Notes under the pieces: generated by a model
Database searches by the model: none
What the model was told of the DNA's origin: nothing
What the model saw: the letters and a program-made list of their open reading frames with translations, nothing else
Program-made: the position numbers and the translations under genes
Shown here: positions 1-64,000 of the stretch, one piece after another
Position numbering within the stretch: position 1 is the first letter of the stretch
How the letters are laid out: each line of letters starts with the position of its first letter
NCBI GenBank assembly: GCA_021018995.1
Contig: CM037591.1
Span: forward strand, 69,095,901 to 69,159,900
DNA from: Chloranthus sessilifolius
Lineage: Eukaryota > Streptophyta > Magnoliopsida > Chloranthales > Chloranthaceae
Length of the DNA stretch: 64,000 nucleotides
Reading direction: 5' to 3'

Positions 1-661
1 TGCTCGAGTTCGCATATAACAACAATTTTCAAACAAGCATTGGCATGGCACCGTATGAAGCTCTGTATGGGCGACGATGCAAGTCACCCCTCAATTGGGA
101 GGAAAGCAATTGAGAAATTTGTATTAGGACCAAAACTACTTGAAGATAATGCACGTTGTCCAATTATCGAGAGAAAGGTTGAAAGCGACCTGAGTAAGCA
201 GAAAAGTTACGCCGATATGAAGCGGACTAGTGTTGACTACAAAGTGAGCATGTGTTTGTGAAGGTGTCACCTATGAAAGGTGTAATGAGATTTTGGAGAG
301 GAAGTTAAGTCCACGTTATGTTGGACCATTTGAAATTTTGGGACGAGTAGGTGAAGTTGCATATCGCATTGGTTTACTGCAGCTATTTGATCGAGTACAT
401 AATGTTTTCCACATATCGATGCTCAGAAAGTACGTGAATGATCCGTCTCATGTGTTAGGAAAGCAACCTATAGAGATGTGTGAGGACATGAGCATGACAG
501 AGGAACTAGTGGAGATTCTGGATCGAAAAGAGCAAGTACTGCGCACTAAAGTGATTCCCTTAGTGCTTGTTCGGTGGAACAATCATCCAAAAGAAGAGGC
601 TACTTGGGAACGAGAGGCCGATGTGAGAGCACAATATCCGGCCTTGTTTCCAACGACGTGA
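1..661 (+). pseudogene. pol: pol 3' end: integrase C-terminus plus chromodomain (element A)
   Basis: This is the decayed end of a chromovirus polyprotein. Early codons read like the integrase core tail (EFAYNNNFQTSIGMAPYE, then YGRRCKSPLNW), followed by the QKSYAD segment and the GPF-type motif LSPRYVGPFEILGRVGEVA. From about 400 comes a chromodomain-like tail with VHNVFHISMLRKY, EILDRKEQVLR, VRWNNHPKEEATWE. In chromoviruses this tail binds histone marks and directs integration to heterochromatin. The frame is broken before about 290 by stops and small indels, and it is open from 293 to 661, where it ends with TGA. Only the C-terminal quarter of pol is visible. The protein cannot be functional as read. 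Confidence 0.9.
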
Positions 662-822
662 GAAGTCAATGTAAACCACAAATATGTTGTAAAATCTCCA
701 CTATGCTTGAAATTCAATGGAAATTTGATCCAATCTGTCATAAATTGTCAAATGTAGTAAAAGAACCAAAGAAATTGACAATCTACACAATTTGGGCAAA
801 ACCGAATAATCGAATTTCAATA

Positions 823-1446
823 CGATTAATCGATTTGGAATTTCGATTAATCGATTTTGTTCGATTAGTCGACTGGCATGCGCCAGTGACTGGAAATGTG
901 AAAGAGAGTTAGAATATACATAGAAGACCAAATTCGATTAATCGAATTGGACATTTCGATTAATCGATTTGGAATCAACAAGTCGATTTGGACATTTCGA
1001 TTAATCGAATTATATTTCGATTAATCGATTTACTTAAGAGATTTGAAGAAATTGAATACACATAGACAATTTCGATTAATCGAAGATAGTTTCGATTAAT
1101 CGATTTTGAAGTTTCGATTAATCGAAATGAGTTTCGATTAATCGATTATTTAAAGAATTCTGGAAATTGAGAAGTTACCACACGATTTCGATTAATCGAA
1201 GTGAAACTCGATTAATCGATTTTGGAATTTCGATTAATCGAAATGGATTTCGATTAATCGACTGGCTCGCGCCAGTGAGCTTAAAAATTTAAAATTTTAA
1301 TTAGATACGATTTCGATTAATCGAAATGATTTCGATTAATCGAATTTGACTTTCGATTAATCGATTTTGGAAATCGATTAATCGATTTTACGCGGCTTAA
1401 CCTAGTTTTGAATCTCGATTAATCGATTCTGAATTTCGATTAATCG
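823..1446. repeat. Palindromic CGATTAATCG array, internal copy (element A)
   Basis: I count 20 exact copies of the 10-bp palindrome CGATTAATCG plus one variant at 862. Starts are 823, 844, 935, 957, 998, 1018, 1073, 1093, 1115, 1135, 1189, 1209, 1231, 1251, 1314, 1333, 1354, 1375, 1416 and 1437. Within clusters the starts are 19-22 bp apart, close to two DNA helical turns. Larger gaps include 41 and 63 bp. Two CTGGC(A/T)(T/C)GCGCCAG palindromes at about 873 and 1262 sit inside the array. The array lies between pol and the accessory ORF and stops 11 bp before a TATA-like box. The same motif is arrayed in the LTR. Confidence 0.95.
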
Positions 1447-1456
1447 AGCCGCGGGC

Positions 1457-1467
1457 TATATATATAA
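1457..1467 (+). promoter_or_regulatory. TATA-like box of internal promoter (element A)
   Basis: TATATATAAGA lies directly after the palindromic array. It is followed by a pyrimidine-rich stretch with plant leader-like CTAGGGTTT and AAACCCTAAA words, and then by the accessory ORF starting at 1680. The layout fits an internal promoter separate from the LTR. Transcription itself is inferred. Confidence 0.55.
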
Positions 1468-1679
1468 GATTGGGGATTTTATTCCCCATTCGAAAAATTT
1501 TCTTGCTTTGGGGTTTTGGCGCTTCACCTTCTTCCTTCTTCTCCAACCAACCGAGCACTCTAGGGTTTATGCTTCGGTTTCGGATCGGATTCAACTACCA
1601 TCGCATCCAAAACCCACGGTAAACCCTAAATTGTGTTTTCCTTTCAATTTGAGTTAGAAAACCCTAGATTTTTCCCAAT

Positions 1680-2979
1680 ATGCCAAAACCCGATTGTCTT
1701 GAAGAAGGCGACTTCTAAGTTACGGTTAGGCGTGAACGCACCACCACCACCCCACCCCATCACGGTGAGGACTCCATCACCGTCGAATCGGAGACCACCT
1801 CCGGTTCGGACGAAGCGTCTCTGTGTGAGTCTTCCCAAATCCACCCCATGCCACCACCACCCACCAACGTGGAGTAACCAAAGCAGTGGTGGGCTGCCAA
1901 GATTGGTCGATATACCATCGACCCTACCCTTTTCACGATCGACGTCTTGCAGGCGAGACCCAATGGGCTCAAAACTATATAAACAATGCGGTCTCGGCAA
2001 TCTTCTCAAACCAATCCGGGTTCCTACTACCCTAGATTGGTGAGATTATTCTACCAAGGGCTAACCAATGGCCCTACCGATGACTGCATCATCACCAAGA
2101 TCGAAGGTCGTCTCTACACGATCACTCGGCGTCACATTCATGAGGTGCTCGAATGCTAGCTCGAGTTCACCCCAGAGACCACCCTATTCCCACCCTTTGT
2201 GGAAGACCCCGATTTGAAGTCATGACCCTCATGACAAATGGCAAGAAGGGTGCACTTCCATCAAGAGGGTTGATCTTCCACCCTACATGTGGATGCTCGA
2301 CTCCATAATAAAATGCAACCTTTACCCGATGCGCGACGACACGGAGCGCATGGACAAAGTGCAGCATGCACTTTACGCGGCCTTCTGTGGCCGATGGTTT
2401 GATGCTACCAAGGTCATCCTAGAAGGGATGAGGAACATCAAGGGCAAGTTGATGAAGGGCAACATGAGGCCCAAGGAAAGATGCCTATGCTCGGCTCATC
2501 TCGAGCATGTTGGAGTGCTACTCCAGAGCCATCTACACCATCTCACCTCACGAGGTGAGGGCTGAATCACGTGAAAGGCGTTCACAAAGTCTTCATGGAC
2601 CCATGCTTCTAACTACTGCGGACCCTACCTCAGGTCCGCTCCTTGACAACAGCCCGGCGGCTAGCAGCCACCACCACCCCACCACCTCGGCCACGACCCA
2701 CTTGAGGTGGGCCACACCACCCGTGAGCCATGCGTGGAGAGGGTTCCCTCCCACCACAGCCTCACCGACACCACCTCCACACTCGCGCCCGACACCCACC
2801 TCATCCTACTCAGCCGTGCTCCATCCAGTCCTACCATAGAGGGCGTGTTGGCGAGAATGGAAGCGAATAATGAGAGGATGAGCAGGAGAATTAATTTCCT
2901 CATGTTTCACACCCTCCAGTTCATCTACCCACACCTACATGGATATCTTTGGCTTGAAGAAGAATGGACCGGCACCTGA
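1680..2979 (+). pseudogene. Degenerate accessory ORF after pol (element A), homologous to element D's
   Basis: An ATG at 1680 opens a frame that can be followed to about 2210 through several stops. It then shifts frame through 2287-2565 and continues with further shifts to 2979. Recognisable segments are SYYPRLVRLFYQGL (about 2021), ITRRHIHEVLEC (about 2120), MLDSIIKCNLYPMRDDTERM (about 2290), a LYAAFCGRWFDATKVILEGM stretch, and AYARLISSMLECY in another frame near 2490. A proline/serine/threonine-rich part follows, then a short helical segment ending at 2979. The order and wording parallel the accessory protein of element D at 56637 (AYPRLVQLFYQHI, EVLGIP, FIDQVLRKNIYCS, PYARVITKLLLKGGY). This type is often annotated as a putative plant transposon protein (PF20167-like). 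That family name is my recall, not a search result. Function unknown. Confidence 0.65.
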
Positions 2980-3480
2980 CCTTTCATCGGGCCGGTCTTT
3001 GGGGCGCAATTACATGATGCGGTGCTTCTACTTCCACCCCACCACCATCGGCAATAGCGCAGCCACCATCTACTTCCACTACCATTCCACCTGCTGACTC
3101 GATTCCACACGATGGCAGAGACTTCTCATCTGCTACCGCCATCACCATCCAGCCACCGTGGCGGATCCATGACTCGTCGAGCGGCTGCTTGACAGATTCA
3201 CCATTGAGGCTGGCTTTGGCTATAGTTTTGTTTTGTTTTTTGTGCATTGTACATCTTTTTGTATAGGGTGAACCATTTTTTGCTTTTTACATTGTGGTCC
3301 CCATTTTGGTAACTCTTGTAACTTTTCATTTTTCATATATACAATTTTTATTCTGATTATATATATTTCATTGATTGCCTATGCCCATGTACTGCGTGTG
3401 TGCTAAGTGATAGACCACCTCACCTCCGGTGGGAGATCAGAACCACCACACCTTTGGGTGATTTTCGAGGACGAAAATTC
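2980..3480 (+). other. 3' untranslated region of element A, non-coding
   Basis: No convincing gene is present. It starts with CAC/CCACC-rich sequence that may be the decayed tail of the accessory ORF. It then becomes T-rich (about 3225-3380) and ends in the segment leading to the polypurine tract, including the ATTTTCGAGGACGAAAATTCC wording seen upstream of Tekay-type 3' LTRs. Confidence 0.6.
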
Positions 3481-3495
3481 CCAAGGTGGGGAGGA
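3481..3495 (+). promoter_or_regulatory. Polypurine tract (element A)
   Basis: CCAAGGTGGGGAGGA immediately precedes the TG that starts the 3' LTR. This is the expected plus-strand primer position in an LTR retrotransposon. Confidence 0.8.
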
Positions 3496-4061
3496 TGTAA
3501 TAACCCGAAAAAGCACGACAAACGAGGACCTCGGGATCCGTGCCCGATTGGTCTTAGGTTTGACCATGAGATAGTTCATTGATAAACTTATGGTGAGATG
3601 AGCGAATGTGATGTGTGAACCAGTGTAGAAGAGTGGAGAGATAGAGGAGTGTGTGGCATACACGATGGGTGTGTATGTGCTCCACACCAGAAAAGAGATA
3701 AGATAAAAGGGTTGAAAACCCTAACTTTCATGTTTTGGTGGTTGAGAGAAGTAAAGAAGAGAGAGAAGAGAGAGGAGTAAGAGAGGAGTTATTGTGGGTG
3801 ATTGGAAGAAGGATTCAAGCATTAAAGAGGCGGATTTGATGCAGGAATCCGTTAGAACAAAAGCTGGAAACCCTAGCCTTCCAACCCTAGATTTGAAATC
3901 AACTTGAGATCTATTCAAGGTAAAATTTTTGTAAATAAGATGCATAGATTATAGGGGTTAAGTTGCGGTAAAATGTGGGTTAAATCATGGGATAATGGCT
4001 TAGAAAAATAGAAAAAGTATGGAAAAAGATTGGGAAGAAACACTCGAAAGAATCGACAATT

Positions 4062-4626
4062 CGATTAATCGAAATTGGGTTTGATGTCGAAATTGGCGAG
4101 GAAGTTGAAGAGTCGAGAGGACCCGATTTGATTAATCGAATTGGATTTGATTAATCGACTTTGGATTCGATTAATCGATTTGGGAATCGATTAATCATTG
4201 AAACCTCAGTGGACCCCGAGGTTGGAGGAAATAGCAAGGAAAAATCAATCGACTAATCGAATGGGATTTCGATTAATCGATTTTGGTTTCGATTAATCGA
4301 TTTGGAATCGATTAATCACCAGAAACTCGATTATTCGAACTGGGTCTACCTTGCGAAAGAAGGATTTCGATTAATCGAAATTGGATTCGATTAATCGAAT
4401 GAAAATTAATTTCAAGAAATTTTGCTTTATGAAGAGGAATTTCGATTAATCGAAATTGGATTCATTAATCAATGAAAAGTCAATCTGCTCGAATCGAGAA
4501 TGGACTTTAAAGGAGGATTTCGATTAATCGAAATTGCTTCGATTAATCGATATTGACCTTCGATTAATCGATTTTGGAAATCGATTAATCGATATTCATT
4601 AATCGATTTTGGAATTCGATTAATCA
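4062..4626. repeat. Palindromic CGATTAATCG array, LTR copy (element A)
   Basis: Eleven exact copies start at 4062, 4168, 4270, 4290, 4368, 4388, 4443, 4521, 4540, 4561 and 4582. One-base variants occur at 4129, 4148, 4188, 4250, 4309, 4328 and 4617. Neighbouring starts are mostly 19-21 bp apart. This copy is more decayed than the internal array at 823-1446, and many changes affect its CG dinucleotides (TGATTAATCG, CGATTAATCA). Confidence 0.93.
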
Positions 4627-4939
4627 ATCGTAGTAAACTATGTTGACTTTTGGTTTGACTTTAAGATTCTTGGGGATCTTATGCCTTCCTTATTGCATCC
4701 TTTGCGATGTGTTTTACCGTTATGTGGTACCATAGGTGGTACGTGGACCTGCACAAGGAGTCACGTGGGACCTTGATGCATACATCAAGTGAAGACTTGA
4801 GGTAGGGAACACCTTGAACATGTACCTTATTTTACAAGAGCATGTATGTAGTGATATAAATTTCCATTCAAATATTTTTACTGCTTAAAGAATTGTGAAA
4901 TGTGTCGGTGTGTGATACTCATAAGAGTAACTAATGAGC

Positions 4940-5329
4940 CATCCCTGTGGGATGAAGAGGTAAGAGAAAAGAGCATCGTGTGTGATGTAAGTAAATGGAT
5001 ACATCCTGTGGATGTATCCAAGGATTGAATCATGCTTGATAGGCCTAATCGATATAAGATAGCACACTTACACGGTAAATAACTATATGTAAGGCACCGA
5101 TATTTTTGTTATTTGAGGTTTGATAGGTTACCCCACCGACGTGGCGGGATATCCACGACTGACACGGCAGGATATCCGTGACCGATACGGCCGAAAACCG
5201 TGAGGCCAAGTGAGGCTTATCCGTACATAGTAAGCACACCCTGTGGGTGTTGATTGAGACAAGTGAAACCCCGCCACCAATCCCGTGGGAAAGGGGCTTG
5301 GTACTATATGGTATTCCTGTGGGGAATAC
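4940..5329. other. Series of short hairpins with TGT loops in LTR A
   Basis: Stem ATCC/CATCCC with loop TGT and GGGATG at 4940-4954; an 11-bp perfect stem starting TGGATACATCC with loop TGT at 4996-5020; ACACCC-TGT-GGGTGT at 5236-5250; TCCC-GT-GGGA at 5281-5290; GTATTCC with GGAATAC across a 5-nt loop at 5311-5329. Stem sequences differ but the CCTGTGG centre recurs, so structure is kept while sequence varies. Confidence 0.8.
5130..5205. repeat. Three imperfect ~24-bp tandem repeats in LTR A
   Basis: Three successive units read CCGACGTGGCGGGATATCC, CTGACACGGCAGGATATCC and CCGATACGGCCGAAAACC, each followed by a short GTGA-like end. They lie between the hairpins of the same LTR. Confidence 0.7.
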
Positions 5330-6087
5330 ATTAAAAGCTCTATATAGATGACGATGAAGGGTATCTCATTGGGGCTCGATGCTATATTGCTCGGGGATTA
5401 CTTAAGTTGAAAGTTTAAGTTTTGCTTTAGGCCTTTTCAGCATTATTCATGAGTAAATGAAAACATAAGTAATCAACAGTAAAACGAAATGCTTTTTAAA
5501 TTGTTTCACCAACAATTGCATAGATACATCATGCATGGCATATCATAGAATATATGTGAGTTATAATTTATATGTTCAACAGTGTTTGTTCCCTATTGAG
5601 CTAGGATGTAGCTCACCCTATAGACTATACGTCGCAGGTCCACTACTAGCAATGCCTGCTTCAGGAGACGCCGATCCCATGAGTCGGACCTTGCGGCCGG
5701 CGAGGAGTTAGAGCCACCTCCAGAGGACTTCTTCTAGAGGACTCTGCTGTGCGACTTTGAGGAGTTTTAGTTGGAGATTGTACGGCTTGGTATGTCAAGC
5801 CTGATTTTTGATTAAACCTTGTGTATAAGGATATCAGAGTATTCTTTTGGGCGAACCATCCATGATGATGGTTATCATCGATGGTTCGGATCGGTTCTCC
5901 CTTCATGCAGAGGCATGAGGGTAGAACTGTCTTTTGAGAAGTATTTCTATGTAGATTTAAATTCTGCAAGTTGTTCTTATTTATTTTATGCTTGATATAC
6001 CAGTGTTCCGTGCATAGTTGAGGGGCACGGTCAAGATGATCGTGCTGATGGCACGGGTTTCGGGGTGCCGAAATCCGGGCTGTCACA

Positions 6088-6470
6088 CCTCTGATCTAGA
6101 CCTAATAGCATACTTCGCACCCTTTTATATTTATTTTCCCACACTCCATCCATCTTCTCAACCCTTTCTGTAGTTAATTCATTAGGCTATCTTAGGATAT
6201 TTAGAATAAGTGACCCTAAACTCCCTTCCTTTTAGGACTGCCAGATCTGTAGTCAGATCTGGAGGGACTACTAGAGATGGCTCCCTTAGAGCCGTAGATC
6301 AACTTTTCCCTGTGGGACAAACTCTTACTTATCAAAACTTGCTACAAATGGACCCTGTATCTTACAGGTCTAGGATTTCTCAGTTGTGCTGATTCCATCC
6401 CCTGTTTTACTTTGATTTTAAATTGCTTTTACCACCAACAAATAAAGTAAGCACACTGGGAAATGCAATA
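6088..6470 (+). repeat. 3' remnant of 5' LTR of element B
   Basis: It matches 17138-17519 of the B 3' LTR almost base for base and stops just before the PBS (end GCAATA versus GCAACA in the 3' copy). The left part of this LTR was displaced by insertion of element A. Confidence 0.92.
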
Positions 6471-6476
6471 AATTTT

Positions 6477-6494
6477 TGGCGCCGTTGCCGGGGA
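6477..6494 (+). promoter_or_regulatory. Primer binding site, tRNA-Asp type (element B)
   Basis: TGGCGCCGTTGCCGGGGA is complementary to the 3' end of plant tRNA-Asp (ending in CAACGGCGCCA). It starts 6 bp after the LTR end. This is the usual Athila primer. Confidence 0.9.
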
Positions 6495-6826
6495 TAAGAT
6501 GATCTATTAGTAGACCCTTAGTTTTTATATTTTTAGTATTCTTTGTAGCTGTGAAGAATTGATACTGCTGATGTAATTTTGAATCTTTCTTACAGATCTA
6601 TACTGCAACAGAGAAGGACAGTGGACTGCATTTGGAGATTAACTACCTCTGTTTGCAATTCTCTAACCTTTAAAACTCAGTCTAGTTTCTTTGAAAATTC
6701 CATAGCATTTATTTAGGATAGTTGTAAATTTATGTTTTCTTAAATAGCTGTAAATTTGTTAGATAAATTCTTTGAGTCAAGTGCAATGTGCCTGCAAGGA
6801 GTTGTCCCTGCTGGTGGTGTGTTTGT

Positions 6827-8471
6827 ATGCTAGGTAGGAGATCTCTTAGTCCTACTTTAGAGCCTTTCAACCCTGAGATAGAAAGGGGTAGAAGACTTAG
6901 AAGGAACAGGCACACCACAGTAGAGCCCCCAAATGAATCTGAGACAGTAGTCATGGGTGAAGAACAACCCAGAACTCTCAAGGAGTTGAATGCTCCAGAT
7001 GACTATAACTCTCCATTTAGCATTCAATTCCCTGATGTTCGGGGGAATTATGAAATTAAAACTTCTATCATCCAGATGCTGCCCTCTTTCCATGGGCTTA
7101 GCAAGGAGGACCCTTATAAGCATATTGACCAATTTTTGGCCTTGTGCACCACATTCAATATCGCTGGTTTGGGACCTGAGGCTACTAGGCTCAGGCTCTT
7201 TCCCTTCTCTCTGAAGGATAGGGCTAGTAACTGGCTGGCCACTCTTCCCAACAATAGTATTGCATCTTGGAAAGACCTACAGACCAAGTTCCTGACAAAG
7301 TTCTTCTCTGAGACCAAAACTAGCCAGTTGAGGAAGGCAATTCTTGCTTTTGCCCAAGCCCCAACTGAGGATTTTAATCAAGCCTGGGATAGGTTCAAGG
7401 AAATGCTCAAATAATGCCCCCACCACATGATCCCAGACTGGTAGCTTATACAAAGCTTCTACAATGGGATTGATGAGAAAAATAGAGATACGGTTGATGC
7501 CTCTTGTGGTGGAACCTGCATGCACAAGACTGCTGATAAGGCATGGGAATTGTTTAAAGTAATCAGTGAAAATGCTTTTCAAAAGCTATCCCTGGGAAGA
7601 ACTAGTCAGGAGTCTGTGTCAAAAGAAGGGCCTGCTGCATTGTCAAGAGGAAAAGTTTATGAGGTGTTTGGGAATAATGACCTGTCACTGCAGATGGCAA
7701 ACCTCTGAGCGAAGTTTAACAAATTACTGACTGTGATGCAACCCAGAAGGGCTGCTCAAGTGGTGGAGGCATGTCTGAGATGCTAGTCCTCACAGCACAC
7801 AGTAGAGGAATGTCCATCTGTAGGGCAATATCCTGAATTGGTATTGGAGCATGTTGCTGCTGCGTAATCTTTTGGCCAGCAACAATCTGGTGGCTACAAC
7901 AGACAGCCATTTGGATACCAGCACCAAAATGCTGGTTACCAATGGAGACACACCCAAATCTGAGGTGGAGGCAAGACAATTATATGCAGCCCCAGCAAAT
8001 GTGGGCCTTACCCCAAAGGCCACAGCAGCACTTCAATCAGGGATATGCCCCTAGGTCTAATTTCTAACACCAGCAGCAGCCCCATCAGCTACAAAATCAA
8101 TTGGCCTTACCACCATCTCAACCTAGAAATACTTCTTTCGAGGACCAGGTCTTGATCTCACTGTAAAACCTGGGGTCTGTGGCTCTGACTGTGAATTCTC
8201 ATGGTCAGAGCATAAAGAAGATGGAAGAGCAGATTGGCCAACTAGCGAATGCCTTGGCTAGGGGAGATGAGGGGAGGTTGCCCTGCCAGCCGGTTGCTAA
8301 CCCCAAGGGTCAGTTTTTAATTGAAGAAGCTTCCTCAAGTTTTGAGGGAACCAATGCGGTCACTACCCTAAGGTCTGGCAGGCTGATAAACAACCAGGTG
8401 GGTAACAGACCTGCAGAGGTCATTTCCACAGATTATTCGAATGAGTGTGATGGGGATGCTGTTGGAACATA
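6827..8471 (+). pseudogene. gag: gag of element B (Athila capsid/nucleocapsid)
   Basis: The start at 6827 (MLGRRSLSPT) is chosen because the same ATG context recurs in D (50010) and E (41229). The gag domain follows: EEQPRTLKELNAPDDYN, LPSFHGLSKEDPYKHIDQFL, FPFSLKDRASNWLATLPNN, TKTSQLRKAILAFAQAPTEDF. A degenerate CCHC knuckle (ACLRC-stop-SSQHTVEEC) lies near 7775. Stops occur at 7412 (TAA), about 7440 (TAG), 7706, about 7785, about 7865, 8053 and others; most are explained by CAA/CAG to TAA/TAG changes when compared with D. The C-terminal part (QLANALARGDE, NAVTTLRSGRL) is the linker to protease. The protein would form virus-like particles in an intact element. This copy is dead. Confidence 0.9.
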
Positions 8472-8481
8472 GAGCTAAGAA

Positions 8482-11400
8482 TTGCCTGCCACCCTGCAGC
8501 AGGAGAAAAAGAAAGAGGCTGTAGTTGAGCCTCAGCAGGAAGAAAAACAAGAAAAAAGAAAAAAACATAAGTTTAGTCATTGGCTAGCAGCTAAGGAATC
8601 AGCAGTACCTCAGCTGCCATTTCCTCAAGCTTTAGGTGGTCCTGTCCCTTTTGAGAAAGGGAATGCCCAGATGGAGGAAATGATGGAGACCTTCAGGCAG
8701 GTGAAAATCAATTTGCCCCTGCTTGAGGCAATTAAACAGGTCCTAGCCTATGCAAAGTTCCTGAAAGACCTCTGTACCCAAAAGAGAAAAGTCGAGGCCA
8801 TATGTCCAAAAAAGTCATTGAAACTGATACAGTGAATTCTGTATTTAACATATCAATGCCTGAGAAGTTGCAAGGTCCAGGGATACCCACTATTCCCTGC
8901 ATAATTGGAGACCATACAATTGGGAAGGCCCTTTTAGACCTTGGAGCCAGTGTTTACCTGCTGCCATACAGTGTATATCTGCAGCTAGGATTGGGGGAGC
9001 TAAAACCTACCCCCATTGTGCTAATGATGGCTTATAGATCTGAGAGGAGGCCTATGGGAATGATTGAGGATGTCTTGGTAGGGGTAGACAAATTCTTTTA
9101 CCCTGCTGACTTCCTAGTTTTGGACATGGGCTGCAGCAAAGGTACTAATCCCATACCTGTTATCTTGGGCAGGCCATTCTTGGCCACTGCCAATGCATGC
9201 ATTCAGTGCTGGTCTGGAGTTATGGAGGTAACTTTCGGACATATGAAAGTTGAGCTGAATGTGTACAACAGTGCAAAGTACCCTCAAGAGGACAATGAGG
9301 AGAGCTTTACAGTGGATGTACTAGAAGAAATTATGGATGAAGAATTGCCCACTCTGCTGGAGTGGAGCAACACTGTCAGGAATTTAGTTAAAGTCTGGGA
9401 TATGGTGGAGGAAGAAAGCCCAGCTGTGATAACAGAAGACATGACCACATTGAAGTCTTCTGTGGGCTCAGTGCAGCATTCCATTTGGAAACCTACATTG
9501 GTGCCTCTTCCTCCAACCACCAATGCACCAATTTTGCCATCCACCCAACATGCCCCTGATCTGGAACTCAAGAAGCTTCCAGAAATATTAAAATATGCCT
9601 TCCTTGAGAAAGGTGATAAGCTTCCTGTGATTATCTCCTCCTCTCTTACCAATGAGTAGGACGAGGAATTACTAACAATTTTGAGGAAGCACAAAAGGGC
9701 AATTGGTTGGACCATTGCAGATCTGGGAGGAATAGATGCATCAATTTGCATGCACAGGATTCATCTTGAGGAGGGATCACTACTCTCCAGGGAAATGCAG
9801 AGGAAGTTAAATCCTCACATGCAGGAAGTGGTCCTCAAGGAGATCATTAAATTGCTAGATGCAGGGGTGATTTATCCCATCTCTGATTCTAACTGGGTGG
9901 CACTTATCCAAGTGGTGACCAAGAAATTTGGCATAACAATTATTAAAACCGAATCTGGAGAGTTGAGACCAGCCAGGGAGACCACTGGCTGGAGAGTTTT
10001 CATTGATTATAGAAAGCTCAACTCTAAGACCAGAAAGGACCACTTCCCTCTCCCCTTCATTGATCAAATTTTGGATAAATTGGCTAGAAAAGCTTTTTAC
10101 TGTTTTCTTGATGGGTACTCAGGGTACAACTAGATCCCTGTGCATCCTCAAGACCAAGAGAAAACCACCTTTACCTGTCCTTTTGGCACCTTTGCTTACA
10201 GAAGGATGCCTTTTGGGCTGTGTAATGCGCCAGCCACTTTTCAAAGGTGTATGTATGCCATATTCTCTGATATGATTGACAAGTTTTTGGAGATTTTTAT
10301 GGATGATTTTTCTGTCTATGGGGACAGTTTTGGCCAGTGTCTACAACACCTCAAATTTAGTTTTGTAAGATGTGAGGAGACCAATCTGGTCTTAAGTCGA
10401 AAAGAGCCACTTCATGGTAACACAAGGCATTGTGTTGGGCCATGTAGTTCTAAAGAAGGGCTTAGGAGGTAGACAAGGCCAAAGTTGACCTCATTGCCAA
10501 TCTGCCCCTCCAAAAATAGTCAAACAAATCGATCTTTCCTTGGGCATGCAAGATTTCACAGAGGTTCATTAAGGACTTGACAAAATTGCTAAGCCATTGT
10601 GCCACCGCTTTCTGGATGTGCCTTTCGACTTCTCAGCTGAATCTCTAAAGGCTTTTGAGACTTTGGAAGTCTGCCTTACCTCCCCCCACATACTCCGGAC
10701 ACGGACTATACCACATGTGTGATGCATCGGTTGGCAATAGGTCTTTGTCTTGGGCCAAAGAAAGGATAAGCTGCATGTGGTCATTGCTTATGTCAGCAAG
10801 TCACTTCTTTGAAGCTTCGGCTAAATTATACCTGGCCCGAGAAAGAGCTTCTTGCAGTTGTGTATGCTGTTGACAAGTTTATATCCTACCTGCTGGGATC
10901 TAAAACTGTAATCTTCACTGACCACTCAGCATTGAAGTACCTACTGTCCAAGAAAGATGCTAAGCTCAGGCTGATTAGATGGATACTCCTACTGTAGGAG
11001 TTTGACATCGAAATCAAGGACAAAAAGGGTGTGGAAAATGTGGTGGTTGACCACTTGTCCAGAATTGTTTCGGAGAAGTGTCTTGATGGTCCTACAAATG
11101 ATGCCTTCCTGGACGAGCAATTATTTGCAATCCAATCCTTGGTCCCCTGGTTTGCACACATTGTGAATTATCTTGTTATAGGAAAGATTCCTGCCCACTA
11201 GACCAAAATGGACAAAGACCTGTTTTTCTGACAGGTCATATTTTTTTTGGCAGGAACCTTGCCTATACAAGTACTGTGTAGACCAAATCATCCGAAGATG
11301 TGTTCCCGAAAGTGATGTCCCCAGTATTCTGGCCATGTGCCATGAAAATGCCTGTAGAGGCCACTTTAGTGGAAGAAAAATAGCTGACAAGGACCTACAG

Positions 11401-12437
11401 TGTGGGTTTTATTGGCCTTCTTTATTCAAAGATGCATATACACACTGCAAGGCATGTGAGAGATGTCAAAAATTAGGAGGGCTGTCCAAAAGAAATTCAA
11501 TGCCTTTCCAGCCCATCCTTGTTGTAGAACTGTATGATGTATGGGGTATAGACTTCATGGGCCCTTTTCCTCCTTCTAATGGTTATCATTTCATCTTAGT
11601 GGCAGTGGATTATATTTCCAAATGGGTAGAAGCCAATGCCACAAGAACCAATGACAACCAGGTGGTCCTCATATTTGTAAGGCAGAACATTTTCTCAAGA
11701 TTTGGAACCCCTAGAGCTATTATCAGTGATGGGGGTAGCCATTTCTGCAACAGGAATTTTGAACACTTGCTCAAGAAATATTCTGTGACCCATAGGATTG
11801 CTACTCCCTACCACCCACAGACAAGTGGGCAAGTTGAAATTTCCAATAGGGAGACCAAGCACATCCTTGAGAAAAGCGATGGGGAGGAGAGAGAGATTGG
11901 GCTGATAAGCTCAATGATGCACTGTGGGCTGATAGGGCTGCCCATAAGACTCCCATTGGAATGTCCCCATTCAGACTGGTCTATGGCAAGGCTTGCCATC
12001 TCCCAGTAGAGTTAGAACACAAGGCCTATTGGGCCATTAAAAACTTAAATATGAACCTAACTTCTGCTGGTCATCACAGGTCCCTGCAGCTGTTTGAATT
12101 GGACGAGCTGAGGATGGATGCCTACGCCAATGCCAGGATCTACAAGGAACGGTCTAAAGCTTTCTTTGACAAGGGCTTACTGAGAAAAAGCTTCGTACCT
12201 GGTGGCAAGGTCTGGTTATTTAAATCCAAACTAAAATTCTTTCCTGGCAAACTAAAATCCCGATGGGAAGGTCCCTATATTGTCTTAAATGTTTCCCCAT
12301 CTGGTGCTGTGGAAGTAAAGGATCCCAAATCTGGGAGGACCTTGAAAGTGAATGGTCAGAGGCTTAAGCCTTGTCTCGAAAGACCGGCTGACCCTATGAA
12401 CACTATTCATTTTCAAGGGACCCCTTCATCTACCTGA
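8482..12437 (+). pseudogene. pol: pol of element B (protease, RT, RNase H, integrase)
   Basis: Linker 8482-8800, then an aspartic protease region (IPCIIGDHTIGKALLDLGAS, about 8900) with a DLGAS active site and LGRPFLAT. RT starts near 9690; VFIDYRKLNSKTRKDHFPLP and the catalytic FMDD (about 10294) are intact. A stop (TAG) replaces Q in GYNQIP at 10132. From about 10395 to 10800 several small indels scramble the frame; one is a 2-bp loss relative to D at the SWEKSH segment. RNase H ([16 protein letters not shown]) is near 10915. The integrase HHCC region with HCKACERCQ lies near 11440, and the DDE residues are in [17 protein letters not shown] and [10 protein letters not shown] frameshift near 11880 precedes the C-terminal domain ([11 protein letters not shown]), which ends TGA at 12437. 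Confidence 0.92.
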
Positions 12438-12690
12438 CCCACAGTTGTGTCCATGTTGTATTGTACTACTTTCATTTCTTCAATAGTTTTTAGGAAATTA
12501 TAGTGTCTCAATGGGGTCTGAGTCTGTTGGGTTTAATAGAGTTTATGTGGGGTGGTATGATTACTTCTTCTTCTGCGATTTGCTGATTTTTGAATTGAAT
12601 GCATATTGTTTGAATATTTTTCATGAGTATGCTACACTGCATGAATTGCTCCCTGTTTGGTACTAAGCCCTCGAGCATTCCAAATTGAGA
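12438..12690 (+). other. Post-pol spacer of element B, non-coding
   Basis: This T-rich spacer after the pol stop is similar in position and partly in wording to 55644-55900 of element D. No ORF of note is seen. Confidence 0.6.
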
Positions 12691-12696
12691 TTTGGG

Positions 12697-12972
12697 AAGC
12701 TCTCGTGCAATTCACATAGAGTATTTATTATGCCGTCATGAGCTTCAACAAACGCTGCAGAGCCTCTCGCGCACTGCAAGCTGCAACATCCATCATCGCG
12801 AGATTCCATTCCTATCTCGCGATCCCCTTGCCCAGCTGTGCGAGTCACATGCATTTGTAATTTCCCACGCTGATTGCTATAACTTTTCACTTCCCAACTC
12901 ACTCTCAATTAATTGCGGCAACTTGGATGTTATTACACCGATTCATCTTCCACCATCCTCGTCTTTAAATAC
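12697..12972 (+). promoter_or_regulatory. Internal promoter module: TCGCG motifs and TATA-like box (element B)
   Basis: Motifs GCTCTCGTGCAATTCAC (12703), CCTCTCGCGCACTGC (12767), CATCGCGAGATTCC (12796) and ATCTCGCGATCC (12817) are of the same type as the LTR array at 15323-15660. A TATA-like CTTTAAATACAC lies at about 12962-12972, about 80 bp before the ATG at 13044. The corresponding D segment (60476) has TATTTTAAATG at the same distance from its ATG. Confidence 0.6.
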
Positions 12973-13043
12973 ACAGGGAGTCCCTTTCATATTCATCTCA
13001 TCCTTTCTCCTCTCACCCTAGCGGTCCTTCCCTAGTCCTAACA

Positions 13044-13291
13044 ATGGCAGATGACAAGTCTAATGCTCTGCCTAACAAATTTTATCCGATGTGGTTGGAA
13101 CGGCCCCCACCTAAAGAGCCAGACCCCTACAATTTCTCTGGGATGAATACGAGGAGGTTTAGAAGATCCTGGCTAAGGAGGAGAAGGACAAGCACCCGCC
13201 AAAGAAGAAACAGTGAAAGATAGAACCATCCCCATCCCCTGCCCCCTCCACTCAATCCCTTCCACCACCTTCTCAGCCCCCACATCCTTGA
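13044..13291 (+). pseudogene. Small basic accessory ORF (element B)
   Basis: This ~80-codon ORF starts MADDKSNALPNKFYPMWLE and is homologous to the intact copy in element D (60554-60793, NKFYLMWLDPLPPKEP). Relative to D it has a 1-bp deletion near 13126, after KEPD. Beyond it the original frame reads FLWDEYEEV, then a TAG, ILAKEEK, a TGA after KKKQ, and a proline/serine tail ending at 13291. The acidic-to-basic, proline-rich composition offers no enzyme motif. It lies after the internal promoter module and before the internal polypurine tract. Conservation in two copies argues it was a real gene of this family. Function unknown. Confidence 0.7.
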
Positions 13292-13474
13292 TCCCTCTCT
13301 CCTTTCTTCTTAGAAGTTTCTTTTTGTAATTTTTCAGTCTTAATGAAATTTTCTTTTCATGTTAATCTGTAAAGTTCTCTATTTTTGGTTTTTTTCATTC
13401 TTACTGTTTTCTTTTCTCTGATAATAAATCTACTGCACGCCCACTTTTGAATCAGTGGGGACACTACTCCTCAT

Positions 13475-13489
13475 AGGTTTGGGGGTGTG
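13475..13489 (+). promoter_or_regulatory. Internal duplicate of the polypurine tract (element B)
   Basis: AGGTTTGGGGGTGTG is identical to the 15 bases at the 3' LTR boundary (15126-15140) but lies about 1.65 kb upstream. Element D has the same duplication (61047-61060). It may be a second plus-strand initiation site. Confidence 0.6.
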
Positions 13490-15125
13490 GCAGGCAGATC
13501 CTGCCAATGGAATAGTTAACCTAAATGCAGCAGAATCATGTGAGTAAGATGGAAATGGGTCATGTTCACTGGAGAATCAGAAAAATAATGAAATTTAAAA
13601 TTTTTTCCAGACTTTAGGCATTACAAACTTTTCAAATTTCACATTTCCATGATGAGATCACCAAGGAAACTCACTTGTATCAGCACTTAGTGAATCATTA
13701 GAGAGAGAAAAAGGTAAGGACATACTTAAGAATTCAAAGGAAGACCATAACCAGTGAGATTTGGGCCTATACAAAATATTTTTTTTGAGGAGTGACTAAG
13801 GCAATTTCTTATAACTCTAAGGACTGGCTGAGTCACTGTACTCACTAGAAGTTAGGCAACTCCAAGTTTAAACAACTAACAGCACTCATGAGACTTAGGA
13901 AAGGATCAAGGCCTTCTCTTGGACAATTTGAGCCTAAATAGACCAACCTTAAGCAACTGTCCTTGTCCATACCCCCTTTGAGCTTTATATCTTAAATTTC
14001 TTCAAAATGCACCTGATTACTTGTACCTGAACCTATGAACCTGATTCAGCCTACCCTCACTCTGAGAATTCAGAAGGTAAAGGAGAAAGAGTTGAAGATG
14101 GACTAGCTATGGTCAGCACTAGGTGAATGGAGAAAAGTCTCTCAAAATTCTTGCAGTATGGTAACTGAGAAAATGGCGGCATTTCAGAAAAGTAAAAACA
14201 AAATAAAAAGAAGAAAAATGCATAAAAAAGAAACAAAAACAATACTGAAGAGGAGTAAGAGAGGAGTCAAGAGGGAACTTTCATTGGGAAAATCGAAATC
14301 AAAAAGAGAAACTGATCACTTCAAATCTAAAAACCTCAAAGAAGATGAAAGGAGCTGAATTAAAGAAGGTGAAGTCATGAATCACCTCCTTCACCTACTG
14401 ATTTCAAAATTTAGAACCCCTTTTCAACCTTCCATTCTTTTTAGCCCCACTCCATAAGCCACATTACAGCCCAGTTAAAGCCCTTGTGATCCAAAGTTGA
14501 GTGAGCTATCATGTGGAGATAGAGAGTTGTTCAATCTATGGTGAGGATCTGTCAATGATGCCAGAACTTCAGAGCTATGCCTATGCTCATGCATATAGAC
14601 CCATTTGGGGGATGTAACTGCTCTTGAGCTTGAGAGAAAATGACACCCTCAACAGTTCTTTATGAGAGTATGCCCTGGAGAGTTTTGGGTCTGATCTTGA
14701 ATGCATTAGGTGTGACCTATAACCTAATTTTTGATCTAGTGATGAGCTCAATGTTGACACACCTGTGTAGTGTCTCTGGTGTAAACTGATTGGAAATGTT
14801 GTGCCTTCATGAGAAGCTTATATTGTTTAAATTTCTGTGCAGCCAAGGTGTTTGAATTTCTTATATTTTTACTGATTCAAGGGTGAACTAACTCTGTTTC
14901 TTCACTGCTCACTTGATAATAATGCACTTGTGCTAACTGTCTCATTGAGAAGTTTGTTGGTGTCTTCACTGAAAACCCTCAGGAAACTTCACTCCTCCAC
15001 TAGGGATCACCTAGGGGTTTAAAAGGCTTGGTACATGCGCTAAATATATCCATGCTCCCTACGAAAGTGGCATTTAATTTCTGTAGTTATTTTAGTGTAG
15101 CTTTGCTAAGGGACTAGCAAAGATT
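13490..15125 (+). other. 3' non-coding region of element B
   Basis: No credible gene. It is A-rich and colinear with 61061-62650 of element D; for example both have the ACTAGAAGTTAGGCA and CAGCACTCATGA segments. A lysine-rich open stretch at 14158-14358 is low-complexity. CCACTAGGGATCACC and AAAGGCTTGGTACAT near 14995-15035 are also shared with D. Confidence 0.7.
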
Positions 15126-15138
15126 AGGTTTGGGGGTG
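15126..15138 (+). promoter_or_regulatory. 3' polypurine tract (element B)
   Basis: AGGTTTGGGGGTG lies directly before the LTR start TGTTAAG. It is the same in element D (62651). Confidence 0.85.
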
Positions 15139-15322
15139 TGTTAAGACCTGAAAAGTACCACTTTTCACCCCTTAACTTAGCCTTTGATTAGACCCTTAGC
15201 CCTGCTATTTTTATAGGTAATAAACATCAGTGCAATAAGGCCATAAATCCTGCTAAGGAGCCTGTTTTGACCCCAGAAGTCCCTCAGAAGAATGAGAACT
15301 GAATCTAGACCTGAGGTAAGCC

Positions 15323-15660
15323 TCGCGTAGCTTCCAAAAACTTCAGAGGATTCAGAAAAATATGCTTCGCATAGTCCTCGCGAAGTCCCAAGACTTCACA
15401 ACAACTTCTCGTGTAGTTTAGTGATAGAAGAGCTTCAGAATCTTGCCTCGCACAGCTGTCGCGCAGTAGCCGCGGGATGCAAATGTCAAGAGAACCTCTC
15501 GCGCAGTTCAGAAAAGCCTCAAAGCTATTGCGAGGATCCTCGCGAAGATATATCAAGAAGTGAACTTCTCGCGCTGTTCAGGAAGAAAGCAGCCTCGTGA
15601 AGCCAGAGTTAGCCTCATGAAGATCTATTGTGAAATGGAATGCTCGCGCAGTTCCCGCGC
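15323..15660. repeat. TCGCG-motif array in LTR B
   Basis: Degenerate copies of CTCTCGCGCAGTTC-like motifs have TCG/TCGC centres near 15323, 15367, 15378, 15409, 15448, 15459, 15499, 15529, 15540, 15569, 15595, 15644 and 15655. Distances are mainly about 11, 30 or 40 bp. The array lies upstream of the TATA box at 16031. The same motif type occurs at the internal promoters of B and D. Confidence 0.8.
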
Positions 15661-16030
15661 TATTCACAAGTAGCAATCCAACTGCACGAAGCCCAATCCA
15701 GCGAGAGCTTAACTATCTACCTCGCGACTGCTCAAAGCATCAAGAAGCTGCAACCTTACGACGTCTAAAGTTTTAATGCTAACTCATCTTCACGAAGTCA
15801 TTGCTACCATGCGACAAGTCTGGGAATCGACTATAACCTGGCGAACCTCTGAACTCCACCTTCCATCACTTCAGCAGAGGACTTTTTGGAAATTTCTAAG
15901 GATTAGGGCACGCACTCCCATGCTCAAATCTCCGTGCACGTGCCTTGAGGCATCTAAGGATCATTAGTAGGCCACGTGGCATCACTAAAATTAGGGTTTC
16001 TTAACCCTAATGCGCCGCCACACCCACTGC

Positions 16031-16038
16031 TATATAAA
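16031..16038 (+). promoter_or_regulatory. TATA box of LTR B
   Basis: TATATAAA in the context CCACTGC..CCAAAGCC. The D LTRs have TATATAAG in the same position (48307 and 63591). Confidence 0.75.
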
Positions 16039-16489
16039 CCAAAGCCTAGTTTAGGTTTAAAAAAACTTTTAGAGAGGATTTAGACTGAGACGTGGGAATA
16101 GTCCAGACTTTATCACTGATACGGGATCTGAGACCATTTTCTTTTCTGTTCTTCTATAGTTGTAAGTAGCTTTTCTTTTTCTCTCTCTCCATAGTCCAAC
16201 ACTTGCTGGCTATGCCTTTGTATGTATTTTCGAGCTAGTTTAATGAATGTTTTGTGATAGGATATGTTCTTTTATGGGATGTGTGCGAATGAGAGTTGCT
16301 CTGTGCAAGGCTGCTGCCTTGTGATCCACCATTGCTTTGGCACTGATTCAAAGCAATGGAGGACTAATTCTATGGATCCATTCAAATCCAAGAAACCTGT
16401 GTGTCTGGGCTATCATGGTCCTATATAGCCTTATCCTCACCACAGGACCCACTAGATCTAAAAGCCCCATGGGAGCCTGAGCTGGTAGC

Positions 16490-17110
16490 CTTGTGACCAT
16501 GGTGGTGGCAGTAATATTATTGTTCTATTTTGGACTCTATGAGGAGGATAGCCTCTAGGATAGTCTGTGACCATTCAAGTGGACAGGCTATAACCTTAGG
16601 GTGAAGCCAATCCGTAGGATCCAAGATGGATTCTTCTTCTCTGCACATGTGCTTGTAGCCTTGTGGGAGATTGTACAGAGGCAGGCTCCCCTATATTTGT
16701 ATAGACCCGCCATCAGATGTTAGATCTGATCTGGTTATAGAGATTGTACACTTGTGACTGGACCATTGTAGTCCCACTCAAGCAATGGACAGCTAGATCG
16801 AAGGTTGTACTCAATCCTTCACAGTTCTATGTGCAGGCTATCATGGTCCTGCCATTATAGCCCCACACATAGAGCTTTAGAGGTTGAGGTTCCCTATGGA
16901 TTCTTGAGCTTGTAGCCTGGATGAAGTAGTGCCTACAATGATTAACTTTTTTTTACCCATCTCTGGACTGTGGTTCCCCTATGGGATAGTCAGTGACCAT
17001 TTGAGTGGACAGGTTATAACCATAAGGGATTAGATCATGGCATAGAGATGGGTTGGATTCTTTCTCCTCAGTGGTGATAATGTAGCTATTGGACAGGATT
17101 TCTATAACAT
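16490..17110 (+). repeat. Internal repeats in the R/U5 part of LTR B
   Basis: Two similar stretches about 430 bp apart contain GGATAGTC(T/A)GTGACCATT, AGTGGACAGG(C/T)TATAACC and a GTAGCC end. GAGCT(T/G)GTAGCC-type words recur near 16488, 16651 and 16907. The same words are in the LTRs of D and of the more distant E. Confidence 0.65.
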
Positions 17111-17519
17111 CATATCTGAATCTGAGTTACAAAACTCCTCTGATCTAGACCTAATAGCATACTTCTCACCCTTTTATATTTATTTTCCCACACTCCATCC
17201 ATCTTCTCAACCCTTTATGTAGTTAATTCATTAAGCTTCCTTAGGATATTTAGAATAAGTTACCCTAAACTCCCTTCCTTTTAGGACTGCCAGATCTGTT
17301 GTCAGATCTGGAGGGACTACTAGAGATGGCTCCCTTGGAGCCGTAGATCAACTTTTCCCTGTGGGACAAACTCTTACTTATCAAAACTTACTACAAATGG
17401 ACCCTATATCTTGCAGGTCTAGGATTTCTCAGTTGTCCTGATTCCATCCCCTATTTTACTTTGATTTTAAATTGCTTTTACCACCAACAAATAAAGTATG
17501 CACACTTGGAAATGCAACA

Positions 17520-20422
17520 CATCCCTCTCACCCAACCACCTTTTACCGTTACAGGCCCATTTGGCGCCCCAATTTTCCCAACCACTACCCCCCAAAATAT
17601 CCCAAATCCAACCCCCAATTCTCCATCTTTTGCCCAAGCCATGCCAAGTCCAACTCATCTCCCACCCACATCCATACAAAACCCAAACCCATTATCCCAA
17701 TCCACATCCATGCCCCAATTCCCATCATCCCCCTATAGACCCGATCCACCCACATTCACATACACCACTTCCACCCTATCCAACCCCCCGCAAAATCCCT
17801 CATCCATCCGGCTCATGCCCCTTTTTACTGGGGCCATGCCCAACTTTCCTCATCCCTCCTCATCATGCTCCCCATCATCCCAAAACATGCCCAATACATC
17901 CCCTCATCCACCTCAGACCCCCCTACCTATCGTGGCCATTCCCGATTATACTAGGGTCATGCCTAATTTTTTCACCACCTCCATCCCATTTATACCCCAT
18001 CACCCCTTAAATCCCCCATCTCCATCCAACCCTTCCTCCATGACCATGATAGAGGAGATGTTCGAAGCCTATTCCATGTGGAAAGCTTCTCAAAACACCC
18101 CCCCTCTTCCTTCACACCCCATGCCCATGAACCCTTCCCATACCCTAGCTAATCTCCATGCCTCACTCTCTCATGACCCCCATCAACTCCCCATAATCCA
18201 CACCACCCAAATCCCCATTACCCACTTACCCCAAGGCCCCATGGCCCAATCTCCAAACTCCCACATACCTCAACGCCCATTGGCCCAAACCCCTTTTTTC
18301 CACATATCCCAGGACCCCATGACCCAATACCCCACCACCCACGCCTACGCAGGGCCCATGGCCCAGACCCACCAAGGGCCCGTGGCCCAGACCCACCAAG
18401 GGCCCGTGGCCCAGACCCACCAAGGGCCCGTGGCCCAAACCCACCAAGGGCCCACTGGGCCAGACTCACAAAGGGCCCATGGCCTAGACCCATCAAGGGC
18501 CCATGGCCCAAACCCACCAAGGCCCACTGGGCTAGGCCCACCAAAGGCCCATGGCCCATACCCACCAAGGGCCCATGGCCGAAAACCATCAAGGCCCATT
18601 AGGCCAGACTCACCAAGGACACATGGCTCAGGCCCATCAAGGCCCTTTGGGCCAGACCCATCAAGGGCCCTTGCCCCAAACCTACCCAGGGCCATTGGCC
18701 TAGACCCATTAAGGGCTCGTGGACCAAACCTACCAAGGGTCCATGGCCCAGACCTATCAATAGCCCATGACCCAAAATGGCCAAGGGTTCATGGCCCAAA
18801 CCCAAACCCCACACTCATACCTTCCACAATACCCCCAACAGTTAACCCAACCTTCACAGCTTGGTCAAACCCATGCCATCCCCCAAACCCAATTCTCCCA
18901 TGGCCCCACACCCCAAGGCCATCTCCAAACCTTCCCCCATACCCAATGACCCTATCAAGCCCCGCCTTAAAACCAAATTTCCATCACCCAACAAACCATT
19001 CCTCACCCCCAATGGGCTCACCCAACCCTTACTCATGTCATTCCCATCCAACCCATGCAGCAACAAGTTGAGAATCCCATCCTCACTGCACCCTAAATAG
19101 ATCAGCAATATGAGGAGGACGAGATCAGAAATAGTGGGGCCTATGCTGGGGCTTTGACTAGCCTTAAACCCCCTCCCATAATTGCCCATCCCCTGGTAGC
19201 CCAAAGTGAAGTCCAGCTGACGGCCGAGAAAGTGACCCCTGTATCGAAAGAGTCGGAGCAGTTGAAAGAACAACTAGACAAGATCCAGAAACAATTGTTA
19301 AAAATGGGTGGTGCTGAAATCCACGCCACGAATTTCATGGATTTATGTCTGTTTGCCGAGGTCCCCCTGCCCCCCAAATTTAAAATGCCAAAATTCAACA
19401 AGTACAATGGCACGGGCAATCCTATTATGCACCTGAAGTCCTACAGCGGGGACATGTGCCAATACGGGGAGGATGAAAGACTACTAATAAAAGTCTTTCA
19501 AAAAAGTCTGACTGGGCTGGCTTTAAGATGGTTCACATCATTAGAACCGTCTATGATGAAAACATGGAGGGACTTGACGCATCTCTTTCAAGAACAGTAC
19601 GTCTATAATATAGACATTGAGCCGCGTAAGTCAGACTTGGCCCATTTGAAGCAGAATCAGAACCAGACCTTCAGTGATTACTTGGGGCGATGGAGAGCAT
19701 TGGCAGCTCAGGTCAGGAAAAGAATACCTGATGATGAACAAATAGAGACGATTTCAAAGAACATTCTGCCAGTGATTTAAGACATTTTGGTATATCAACA
19801 GCAAACCAACTTTGCTGATCTGGTGAGAAATGCCAACCAATGCGAGGACGCCATCAAGGAGGGACGTCTGAATAAGAACGTATCAAGTGGGCCCAGTGGG
19901 GTTAGAAGATTTTCATAACAGAGGAACGAAAAGAGAGCAGGGGGAGATGTCCAGAACATAGTCAATACCAGGACCAATAATAATAGTACCCCATTTCAAT
20001 TTCAGGCAGCCCCACCAGCACCTGTTAGGCCTAAGCAGATGCAAAGAATGGGGAATAGGAATGGAATGCAAATGACCCTAGAACAGAGGAGAGCCTGCTA
20101 CGACCGAGTCTTCACACCGCTGGGGCAATCTTTGAGTGTACTTTTGCCCTTATTAGTAGAAAAGGGATTAGTGGCTATCCGCCAACCGCAACCTCCTCCT
20201 CACCCAATCCCAAAGAACTATGACCCAAATACCCACTGCAATTTTCATCATGGTCTGGGTCACCCTACTGATCGCTGCTTCCCATTGAAGCACGACATCA
20301 AGGATTTGATCGATGCCGAGAAAATATTCCCCCTACACCTTCTCAGCTTGTTAATATTCACCAAGTGCCACTACCCCCACATCTTACCAGAGGAGAAGGT
20401 CCCAGACCCACCATCGGAATGA
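17520..20422 (+). pseudogene. gag: gag of element C (Tat/Ogre), 5' end cut by B
   Basis: The N-terminus resumes as IPLTQPPFTVTGPFGAPIFP, matching C2 gag at about 37755 (VPLTQSTITITGPFGALIFP). About 30 N-terminal codons are therefore missing. A very proline-rich region follows, with MIEEMFEAYSMWKASQ and a 24-bp coding repeat (HQGPMAQT units, 18340-18800). The gag domain proper is at about 19154-19780: FKMPKFNKYNGTGNPIMHLK, LALRWFTSLEPSMMKTWRDL, FSDYLGRWRALAAQV. A zinc-finger-like HCNFHHGLGHPTDRC lies near 20238. The frame changes near 18455 and again before 19154, and stops occur at 19780 and about 19918. The structural role is inferred from the family. Confidence 0.85.
18340..18800 (+). repeat. 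24-bp coding minisatellite in gag of C
   Basis: The unit is about 24 bp around CAAGGGCCCATGGCCCAGAC, encoding HQGPMAQT in the gag frame. Roughly 19 units are present. The first four (18350-18450) are almost identical; later units diverge and carry indels that shift the reading to RAHGLDPS-type repeats. C2 carries the same repeat at 38480-38643, where element E inserted. Confidence 0.88.
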
Positions 20423-20449
20423 TAGAAGATGAGGAGGAATTTGAATTTG

Positions 20450-22766
20450 ACCCATCCATTTACATTAGTGATCAGGAGAATTATGTGGTATTATGTGGCA
20501 CCATTACCGATGAATAATGAAGAAAGGAATGTTGGGGTAATTGAACCCCTAAATTTGTCGGAATATTTCCTGAACCCGACTCCACAAATTGATCCCTTGG
20601 ATCTCAGGGCATACTTTCCATCGCCCACACCCGTCAATTATGTGAATATCAATGCATACCAACCATACACAACAACCCCCATCAATTACCCTATAAACTC
20701 CCATTCCCCCAATCCTGCACCCGCACCCGCCAGTCATCAATGGCCTGCGCCCGCCCCATTTCAACTACCACCATACACCACCACCCCCATCGATTACCCT
20801 TTAAGCCACCAGGCCCCCATTCCAACACCCGCACCCATCAGTTATCAATGGCCTACGCCCACTCTATCACCCCTAGTTCAACCACCAGCGAATTTTGCTA
20901 CCCCGGTCAATTACCTAATGGCCCATCAGACCCCCAATCTGCCGCCAGCATCCACTAGCTATCAATGGCCTACTTTTACCTCCTTCCCTCCAATGCCACC
21001 ACCCTCAAGCTTCACCACCCCCATTTGTCCCAATCTTTCCACCCAACCCACTGCCACCGGGGTGAATCAAGTATTGCCCACACCTCCTGAGCCGACAGCA
21101 TAAGTACCTCAAGAACCGGCAGCCATACCCTTCCAGCTCTCAGGACCCACATATGATCCTCATCAAGTCCCTCTAAGATACAAACAAATAGATATCAATG
21201 TCGGAAGCAGCAACAGAGAAGGGGTAGTAGATTTTATTACCATATCAAGGAGGATATCAAAGCAGCCAGAAAAATCAGCAGTAACACAGGCCCAACTCGA
21301 AGGAAAGAAAGACAGCGCGCCTTCGAGAAGATGAGTTGAGAACATATACTGGAGACTCAGCTGAGAAGAATGCCTGCCGATATCACTATATGGGATCTGT
21401 TGATGATGTCCCCACTCCATTATCAAGCATTAATGGGGGCATTAAAAAATGCGCATGTATCACTCCAAGTTAGCCTAAATTAAGTCAGACAGATAATTGG
21501 TCATGTGATGGCTCCAAATGCCATTTCATTTCTGATGTCGATTTACCTGAGGAAGGAGGTAACCACTCAAAATCTTTAAATATAACCGTTGAGTCCGGAA
21601 ATATGATTATCCCCTTGGTAGTAATCGATAATGGGTCTGCATTGAATATATGCCAGTTGAGAACCGCCACCAAGATTGGGGTTGATCCGTGCATGTTAAG
21701 GCCCACCAGAACCAACGCTAGAGGGTTTGACAATACTAGGAGAGAAATAATGGGAGAAGTTGATCTTGAGCTATTGATAGGGCCAATGACCTTCTGCATC
21801 TTGTTTCAAGTCATGGATATCAAATCCTCATTTAATCTGTTATTGGGGCGCCCGTGGCTACATGAAGTCAGAGCCATACCTTCCACATTGCACCAGAAAC
21901 TCAAATTTGCATCTGGGCATAAGATTATCACGATCATTGGAGAGGGGCGCAGTGAGAAAGAAAAGGCCACCAACAGTGTGGAGAAACCTAACATACTGGA
22001 TATACCGCACACTGCTGAGGATGTCGACCTCCACACTTTTGAATATGAGGTGTCGGCCATACTCCCACAACCCATTGAGGGCATCATGCCTAAAATGGGA
22101 GGTGGTATGGTAGCAACAGTGGCAATGCTCCAAAAGTGGGGCTATCAGAAAGGAAGGGGTCTAGGACACAAATTACAAGGAAGAAAAGAGCCAGTTGTCG
22201 CCAAGGGACAGAAGGTCTGATTCGGGTTAGGATACACGCCCACAGAAGAAGAGGTCATAGAGGCCAGAGAGAAAGCCAGGGTTGCCGCGACTGCAAAAGC
22301 TCGAGGAATCACCATAGAAGAGAAACCTCGCCCTAGGCTGCACATCAGGGATTCCTTTGTCAGCGCAGGGGTCATAAAGATCGACCGAAATGGGGCAACC
22401 CATTTAACCCCACACAGACCCATAGCCCTAATCCATCCCACCAATCCCCTGATCTCCCTTCCCAGCTTGGAGATAGATTTGGCCGCATTGTCCCTTTTCA
22501 AGGAACGACGGTTGGTACCTGAACAAACTCCCCCTGTGGTGGATCACCACAAAGCCCTGTTAACGTTTGAGGACATGATCTCAGACAAAATGGGGATCAA
22601 TATGATGGAGGCTGATTCCAATGAGCTATATCAGTCAGCACCCTCCATCCCAACAGGTAAAGAAGCGGCCCCTCAGGTACTCAACTGGGCATCTTTGTCC
22701 CAAACCCTGGAAGCGGGGAGTGGCCTAACATTTGGCACCCATTTCCCAAAAAAAACCAACCTATAA
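20450..22766 (+). pseudogene. pol: gag-protease linker, protease and G-patch-like region of element C
   Basis: 20450-21103 is a proline-rich linker with four diverged copies of an SYQWP-containing unit (each ~120-130 bp, 20640-21010). The protease region starts near 21540: VVIDNGSALNIC carries DNGS where the family usually has a DGGS or DTGS type site, then LLLGRPWLH. A G-patch-like motif follows at about 22120-22190 (MLQKWGYQKGRGLGHKLQG), a domain typical of Tat/Ogre polyproteins, proposed to bind nucleic acid. There is a TGA at 22218 and readable continuation (FGLGYTPTEEEVIEAREKA). A further open stretch (22467-22766) ends at TAA. Frames change near 21330. Confidence 0.8.
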
Positions 22767-23058
22767 AAAGTGAGAGAAGCCCTTGGAAAATAATACCTTA
22801 TGTATATAGCAACCCGCCTTGCCAAGGGTCCGTCTCCGAAGAAAACAAAAATCTCAAAAACATGAAAAAAATACAAAATCTCAAAAACATGGAAAAAACA
22901 TAAAATCTCAAAAACATGGAAAAATACAAAATCCTAAAAACATTGAAAAAATCCAAAGTCTAAAAATATTGTCATTTAAAATTCCAAAAAATGTCCCACA
23001 AAAGGATGCCTTAATCAAAATGCCCATCCCACATGAAATCGACCCCTTCCCTGTAGAA
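22767..23058 (+). other. Stop-rich A-rich repeats between protease and RT; possible Ogre-type intron
   Basis: Tandem AAAATCTCAAAAACATGGAA-like units of about 25 bp occupy 22840-22980. The segment is full of stops and ends at CCCTTCCCTGTAG (23045-23057), a plausible 3' splice site, before RT coding resumes. Ogre elements are known for an intron between protease and RT, and the position matches. Splicing here is inference. Confidence 0.45.
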
Positions 23059-23062
23059 ATAT

Positions 23063-24733
23063 AAGAGGAGGTAGGGATCACGAGTCTGGACGAGGATGTC
23101 CCCTTCGAGGAACTCCCCAATGGGCTCCTTGATCGATTTGCCAACTTTGAGTATGGCCCTACCCCCATTGTTGAAGAGACCAAAGAGGTCAATCTAGGAA
23201 CTGATGAGGTTCCCAGGATAACAAAAATCGGAACGTCACTGTCTCCTGAGGAAAGAAAAAGCATTATCGACTTCCTTCGATCATACCAAGACATTTTTGC
23301 ATGGTCATACGAGGACATGCCTAGTCTGGATACTAATTTGGTCGAGCATGCGTTTCCCCTCTACCCTGATATGAAGCCAGCCAAGCAGAAGTTGAGACGT
23401 CTTTGACCCGCATGGATGCTGAAAGTCAAAGATGAGGTCATCAAGCAGTATGATGCGGGGTTTCTCATGGTATCCAAATACCCATAATGGCTAGCCAATA
23501 TCGTACCTATTCCAAAGAAGGATGGAAAGGTCTGCATGGTCATCGACTTCCGCAATTTGAACAAAGCGAGCCCAAAGGATGATTTTCCATCACCACACAT
23601 TGACATCTTGGTTGATAACACAGCTAAGCATGGGATGCTTTCTTTTATGGATGGACTCTCAAGATACAATCAGATCAAAAAGGCAGAGGTTGATCGCGAG
23701 AAGACAACATTCATTACCCCCTAGGGAACCTTTTGCTATCGAGTCATGCCATTCGGGTTGAAGAATGCCGGTTCAACATACCAGAGAGCTATGACTACAC
23801 TATTTCATGACATGATGCACTAAGAGATTGAAGTATATGTCGATGAGATGATAGCCATCTCACCAGAGCGAAGCAACCATCTGGTAAACCTTCAGAAGCT
23901 GTTTGAAAGGCTAAGGAAGTATCGACTACGTCTGAATCCACAGAAGTACACATTTGGTGCTATGTCAGGAAAGCTATTAGGATTCATCGTCAGCAGGAAG
24001 GGGATCGAGGTCGACCCAATCAAAGTCAAAGCCATCACTGAAATGCCATCGCCGTCTATCGAGAAGGAGGTTAGGGGGTTTCTGGGTAGAATATAGTATA
24101 TTAGTCGGTTCATCACACAACTCACTCCAATCTGCACACCAATCTTCAAGTTACTAAGGAAGAATTTGCCCGTTGAATGGAACGACGATTGTCTGGCAAA
24201 GTTCGTAAAAATCAAAAGCTACCTCCTTAATCAACCTGTTTTGGTACCACCTGAGCTAGGGAGACCACTCTTGATGTATCTCTCTACGACGGAAGTTTTG
24301 ATGGGATGTGTCTTGGGGCAGCACGATGAAAGAGGAAGAAGAAAGCATGCCATTTTCTATCTGAGTAAGAAGTTTACTGATTACGAGACGCGCTACTCTC
24401 ATTTGGAGAAAGCATGCCTGGCTCTTGTATGGGCTACTCAAAGGCTCCGCCACTACTTGTTATCTCAGGTCGTTCTGCTCTTGGCCCGAACGGACCCATT
24501 GAAATACCTATTTGAAAAGCTAGCTCTCACTGGAGGAACCGCACGATGGCAACTTCTATTATCTGAATTCGACATCATGTACGTCACTCTGAAGTCGATC
24601 AAGGGGCAGGCGCTTGTTGATCATCTTGTCGAAAATCCTTTACCTGATTATGAGCCTTTTAGAACTGAGTTCCCTGATGAGGACATCCTATTCATGATGA
24701 AAGACGATATAAAGAAGCAGAAGAATCATGGGT
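23063..24733 (+). pseudogene. pol: Reverse transcriptase and RNase H of element C
   Basis: RT wording: SLSPEERKSIIDFLRSYQD, VPIPKKDGKVCMVIDFRNLN, PFGLKNAGSTYQRAM. The catalytic motif reads YVDEM (about 23834) instead of YVDDM, so one aspartate is glutamate. Stops occur near 23404 (TGA), 23486, 23722 (TAG), 23821 and 24095. The connection and RNase H follow: PVLVPPELGRPLLMYLSTTE, AIFYLSKKFTDYETRYSHLEKACLAL, FEKLALTGGTARWQLLLSEF. A 1-nt shift near 24705 leads into the frame of the next domain. Dead as read. Confidence 0.88.
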
Positions 24734-24734
24734 A

Positions 24735-26468
24735 ATGCACTTTGACGGGGTAGCAAATGTCGCGGGCCAAGGAGTTGGCGCCATCCTGATTTCACCAAAA
24801 GGATCCCATGTACCGATCTCTATCAAGCTCAAGTTACCTTGCATTCACAATATGACTGAGTATGAAGCTTGCGCCACTGGTCTACAGGCAGCTCTCGATC
24901 TGAATGTAACTCACCTTCGAGTATTTGGCGATTCACAGTTAATCATATGCCAGACGAATGGCAACTGGAAGACCAAAGACGAGAAATTGATCCCCTATCA
25001 TGAACACCTCGATGATCTGATAGCTTGCTTCCATGATGTGACTTTCTCATACATCCCCCGGATAAGGAATCGCTTTACCGACGCATTAGCAACTTTTGCG
25101 TCAATGATTGAAATCACCTATGGTGTTAAGATGAAGCCGATCGTGATCGAGCAGAGGAATGAGCCAGCCTTCTGCCTCCAGATTGAGGAACCTACAAAGC
25201 CTGATGATGAGCCACCTTGGTTCTCAGATATCAAGAATTTCCTCGAGACCCTAACTTTCCTAGAGGGTATATCCAAGACAGATCGACAAACCATTCAACG
25301 TTTAGCAGCAGGTTACGTCATTTGTGGGGAATGCCTCTACAAGCGATCATACAATAACATCTTACTCAGGTGTCTTACTGAAAGTGAAGCGGTCAATATT
25401 ATGAAGGAAATCCATGAGGGAGTATGCGGAGCCCACGTCAGCGGTGACATGCTCGCTAAGAAAATCCTACGGCAGGGATACTTTTGGACCACCATGGAAT
25501 CAGATTGTTGCAAACATGTTCAAAAATGCTACAAGTGTCAAGAACACTTCAGTGTGATACACGCTCCTGCCATTGATCTTCACTGCATGACCACTCCTTG
25601 GCCGTTTGCTACCTGGGGCCTTGACATTTTCAGAATGATTAATCTGAAAGCATGAAACGAACATCGGTTCATCCTCGTCGCCATTTAATACTTCACCAAG
25701 TGGGTAGAAGTGGCATCATATGCCAACATCACGGCTAGTCACGTCGAGAAGTTTCTCAAGAACAATATTGTGTGCCGATTTGGAGTACCCAAAGATATCA
25801 TCACGAACAACGGCACAAACTTTGCGAATAAGAGCATCCGAGACTTCTGTGAGCAATACAAGATCAAGCACCATCGCTCATCCCCTTATCGGACTCAAAC
25901 TAATGGAGCCGTGGAAGCCGCAAACAAGATGGTCATCCACATCCTTGAGAAAATGGTCGTCACTTATCAAGACTGGAGTGAAATGCTACCATTTGCTTTG
26001 TGGGCCTACCGAACGTCGATTCATACTGCTGCAGGGGCAACACCATTCTCCCTTGTGTATGGAACCGAGGCTATCCTCCCGGTAGAGGTTGAAGTACCCT
26101 CGCTCCGAATCCTCATAGAATCAGGCTTACCCAAAGCAGAAAGAGAAAGATCACGCTTTGATCAGCTAAACTTACAGGACGAAAGGAGACTCCTGGCCTT
26201 ATGCCACACTCAAGTTTACCAGGGGCGAATCACACGTGCTTACAATAAATGTGCCCGCGGTCGAGTTCAAAAGGTAGGAGACACTGTGCTAAAGAAGATC
26301 TTCCCATCCCTCCACACTGATCAGAGAGGAAAGTTTAAGTTGAACTGGGAAGGACCATACGTCATTCGAGAAGTGCTGTCAGGATACTCCATCTGCCTCG
26401 CCACCATGGACGGAGATCATCTTCCTGAGCCCATCAACGCTGGATACGTCCGACAGTTCTACTCTTAG
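24735..26468 (+). pseudogene. pol: Second (archaeal-type) RNase H and integrase of element C
   Basis: The extra RNase H (24735-25110) shows MHFDGVAN, TEYEACATGL, VFGDSQLIICQ and RIRNRFTDALATFAS, with acidic catalytic residues in place. This duplicate RNase H is diagnostic for Tat/Ogre elements. Integrase: HHCC in HEGVCGAHVSGDML and CYKCQEH (about 25420-25545); first catalytic D in GLDIF; the second reads ITNNGTNF (about 25799), so Asp is Asn; glutamate in NGAVEAANK. There are stops at 25655 (TGA) and in VAI-stop-YFTKWVEV (25686). The C-terminal KLNWEGPYVIREV is present and the frame ends TAG at 26468. Confidence 0.9.
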
Positions 26469-27799
26469 TCCATCACTACAAGGTAAGTATTGGTGAAATA
26501 GATACGTGACTGCTTAAGAACTACCCAAAAGAGGCCATCATTCCAAGCACAGTAGCCCAAAAACATCCCTAAAAATGATGATATCCTTTGCTATCCCATT
26601 TTTGCCTGGGCCTTTCTTTCAATAGACCCATTCCCCCAAAAAAATATACATGTACATATACCAAAAAAAGAGAGAGAAAAGATGCATGTGTATAAAGTTA
26701 CTATCAAAATCCAAAAAAAATTGAAAAAGCAAAACCTCAAAGAGAGATTGCCTCAAATAAAGCAAAAAGAATAAAGAAGAATCACGAGGCATGTACAATA
26801 AAATCGCCAAGGAAGAAAGTATGTTGTGGAAACTGAAGCCGTATCAAGGAAACCCTTTTAGCCCAGCATACCTTCAAATCCTAATCTGACCCGTGGCCAA
26901 GCTACGCCCTGAAGGAAGCCCTCTTTGTAGGTTCGCAAGTAGTCATAATATCTGTTAAGTCAATATGAGTCGAGTCATGAGACGACTCCAGAGCCCCATC
27001 TAGCCGGCTATGACGGAATCGACGTCTATGTCGTGGCACTTGAAAAAATAAAAAATAAAAAATAAAATAAAAATACAAGCTCCAAGCAAGATGGACGTGG
27101 TGAAAATTCGAAAGGGCACTACGAGTAAAAACAGCGAGTTTGTGCGGACCGGGTGAAAACCTGAAAGGGCACCACAGGTAAAAAAAGGAGAGGAGATAAA
27201 TAAAAAAGAAGAAAAGAAAAAAGAAAAGTTTGGATTGATAGAAATTATTGAAGAGCCTCCTTAGTTACTATCCCTGCCCCCTTGATTTTGGGGGGCCGTT
27301 CATGCTAGTTCAAATCAGGTCCCAACCAGAATTGTTGAAACCCGCACCGTCAAACGTATGACCTGAGGCAAGGAGAAAGGTTTAACTCAATCTAAGGGGA
27401 TCCATATTCCAGCCTTGGCAAAACCCGGAAACCCACCCAGGTCCGACTCCAAAGAAAGGGTTGGACCATGCTAAAAAAGGTAGACCCAGGATTCCCCAAA
27501 GTATCACCCAATGATTAAGGCACAACAAAAAAAGAAAGAGGAGATAATACATAATCCAAAAATAGATCTGTATAGATGTATATAACTGCCTTTTGTATCA
27601 CTTACACCACATCTTTAAAAAAAATAGTCGGTGTGATGACTAAAGTGTTTTCCTTTTTACAAGTATAAAGCGAAAAAAACAACAATAAAAAAAATAAAGA
27701 AAATATGTATACCAAAAACGTGTGTATCTGTAAAGGGGTTTTCTACGCCCCTTTTTTCTGTGTATGATCTATGCAAAAAGTTCTGTGTGCAGGAAGGAG
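26469..27799 (+). other. Post-pol region of element C, non-coding on the + strand
   Basis: No sense gene is seen. It contains A-rich low-complexity tracts (26636-26770, 27050-27075, 27180-27230) and two copies of GGTGAAAA..GAAAGGGCAC.AC.(G/A)GTAAAAA (27097-27130 and 27150-27182), wording typical of Tat 3' regions. A C-run/G-run inverted repeat (CCCCCTTGATTTTGGGGGG) lies near 27280. The antisense gene ends at 27800. Confidence 0.65.
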
Positions 27800-29299
27800 T
27801 TAATAGCCCAACTCGCACTTCAAAGCACTAATCTTAGCATAATGATCATCCTCTCGGACATTCATCTTAGTCAGCCAACGACCATGCAGGCTTTTGAACT
27901 TCTTCCGAGAAGAGTCGACGGCTCCAAAAGCAACGCTTAGTGATTCCTTTAAACAGAGAACTTCGCTCTTCGCTGTGTTTGCTCTAACCCTCTCACATGC
28001 CAAGAGTTCTTGCTGGACCCTCTTCTTATCCACTAATAGCTCGATATGGGTTCGAAGCGCCGCCTCTTTCTTTGGCCAGGGGCCTCCAGTATCAATGATC
28101 TCTGACAAATTCGAGCCATCAGCGGCAGGCCGCTCAGTCAATAGCCAGGCCTCGTACTCAGAAGAAGTTCTAACTGAGTCTCTCTGCTCAAAATTACACA
28201 TCAGTGTCGACTGACGCGTCTCCCAAAGAGCAGCAATCCGATCTATGTCCCTAGAGGATCCCCTAGAAAATATCAAATCACATAAAGGGGGTCTGGCCTC
28301 ACAAGGCACCTATTGAGGGCAGCCGAACTAGCGCAGCACCCGAAATGGGAAGTAGAAGGTGCTGCCGGTCAATCCTAGGAGGGTGATGCCCTCATGGTCT
28401 CTAGAACGAATCACTGGGAAGGTCCGGTCCAACCAAGGAAGCCTCCATGTCAGCTCAGCATCGAACAACCAAAGTTTCAGAGCCGACGTATTACCCTGGG
28501 GAAGTAAGTGGCATCTACCCAAAAAACATTGGGCCACCTCGCCTCGAGCAACATAAAAGCGAGGCACGGGCCCCAAAACAGAAAAATGCTCACCCAGCCA
28601 GACCTGGAGCTACAAGGGGCATCCCCGAAGGCCCTCCACCTTGCCCAAGGCAAAAGAATCAAGGCATTGGTACATCTCGGCAAGTACCAAGTGCATCATG
28701 GACCGGCCCGCCTCCAGCTCCATCAAAATATCACAAACTACCAATGAGAAGCTCTCTCCCTCGGTGAAGAAGAGGATTTCAGAGATGAGACCGAGTGCTA
28801 GAGCTTTCACATTAAAGACACTCCTAACCGGCAATCTTCGGAGGCTTTCATCACCGAAAAGTTCTTTGAGGAATTTCAGCGAACACCTTGTGGGCCCCCC
28901 GATGAGGCTCTTCTCATACTCAGATTTCTTCGAACCGAGAATAAGGTGAACGGATCTGGAATACCCTGGCCTAGGCATAACTCTTACAAGGTCCCTATGA
29001 AGCTTCAGGCCAGACATATTGGATAGCTCCTCAAGGGTTGGGGTCAGCTCCCGCTTCCTAAAATAGAATACATGGAGGTTCACATCCCAGCATGAAGCGG
29101 TGGCATGAAGGAGTTCCCACCGAAGAGGAATCTCTAGGAAGGAAGGAAGGCGAGATAGCCCAAGGCGCTCCAAGTCAACGATCTCACTCTCGTTCAGACT
29201 CCCAAACCAAGCCGCCAGGAACTTGGGCCCCAGGCCTAACAAAGAGGATACATTGGCTCCGGGCCCTCCACGTAAGGGACGGTTAGGAAGCGGATCCAT
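27800..29299 (-). pseudogene. Antisense accessory gene 2 of element C (DUF7745-like)
   Basis: It reads on the minus strand from ATG at 29299 (MDPLPNRPLRGGPG) to TAA at 27800, about 500 codons. Only three in-frame stops interrupt it: TAG at 28610, TAG at 28328 and TAG at about 28313, so one frame is kept throughout. N-terminal wording LRWELLHATASCWDVNLHVF and ELTPTLEELSNMSGL resembles retrotransposon-associated proteins annotated as DUF7745 (recalled, not searched). LQVWLGEHFSVLGPVPRFY is in the middle. The C-terminal ~120 residues look coiled-coil (VDKKRVQQELLACERVRA). It is tail-to-tail with pol. A palindrome array and TATA-like word lie directly upstream (29434-29634). Function unknown. Confidence 0.72.
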
Positions 29300-29433
29300 G
29301 AATGTACAAGGATTTTTTGGGAATATAAGAATCAATGTAGGGTGATGGATCCGCCTTGAAAAAATAAGAGCAAAAGAGGCCGGTCAAAGGAGCCAAGTCA
29401 AACAAAAAAGAAATAATTTGTGGGTAAATTCGG

Positions 29434-29634
29434 GCATATAAGGCCCACTAACCCCAGGTCAAACCTGGCACAACTATTAGTTACGCCAGTGCATTGATGT
29501 CCCCAATTTGGCCTAGCACAACTAATAGTTGTGCCAGTGCATCGCTTCCCCCAGTTTGGCCTGTCTCAACTATTAGTTGCGCCAGTGTAATTTCCCTGGT
29601 ATTTTAGCCTGGCGTAACTATTAGTTGCAGCAGA
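29434..29634 (-). promoter_or_regulatory. Antisense promoter module 1: four 27-bp palindromes and TATA-like box
   Basis: Four copies of a 27-bp palindrome (half CCTGGCGCAACTA, one centre base, then its reverse complement) start at 29464, 29512, 29560 and 29608, exactly 48 bp apart, with some decay. On the minus strand a TTATATG word (29434-29442) follows 22 bp after the array, toward the gene starting at 29299. The same palindrome is found at 33939-34062 and in the LTR. Confidence 0.75.
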
Positions 29635-30082
29635 CTAAAATCCCCCTCTATAGCCATCTCAAGACCGAACTGAGGAGGGGACTTCTGCCCTTTTTGTTGG
29701 TTTTATATATATCGGCACTTCCGACCGTCAATGGTTTGTGAGTTATTTTGTTATGTGCAGGATTAATCCTACATTGAGGCATGCGACCCAAAAGGCCCCC
29801 TCTATAGTCGTCTCAGACCTACTTGAGGATTGATCCTACATTGAGGCATGCAACCCAAAAGGCCGCTTTTTTTCAAAAAAAGGGGGGGCAACGGGCAGAC
29901 AAATCCTGCGAAGAAACAAATATAGAAGGCAAGGAAACCATGGCATAAACTCAAAGCAAAGGCATTAAAAAAAAATATTTTCCAAAGATACATGCCCAAA
30001 ATAATAAATATATCATCCATCCCATAATGCCTGAATCCACATTCAAAATGCTGAGTTTTAAAAAGCAAAAAAACTAAAAGCC
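29635..30082. repeat. Spacer between the two antisense genes, with direct repeats
   Basis: It contains two copies of AGGATT(A/G)ATCCTACATTGAGG continuing to CCCAAAAGGCC, at about 29759-29797 and 29824-29862. CCCCCTCTATAG also occurs twice (29642 and 29798). A TTTTATATATATCGGCACTTCCGACC segment near 29701 partly recurs near 34170 (CACTTCCGACA). No gene is seen; the rest is A-rich and leads to the end of antisense gene 1. Confidence 0.7.
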
Positions 30083-32550
30083 TATTCCATGCTCGCCCCC
30101 TTAGACTTCTTGTGGCGGCGAGAAGAGCTCTGATAAGTCCTCATATCCCTCACCCTCGATCACGCCTGCGAGATCCTACTGAGTAAGGAACGCGACTCCT
30201 TAGCTCGGGCACACTGCAAGACAAAGTCAAGGACAAGATCAGTCAAAGGGCCAATGGTAATGAAAAGAACGAGAGGAGTCGAGCAGCCAAGTACTCACCA
30301 TCTCCACCTCCCGAAGCTCTGCCAGATGACGATGGTACTCCACATATTCCATGGCCGAGTTGAAGTCCTGCGATACATTATTCAGTTGTCAAAATAACCC
30401 TGAAAGCCTGTGCAGAAGGAAACTAAATTGAAGGAGAAGTGACTCATCAGAAAATTTACCCCAGGGACCACCTCGGGAGGAGGAACGCGGGCCGCCTCGA
30501 CAAAGAGCCATGCTTGTCGATCTACGTCAGCACATAGGTCTGAGAGGAAGCCATCGTCAAGACACCGAAAGGTCTCGAAGGCTACAGACTGACCACCACC
30601 AGGGACACCCGCCTGAGAGGTACCCGACGGACCAGCACCTGATGAACCCTCATCCGAGGGACCCGCACCAGAAGGACCAGCACCAGAGGGATCTACCCCT
30701 GACATGTCAGCACCACTCGGCCCACCTTCACCGTCTGAGCCATCCCCCGAAGCAAATTATGAACCAGACAAGAATCTATTCAGATGAGACCAAGGTCGAG
30801 TAAAAGCGAAAGGGAAACTAATCCATGCTGAGAAGAAGTTACCTGACCAAGTGAGCCCCGAACGCAAGGAAATTAGCGCTAGGGATAAAATACAGCAGGA
30901 TGAACTGGTAGGGCAAGCACTCGTACCAGGCATGATAATCCCCAGGCACATGGAGAGCGCGAATGGGGAACCCATTGTTGAAGAAGGCCGCTGTCAACTC
31001 CTCAATACTACTAGCGGGACTCCAAACGTCAGCCGGGGGGTCTACGGGTATGGCGTAATAACCCTGAAACTGGTGCACCACTCGCTCCCCCAGATAGTAG
31101 CATCTGGCCCCCGCACCATAGAAGAAGACAACGCGACGATTGTTGAATAGGCGGGAGGCACCCACGGCTGCTCGGTCCCAGAAGGGGGATGTCAGGTACG
31201 GATCAGGGAGGATCTGCTCAAAATCAAAAAGCGAGAGAGACCAAGTAAGCAACACCTCAATCAAAAGAAATGTCCAAGCTGAAAGTAAACAAAGGTTAAA
31301 AAGTTATCACCTGCTCAGCCACCATCAAATAAAGCTGGGACCTTAGGCCCATTTCCAAGTGCTTTAAGCCCACGTCACAGCGTCGGGCCTAATGTCAGTT
31401 GCTGAAAAGGGGATAGGTGAGCACCTCCGAGAAAAGAAGCGGGCGCCCAAGGTGAAAGTGGTGATATCCCCATACCTAAAAAAGGGGCATGGCATAAGAG
31501 CGGGGCAGTAACATAAATGGGTTAGTCAAAAAATGATGAATGGATGATAGTTATAGCAAAAACAAAGGGGTGAGGAATTACCTCTAGGACGACCCAAAAT
31601 CTCACGACAGACTTCGAGTCCCCGGTCGTAACTCAGGATAAGTTGTACATCAGCCAGGCGTATCCCGCCCTCCCTAGTCATGCCTGGGAACGTCGCCCCA
31701 ATTATCCATCATGCTTAACAAGGCCAGGCTAACTCATCCCCCGCTCGCATTTATAAAAAGGGTCTTGCCCAGCAAGAGTAGGAGGGTGATGCGAGCTAAA
31801 ACGATCGCCTGCTCTGGCGCGATGTAAAGCACCCGATCTGGCTGGCCCAGGTCCACCAACTCATCAGCAGAAAAGAGGGAGGTCAGCCAGGACATCTTGA
31901 CCTCTGTTTCATGGGTCTGCCCACGAGGAGGATAGGTCCCGATCAACCGAATAATGTCCTCTCGGCTCGGTACTGCCAAAGTAGATATAGGGACTCCCCC
32001 TATCCTAATGCCAGTAATCATGGCCCAATCAATGGGCGTCAGCGTCAACTCGGCGTACGGCATGTGGAACGTCATGGTCTCTGAACGAAACCTCTCGATG
32101 AGGGCCTTCAGATAGGCGGCATCAGCCCTCATGGTAGGGCAGGACAAGAACTCCCCAAAGCCCACGTGCTCCAACAAGACTTTCACCACGGGGGGGACAT
32201 AAAGGTAGAACTCGTGGAAGACGAGCCACCCCCTGCGGAACACAATGTTGGGCAGCTCCTGCACCCAAAGAAATACACATCAGATGGTAGAGGTAAAGAA
32301 AAAAAAAATAAAAAAAATAGCCCAAAGGAAAGAAGCTGAACCTATCTTTTACCTTGCCCGCTATTCCCAAATTTGAGATATGGGTGTGCTGCTGATGGAG
32401 GAGGCCGACCCGGGCGGCCTCACCCTGCATCTCGAGCCATGGGCCGCTCTCCGCTCCACCCAAAGGAACTGCTCTCCCTGCGGACCATGCACTATCTCAG
32501 GCCCCTCCTCGTGGCCCTCCTCGGGAATGTGCTCATCACCGCTCGACATG
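30083..32550 (-). pseudogene. Antisense accessory gene 1 of element C: plant-mobile-domain-like, multi-exon
   Basis: A minus-strand gene with seven coding exons can be read with GT-AG borders: 32549-32353, 32258-31582, 31475-31311, 31213-30843, 30734-30460, 30367-30299 and about 30213-30083. Exon 1 starts MSSGDEHIPEEGHEE and carries a frameshift near 32465 before GLLHQQHTHISNLGIAGK. Exon 2 gives the core: FRSETMTFHMPYAELTLTPI, DWAMITGIRIGG. Exon 3 gives VWGYHHFHLGRPLLFSEV and exon 4 gives YYLGERVVHQFQGYYAIPVD. This order is like the plant mobile domain family (MAIL1/MAIN relatives and transposon copies). The 30299-30367 exon is exactly 23 codons (DFNSAMEYVEYHRHLAELRE...). Stops: one after INASGG (31734), one near 31690, one TGA in the last exon. 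It could be a captured host gene; function unknown. Confidence 0.72.
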
Positions 32551-33893
32551 CTGGGGCAACAAAACAGTCACATCAAAGCAGATCAGTGACAAAGGAACCA
32601 TTTATGTGCACAACATCAAGGGAAGGTAAGTGTGCTCATCCTCTTTTTGCTCATTGTCAAAATAAAGATACACACACACAAAAAATATATATATAATAAA
32701 ATGAATAAATCCTTTCTTTTTAGATTGAAATTGTAAAAAAAAAATCCCTTCCTTTCTATCCTAAAAAAAATAATAAAGTAAAATAAAATAAATTTCCCTT
32801 TTCTTCTATGTTTCAAAATAAAAGCTAGTTGAAATAAAAAATCATCATCAAAATTAAAGAGCCCTTCTTTTATGTTTAAAAAAAATAAAAAAACAACAAA
32901 ACAAAAAAAACAACAACAAAAAAAAGAGACACAAAAAAGCAGTCTTATTGTTTACTAAAAAAAAAGAGAAAGAAAAAAAAGAAGAAGTCCTTCCGTTTAG
33001 AAAAACTAAAAACAAAAAAAACAATTCCATCATCTTATAAAATCCTAAAAACACAAAAAGAATCCTTTCTTTATCAAAAAAGAAAAAAAATCCTTCTTTT
33101 ATATTTAGAAAAACAAAAGTTAAAAACCAAAAAAAAATCCTTTTCGTTATGGTCTGTAAAATCAAAAAATTCTCCTTTCAAAAAAAATCCCTCCTTTTAT
33201 GACCATAGAATAAAAAAAAAATCGTTCTCTTAGAAAAAAAAAAAAAAAACTAAAACCAAAAAATATATATATCCAAGGTAGAATCATTTTCCTTAATTAA
33301 TTGAAGAAAAAAATCAAAAAAAGAAAAGCATTCTCCTTGATTAATTCTCAATATATATAGGAACCAAAAAAAAAATCATCATTCTCTTAATTAATCATCC
33401 AAAAAAAAGAAGAGAGAAAGAAAACTAAAAATTCCCTTTCTCCTAAGTAGTTTTCAAAATGATATGTAAAATCTTGGCCTCACATTTAAGATAAAAACAA
33501 AAAAAATAAAAAAATAAAATAAAACCCCTTTTCTAAGCACAAATAGAAAAAATATATATTATGCACCAATAAAACCCATAAAACCACAAAAATAAGGCAT
33601 TATTCATTCACACATCATCAGTCAACATGCTTACAACGGAAATGAACCATTTGTCATCTAGAAATGCAAGATCATAATCACATTTGCATGAAAAAGCAAG
33701 AAAAATCAAGAAAAAAAAGAGTTTTAAATGATTACCTTATGAAGAAGAAGGGGTCATTGGTCTAGCGTAAGCCTTCGATCGATCCACAAGCAAAGTAACG
33801 GTAATAGGGCACACGTAGAGGCAATGTAAAGGAACTCTAAAGGGGGGAGCAGTTTTCGGTTTTAAAGAGGAAGAGGGGGAAAATTTTGAAATA
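32551..33893 (-). other. Leader exon and long T-rich leader intron of antisense gene 1
   Basis: On the minus strand a short leader exon (about 33893-33736) ends CTTCATAAG followed by GTAATCATT. The intron runs to CTGTTTTGTTGCCCCAG at 32551, one base before the ATG at 32549. The 1185-bp intron is strongly T-rich on the transcribed strand (A-rich as printed, 32640-33735), made of decayed AAAAAATCCTTCTTTTAT-like units. U-richness is a feature of plant introns. Gene-free otherwise. Confidence 0.6.
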
Positions 33894-33917
33894 ATGCCCC
33901 ATAGCCCGAGTTCGGGC

Positions 33918-34062
33918 AGTTTAAATCTCGCAGTCAAACCTGGTGCAACTATTAGTTGCGCCAGGCAAGTTTTCACCCCCCCTTTAGCTTGGTGCAACTA
34001 TTAGTTGCGCCAGGCTATCTTTGGGCCCATAATGGCCTGGTGCAACTAATAGTTGCGCTAGG
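33918..34062 (-). promoter_or_regulatory. Antisense promoter module 2: three 27-bp palindromes and TATA-like box
   Basis: The palindrome (half C(C/T)TGGTGCAACTA, centre, TAGTTGCGCCAGG) starts at 33939, 33988 and 34036, spacing 49 and 48 bp. On the minus strand GATTTAAACTGCCCG (TTTAAA at about 33921) follows about 12 bp after the array, then the leader exon. Module 1 has the same neighbouring words (AGGTTTGAC next to the first palindrome and TGCCCGAA), so the modules are paralogous. Confidence 0.75.
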
Positions 34063-34068
34063 CACTCA

Positions 34069-34510
34069 GGCTAGGTTTTGGGGCCTGAGTGCATTTCGGT
34101 CATCCTTCGACTTCCTTTTGGGGCCTGAGTGCATTTCGTCCCCACTTCCTTTTGTTTGTTTGTTCTGTCACTTCCGACAGATGCACGCGCTTTCAAGGCG
34201 GCATTTCGGTCATCCTTCGACTTGCCAAGAAAGTCGTGTTAAAAAAAGGACGGGCCGAGGTCAACAAGCACCCCGGTCCTACACACAAGGAAAATCCAAA
34301 AAATATAATCCCCACAGAGAAGCCGGAAATATTCACGAGACAAATCCACATAAAATTCCAAAAAAATCACATAAAAATCCAAAAATCCACATAAAATGAT
34401 AACTCCAAAATTCCAAAAAATTCACATAAGATAGTAGTTTTAAAATTTAAAAAAAATCCCATAAAATAACAGTTGAAAAATTAAAAAAAATTGCATAAAA
34501 TGATAGAAAA
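34069..34510. repeat. Direct repeats and A-rich repeats upstream of antisense module 2
   Basis: TTTTGGGGCCTGAGTGCATTTCG occurs twice (34076-34098 and 34116-34138), and GCATTTCGGTCATCCTTCGACTT occurs at 34090 and 34201. From 34281 to 34510 decayed CACATAAAATTCCAAAAAA-like units of about 25-30 bp make a low-complexity block. Confidence 0.75.
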
Positions 34511-35800
34511 ATCAAAAACAGATTTGAACTCCCCACAGAGTGCACAAGCATAAAGCAGTAAAATATGAATATTTTATCAATAATGCAGCTGTGCCACATT
34601 GAAGTCCTGAGTTGGAGGTTCGCCTCGGATCTTTGGATCCTGCCTTAAGGCAGGAGCAATGGTGTTGGTCTCGGCCAAACAATCAATGTTTTGATCGAGT
34701 CAACTCCACTACTAAATCTTTGCGATGAGCGCTTCATTTTGGACTCATGTGAACTTAAGTGTCTTAAGCTTCAGATTCTCCGTTGGAAAAGGTCAATTGT
34801 TGGTTGAGACCAACCTATTGAGAATGAGATTATGTGTCAATCAAACTATGTGTAACCATGCATTCAGAAGGGTTCATTTCCCTTTTATTTTCTGTAGGCT
34901 TAAAACCTGTATGGGCAACGGTATCCCTATAAAGTTTATGCCATGCGTCTGGGTATCCGTATGATGGTCGTTTGTCCCCATAAATTATACCCGGGTCGGA
35001 GCTTCCATCGCCTTTGTTGTTGCTTATTGCCCCTAATGGGTGCGTGCTTATGCATAATTAATTGATGTTTATGATCATTGTTGGCAGAAACCAGGATTGG
35101 ATGTCCCTTTCGGATAGGCACCTGATAACTGGTTGGATCTGTTTAGTGGTATTTGAAGCTGGACGCTCTGGTTCATGTGGATCTGGGGCACATTTTGAAA
35201 AATGGCACACACTCCTAAAAAGTGTTGGGACATCTATTCACTTCGCTCAGGTGGTCATGCTAAATAAACTTTGGGATCGATGGGATCGCCCAAAGATCTC
35301 GAACCCTGCTTTCAGTAGGGGCACCCGCGAATAATCCGATGAGGTCATCAAATACCTCGTAGGATTGGACGCAAATTGTGGAGCCTTGCGTATGTTTACT
35401 TTGCGCCTATCTTTGAATGTGGGTCGATCACCCCTCTTAATTACGAAGTGGTTGCATTCAGAATGAATCTCGAACACCAATCACCTTCAAATCATCTCGA
35501 GAAGCGGACGCTCCTCTCGACTAATGGGCTTTCGCAACTCATGAGGCGAATGTTTTTCCCAGCTATTTGGCTTTCGCAACTCATCCACCTCAGTAATGCC
35601 CAGTAATGTTGCTATGCGCTTGAGAACTGATTACCTCGAGAAATGAATGATTAGACTGGCACTCCAGGGCTTTCGTTGGCTCACCATGTTACTCACCTGA
35701 TCTTTGAAGTTCGTTCTAAATGCAACGGACTCGTCGGTAATGCCTTGGGCCTCTTTGGATGTCTCTTTTCTTTGTCATACGATCATTGGTGATCGGATAC
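34511..35800 (+). other. 3' untranslated region of element C
   Basis: No gene recognised on either strand. It contains a perfect palindrome CCTGCCTTAAGGCAGG at about 34639-34654, and two copies of GGGCTTTCGCAACTCAT-like sequence (35526 and 35569). Otherwise nothing notable; it leads to the polypurine tract. Confidence 0.6.
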
Positions 35801-35814
35801 CAAAGAGGGGCATC
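35801..35814 (+). promoter_or_regulatory. Polypurine tract (element C)
   Basis: CAAAGAGGGGCATC immediately precedes TGTAGACACCC, the LTR start. It marks this LTR as the 3' LTR of C. Confidence 0.75.
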
Positions 35815-37401
35815 TGTAGACACCCAAATTTAGCCCAAGGCCCAATCGAAACACATTTCAAGAAAGGCACATTTCTGAGCTTTTGATGGCATGTATAGAA
35901 CCCTTAGGAATCACCCTAAACCCTTAGGAATCCCCCTAGATCCCTTAAGAACCTACCCCGAACCTTTTGAAACCAACCCTGACCCTTAGAACACTTTCCG
36001 AACCATAAACCTAACCTTCCCAAGAAATAAGGAGGAGGGGTACACCGAAACTAGCTGCAACCCTCTACAGTGACCCACTCCTATACCTTTGAGGAGTAGA
36101 GGTCGTCAAATTTCTAACAGTCCAAGAATCGCCCCAATCGGAGGTGTACTTTAAAAGATATGGCAAACCGAACCCTAGGGGCGAAAAAGGTAAAACCATG
36201 TGGCCCCCCCTAGGAATTTGGCACAACTAATAGTTGCGCCAGGTATAAATTTTGCCTGGCGCAACTATTAGTTACGCCAGGCAAATCTTCCCAGGCTAGG
36301 TTCAACAGTGGGCCCCACCCCCGCGAGCTCACTTCCAGGCATTGTTCTTCACTGTTTTACAGTACATTTGCCTGGCGCAACTACAGACATATGAACAATG
36401 ACTGTTGGGTTTTACCCCGAATTTCATGTTTGGGGTTTGACTTGTTGACCACCTCGATCTTTGGGGTGTGTTTTGATAGTTCTGTTGCACCCATTCCTTG
36501 CCTATTTGCAACCCTCCAAGTGGCCTAAAGCCTCACCCCATCATCCACCATGAGAACCACCTTCACACCTTTCGAAGCTCTCAAAATCCTAGGAAACCTT
36601 AGATTTGGGATCACCTAATTGCTAACCTCAATTAGCAAAGAAGTTGCCTCCTAACCCACCCTTTTCCTATTAATAGAGCCCCCCTCCCCTTGGTTTAAGG
36701 GTTGAGAATTTTGGCCTAAGAGAGAAAGAGCTTGAAGTGAGAAGATCTTTCTTCCTTTGGTGCACACTTCCCATACAAATTCCAGAATTCCAAAACCTCC
36801 TTTGAGTGATATTTTTCATCTTAGATCCCTTAGTTTAGGTATATGCTACCCATTCACCTTCCCTCTCTACCTCTTAGTTAGCAAGCCTTAGAGGTTAGAA
36901 CACCTCTTTCCACCATACAAGCCTTCAAAAGCTCATCAAAGCAAGCCAACACAAGCCTCTCCTACGGTGTTTCAAGGGCCCGAGGGCTCCGACTCTCCCC
37001 TTTCTTCTCCTATCTCTTTCTAGCTCCCTCCATCCTCCCATTTGTGCTGTTACGCCGTCGATTTTTCGGTAGGAATGGAGTGGCGCAAATAGGATTCTAA
37101 GCCCTTTTGGGCAAGAGGAAGCTATTTTATTTTCTTTCATTTCATTTTATTTTTGGTTATTAGTAGAGACCACGTTAAGCGGGTTGATCGGGTGCCTAAC
37201 ACCTTCCCGATCGATATCCGAAGCCCCTACCCAAGAGCCTTTGGTGTAGACCGGATTCAGAGTCATAGTTTTAGCACTTCGGTGCTCATAAAAAAGAACT
37301 AGGTATCCCGGGACACCGAAAGCTTCAGGTGGCAACTCTATATTTTTTTTTGTTAGAGAGCGCATCGTCGCAACAAGATTGTATCGATTCCCACGGTTGC
37401 A
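35815..37401 (+). repeat. LTR shared by elements C and C2 (about 1.59 kb)
   Basis: It starts TGTAGACACCCAAATTTAG, the usual Tat LTR start. It contains two full and one half copy of the 27-bp palindrome (36217-36383), a TATTAATAGAG word near 36668, and the Tat-type R/U5 words GACCACGTTAAGCGGGTTG, GGTGCCTAACACCTTCCCGA and AGGTGGCAACTC. I place the end at CACGGTTGCA (37401) by similarity to Tat LTR ends; the primer site that should follow is not clearly recognisable, so this end is approximate. Confidence 0.75.
36217..36383. promoter_or_regulatory. 27-bp palindromes in the U3 part of LTR C
   Basis: Copies at 36217-36243 (TTTGGCACAACTA half) and 36255-36281 (CCTGGCGCAACTA half), and a half site at 36371-36383. 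The neighbouring CAGGCTAGGTT word is shared with antisense module 2. They lie about 285 bp upstream of a TATA-like TATTAATAGAG (36668). Confidence 0.8.
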
Positions 37402-38643
37402 CAAGAGTCTTTGCCGCAGAACCTATTTAGGGTACGAGAGCCACCCGAAAAGGGAATTCAAAAGGCCCTGAAATCCTTAAATCTTTTCATTTATCAAAAT
37501 TAAAAAAAATCAAATAATAATAAAATAAAATAAAACCCAGAAATAGTGTCTTATGTGGTGCTGGCACAACGACATGATCGTACCCTTCGTCATCCAGTAG
37601 GGGAAGGAGGAAGCTTTATAGGCCCCACCCAAGGCACCCGTACTCTACCCGATACATAGCCATGTCATTGGCTATGAACCTGGCGTACGCCGATCCCGAC
37701 TCATCCCAGCCACATTCTCATAAAAATTCCCATACCGAAGAGGCTTTCACTTCCGTCCCCCTCACCCAATCAACCATCACCATCACCGGCCCATTCGGTG
37801 CCCTTATTTTCCCTTCCACCACTTCCCAAAATATATAAAACCCAACCCCCCATTCCCCATTATTTTCCAAAGCCATGCCCTCCTCCATGACCATTCCAAA
37901 CCTATCTCATTTTCCATTCACACCCACCCTGCCCCATCCTCCACTTTCACCAATATACCCTATTTTTCATTCGTCCGATGTGTACCCAATCCACCCGCAT
38001 TTATCCATGTCGCATCTGAATCCCCACACATCCCTCCATTCATCCAGGTCAAGCCAATTTCTACCGGAGCCATGACCAGCTTTCCTCTCTCATCCTCCAC
38101 ATCTACGCCCCATACATCTTACCCATACATGCCTAATCCATCCACCAATTCCCCACCTCATTTCTCCAACCCACCTCATATCCCACCACTTACCCGAGTC
38201 ATGCCCGATTTTATCGAGGCCATGCCCAATTTTCCCTCTTCATCCACCCCTTTCATGCTCCTCCAACCCTTAAATACCCTATCACCATCCAATCCCCCTT
38301 CCATGGCCATGATGGAGGAAATAGTCCAAGCCTACAATAGGTGGAAGGCCTCCCAACACATCCCCTCTCATCCCACCACACATTCATGGATCCATCCCAT
38401 ACCCTATTGAGCCTTTATGGCTCATTCCCCCATGACCCCCATCAACCCCCATCATCCACACCATCCAACACCCCATCACCCACATACACCAAGAGCCCAT
38501 GGCCGACCCACCAAGTGCCCATGGTCCAGATCCATCATGGGCCCATGGCCTAGACCCATCACACCAAGACCCAAACCCATCAAGGGCCCATGGCCCAAAC
38601 CCACCAAGGGCCTATGGCCTAGACCCACCAAGGGCCCATGGCC
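37402..38643 (+). mobile_element. Element C2: second Tat/Ogre copy, leader and start of gag, cut by E
   Basis: Directly after the LTR come a leader of about 260 bp (no gene, A-rich at 37500-37535) and the start of a Tat gag in the same orientation. The LTR thus has a polypurine tract on its left and a leader/gag on its right, an LTR-internal-LTR-internal arrangement. C2 continues beyond the right end of the window, behind elements E and D. Confidence 0.75.
37662..38643 (+). pseudogene. gag: gag fragment of element C2
   Basis: ATG at 37662 (MSLAMNLAYADPDSSQPH) gives the gag N-terminus that is missing from C. SVPLTQSTITITGPFGALIF aligns with C at 17520. A TAA follows at about 37836, then proline-rich sequence with MMEEIVQAYNRWKASQ (cf. 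MIEEMFEAYSMWKASQ in C) and the 24-bp repeat (GGGCCCATGGCC units, 38480-38643). Several frameshifts. Element E interrupts at 38644. Confidence 0.8.
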
Positions 38644-39023
38644 TGTTAAGCAATGAAAAATACCATTTTTTACCTCCTAATTTGACCTTTGATGGACCCT
38701 TGAGTTGACTAATAATGTGTTTTGAGTATATTTTATAGATAAGAAATACATTACAGTCTTAGTGTATACATCCATCTAAAAAGGCCAAAGAAGCAATCTG
38801 TTGCTCAACATGTGCTCATATAGCCCAAAGGTCAGCCAATCAAACAATCCATAGAGCCTTAGAAGTTCATGAGAATGTCATGGGCCCAATTGGGTATGCT
38901 TGGGACCAAGTGCAGTTGCAAGAAATGAATATTGAACCCACTAAGAGGCTACTGTGTGCTGACAGATGAAGGGCAGGGCCCCAAAGGATGTGTGCTAGTT
39001 GTGAAAACAAAGGATATAACTTG

Positions 39024-39633
39024 TCGAGAGGCTATTTCAACCTGTCGACAGGTTTGGATGCTTAGAATGAAGCTGTCGAGATCTTCTCAGTACCTGTCGA
39101 GATGTTCTGAAAGTGCATGCTTATCTATCGAGAGGTTTTAAAGATTGGTTTATAAGCTGTCAAGAGGTATTGAGGTGAAAGAGTGAAGAGTTCGAGAGGT
39201 TCACAGAACCTGTCGAGTTGTATAGTTCATCCTGTCGAGAGGATATCTATAGATGCAGGGGAAATCGAGAGGTTCCATCCACATCTCAAGAGGTTCCCTA
39301 GAACCTAACGAGCAGTCAACACCATCCTATCGACACCTTACCTGAAGCTGCAATCATTGGCACGAGGTTGAGAGCAACCTGTCGAGCACAATCTCCATCC
39401 CGTCAAAAGCTCAACTGGAGCCTTATAAGAAGTCGACAGGATCATGTATAACCTTTCGACAGGATGCATGAAGACTGGACATAAGTTAAGAATTTTTGTC
39501 AACCTATCGAGCATTGCTACCAATCCTGTCGAGAAGTCCTCGATCCTATCAAAAGCCATAGGCAACCTGTTGATTGAAGGGCCAAGCAGACTTAGAACTT
39601 GTCGAGAGTTTCCCTTAACCTCTCGACACTCGA
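39024..39633. repeat. CCTGTCGAGAGG array in LTR E
   Basis: About 25 degenerate copies of CCTGTCGAGAGG or the palindrome CCTGTCGACAGG. TCGA-core starts I read: 39024, 39045, 39076, 39097, 39128, 39160, 39192, 39213, 39235, 39265, 39286, 39308, 39330, 39362, 39382, 39403, 39433, 39456, 39507, 39529, 39549, 39570, 39602, 39623, 39630. Nearly all distances are 20-23 or 30-32 bp (one 51, last one 7), that is, two, three or five helical turns. Confidence 0.9.
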
Positions 39634-39905
39634 AGTAGGAACATCTCAATTCCTTTCACAAGCAGTTGCCAACTCTAGTGCTCTGTGCACATATTCCAAG
39701 GCACGTCAGTAACCCCTGAGGGTATTTTTGGTACACAACTCCACGCAAATGGGAACTCTAACCACTTCACATGCTCTTATCCAGTTTGGACCAATGGATG
39801 GAAAGCTTCTAGAAGTAAAATCAGCCACATCAGCAGTTCAAAATAACAGAATTATTCTCTTGAGCTCTAATTGGCTGAAACGGATCAGAAGACAAAGAGG
39901 AAGAG

Positions 39906-39913
39906 TATAAAAG
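39906..39913 (+). promoter_or_regulatory. TATA box of LTR E
   Basis: TATAAAAG in the context AAGAG..CATTAAGAACTT, about 270 bp after the motif array. Confidence 0.7.
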
Positions 39914-40892
39914 CATTAAGAACTTACAGAGCTGGGTATCCAAAACTTGAGAGTGCTCAGGCAAAAATCTGAATTCCCATCTCCAACATTCCTTCCCTCT
40001 TTCTTCTTCCCCATTCTATCCTCAGCCAATCATGGTTCGCTAAACCTCTTTAGTGGCTAGGGTGAGGTTGAGAGCTGTAAATTGAGAGGTTTAAAGCTTT
40101 GTAAGAGGATTAGATTACACAGATTGTAGATCTGGCCACAATTGGAGTGTAAGTTGTATTGGTTCAGTGATTGTTGAATGTAAAGTTAATTTAGATCCAT
40201 AAATCTCTTATTTGTCATCTGAACTTCCTAGATCTAATATCCCTGTGGATGCATGAGCTTGTAGCCTTGCATCCACAACATCCACAATAGTTTACCTATT
40301 CTAATTAAGTCCCTTGAAGAAGTGAAATCTCTGGGATTATCTTTAATCATTCAAGTAGACAGATCATATCCTTTGGTTTACTCTAATTCTCTGGTCTAGC
40401 TTAGATTCTTATACCTTGCATCTGAGCTTGTAGCCAGATGAAGGATTGTTGTAAATTAATTATATACATTGCCTTTGAAGCAATTGATTTTCAGTGAAGA
40501 CCAAAATCCCTAGCTGCTACTCACCACCTTTTGATTTTAATCCTTTTTCTTAACTCTAAGTTTCAATCAGTTCTGGATCACTTGTTGTTATCTTCAATTC
40601 CCTATAGTTTTATAAAGTGACAACTCTTAAAACCTCCCTCTTTCCTATTTTGGCTTTGTTTTAAAGTAGGATAGGCTAAAGTGCCAGATCTATTAGAGAT
40701 CTGGTGATTTACCCCATTTTAAAGCACATTTCGCTATGGACCTACCCTCACTTACCCCTTAAAGCTTACTGCAACAGTCCTAGTTCTTGTAGGACTTCTC
40801 GCTTACCTTGATCCCATTTATCTATGATTTAGCCTTTTAATTTGTTGTTTTAACTCTTTAATAATTGTATGGTAAGCAAGACAACAAGTTTT

Positions 40893-40910
40893 TTACACCG
40901 CTGTCGGGGA
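40893..40910 (+). promoter_or_regulatory. Degenerate primer binding site (element E)
   Basis: TTACACCGCTGTCGGGGA aligns with the Athila tRNA-Asp site TGGCGCCGTTGCCGGGGA with five differences, mostly G-to-A or C-to-T. It lies 6 bp after the LTR end. The leader up to 41228 is T-rich and non-coding. Confidence 0.75.
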
Positions 40911-41228
40911 TCTGTATTTTAAAAATTGGTAGATCTAAGTTTTTCTTATTTTAAATTTTGATTTATAATTGCTGGTTTTGTGTAACTAATTGTTGCTGTA
41001 GTTTTTTGTAGTTTAATTTTGTGATTACAGATCTGGATTTGTTATTTTGAGAGGAGCATTGTGCTAATTGGAGCCGCAAGCTGTGCCAAAGTTTGCATTT
41101 CCTAACTCTCTTTATATTTCTAGATTTATAATTTTTAGATCTACAGCATCAGTTGTGTGTTTTTGAAATTGTTTTGCTGAAATCTGTGCTATAATTTTTA
41201 TGTGTTGTACTTGTTTCCTGTTGTGTGT

Positions 41229-42948
41229 ATGCTTGGTAGGATATCTCTCAATCCTGAGATTCTCCTTTTATATCTTGAAGTTGAGAGGCTTCTCAGATCT
41301 AAGCAACCCATACATACACCTACGATTGATTGTGATAGTTCTGCAATGGGTGAACAACCTAGGACATTGAAAGAATTCAATGCACCAGGAGTGTACAATT
41401 TCCCCTTCTGCATTCAATTCCCTGCTGTCTAAGGAAACTATGAGATTAAATCTTCAATCATATAGATGCTATCCTCATACCATGGTCTGAGCAAAGAAGA
41501 TCCACACAAGCACATTGATGAATTTCTAGGACTGTGCACTACTTTCAACATTGCAGGTTTGGGGGAGGAAGCAACCAGGTTGAGACACTTTCCTTTTTCA
41601 TTAAAGGATAGGGCCCGAACTTTGTTGTCAATGCTCTCAACTAATAGTATTCAATCTTGGAATGACCTTCAATGTCAATTTTTGGCCAAGTTTTTTCCCA
41701 TGTCCAAAACAAGTCAGCTGAGGAAGACCATCCTTTCATTTGCTTAAGCCCCAACTGAAGACTTTCACCAAGCATGGGAAAGATTTAAGGAGCTATTGAA
41801 GTAATGTCCCCATCACCAAATTCCTGAATAGCAACTTATTCAAAGTTTCTATCAAGGAATTGATCCTAAGAGTAGGGACATGGTTGATGCCTCATGTGGT
41901 GGTACTTACCTCCACAAGATAGCTGATGAGGCTTAGGAGTTGTTTGATATCATTAGTGAAAACTCCATGCAAAGGGAGACTTTGTCAAGGGACATTGAGA
42001 CCCCTGTTAGATTGGTGAGAGAGAACCCTACAAGAGGAAAAATGTATGAGGTTAGTGGATACAATGATTTGGAAAGGAAGGTGGACAGCGTGACTCAAAT
42101 ATTTGATAAGCTCATGGGAGCAATGCAGTCACCAATGACTGCCAAAGTGGAGGAGGCATGTGTCACTCACTCCCTTGAGGAATGTCCCTCTACTGCCCAA
42201 TTTCCAGACCTTGTGATGGAACATGTGAATGCTGCTCAGTCCTTTGGACAACAGCCTATTGCTGGTTATCATTGGAGAAACCACCCCAATTTGCGGTGGA
42301 GATAAGATACCTTCCAAAACTAGTAGAAGTAGCAACCACAACAGCAATGCATGCCTTATAGGAATGCCCAGCCATACTGGCAGAACTACTTTCGAAAGCC
42401 CCAATACTAGCAGCCTATGGCCCAGCCAATGTCACAACCTGTGCATCAAAGTGCACTAGCCTCAACAACCTCTAGATCCCTCACATTTGAAGAGCAAGTT
42501 CTGGCTTCATTGCAGAATTGGGGTCCTTTGTCACAAACTATTAATTCCCATAGCTAAAGTATTAAGAAGATAGAGGACCATCTTGGTCAGCTATCTAATT
42601 CTTTGAATAGGAGAGAGGAGGGAAAACTATATAGTTAGCCCATGAACAACCCAAAAGGGCAGTATATGGTGGGTGAGACTTCTTCATATGAAGAAGCTAA
42701 ATCTGTCACCACTTTGAGGAGTGGAAGGCTTGTTGATAACAAAGTTGGTATTGAGCCTAATGTGAAAAGAGCAAGGAATGAAAGAACAACCCATGTTGAT
42801 ATGCAGCAGGAGCAGTATATGAGAAACAAGGGGGGTGTTGATGTGCCCCAACAGAAAACTGAAAACAAAAATAAAGAAAAATCTGATGAGATTACTAAGG
42901 CAACAAATGGGAGATTAGTACCCCATTTGTCATTTTCCAATGCATTGT
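41229..42948 (+). pseudogene. gag: gag of element E
   Basis: ATG at 41229 (MLGRISLNPE) matches the B and D starts. The gag domain includes EQPRTLKEFNAP, LSSYHGLSKEDPHKHIDEFL, FPFSLKDRARTLLSMLS and KTSQLRKTILSFA. The zinc knuckle is partly lost: only ACVTHSLEECPS remains near 42155, lacking the middle of the CCHC. In-frame stops include 41430, 41463, about 41745, 41802 (TAA, same codon as in B), 41830, 41935, and several at 42303-42560. The linker NPKGQYMVGETSSYEE, VTTLRSGRLVDNKVG runs to the TAA at 42948. Confidence 0.88.
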
Positions 42949-42992
42949 AAGCACCTTCTCCTTTTGATAAGGGGAATGCTGAAGTTGAGGAG

Positions 42993-45900
42993 ATGATGGA
43001 AACATTAAAACAAGTAAAGATCAACTTGCCTTTACTTTATGCTATCAAGCAAGTTCCAGCCAATGCAAAATTTTTAAAAAATTTCTTCACTCACAAAAGA
43101 CAACCTAGGATAGACCTATCCAAGAAGGTCATTTATGTTGAGAAAATGAACCAAGTCATATCCATTGTAACCCCAACTAAGCTTCAAGACCCATGAGTTC
43201 CTACAATCCCCTGCATCATTGGGGATCACACCATTGAGAAGGCCTTGTTAGATTTGGGAATTAGTGTAAACTTACTTCCATATTTAGTTTTTGAGAAGTT
43301 AGGCTTGGGAGAATTGAAGCCCACACACGTGGTGCTATAGCTAGCTGACATATATGAAAGGAGGCCTGAGGGAATGATAGAAGATTTGTTAGTTGGGGTT
43401 GATAAGTTTTTTGACCCTGCAGATTTTCTAGTTCTTGACATGGAGGAGCTAAGCAAGTGTACCACCTCCATTCCTGTGATATTGGGTAGGCCTTTCTTTG
43501 CCACTACCAATGCTTGTATTCAGTGTAGATCAGGAGTAATAGAGGTATCTTTTGGCAACATGAAAGTGAAATTGAATGTGTATGATGCAGCAAGTTAGCC
43601 TCACTTGGATAGTGAGGATTATTTTTTGATTGATGTGTTTGATGAGCTCGTGGAAGAGACTCTGCCTGAGCTACTGCATTGTGTTGATTTGAGTGATATT
43701 TTTGAGGATGTGTGGAGTGAAATTGTGGGAGAGAAGGCCCCCACACCTATGGTTCAAGAGATGAAATCCTTAATTTCTGAAGTGGGGCAAGCAATAAGGC
43801 ATCCTCATGGGAAACCTACTGTGTTGCCTCTTCCACCACTTTCAAAGGAACCTTTGCTGCCTTCACTCATATGTCCACCATATGTGGAGTTGAAACATCT
43901 GCCTAAGACCTTGAAATATGCTTTTTTCGAAGCAAACTAGAAGTTGCCAGTGATCATTTCTTCCTCTGTCATTGACGAGCGAGAGGAAGAGCTATTGTGT
44001 GTTTTAAAGAAGCATAACAGAGCAATAGGCTGGACTATTGCTGACCTTGGGGGCATCAACCTTGCTATATGCATGTATAAAATTCACTTGGAAGAGGGTT
44101 TCAAACCCTCTAGAGAAATACAGAGAAAATTGAACCCCCACATGCAAGAAGTGGTGCTGAAAGAAGTGGTCAAATTGTTAGATGCTGGAGTCATCTACCC
44201 TATTTAAGATTTTGAATGGGTGGAACCTACTCAGGTGGTGCATAAGAAATTTGGAATCATTGTGATTGAAACTGATTCTGGTGAGCTTATTCCAACTAGG
44301 GAAATCACAGGTTGGAGGGTGTGTTTAACTATCGAAAGCTCAATTTGAAAACCAGAAAAGACCACTTCCCTTTGCCCTTCATTGACCATATTTTAGATAA
44401 GTTGACAAGCAAAACTTTCTATTATTTTCGTGATAGATATTCGGGGTATAACCAAATTCCTGTTTATCTACAAGATCAAGAAAAGATAGCTTTCATATGC
44501 CCATTTGGCACCTTTGCTTACAGAAGGATGTCATTTGGATTGTGCAATGCCCCTGCAACTTTCCAAAGGTGCATGTATGCTATATTTTCTGACATGATTG
44601 ATTAGTTTTTAGAGATATCCATGGATGTTTTCTCTATCTTTGGGGACAGTTTTAGCCAATATCTATTCCATCTCAGCCTTGTGTTACAAAGATGTGAGGA
44701 AACTAACTTGGTTTTAAGTTGGGAAAATAGTCATTTTATGATCAATCAAGGCATTGTCCTTGGCCATGTGGTTTCCCACAAAGGCATTGAGGTAGACAAG
44801 ACTAAAATTGATCTGATTGCACATTTGCCTCCACCAAAAACTGTGAAACAAGTAAAGTCTTCCTCGGGGCATGTTGGTTTCTATAGGCGATTCATCACAG
44901 ATTTTAGCAAGATTTCAAAACCTCTTTGATACCTGTTGTGCCAAGAGGTTTCCTTTGAATTTAATGATGAATGTCTTATTACTTTTGAGCTTTTGAAAGG
45001 CTGTTTAACCTCTGCACCTATCCTTCAAGCACCTAATTTTTATTTCCCATTTGAGCTGAAGTGGGATGCATCAGATTTTTCTATTGGTGCAGTCTTGGGA
45101 CAAATGAAGGATAAGGCACCTTCTGTGATTGCTTATGCAAGAAGAACCATGATTGATGCTTAGTTAAATTACACCACAACTAAGAATGAATTGTTGGCAA
45201 TTGTCTATGCTTTAGAAAAATTCAGGTCTTATGTGTTGGGGTCTAGGATAGTGGTCCTCACTGACCACTCAGCCATTAAATACCTTTTGTCAAGAAAGGA
45301 TGCTAAGCAAAGATTAATTAGATGGATCATTCTATTATAGGAGTTTAATCTTGAGATTAAGGACAAGAAAGGGGTTGAAAATGTGGTTGCAGACCACTTA
45401 TCCAGGATCCTAGCTGCTGAGTTTGATAGGCTACCTATCAATGATTCTTTCCCTGATGAACATATATTTACTATTATCACTTCTACACCTTGGTTTGCAA
45501 ACATTGTGAACTACTTGGTAGTGGGTAGGACCCCCAGACATTGAAATAAAATGGATAGGGAGCTGTTCTTCTCCCAGATCAGACATTACATGTGGGAGGA
45601 TCCATCCCTGTTCAAGCATTGTGCAGACCAAGTGGTGAGGAGATGTGTCCCTGATGATGAATTCTACAATATACTAATCATGTGTCATGAACAGGCTTGT
45701 GGAGGCCATTTCAGTGGCAACAAGACTGCTGCCAAGGTGCTCCAAAGGAGATTTTATTGGCTCACTCTCTTCAAGGATGCATGACAGTATTGTAAAGCTT
45801 GTAAAAGATGCCAAAAAATGGGAAGTATCTCCAAAAGAAACTCCATGCCCTTACAACAAATACTTGTTATTGAACTCTTTGATATCTAGGAAATTGATTT

Positions 45901-46784
45901 TATAGACCCCTTTCCTCCCTCAAATGGTTTCAATTTTATCCTCGTGGCAGTGGACTATGTGTCCAAATGGGTTGAAGCCAGTGCCACAAGGACAAATGAC
46001 CACACAGTTGTCCTCAAAATTTTAAAGGAGAAGATTTTCTCTAGATTTAGCACCCCAAGAGAGCTATCATTAGTGATGGGAGGAGTCATTAATGTAATAG
46101 AACTTTTGAGAATTTGCTCAAAAAGTACTCTGTTACACATAGGATTGCAACTCCCTACCACCCACAGACCAATGGGCAAGTTGAAATTTTTAATAGGGAG
46201 ATCAAACATATCTTGGAGAAGACTGTGAGGACAAATAGAAAGGACTGGGCACAGAAATGAATGATGTCTTGTGGTCTTATAGGACTTCCTATAAGACCCC
46301 TATTGGTATGCGCCCTTTTAGGCTGGTCTATGGCAAGGCCTATCACTTGCCAGTAGAGTTGGAACATAGTGCCTACTGGGCTATTAAAATAATGAATATA
46401 GATCTAACTTCTACTGGCATACACAGGAGGCTCCAGCTGTTAGAGCTGGAAGAGCTAACATTGGAAGCATACTCCAATGCTAGGATCTACAAAGGGAAAG
46501 CCAAAGCTTTCTATGAAAAGCATTTGCTGAGGAAGGAGTTCACTGCTGGCAATAAGGTATGGTTATTCAATTTTAAATTGAAATTTTTCCTAGGCAAGTT
46601 GAGATCCAGATGGGAGGGACCTTACATGGTAGAGCATGTATCCCCATCTGGAACTGTTGAAATCAAAGATCCAAAAGATGGTAGGATCATGAAAGTTAAT
46701 GGTCAAAGGCTCCAGCTCTTTGTAGAAAATGTAATAGAGCCTGTGGTGGCCATTCACCTTCAAGAACCTCTCAAGTGTGACTGA
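42993..46784 (+). pseudogene. pol: pol of element E
   Basis: Protease: IPCIIGDHTIEKALLDLGIS, so the DLGAS site is altered to DLGIS. RT: RKDHFPLPFIDHILDKL, FGLCNAPATFQRCMYAIFSD; the catalytic motif reads SMDVF (about 44616) instead of FMDDF. RNase H: TDHSAIKYLLSRKDAK. Integrase: CHEQACGGHFSG and CKACKRCQ are intact; the core is scrambled by indels around 46055-46110, where the second catalytic Asp should be; [12 protein letters not shown] follows. The C-terminal part from 46257 ([35 protein letters not shown]) ends TGA at 46784. Stops are frequent and mostly TAG: for example 43194, 43338, 43597, 43938, 44205, 44604, 44927, 45163, 45340. Confidence 0.9.
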
Positions 46785-47045
46785 TTTTAAACAACGTAGA
46801 CTATGTACCATAACTGTTATTTTTATCAGTTTTTTTTGCTGTTTCTATTTTCAACTATGTTTGGCATTGTACATAGGTTGTCATTTGTGTTTAGTTCTTC
46901 ATTTAGAATAATGAATCAAGTCTGTTATAGTAGAAATGGCCTCAAGGTATGAGAAATTCAATGGGAATAGAGTAGGAGAGATAGATCTATGTGGGGAGTA
47001 GACTGGGAACTAATGAAATACCTTTTTGAACTATAAAATAACCTG

Positions 47046-47320
47046 TCGAGAGGTCTGAATTGATGTTCGATAGGTTCTAAAGGTTTCTAATGTGCATTTC
47101 GACAAGATCGGGGACCTGTCGACAGGTTTGAGTTGAGTCTCGACAGGTTTTGAAGGTGTAAATATGATATTTGACAAGATCTATGAACCTATCGATATGT
47201 TGAGGAAGGAAGTCGGCATGTTCTAAAGGTTTTAGGTATATTTTCGACAGGTTCAGAGTAACTGCCGAGAGGTTTAGAGTCCTCTCGGAGCATTAACATA
47301 AAAGATGCTCATCCTGTCGA
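47046..47320. promoter_or_regulatory. CTGTCGA array after pol, internal copy (element E)
   Basis: Core starts 47046, 47067, 47099, 47119, 47140, 47171, 47192, 47213, 47244, 47265, 47285 and 47317; distances 21, 32, 20, 21, 31, 21, 21, 31, 21, 20 and 32 bp. It is the same motif and phasing as the E LTR. The position after pol matches the internal promoters of A and D. The accessory gene expected next is not visible because D inserted at 47329. 46785-47040 is T-rich spacer without a gene. Confidence 0.85.
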
Positions 47321-47328
47321 GAGGTTCC

Positions 47329-49688
47329 TGTTAAGACCTAAAAAGTACCACTTTTCACCCCTTAACTTAATCTCTGTTAGACTCTTAGTCATTTAATAAA
47401 TGACTGTTAAGACAATTTTGTAGGTAATAAGCAGAAGCTGCAAATAAGCCCCTAACCATGCCAAGAAGCCTGCTGTTGCCCCAGAAGTTCCTCAGAAGAA
47501 AGAAGGTCCAACCCAAACAGAGAATTGGCTACAGCATAGGCACAGCAAAGTAGAAACAAGTCAAGAAGAATGCCTCATGCAGATGTCACAGGGTTCAATT
47601 GAATAAGAAAGAATGAGCTTGTCGCTGGCTTCAAGGCAAAGAACCAACCGGTCGTGACCGTTTCATGGCAGATGGATGTCGATGAGTAAAAGCATACTTT
47701 GCACAGTTCTCGCAAGTCTCAATCATAAGTGCTCATGCAGCACTCACGCAGTCTCGCGCAGTTAATGAAATGAGTCTTCAATCCACGCACGATTCACTTA
47801 AGAGAGAGAGCTCCAAGCATTCCTGCGCGAAGCTGTCGCACAGTGGCCGCGGGATACAAACTTTCAAGGAACTGCTCACGCGATCTAGAAGCCCATGCAC
47901 ATTGTTTCTATGCGAGGATCGACACGGGATTCATCAAGGAATGAACTGCGTGCGTAATTCCCCTGCCATTTAAATGGAAAGAATAATCCCACAACGACTA
48001 GAGCATCCCCGCGATGATCAAAGTACCAAGCCCGCGACGGCAACAGCTTCAAGTAAAACCAACCCCGCGATGCCAATTCTATCACACGATAAGACCTAGA
48101 AATCCTTTCTACCCAGCGAGGCTCGGGTTCTTAACTTCTCCCCCACTTCTGCAGGGGCAATCTGGGAACTTCCAGCAACTAGGGCATGCATTCCAATGCT
48201 CCAATCTCCGTGCACATGGCCCGAGGCATCCGAGGAATAGAAATGGGCCATGATAGCATTGATAAATTAGGGTTTTCCTAACCCTAATTCTCATAGAGCT
48301 GACGGCTATATAAGCCTAAGCCGAGCTTAGGTTTAAAGGACTTGACTTCTGTACTCCTTCCTTAATCAATTGTAGAATTATAGTAGGCTAAGGTTAGTGT
48401 TTAGGCAGTTTCTTTTTCCCTTTTTCTTCTCTCCATAGTCCAGCACTTGCTGGCTATACGTTTGTATGTCTATTTGGAATAGATTTAATTGAGTTTTATA
48501 ATAGGATTTTATGCATGTATGGGATTGGTGTTTTGGGAGTTGTTTTGTACAAGGCTGCTGCCTTGAGGTCCTTCATTGTTAAGTTGTATTGTAAGCAATG
48601 GAGGATTGTTTTTAAGGTGTTATTTAGATCCAAGTGACCCGTGTGTCTAGGTTAGACACATTGCAGGCCTAGCCCCACCACAGGATCCACTAAATCTAAA
48701 CCCCCATGGGAGCTTGAGCTGGTAGCCTTGTGAACATGGTGGCGGCAGCAATCTGAGGCCAATCCATAGATATAAGGCAGATTCTTCTTCTCTGCACTTG
48801 TGCTTGTAGCCTTGTGAGAGATTGTATTGAGACAGACTCCCTTGTATTTGTATAGACCCACCATCAGATGGCAGATCTGATCTGGCTGTAGAGATTGTAG
48901 GCTTGTGACTGGATCACTGCTGTCTTTCTAAAGCAGTGAACAACTAAGCTTAAAAGCTAGTACTCAAACTCTTGCAGGTTCTGTGTCCAGGCTAGTACAA
49001 ATTGCAGGCGTAGCTCCACACATAGAACTTTAGAGGTTGAGGTTCCTATGGATTCTTGAGCTGGTAGCCTGGATGAAGTAGTGCCTATAATGATAAACTT
49101 GTTCTGACCCATCTTTGGAATGTGGTTCCCTTATTGGATAGTCTGTGACCATTCAAGTGGAAAGGTTATAGCCATAAGGGATTGGATCATGGCACAGGGG
49201 TGAGTTGGATCCTTTCTCCTCTTTGGTGATAATGTAGCCATTGGATAGGATTTCTATAGCAGCAAATCTGAGTCTGAGTTATAAGACCCATCAAATCTAC
49301 ACCTAATAGCTTACTTCTCACCATTTTATATTTATTTTCTCACACTCCATCATTCTTCTCAACCCTTTCTGTAGTTTTGGCATTAGGTTACCTTAGGATT
49401 TAGATAACAGTGACCTTAAATCCCCTTCCATTTTGGAATGCCAGATCTGTAGCCAGATCTTGAGGGCCTACTAAAGATAGTTCCCTTGGAGCTTTAGATC
49501 AACTTTCACTATGGGACAAACTCTTACTTATTAAAACTTGCTACAACAGGCCCTCTATCTAGTAGGATTGTGTATTGTTAGGCTTGCTACTCTGTAGTTT
49601 TCAATCCACCTTTGATTCATTTTCACTAACACCATTCTTATCACTGTCTCCAATAAAGTCAGTAGCAAGCACTTAAAATACCTCAACA
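47329..49688 (+). repeat. 5' LTR of element D (2360 bp)
   Basis: TGTTAAGACCTAAAAAGTACC to CCTCAACA. It contains TCGCG/TCGTG-type motifs (about 47570-48110), a TATATAAG box at 48307, and the GTAGCC repeats. Compared with the 3' LTR, differences are mostly transitions, several at CG sites of the motif array (for example CTCATGCAG versus CTCGCACAG). Confidence 0.9.
48307..48314 (+). promoter_or_regulatory. TATA box of 5' LTR D
   Basis: TATATAAG in GACGGC..CCTAAGCC; identical in the 3' LTR at 63591. Confidence 0.75.
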
Positions 49689-49694
49689 AGTTTT

Positions 49695-49712
49695 TGGCAC
49701 CGCTGCCAGCGA
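49695..49712 (+). promoter_or_regulatory. Primer binding site, tRNA-Asp type (element D)
   Basis: TGGCACCGCTGCCAGCGA matches the Athila site with four differences. It lies 6 bp after the LTR. The leader to 50009 holds no gene. Confidence 0.82.
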
Positions 49713-50009
49713 ATCTTGATCTATTAGTAGACCCTAGATTTTTGTATTCTTTATTCTTTGGTAGATGTACATGCCAATAATTGATACTGCTGATTTACAT
49801 TTGGAATTTTTCTTGCAGATCTGGACAGCAGCAGAGAAGGAAAGTAGAACTGCACTGGGAGTCTATCTACCTCTGTTTGCACTTCTCTAACCCTCAAAAA
49901 CTCAGTCTATTTCTTCTTTGAAAATTCCATACCAGTTGATTAGGATAGTTGTAATTTTGTTAAGTGCAATGTGTCTGCAAGTAGTCTTCCCCGCTGTTAG
50001 TGTGTGTGC

Positions 50010-51748
50010 ATGTTAGGAAGGAGATCTCTCATTCCCACATTAGAGCCTCCTAACCCTGAGATAGAAAGGGGCAGAAGACTAAGAAGGCCCAGACACACCA
50101 CAGTTGAGCCCCCTACTGAAACTGAGACAGCAGTCATGGGTGAAGAGCAACCCAGAAAATTGAAGGAATTGAATGCCCCTGATGATTATAATTCTCCATT
50201 CAGCATTCAATTCCCAGATGTTCAGGGAAACTATGAGATTAAAACCTCCATCATCCAAATGCTTCCCTCTTTTCATGGGCTTAGCAAGGAAGACCCTTAC
50301 AAGCACATTGACCAATTCTTAGCCCTGTGCACAACATTCTCCATTGTTGGTTTGGGACCAGAAGCCACCAGGTTAAGACTCTTTCCTTTCTCCCTAAAGG
50401 ACAGGGCCAGCACCTGGTTAGCTACTCTCCCAAACAACAGCATCACTTCTTGGAAAGACCTCCACATAAGATTTCTAACCAAATTCTTCCCAGAGACAAA
50501 AACCAGCCAGTTGAGGAAAGCAATACTTGCTTTTGCCCAATCCCCAACTGAGGATTTTAATCAATCTTGGGACAGATTTAAGGAGATAATCAAACAATGT
50601 CCCCACCACAAGATCCCTGACTGGCAGCTTGTCCAGAGCTTCTATAATGGGATCAATGAGAAAAGTGGAGACATGGTAGATGCCTCTTGTGGTGGAACTT
50701 ACATGCATAAAATAACTGATGAGGCATGGGACTTGTTCGAGGTCATCAGTGAAAATGCTTTCCAGAAGATGTCCTCGTCAAGGATTGTTCAAGAGCCTTC
50801 TCCTAAGCTGAGGCTTGCTGAAACTTTCAAAGGAAAGATGTATGAAGTTAGGGGAAATGATGACCTGAGAATGTAGATGTCCAATCTCTCTGATAAGTTT
50901 GATAAACTTTTAACTGTAGTGCAGCTCAGATTGGCTGCACAAGTGATGGAGGCTTGTCTGATATGCCAATCTCCCCAACACATAGTGGAAGAGTGCCCAT
51001 CTATAGGGCAATACCCTGAGTATGTGATGGAACAGGCTGCTGCTGCCCAATCATTTGGGCAACAACAATCTGGTGGCTACAATAAATAGTCATTTGGATA
51101 CCAACACCAAAATGCTGGTTACCAATGGAGAGACCACCAAATTTGAGGTGGAGGCAAGACAATTATATGCAGCCACAACAGATGTTGGCCTTACCTCAAA
51201 GGCCTCAGCAGTAATTTAACCAGGGATATGCCCCAAGGTCAAATTTCCAGCATCAGCAGCAGCCACAGCAGCAAAATCAGTTGGTAGTTCCTCCACCTCA
51301 ACCCTGAAATGCTTCTTTTGAGGATCAGGTTTTGACCCAATTGCAAAGCCTTGGACCCTTGACTCAGACTGTGACTTCTCACAGTCAAATCATGAAGAAA
51401 ATAGAAGAGCAGCTGGGCGAAATAGCCAATGCCTTGGCTAAAAGAGAAGAGACTAAGTTGCCAAGCCAGCCAGTGGCCAACCCTAAGGGCCAATATTCAA
51501 TTGGAGAAGGCTCCTCATGGTTTGAGGGTGCTAATGCCATCACAACCCTGAGGTCTGGTAGGCTGGTAGACAACCAGGTGGGAAAGGAACAAGGAGAGGT
51601 CATTCCCAATGAACTGTCGAGTGAAAGTGAAAGAGACATTGTTAGAGCACAGAGCCACGAGTTGCCTGCTACCCTGCAACAAGGGAAAAATAAAGAGGCT
51701 ATAGTTGAGCCTCAGCTGGAAATAAAAGATGAAAAAAGAAAAAAATAA
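50010..51748 (+). pseudogene. gag: gag of element D
   Basis: ATG at 50010 (MLGRRSLIPT) is preferred over the in-frame GTG 6 bp upstream because B and E share it. The gag domain is complete: LPSFHGLSKEDPYKHIDQFL, FPFSLKDRASTWLATLPNNS, KTSQLRKAILAFAQSP. A perfect CCHC knuckle CLICQSPQHIVEEC lies near 50960. Stops: TAG at 50874, TAG at 51087, TAA near 51213, TGA near 51304 and TAA at 51746. A 1-nt loss near 51138 shifts the frame, and the linker (KIEEQLGEIANALAKREE, TTLRSGRLVDNQVG) continues into pol in one frame. Confidence 0.92.
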
Positions 51749-54700
51749 AAGTTCAGTCATAGGCTTGCAGCTGAGGAACCGGTAGTACCTCAGCTGCCAT
51801 TTCCTCAAGCTTTGAGTGGCCCTGCCCCTTTTGATAAGGGAAATGCACAGATAGAGGAAGTGATGGAGACCTTTAAGCAAGTACAAATCAATTTGCCCCT
51901 GCTTGATGCAATCTGACAGGTCCCAGCCTATGAAAAATTTCTGAAAGACCTTTGTACTCAGAAAAGGAAAGCTAGAGGCCATTTGTCCAAAAAGGTTTTT
52001 GCAACTGATACAGTTAATTCTATATTAAACATAACAATGCCAGAGAAGTTGCAAGACCCAGGGATACCCACTATTCCCTGCATAATTGGAGACCACACAA
52101 TTGGAAGGGCCCTTCTAGACCTTGGAGCCAGTGTTAACCTGCTGCCATACAGTGGGTATCAGCAGCTAGGTTTGGGGGAGCTAAAACCCACCCCCATTGT
52201 GCTGTTGATGGCTGATAGGTCTAAAAGGAGACCCATGGGAGTGGTTGAGGATGTCTTAGTAGGGGTGGACAAGTTCTTCTACCCTACAGACTTCCTTATT
52301 TTTGACATGAGCTGCAACAAGAGTACATCCCCGATACCTGTTATTTTGGGCAGACCATTCTTGGCCACTGTCAATGCATGCATTCAATGCAGGTCTGGGA
52401 TCATGGAGGTAACTTTCAAACATATGAAGGCTGACCTTAATGTGTACAACAGTGTAAAGTACCCTCAGCTGGACAATGAAGACTGCTTTGCAGTGGATGT
52501 ACTAGAAGAAATTGTTGAAGAAGAATTGCCCACTCTGCTAGAGTGGGGCAACATTGTCACAAGTTTAACTGAAGTTTGGAACATGGGAGAGGAAGGAAGC
52601 CCAGCTGTAATGCCAGAAGACATGTCCACATTGAAGTCTTCTATGGGCTTAGTGCAACATTCCTTTTGGAAACCTACATTGCTGCCCCTTCCTCAAACCA
52701 ACAAAGCACCAATCGTGTCATCCATCCAACAAGCCCCTGATCTAGAACTCAAGAAGCTTCCAGAAACATTGAAATATGCTTTCCTTGAGAAAGATGAAAA
52801 ACTTCCTGTAATTATCTCCTCTTCTCTTACCAATGAGCAAGAGGAAGAATTAGTAACAGTTTTGAGGAAGCACAAGAAGGCAATTGGCTGGACCATTACT
52901 GATCTAGGAGGGATTGATGCATCAATCTGTATGCACAGGATCCATCTAGAGGAGGGCTCAACACCCTCCAGGGAAATGTAGAGAAAATTAAATCCTTACA
53001 TGCAGGAAGTGGTCCTAAAAGAAATCATTAAATTGCTAGATGCTGGGATAATTTACCCCATTTCTGATTCTGAATGGGTGGCACCTATCCAGGTGGTGCC
53101 CAAGAAATCTGGCATAACAGTTATCACAACTGAGTCTGGAGAGCTGAGACCAGCCAGGTAGACCACTGGCTGGAGAGTTTGCATCGATTATCGAAAGCTC
53201 AACTCCAAGACCAAAAAAGACCACTTCCCTCTCCCCTTTATTGATCAAATTTTGGATAAGTTGACTGGGAAAGCATTTTGCTATTTTCTTGATGGGTACT
53301 CAGGGTACAACCAGATCCCTGCGCACCCTCTTGATCAAGAGAAAAATACATTTACTTGTCCTTTTGGCACCTTCACTTACAGAAGGATGCCTTTTGGGCT
53401 GTGTAATGCCCCAACCACCTTTCAGAGGTGTATGTATGCCATATTATCTGATATGATTGATAAATTCTTAGAAATTTTTATGAATGATTTTTCTGTTTAT
53501 GGGGACAGTTTTGGCCAATGTCAGCAACACCTCAACCTGGTCTTGGAAAGATGTGAGGAGATCAATTTGGTCTTAAGTTGGGAAAAGAGCCACTTCATGG
53601 TAACATAAGGTATTGTGTTGGGCCATGTAGTCTCTAAAGATGAGATTGAGGTAGATAAGGCCAAAGTTGACCTCATTACAAATTTGCCCCCTCCAAGAAC
53701 AGTCAAACAAATCAGGTCTTTCCTTGGACATGCTGGATTCTATAGGAGGTTCATCAAAGACTTCAGCAAAATTGCTAAACCATTGTGCCACCTGCTCTGC
53801 CAGGATGTGCCCTTTGACTTTTCTGCTGAATGTCTTGAGGCTTTTAAAACTTTGATGATTTGCCTCACCTCTACCCGTGCACTCCAAACACCTGACTATA
53901 CACTACCCTTTCAGTTGATGTGTGATGCATCCGACTTAGCAATTAGTGCTGTTTTGGGCCAGGGAAAAGATAAGCTGCCTGTGGTCATTTCCTATCTCAG
54001 CAAATCACTTGCTGAAGCTCAGCTGAATTATACCACAACTGAGAAAGAGCTTCTGGCAGTAGTTTTTGCTGTGGACAAATTTAGACCTTACCTACTTGGG
54101 TCTAAAACTGTAATCTTCACAGACCACTCAGCATTGAAGTACCTACTTTCCAAGAAGGATGCTAAGCCCAGGCTGATTAGATGGATATTCCTGTTGCAGG
54201 AGTTTGACATTGAAATCAAGGACAAAAAAGGGTGTAGAAAATGTGGTGGCTGACCACTTGTCCAGAATTGTGTTAGAGAAATATATTAATGATCCTACAA
54301 ATGATGTCTTCCCTGATGAGCAATTGTTTGCCATCCAATCCTTGGTTCCTTGGTATGCACACATAGTCAATTATCTAGTTATAGGCAAGATTCCTGCCCA
54401 TTGGACCAAAATGGACAAAAATCTATTTTTCTCACAGGTCAAATTTTTTTTCTGGGAGGAACCTTGCTTATACAAGTATTGTGCAGACCAAATCATCCAA
54501 AAATGTATTCCAGAAAGTTATGTCCCTAGTATTCTGGCCATGTGCCATGAAAATGCCTGTGGAGGCCACTTTAGTGGAAGGAAAAAAGCCGACAAAATCT
54601 TGCAGTGTGGGTTCTATTGGCCTTCTCTTTTCAGAGATGCCAATACACACTGCAGGACCTATGAAAGATATCAAAAATTAGGAGGGTTGTCCAAAAGAAA

Positions 54701-55643
54701 CTCAATGCCTTTGCAACCCATCCTTGTTGTAGAACAGTTTGATGTCTGATGTATTGACTTCATGGGCCCCTTTCCTCCTTCAAATAGTTATCATTTCATC
54801 TTAGTGGCAATGGATTATGTTTCAAAATGGGTAGAAGCCATTGCCATAAGAACTAATGATAATCAGGTTGTCCTCGAGTTTATAAAGCATAATTTCATCT
54901 CAAGATTTGGCACCCTTAGAGCCATTATCAGTGATGGGGGTAGCCATTTCTGCAACAGAAATTTTGAGAGCTTAGTCAAGAAATATTCTGTCAACCATAG
55001 GATTGCTACTCCCTACCACCCACAAACCAGTGGGCAAGTTGAAATTTCTAATAGGGAGATCAAGCACATCCTTGAGAAGACTATGAGGACTGACAGGAAA
55101 GATTGGGTTGAAAAGCTTAATGATGCACTGTGGGCTTATAGGACTGCCTATAAGACTCCCATTGGTATGTCCCCATTCAGACTGGTTTTTGGCAAGACTT
55201 GTCATCTCCCAGTGCAGTTAGAACACAGGGCCTATTGGGCCATTAAATATTTAAATCTAGACCTAACTTCTACTGGTCATCACAGGTTACTGCAGCTATC
55301 AGAATTGAATGAGCTAAGGATGGATGCGTGTGCCAATGCACGAATCTACAAGGAATGGTCTAAAGCTTTCTTTGACAAGGGGAAATTGAGAAAGAGCTTC
55401 ATAGCTGGTGACAAGGTTTGGTTGTTTAACTCCAAACTTAAATTTTTTCCTGGCAAATTGAAATCCAGATGGGAAGGTCTCTACATTGTCATGAGTGTTT
55501 CCCCATCTGGTGTTATGGAAATCAAGGATCCTATGTCTGGGAAAACCTTGAAGGTGAATGGTCAGAGGCTTAAGCCTTGTTTTGAAAAACTTTCTGAACC
55601 CATGGACACCATTCACTTTCAAGAGGATCCTTCATTAAACTGA
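51749..55643 (+). pseudogene. pol: pol of element D
   Basis: The linker reads from 51749. Protease: IPCIIGDHTIGRALLDLGAS (about 52075) and LGRPFLAT. RT: WRVCIDYRKLNSKTKKDHFP, FGLCNAPTTFQRC; the catalytic motif is FMNDF (about 53476), one Asp changed to Asn. RNase [51 protein letters not shown]. An extra A in the run near 54225 shifts the frame after IKDKKG. Integrase: CHENACGGHFSG, but the zinc cysteines read CRTYERY instead of CKACERC (Cys to Tyr, G-to-A); DDE residues are present in [18 protein letters not shown] and GQVEISNRE. Stops at 51915, 52979, 53159, 53606 and 54747. It ends TGA at 55643. Confidence 0.93.
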
Positions 55644-56006
55644 TCCACAGGTGTGTCAATATTGTATCATATGTACTTTGGTTTTGTTAGATTTGTCTTG
55701 CTTTCTTTCTCTAGGAAATTTTAGTGGCCCCACTTGAATCTGGACCTGTCTGGTTTGAATTTTTTTTTGCTTGGTTTGATGATTACTGCTCTTAGATTGA
55801 TTGTTTTTTATTGAATGCATAATGTGGGAGGGTGATTTTTGTTGTCTTTGCTTGAATGATTAATTTTATTGTGTCTGGAGGTACCCATGGTGAGAGTCAG
55901 GCCTAGGATCCAGCCACAACACAAATGGAAAGGGCAGAACTGAGAGCACATGCTCTATGTTTACTACTTTGATGCCACTAGGTTCAAAAGGAGGCCTGAG
56001 AGACTC
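55644..56006 (+). other. Post-pol spacer of element D
   Basis: T-rich non-coding sequence parallel to 12438-12690 of B; no gene seen. Confidence 0.6.
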
Positions 56007-56359
56007 TTGCGCAGTTCACATAGAACCATTCAATAACTGTCGTGAGATTCAAGTACTCCTGAGAACCTCTTGCGCGATCCAAATAAGCATTTCACTAGCT
56101 GTCGCGTGGTTCAGCAGGAAGCCTGGGAGACTCTCACGCAATTCAAAAAGAACCTCAGAGCTTTTTATGCAATCCAAATGGAGACCTGGGAGCCTCTCGC
56201 ACAATTCACATGGAATTCTTCACATACTGTCGTGCGCTCCAAGGTCAACCTGGGAGATTGTCGCGTAATCGAAGTTGAATAGCACCTTTGTTAGGTTCAT
56301 TTCCAATCCCACGACCAGATTTTTCCAAAACGCGCCAAGCTTCGCGATAAGTATTTTAA
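56007..56359 (+). promoter_or_regulatory. Internal promoter module 1 of element D: ~32-bp phased TCGCG array and TATA-like box
   Basis: Motif cores (TCGCG and decayed forms) start at 56007, 56040, 56070, 56102, 56134, 56166, 56197, 56230 and 56261; distances 33, 30, 32, 32, 32, 31, 33 and 31 bp, about three helical turns. Each is in a GAGACTCTCGCGCAATTC-like unit of a loose tandem repeat. A last TCGCG lies at 56342, then TATTTTAA at 56352-56359 and a CT-rich leader. The accessory ORF begins at 56637. Confidence 0.75.
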
Positions 56360-56636
56360 CCCCACGCTTGTCTCCATTTCCAATACTCTCTTCCTTCTTC
56401 ACCTTGCGAAACCCTAGCTTCCATCACTCTTCTACCTCTCTCCTCCAGCATCGATCCTACAGCCCATCATTCACACCAAGAATCTACAGATTAGTTCCTA
56501 GCATCATCCCCATCTATTACCCTCTGCTCAGAGATCTTGTGGTGCACTGTGCGTCAGATCGAATCAAACCCTAGGATTTTCGGGTAGGCACTCAGATCAC
56601 AATCTCCCTTTCTCATCTTTCAAGATAGAATTTGGA

Positions 56637-59600
56637 ATGGCCCCCAAGAGTGCACTAAAGAAAATGGGCAAGGATAAGGCCCTTGTTGAAACCACTCCTA
56701 AGAAGGCCAAGACTTCAAAGCCACCTAAAAAAGAGAAGGAAGTGGTTGAGGGGGTGGAGGAGCCAACCCTTGAGTTTTCTACTCCTTCCGAGCTCATGGT
56801 TTCAATCCCATTGGAGCCTGAGTCAACTTTCAACCTGCCCTTCTTCGAGAAGGAGCCTCTCTTTGCTCTTGCCATTCAATTCATGAGCAAGGCTGGCCTG
56901 ACACCCATGATGAGAGGAATTCCAGCACTAGCCTACCCTAGGCTAGTGCAACTGTTTTATCAGCACATCAGGGTCAAAAAAGATAAAGATGGACAAGCAG
57001 GGCTACTGTAGGGCTATTGGTGTTGATTGACAATTTTGAGATGTTAGTGAGCCCTAAAGTGATTGCAGAAGTATTGGGCATCCCAGCCACATTCGACCCT
57101 AGCTATGGATATGGCCCCCCCCTGACTGCCTCAATTGATATAATTGCAAGGGCTTTGACTAGAGGATTAAAGACCTCAGGGGATTGAATCAGAAGAAGAG
57201 AATTAGAGCCTGAACTCCTCTTCATTGACCAAGTCCTGAGAAAGAATATTTACTGCTCAAGATATCAGCAGGAGAGGAGAGCTCCCATTGCGGATGCTGT
57301 CTATTCTTTCTCTCTAGGCCATGGCTTCCATGCAGCCTGGCTCATCTTTGAGGCAATGAAAGACTTGGTGGAGAAGTTAGGGCAGAACAAGAAGCCTCAC
57401 ACACTCCCCTATGCCAGAGTTATTACCAAGCTACTTTTGAAAGGGGGGTACAAGATAGCAAAAACAGAGGGGACTACCACCCTTGCCCCTACTACTTTTA
57501 CCAAGAGGCAATGGGGAATCAGCAGGAGCCTGATGGAGGCCTAGAAGAAGAAGAAATCTGAGGCTCAGGCCCTTCCCAACCAAGCGGAAGAGGTAGCTGT
57601 TACAAGGGGCACCCCTGTCACTACAAAGGAGATTCCAGAGCCTGTTACAACCACTGCTGCAGCAACCACCTCAAACCCCCCACTTTTTCCTCAAGCATCC
57701 ACTACCCCTATTCCATCTATCTCTCACCCTCCTCTGTCCTCATTATCTATGCCCACTCTCCCTTCACCTGTGATTGGTACATGGGAGGACACCACCCCTC
57801 ATGTCAGCCCCTCCCCATCTCCTATCCTACCTCAATACACAGCCCCCATACCCCCATCATCTTCACATATACCTGACAGCCCTCCACTCATTTCCTATAA
57901 AAAATAGAAAACCACTGAGACAACCCCCACCATCTCCTAGACACCACCAACAATCCCTTTTATCCCCACTGACACCCCTAACATTGACCCAGACACCACT
58001 CTAGCCATACCTACTACCTCCCCATTCCCAGACATTGACTTTAACCTTAACACAATCACAGGATTCCAAGCCTTTATGGCTAGTTTCCTTGACATAATGC
58101 CCAGCCACTACACCCCCCTCTCGGACTCCCCAATTACATCACCACATCACTCCCCAAAACAATCTCCTCCTCCCTCCACTTTCCATCATGCCCCTTCCTC
58201 ACCTTTTCAACCTGTGCCCTATTCTACACAAACTCAACCTCCCAGCCCAGACACACTGACACTCATCCTTTCCCTCATCCAAGACATCCAATCCAAACTA
58301 TCGACCACTACACACACCCAGGACCAGATTTAGATAGAACTTACATCCATCAAATCCACCCTACAGACATTAACCAGCCCACCCATCCCTCCACAATCCA
58401 CTACAACCCCCCTGGTCCTTTCCCCTGACTCTCACATCCAAGATTCCAGCCTTGACTCACAACCCCCCCACCACCAACAATCCCTTTAATCCCCACAATC
58501 CCACCATTCTCTTTCATACCTTTCACCATTCCCATTTTCCCTCCTCCATCACCCCCTACTCCTAGTGAGCCTACCCCATTTTCCTTGCCCCCCATGCTTT
58601 TCGTCCCACATCTTATCCTACCCCCTCCCACATTCACTGACAAACAGACCCAAACAGACCCAGAACCTGTTTCCCTCTCCCAACCACTAGACTTACCCAC
58701 TGTTAACCCCATTTCCCCCACTCAGGACCAATCACAGTTTGCTCCTTCCACTTCCTATCTGCCTATCGCACCCAAACACCCTTTTTACATTCCTCCTTAC
58801 CTCACCATCCTCTATGCCATGAGAGACAATCCTTATCTTCGAAAGGATGTCCTGAGGGGCATGTCCCAACTTCGATAGTCCATTAAGGCCCCCCTGCTGT
58901 AGCAGATTGATGAAATGAAAGAAGCCCACCGAAAGTAATTACTGGGTATCTCCCTGGGGTGGACTAACATATTGGAGGCCTATCAGAAGGCCCAATCTAT
59001 AGCTGCTTATCATTAGCTGAATCTAGAGCTGGAGAAAGCCAACACTACTGTAGAGAAGATGAAAGCAAGACTTTTCGAAAAGAGGCTCAACATTGCCTAG
59101 GAGATCTTCAGGCTCTAAAAGGAAATCCATGAGACTGACCTCCTCAAAGCCAAAATCTAGATAGCCTCATTGGAAGTTGCATTGGCTGTTGCCAGACCTG
59201 CAGCTCAGGAGCCCAACCCACTCTCTGTCCGCATGCCAGACCCTGAGCCTAAAGCTACTCCAGAGCCACCTGTTCAGTCTAAGGAGGCACAACCAAAGAT
59301 CCAGCCAGATAAAGGGAAGGCCCCTGCTGCCCCTCCTTCATCACCTCCTATCGAGCAGCCTCCACCTACCAAGACCCTTGCTTCACCTATTACAGAGCAA
59401 ACTTATTCTAAACAAAGAAAAGTCACTGCTAAGAGGAATGCTTACACAGCAGCCTCTATTGAAATTGGCAAAGAGCCAGCTGCCCAATCTGAGGAGGTAA
59501 AACCCCCTGGCAAGCCTAAACCCAAAGCAAAAGGGTAGTACCCAGTGGCCTCCACTGAGAAAGGCAAAGGTAAATCTCCTATGGTCCCTCCTGAACCTAA

Positions 59601-59847
59601 AACCAGAAAGATGAGGGTGAGGGCACCAAAGGCTCCAACCATGAAGAAACCCCCACAGCCAAAGCAGCCAAGGTAGCAGAAGAAAAAGAGCCCAACTAGG
59701 AAACCTAGGAAGAAAAAGACTTAAGCTCCATCAGATCGAACCAAGTCCAAGCCCAGTTCTGAGAGCAAAGCTGAAATGAGGAAACATGCCAAACAGATGG
59801 GTTGGGACTGGTTCACAGATTCAGATTCAGATTCCTCCTCCTCTTAG
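56637..59847 (+). pseudogene. Long accessory ORF of element D
   Basis: About 1070 codons from ATG at 56637 (MAPKSALKKMGKDKALVE) to TAG at 59845. It needs two frame changes (near 57005 and between about 58430 and 58585) and crosses about 14 stops, mostly TAG, e.g. 57542. Layout: basic N-terminus; a conserved domain (about 56900-57470) with AYPRLVQLFYQHI, SPKVIAEVLGIPATF, FIDQVLRKNIYCS and PYARVITKLLLKGGYKI; a long Pro/Ser/Thr-rich middle; a probable coiled coil near 59010-59160 (LELEKANTTVEKMKARLFEK); a Lys/Pro-rich basic part (KKPPQPKQP); and an acidic tail DSDSDSSSS. The domain is homologous to the accessory ORF of A (1680) and resembles the PF20167-like plant transposon protein (recalled). 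No membrane segment is seen, so it does not look like an envelope protein. Role unknown. Confidence 0.75.
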
Positions 59848-60183
59848 AACCTAGATTGTAGATTAGGCTTTTCGTGCCTTTGTACTTCTTTTCTAGTTAT
59901 TGTAATTACAATTATACATGTTTTTCCAAGTTAATAAAATTTTTCTTTATTTTTTTGTATATTGATTTATGTGCCATATCTGTTCTGTGTGCTTGTTTAA
60001 TTTTTTTTTGTCTTCATATTGTTCACTTTTGTCAGTAACATGGGAGATGAATTTAGGGAGGCTATTCTCATTTGAAATAGGAATCCAAGTGAAGGGTAGA
60101 TGTAGATGGCAACTGAGTGAATGCATGACATTGTGCAAGTACAGACCTCAGCACAAATGGTGCACAGAGGTCGAGTGTTGATC
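59848..60183 (+). other. Spacer between the two accessory modules of element D
   Basis: T-rich with AATAAA at 59934, a plausible polyadenylation signal for the long accessory ORF. No gene. Confidence 0.5.
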
Positions 60184-60486
60184 TCGATCAAGGGACTAAA
60201 ATGGCCTCATTTTCATAATCGTGGGCCATGTCAGAGCTTGCTCGCGGAGTCCTGAGAGCGCGCAAAGCAGAATTCCACATCTTCCAGGGTGCAGTTGTGT
60301 GATACACGGGATCACCTTAATTACCAATGCTAAATTTAGACCATCATTTATTGTGCGTTCTCTCTTTTCCCATAATCAGCTGTGCGATTCTTCACTCCCC
60401 GAACACTCACAATTTATTGCCAAGCTTAGAAAGGGACAAAACTTTAATATGCCGATTCATTTTCCACCATCCAAGTATTTTAAATG
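60184..60486 (+). promoter_or_regulatory. Internal promoter module 2 of element D
   Basis: Scattered motifs ATCTCGATC (60184), AATCGTGGG (60219), GCTCGCGGAGTCC (60242) and AGAGCGCGCAAAG (60256) are followed by CCACCATCCAAGTATTTTAAATG with a TATA-like TATTTTAAAT at about 60476. It corresponds to 12697-12972 of B, including CGATTCAT(C/T)TTCCACCATCC. The array is less regular than module 1. Confidence 0.55.
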
Positions 60487-60553
60487 CGAAGTTAGTTCGT
60501 CTTCACCTCATCCTTTCTCTTCTAACCCTAGCAGTCTGGACCTCCTCCTAACA

Positions 60554-60793
60554 ATGGTGAATAACAAACCAAATGAGTTCCCAAACAAATTCTATCTTAT
60601 GTGGTTAGACCCCCTACCACCTAAGGAGCCGGCCCCATTGCAAATTCTTTGGGATGAGTATGAAGAGGTCCAGAGGATCCTGGCCAAGGAGGAGAAGAAA
60701 AAGGAGAAGAGAGAGAAGAAGAAGAAAAAAATCGAACCACATGCATCTCCCCCACCATCTTCCTCAAACCCTCCACCACTGACTCCCACTTGA
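60554..60793 (+). CDS. Small basic accessory ORF (element D)
   Basis: An intact 79-residue ORF: MVNNKPNEFPNKFYLMWLDP, KEPAPLQILWDEYEEVQRIL, then a lysine/glutamate-rich helix (AKEEKKKEKREKKKKK) and a Pro/Ser tail, ending TGA at 60793. The ATG is about 76 bp after the TATA-like box. Element B has a homologous but frameshifted copy (13044). The basic stretch could be a nuclear or nucleic-acid-binding segment, but no family is recognised. An upstream in-frame extension exists (from 60221) but has no counterpart in B, so I use 60554. Confidence 0.65.
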   Translation: MVNNKPNEFPNKFYLMWLDPLPPKEPAPLQILWDEYEEVQRILAKEEKKKEKREKKKKKIEPHASPPPSSSNPPPLTPT

Positions 60794-62650
60794 TCCCTGT
60801 TTCCCCCCCCCACTATTTTGTCTGTTCTTAGGCTTTTATATTTTCTCTTTTTGTAAATCTTTTTGTAATCTTTTTCCATTCTAATGAAATTTTCTTTTTG
60901 TTCTATACTGTTTAGTTTCTCATCTTTGCTTAGTTCTCTTTCGCTGCTCTTATGTATTTTTGTTTGTCTTCTTGTCTATTTATTTGTTCTGTATGGAGTC
61001 TACTGCACTTTCTCACCTTTGAACCAGCGAGGACACTGTTCCTCATGGTTTGGGGGTGTGGCAGGGTAGGTCTGCCAATCGAATAGTTAATTTTAGTGCA
61101 GTAATGGTGGTATAACTGAGATGCATAAAGTCAATTTCCACCTCACTTGATACAATGAGGAAATTTGTGAAAAAAATTAAAATATTTTTGCAGACTTTTC
61201 GAAACTAAAAATGTTAAAATCTTGACACCACTATGAAGCTAACATCAGAAAATTTTTCAGTTAGTACTCACTGAACCTAAGAGGAGAGAAACAAATGAAA
61301 ATACACCTCATGGGTTCATTTGAGGACCATACATAGTGAGATTTGGCCCATCATTTTCTTTTGAAGAGTGTTTTTGGAATTATTGATGCTCTAAGGACTA
61401 ATTGAGTCAAGACCTTTTCACTAGAAGTTAGGCATCTCCAAATCAAAACTGATTGACAGCACTCATGATACTAAGAAAATGATCCAGGGCCTTCATTTGG
61501 ACAGTTTGAGCCTAAAAATCTAACCTTTTAAAAGTTGCCCTTTTGCATACACTAGTTGAGCCTTAAAAATCCTACTTTTCTTTGACAAACACCAGAATAC
61601 TTGCACCTTAACCTCATGACCTGATTCGACCTCACCCTCACTCTGAGAATTTATAAGGTAAAGGAGAAGGAGTTAAAGATAGTGAGAATGGTCCAACATT
61701 CTGTGGAAGGTGAAGAAAAGCAACTTATGAACAATAATGTATCAATGGTATTTGTGTGGCAGTTCATCATAAAAAAATCATAAAAAGATTGAATAAAAAT
61801 AAAAAGAGAAAAGAAAGAGAAGTGTAGAGAAGAACATCATCGAAAAATTGAAAAGAAGAGGAGAAGCTGGCCACTTTGATTCTGGAATATATCAAGAAAG
61901 ATGAAGTTTTGCTGAAATGAAGGTTGTGAAGTCATGAATCACTCCTTACCTTGCTGATTTCTTCATTTTGATTCCCTTTTTACCCCTTGATTCCTTGCAT
62001 CCCTCACCCATAAGCCACATTACAACCCATTTAAAAAGACCTTGCGGATACAAAGTAAAATGAGATGTCATGTGGAGATGAGGAGTTGTCCAATCTATGG
62101 TGAAAAGTCATGAGGATGTCAGAAATTAGAAGCTTTGCCTATGCTCATGCTTGCAGGCCCATTTGGGGCCAGTAACTGCTCTTGAGCTGTTGTGAATGTG
62201 AACACCCTCAGATTGTCAATGTTGAGAGATAGCCCTGGTGAGAATTGGGTCTAAATTTTAACCTCATTGGGGTTGTATCCAACCTGAATCTTGAATTTAA
62301 GGCAAACTGGGTACTGATTTTTACACATTGAATTTCTAATGTAAAATGAATGGTGGTGAAGCAAACACTTGCAAAATTTTGATTTTTAAATGGCCTGCAT
62401 CACTGCTGCAGTTTCCTCTAAGTGTTAAAGAATGGGTGTGGAATGAAGCTTTGCACATTGAAATCTGTGTTGTCATTAACTGCACTATACTTAACTGTTC
62501 TAATGGTGAAGTTTGTGGGTGTGACTTCACTCCTCCACTAGGGATCACCTTGGGGTTTAAAAGGCTTGGTACATATGCTAAATGTACCCGTGATCCCTAC
62601 AAAAGTGGCATTTAATTAGTTAAAGCTTTGCTAAGGGACTAGCAAAGATT
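60794..62650 (+). other. 3' non-coding region of element D
   Basis: Colinear with 13292-15125 of B. Contains AATGAAATTTTC near 60882, the internal polypurine tract (61047) and A-rich sequence. No gene: the short open stretches have no homologue in B. Confidence 0.7.
61047..61060 (+). promoter_or_regulatory. Internal duplicate of the polypurine tract (element D)
   Basis: GGTTTGGGGGTGTG repeats the 3' tract at 62652-62665 about 1.6 kb upstream. Element B has the same at 13475. Confidence 0.6.
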
Positions 62651-62663
62651 AGGTTTGGGGGTG
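62651..62663 (+). promoter_or_regulatory. 3' polypurine tract (element D)
   Basis: AGGTTTGGGGGTG immediately before TGTTAAG. Confidence 0.85.
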
Positions 62664-64000
62664 TGTTAAGACCTAAAAAGTACCATTTTTCACCCCTTAA
62701 CTTAATCTCTGTTAGACCCTTAGTCATTTAATAAATGACTGTTAAGACAATTTTGTAGGTAATAAGCAGAAGCTGCAAATAAGCCCCTAACCATGCCAAG
62801 AAGCCTACTGTTGCCCTAGAAGTTCCTCAGAAGAAAGAAGGTTGAATCCAGACAGAGAATTGGCTACAGCATAGGCACAGCAAAGCAAAAATAAGTCAAG
62901 AAGAATGCCTCGCACAGATGCCGTAGGGTTCAATTGAATCTGAAAGAATGCTTCGCGCAGTTATCGCGGGCTTCTAAAGGCAGCAAACCAACTGGTCACA
63001 TTGTTCGCGCGCAAATGGATGCCAGCAGGGAGTAAAAAGCCTACTTCACGCAGTTCTCACGAGTCTCAGTCATAAGCGCTCGTTCAGCACTCGCACAGCT
63101 CAAGAAATGAGTTTTCAATCTTCGCACGATTCACTAAAGACAGAGAGCTCTAGGCATTCCTGCGCGAAGCTATCACACAGTGGCCGCGGGATACAAACTT
63201 TGAAGGAACTGCTCGTGCAATCTAGAAGCCCACGCACATTGTTTCTTCGTGAGGATCGCCACGGGATTCATTAAGGAACGAACTGCGCGCGCAATTCTCG
63301 CTCCATTTAAATGGAAAGAACAATCCCGTGACGACCAGAGCATCCCCGCGATGATGAAAGTACCAAGCCCGCGACGGCAAGAGCTTTAAGTCAAACCAAC
63401 CTCGTGACACCAATTCTATCACGCGATAAGACCTGAAAAGCATTTCTACCCAGTGAGGCTCGGGTTCTTAACTTCTCCCCCACTACTGCAGGGGAAATCT
63501 GGGAACTTCCAGCAACTAGGGCACACACTCCAATGCTCCAATCTCGGTGCACATGCCTCGAGGCACCCTAATTCTCACAGAGCTGACGGCTATATAAGCC
63601 TAAGCCTAGCTTAGGATTAAAGGACTTGACTTCTGTACTCCTTCTCCCTCAATCAATTGTAGAATTACAGTAGGCTAAGGTTAGGGTTTAGGTAGTTTCT
63701 TTTTCCCTTTTTTTTCTCTCCATAGTCCAGCACTTGGTGGCTATGCCTTTGTATGTCTATTTGGAATAAATTTAATAGAGTTTTATAATAGGATTTTATG
63801 CATGTATGAGATTAGTGTTTTGTGAGTTGTTCTGTACAAGGCTGCTGCCTTGAGGTCTTCCATTGCTAAGTTGTATTGTAAGCAATGGAGGATTTTTTTT
63901 AAGGTGTTATTTAGATCCAAGTGACCTATGTGTCCAGTTTTGGCACATTACAGGCCTAGCCCCACCACAGGATCCACTAAATCTGAATCCCCATGCGAGC
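62664..64000 (+). repeat. 3' LTR of element D, partial (runs off the window)
   Basis: The first 1337 bp of the LTR align with 47329-48728 or so of the 5' LTR. Relative to it, about 55 bp are missing near 63565 (between GAGGCA and CCCTAATTCTCA), just upstream of the TATATAAG box at 63591. More CG sites of the motif array survive here than in the 5' copy. Confidence 0.92.

What the first reader, a model, noticed from the sequence alone, without database searches (positions are those of the whole stretch)
823..60486. Each retroelement family carries its own motif array, in the LTR and again at an internal promoter of an accessory gene
Seen in the sequence: four different short motifs form arrays in A (TCGATTAATCGA), C (27-bp palindrome), E (CCTGTCGAGAGG) and B/D (CTCTCGCGCAGTTC-like). 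In every family the same motif is clustered in the LTR and in the region after pol. The internal array ends 11 bp (A), 12 and 22 bp (C, two modules) or about 6 bp (D module 1) from a TATA-like box, followed by an accessory ORF. Sequences differ by family, yet the layout is the same. Surrounding sequence is not LTR-derived, so this is not simple LTR duplication. Inference: each family ties genomic-RNA transcription and accessory-gene transcription to one sequence-specific factor, possibly encoded by the element. There is a known parallel in plant VANDAL transposons, where an element-encoded anti-silencing protein binds family-specific short motif clusters.
Basis: partly seen in the sequence, partly recalled or inferred. 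Interest (0 to 1): 0.9.

Follow-up and report, generated by a model that had tools for sequence, protein, structure and literature searches.

The report
Paired operator arrays in plant retroelements
In this plant genome, several different families of virus-like jumping genes each carry their own short DNA motif, repeated many times both in the main promoter region and in front of an extra gene, which suggests that each family runs its two promoters through one switch of its own.

Summary
The window holds five nested Ty3/gypsy elements of an unnamed 2.17-Gb plant genome: A (chromovirus), B/D/E (Athila-like), C (Ogre/Tat-like). Motifs learned only from post-pol arrays hit the same family's LTR: A 19 sites (0.26 expected), E 16 (0.22), C 2 full-length palindromes scoring far above all else. 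B/D share a degenerate CpG core, 11 of 13 hits in B/D arrays, weaker in the LTR. Among other copies, 29 of 29 A have a post-pol array, 23 of 29 exactly 8 bp before a TATA box; 9 of 10 have the LTR array. Internal arrays occur in 8 of 8 E, 8 of 8 D and 3 of 5 C copies; the other 2 C copies lost the accessory region. Sites are helically phased in A, D, E. A's accessory ORF shows coding constraint. E and B/D, related elements, differ in motif at both sites. The layout is in print for Ty1/copia Sireviruses (PMC2829016); new here are Ty3/gypsy lineages, antisense genes, TATA docking and phasing. That the factor is element-encoded is inferred, not shown.

The parts
248..658 (+). Element A, end of pol: integrase C-terminal SH3 plus chromodomain
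   Evidence: Pfam PF24626 E 1e-18; PF00385 E 2e-5, just under cut-off
802..1447 (.). Element A internal array: 22 TCGATTAATCGA-type sites (19 exact), spacing mostly 18-22 bp
   Evidence: present in 29 of 29 other copies
1456..1468 (+). TATA box CTATATATATAAG, 8 bp after the last motif
   Evidence: same gap in 23 of 29 copies
1680..2850 (+). Element A accessory ORF, broken in this copy; Transposase_32-like (PF20167); limits approximate
   Evidence: colinear pieces 1983-2156 (E 6e-4) and 2218-2562 (E 0.01), below Pfam cut-off; coding constraint across copies
3496..6087 (+). Element A 3' LTR; the 5' LTR lies left of the window (L053 2602-5228, 93% identical)
4061..4627 (.). Element A LTR array: 20 sites, 11 exact
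   Evidence: found in 9 of 10 copies fetched
6088..17519 (+). Element B (Athila-like): rest of 5' LTR, gag-pol, post-pol, 3' LTR from 15139
12690..12840 (+). B internal array, CTCTCGCGCA-type sites; TATA-like TTTAAATA at 12964, over 100 bp further on
13044..13220 (+). B small accessory ORF (MADDKSNALPNKFYPMWLE...), diverges in frame from D's
15310..15830 (+). B LTR CpG-rich array
27803..29383 (-). C accessory gene 1, antisense; plant mobile domain / DUF7745-like
   Evidence: PF10536 E 5e-6 and PF24924 E 1e-4, both below cut-off; pieces
29434..29443 (-). TATA-like box of C module 1 (CCTTATATGC on the minus strand), 20 bp from the array
29464..29637 (.). C internal array 1: four imperfect 27-bp palindromes at 48-bp spacing
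   Evidence: 2-4 units in 3 copies retaining the region
30385..32567 (-). C accessory gene 2 region, antisense; plant mobile domain piece 31737-32279, candidate GT-AG intron 32259-32352; gene limits not established
   Evidence: PF10536 E 8e-13, above cut-off; splice check
33920..33925 (-). TATA-like TTTAAA of C module 2, 13 bp from the array
33939..34062 (.). C internal array 2: three 27-bp palindromes
35815..37330 (+). C 3' LTR (end approximate)
36218..36383 (.). C LTR array: two palindromes plus a half-site
   Evidence: 3-4 palindromes at 47-48 bp in two other copies
38644..40886 (+). E 5' LTR
39020..39630 (.). E LTR array (about 20 CCTGTCGASAGG-type sites, many degenerate; spacings around 21, 31, 52)
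47042..47324 (.). E post-pol array, interrupted by D; continues in L052 1070-1290
   Evidence: 8 of 8 other copies
47329..49688 (+). D 5' LTR
47560..48130 (+). D 5' LTR CpG-rich region with 2 core sites
56004..56270 (+). D internal array 1: CTSTCGCG-type sites about 32 bp apart; TATA-like TATTTTAA at 56352
   Evidence: 8 of 8 other copies
56637..59850 (+). D accessory gene 1 (frameshifted; 3' limit approximate), homologous to A's and E's accessory genes; basic N terminus
60236..60310 (+). D internal module 2: a few CGCG sites by eye; TATA-like TATTTTAAA at 60476
   Evidence: no core hit and none among the 10 training sites
60554..60793 (+). D accessory ORF 2, about 79 aa, lysine-rich
   Evidence: no Pfam match
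62664..64000 (+). D 3' LTR (continues to L052 1064), CpG-rich region 62890-63440 with 2 core sites

Best explanation
Each element family carries operator arrays: many copies of one family-specific, CpG-containing site, palindromic in A and C, partly so in E. One array lies in the LTR. A second lies upstream of a TATA box that drives a separate accessory gene between pol and the 3' LTR; that gene is sense in A, B, D and E and antisense in C. One sequence-specific, cooperatively binding factor occupies both arrays and so couples accessory-gene expression to genomic-RNA expression. The factor is most likely the accessory protein itself, which would make a positive autoregulatory loop working like foamy-virus Tas at its LTR and internal promoter. 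It may act by excluding silencing, as VANDAL VANC does, rather than by classical activation. SHOWN here: arrays at both sites (D LTR weak), family specificity, fixed array-TATA docking in A, helical phasing in A, D and E, difference of motif at both sites between E and B/D, coding constraint on A's accessory ORF. INFERRED: promoter activity, binding, coupling, and that the factor is element-encoded.
For: Train-internal/test-LTR and the motif-by-group density table: A motif 21.5/kb in A internal and 9.5/kb in A LTR, 0 in the nine other groups; C motif 9.8 and 7.7, at most 0.04 elsewhere; E motif 8.7 and 10.8, 0.3-0.4 in controls. Copies: A 29 of 29 internal, gap to TATA 8 bp in 23 of 29 while motif number varies 13-24, LTR array 9 of 10, at LTR +576 to +599 in the 8 with a recognised start; E 8 of 8 internal; D 8 of 8; C 3 of 3 retaining module 1. 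Spacings of at most 80 bp peak at a period of 10.5 bp: A internal n=420 mean cosine 0.73, E internal n=66 0.80, D internal n=84 0.68. Accessory proteins of A, D and E are homologous. Codon-position substitutions 238:216:1257 in the 112 pairs that passed the length and identity filter among the 21 of 29 A copies with an ORF of at least 100 aa. C's gene 2 is antisense with a canonical candidate intron that keeps frame, so genomic RNA cannot express it.
Against: No expression, TSS or binding data. No DNA-binding domain was recognised; D's accessory pieces match no Pfam family, and the fold attempt on C failed (mean pLDDT 38.5). A, D and E have homologous proteins but different motifs, so specificity must have switched. 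The full-length D matrix finds 0 sites in D's two window LTRs, the 14-mer pattern 0.54/kb there; of 4 D-copy LTR fetches 1 reached the right place, with 3 sites against 0.58 shuffled. C spacing (48 bp) is no whole number of helix turns. D module 2 shows no core site. E has no clear nearby TATA. The motif-switch argument rests on one comparison (E against B/D), and those motifs share a CTSTCG core and cross-match (D pattern 4.6/kb in E LTR, E pattern 2.0/kb in D internal). Patterns were written after reading the sequences.
Confidence: 0.55

Rival explanations
1. A host transcription factor, different for each family, binds both arrays. The elements use one host-recognised module at both promoters, as LTRs do with stress boxes; the accessory protein has another job, for example RNA-silencing suppression or an envelope-like role.
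For: The Sirevirus authors found mainly stress-factor matches for their motifs (PMC2829016, section 9 read). Homologous accessory proteins sit beside different motifs.
Against: Arrays of 13-24 near-identical 12-mers look denser than usual host boxes (recalled). The A site pair occurs 110,758 times in the genome, against 0 for the reversed control pattern, so one host factor might be titrated (inference). Motif identity follows element family at both sites.
Confidence: 0.27
2. The arrays are anti-silencing (VANC-like) recruitment sites and not activator operators: an element protein bound there keeps both promoters unmethylated.
For: Motifs are CpG-containing arrays that vary in copy number, as VANC targets do. 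In A, mismatches in the LTR array are CpG transitions in 29 of 55, but in the internal array of the same 8 copies in only 4 of 30 (Fisher p 0.0004), as if the internal promoter were less methylated.
Against: The fixed 8-bp array-TATA gap in A and helical phasing look like promoter docking. Where the accessory proteins match Pfam at all it is PF20167 or PMD, not VANC's DUF1985/DUF287.
Confidence: 0.3
3. The arrays are by-products: tandem repeats made by replication slippage or template switching, or fold-back sequences that feed siRNA, with no promoter role.
For: About half of recent Retand elements carry tandem arrays between pol and LTR, function unknown (PMC11963269, abstract and Discussion read). 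Copy numbers vary.
Against: In A, sites recur while the sequence around them is not similar between LTR and internal array once masked; A arrays stop at the TATA and never enter the pol flank (0 sites in 29 x 1.5 kb). Arrays sit at the same two kinds of place in all families.
Confidence: 0.07
4. The internal array is a displaced piece of LTR (duplication or gene conversion).
For: Retroelements recombine often, and motifs match between sites.
Against: The motif-masked A comparison has no hit better than E 0.9; in C, LTR-internal similarity is confined to the palindrome clusters.
Confidence: 0.03

Closest known systems
Repeated motifs (RM) of envelope-containing Sireviruses (Ty1/copia), Bousios et al. 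2010, PMC2829016 (sections 9, 10, 19 and passages read)
   Same: [quoted passage not shown] four elements without ENV lack linker copies). The authors say this supports an internal promoter for ENV but could not identify one.
   Different: Ty1/copia, and called Sirevirus-specific there; all but Tnd-1 share a CGG-CCG core, whereas here each family has its own core. In the parts read: no TATA docking at the internal array, no helical phasing, no antisense genes; stress-related host factors suggested.
Foamy virus Tas with LTR and internal promoter (PMC8670036 and PMC4929722, abstracts in the listing)
   Same: One accessory regulator acts on both the LTR and an internal promoter; here one motif lies at both.
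   Different: An animal retrovirus; the regulator is proven there and not here. Site arrangement not compared; no homology tested.
VANDAL/VANC anti-silencing system (PMC5735166, PMC10398659, passages read)
   Same: Family-specific short motifs in dense repeats of varying copy number in non-coding parts; motif differs between related families.
   Different: VANDAL is a DNA transposon (Mutator-type, recalled); the protein has DUF1985/DUF287; VANC21's motif is a 9-mer arrayed in one orientation, not arrays at an LTR and an internal promoter.
Grande gene23 and Retand/Ogre antisense accessory genes (PMC7264820 parts 1-2 of 3; PMC11963269 abstract, passages, Discussion; PMC6317226 passages)
   Same: Accessory ORF between pol and 3' LTR, antisense in C; Grande's is reported to have its own promoter and a nuclear protein; plant mobile domain reported in 57% of Ogre elements.
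   Different: No shared LTR/internal motif described in the parts read.

Membership tests
Sirevirus-type RM layout (as architecture) | Same motif clustered in LTR and upstream of post-pol ORF | tested here: met
   A, C, E strong; B/D weaker, D LTR weakest
Sirevirus-type RM layout (as architecture) | Motif palindromic | tested here: inconclusive
   A yes (matrix self-complementarity 1.0). C yes by direct search (two 27-mers with at most 1 mismatch), though its off-centre matrix scored -0.13. E: 2 perfect CCTGTCGACAGG among 28 sites, the rest half-site variants (matrix 0.07). B/D not clearly (0.23)
Sirevirus-type RM layout (as architecture) | No internal copies when the ORF is absent | tested here: met
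   2 C copies without the accessory region lack internal palindromes (one stray half-site) but keep LTR palindromes; trivially explained by one deletion removing both
Sirevirus (lineage) | Ty1/copia domain order | tested here: not met
   A has integrase SH3 plus chromodomain at the end of pol; C has RNase H-like, integrase zinc-binding, then rve: Ty3/gypsy order
Chromovirus (A) | Chromodomain at integrase C terminus | tested here: met
   PF00385 E 2e-5 (24.6 bits, cut-off 25.1); PF24626 E 1e-18. Tekay sub-clade recalled, not tested by tree
Athila-like (B, D, E) | Gypsy gag-pol, LTR starting TGTTAAG, tRNA-Asp-like PBS, PF20167-type 3' ORF | tested here: inconclusive
   gag domain in B and D, homology among B, D, E, PBS by eye (type recalled), accessory homology of D and E to A's PF20167-like ORF; no RT tree
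Ogre/Tat (C) | Extra RNase H (aRH), long post-pol region with antisense PMD ORF | tested here: inconclusive
   PMD on minus strand and PF13456 in 24681-25652; whether that is the extra RNase H was not tested; no tree
VANC system | Protein with DUF1985/DUF287 | tested here: not met
   No such hit at E up to 10 in ten accessory pieces
VANC system | Motif-bound protein removes methylation | not testable with these tools
   Only indirect: CpG-transition bias, LTR against internal
Foamy Tas-type circuit | Accessory protein binds and activates both promoters | not testable with these tools
   Cis layout met; no binding or activity data

The most novel reading that the evidence does not exclude
Plant Ty3/gypsy elements of several lineages have built foamy-virus-like circuits: a private, rapidly switching DNA-binding accessory protein (PF20167-like in the chromovirus and its homologues in Athila-like elements, plant mobile domain type in the Ogre/Tat-like one) binds phased site arrays in its LTR and at its own internal promoter, so each family is transcriptionally insulated from the others and partly protected from silencing. 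Host plant-mobile-domain silencing proteins such as MAIN/MAIL1 (abstracts in the listing) would then descend from, or mimic, such regulators.
Probability: 0.4. Interest if true: 0.88.

Novelty: new variant of a known kind. Interest (0 to 1): 0.7.

Why it matters
The role of the extra ORFs in plant LTR elements is an open question (PMC7264820, PMC11963269). A family-specific motif shared by LTR and accessory promoter gives each of these proteins a predicted binding site that one DAP-seq or EMSA experiment could test. If binding is found, plant retroelements would have regulators like those of complex retroviruses, and a rule of one motif per family would explain how thousands of copies could respond together without cross-talk.

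Tried and rejected
LTR duplication as source of the internal array: rejected. A first mixture-model motif finder converged on wrong motifs and was replaced. Exact shared k-mers do not support B/D; only a CpG-decay-tolerant core does. Homologues of the C plant-mobile-domain protein in the 5.8-billion-protein set: 1,426 candidates, none at E 0.001. IMG/VR scans: A motif pair 1 contig (not followed), C palindrome 0, Athila-like RT 13 pattern matches but 0 relatives. AlphaFold of the C protein failed (pLDDT 38.5), so no fold search was made. PDB sequence search: 0 hits for C gene 2; hits for gene 1 were DARPin repeats, taken as spurious. LTR positions of other E and D copies were guessed from the window: of 6 E fetches 3 reached an E-type LTR (2 with arrays; in the third, L062, similarity to E's LTR ends about 300 bp in, before the array position, with 7 sites against 3.6 shuffled), 3 other DNA; of 4 D fetches 1 reached the array position, 2 fell at the LTR end, 1 on other DNA. 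Copies examined come from the 40 best-scored matches of each search (first-look candidates 3,558 A, 6,407 E, 7,672 C, 5,714 D), so they are biased to the window's own subfamilies. Of 40 A matches I used the 29 cut loci besides the window's own, and for LTRs 10 copies (9 of those 29 plus one uncut match); of 40 E 8 internal and 6 LTR fetches, of 40 D 8 and 4, of 40 C 5. The CpG comparison used 8 of the 9 A copies with an LTR array (the ninth has no internal locus). C module 2 was not tested in other copies.

Full report
WHAT THE WINDOW IS. The 64-kb window is plant DNA from an unnamed 2.17-Gb genome (position C8:69095901-69159900) made of nested Ty3/gypsy elements. A, a chromovirus (integrase SH3 and chromodomain), sits in the 5' LTR of B (L053: B LTR 570-2601, then A's 5' LTR 2602-5228; the 5 bases CCTCT follow A and stand at the matching place of B's 3' LTR). 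B sits in C (Ogre/Tat-like, with antisense plant-mobile-domain genes). E (Athila-like) sits in a second C-type internal region, and D (Athila-like, related to B) sits inside E's post-pol array (GTTCC on both sides). Lineage names rest on domains and recalled hallmarks; no RT tree was made.

THE ARRAYS ARE REAL AND SHARED. TCGATTAATCGA occurs 30 times exactly in the window, 19 after A's pol and 11 in A's LTR, nowhere else. Matrices trained only on post-pol arrays and scanned over the window hit the same family's LTR: A 19 (0.26 expected), E 16 (0.22), C 2 full-length palindromes with scores 39 and 44 against 12 at best elsewhere; for B/D 2 hits in B's LTR (0.30 expected) and none in D's. A CpG-decay-tolerant core for B/D has 13 hits in the window, 11 of them in B/D arrays; it was chosen after looking, and it misses D's module 2. 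CpG counts are unusual in the B/D LTR arrays but not in the B/D internal modules. With motifs masked, A's two arrays share nothing better than E 0.9, so the internal array is not a displaced LTR.

OTHER COPIES IN THE GENOME. The paired A motif occurs 110,758 times in the genome and the reversed control pattern never. A: 29 of 29 other copies carry a post-pol array of 13-24 sites; the last site lies exactly 8 bp before a TATA box in 23 of 29 and within 3-26 bp in 28 of 29; no site follows the box in the stretch held, and none lies in the 1.5 kb before. LTR arrays: 9 of 10 copies; the tenth is the copy whose TATA gap was abnormal (280 bp). E: 8 of 8 copies carry the internal array, 16-26 half-sites against about 2.2 in shuffles; of 6 LTR fetches 3 reached an E-type LTR, 2 with arrays, and in the third the similarity ends before the array position. 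D: 8 of 8 internal arrays, 1-3 core sites against 0.06-0.11 shuffled; 1 of 4 LTR fetches reached the right place, with 3 sites against 0.58. C: 3 of 5 copies retain the module-1 region and have 2-4 palindromes there; the other 2 lack what corresponds to about 27.5-34.5 kb of the window, have no internal palindrome (one stray half-site), and keep 3-4 palindromes in the LTR.

FAMILY SPECIFICITY AND JOINT SWITCH. The density table of four motifs over eleven groups is close to diagonal: A's motif is absent from the nine other groups, C's at most 0.04/kb outside C. The E and D motifs bleed into each other (E LTR 4.6/kb for the D pattern, D internal 2.0/kb for the E pattern) because both hold a CTSTCG core. 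E, B and D are homologous in LTR start (E against B 78% over 59 bp) and in pol (E against D about 71%), yet their dominant motifs differ at both sites. That is one comparison, so it is suggestive and not proof.

ARCHITECTURE. Site spacings peak at the helical period 10.5 bp: A internal n=420 mean cosine 0.73, E internal n=66 0.80, D internal n=84 0.68; A's LTR peaks at 10.25 (0.70). In the window's own arrays the phase exceeds a jitter control (p 0.003 or less). C's 48-bp spacing is no whole number of turns. Both C modules point at minus-strand genes, the second with a candidate GT-AG intron that keeps frame. A gene antisense to the genomic RNA needs its own promoter. The accessory proteins of A, D and E are homologous (BLASTP 1e-10 and 1e-5 for A against D pieces, 1e-12 for E against D, 3e-4 for E against A); A's matches PF20167 in two colinear pieces, both below cut-off. 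In 18 of 29 A copies the longest ATG ORF after the TATA box starts 206-240 bp after it, with a basic N terminus; 21 of 29 have an ORF of at least 100 aa in the stretch held, and among these substitutions fall 238:216:1257 on codon positions 1:2:3 (112 pairs that passed the filter, not independent): the protein has been under coding constraint.

MECHANISM. The simplest reading is a two-promoter regulon: a factor bound cooperatively to phased sites serves the LTR and, in A docked at the TATA box, the accessory gene. The accessory protein is the best candidate for the factor: in A it is constrained, and such a gene lies next to the array in each family. That step is inference. One observation could favour an anti-silencing role: mismatches in A's LTR sites are CpG transitions in 29 of 55, in internal sites of the same 8 copies in 4 of 30 (p 0.0004), as if the internal promoter were less methylated.

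WHAT IS KNOWN. Bousios et al. 2010 (PMC2829016; sections 9, 10, 19 and passages read) reported palindromic motifs in Sirevirus LTRs and, in nine ENV-containing elements, again mostly upstream of ENV; elements without ENV lacked the linker copies. They called it Sirevirus-specific. So the layout is known in Ty1/copia; the Ty3/gypsy cases here extend it to other lineages, to antisense genes and to family-specific cores without the CGG-CCG signature. Grande gene23 is reported to have its own promoter and a nuclear product (via PMC7264820, parts 1-2 of 3 read; original paper not seen). Retand antisense proteins are predicted DNA binders with a suggested regulatory role (PMC11963269, abstract, passages and Discussion read). 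PMD in 57% of Ogre elements: PMC6317226 (passages). A PF20167-like Athila ORF and Tekay 5' ORFs in sunflower: PMC11728184 (passages). Foamy Tas acts on LTR and internal promoter: PMC8670036, PMC4929722 (abstracts in the listing). The listings showed me no paper describing a shared LTR/accessory-promoter motif in Ty3/gypsy elements; I opened only a few of the listed papers, and the library holds only open-licence ones.

Noticed in passing
L052 5683-7870 (right of the window): The LTR that closes E's accessory half is of another subfamily than E's 5' LTR (38644-40886) and carries CCTATCGA-type sites; E looks recombinant or part of a tandem arrangement.
   Followed up: partly
A arrays 802-1447 and 4061-4627, eight other copies: CpG-transition decay is frequent in LTR motif sites and rare in internal sites of the same copies.
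   Followed up: partly
873-890 and 1261-1275: Two CTGGC-GCCAG palindromes inside A's internal array, resembling the outer part of C's palindrome.
   Followed up: no
L068/L073/L075 and L071/L074: Two C-family copies that lack about 7 kb of post-pol region with both antisense genes; candidate non-autonomous derivatives.
   Followed up: partly
12675-12748 and 56169-56242: B's internal array aligns partly to D's module 1 although B keeps only the module-2 ORF; B may have fused array 1 to gene 2 by a deletion.
   Followed up: no
about 13480-13492 and 61048-61058: A second TTTGGGGGTG tract, like the polypurine tract, about 1.6 kb before the real one in B and D (also near L052 4565).
   Followed up: no
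18351-18804 and 38487-38643: 24-bp tandem repeats coding a proline-rich stretch in the C-type ORF before gag.
   Followed up: no
32259-32352: Candidate GT-AG intron in the antisense plant-mobile-domain gene of C, in frame.
   Followed up: partly
60554-60793 and 13044-13220: Small accessory ORF with its own TATA-like box in D and B; D's is lysine-rich and has no Pfam match.
   Followed up: no
L001: One IMG/VR contig has a single TCGATTAATCGA pair; not examined.
   Followed up: no
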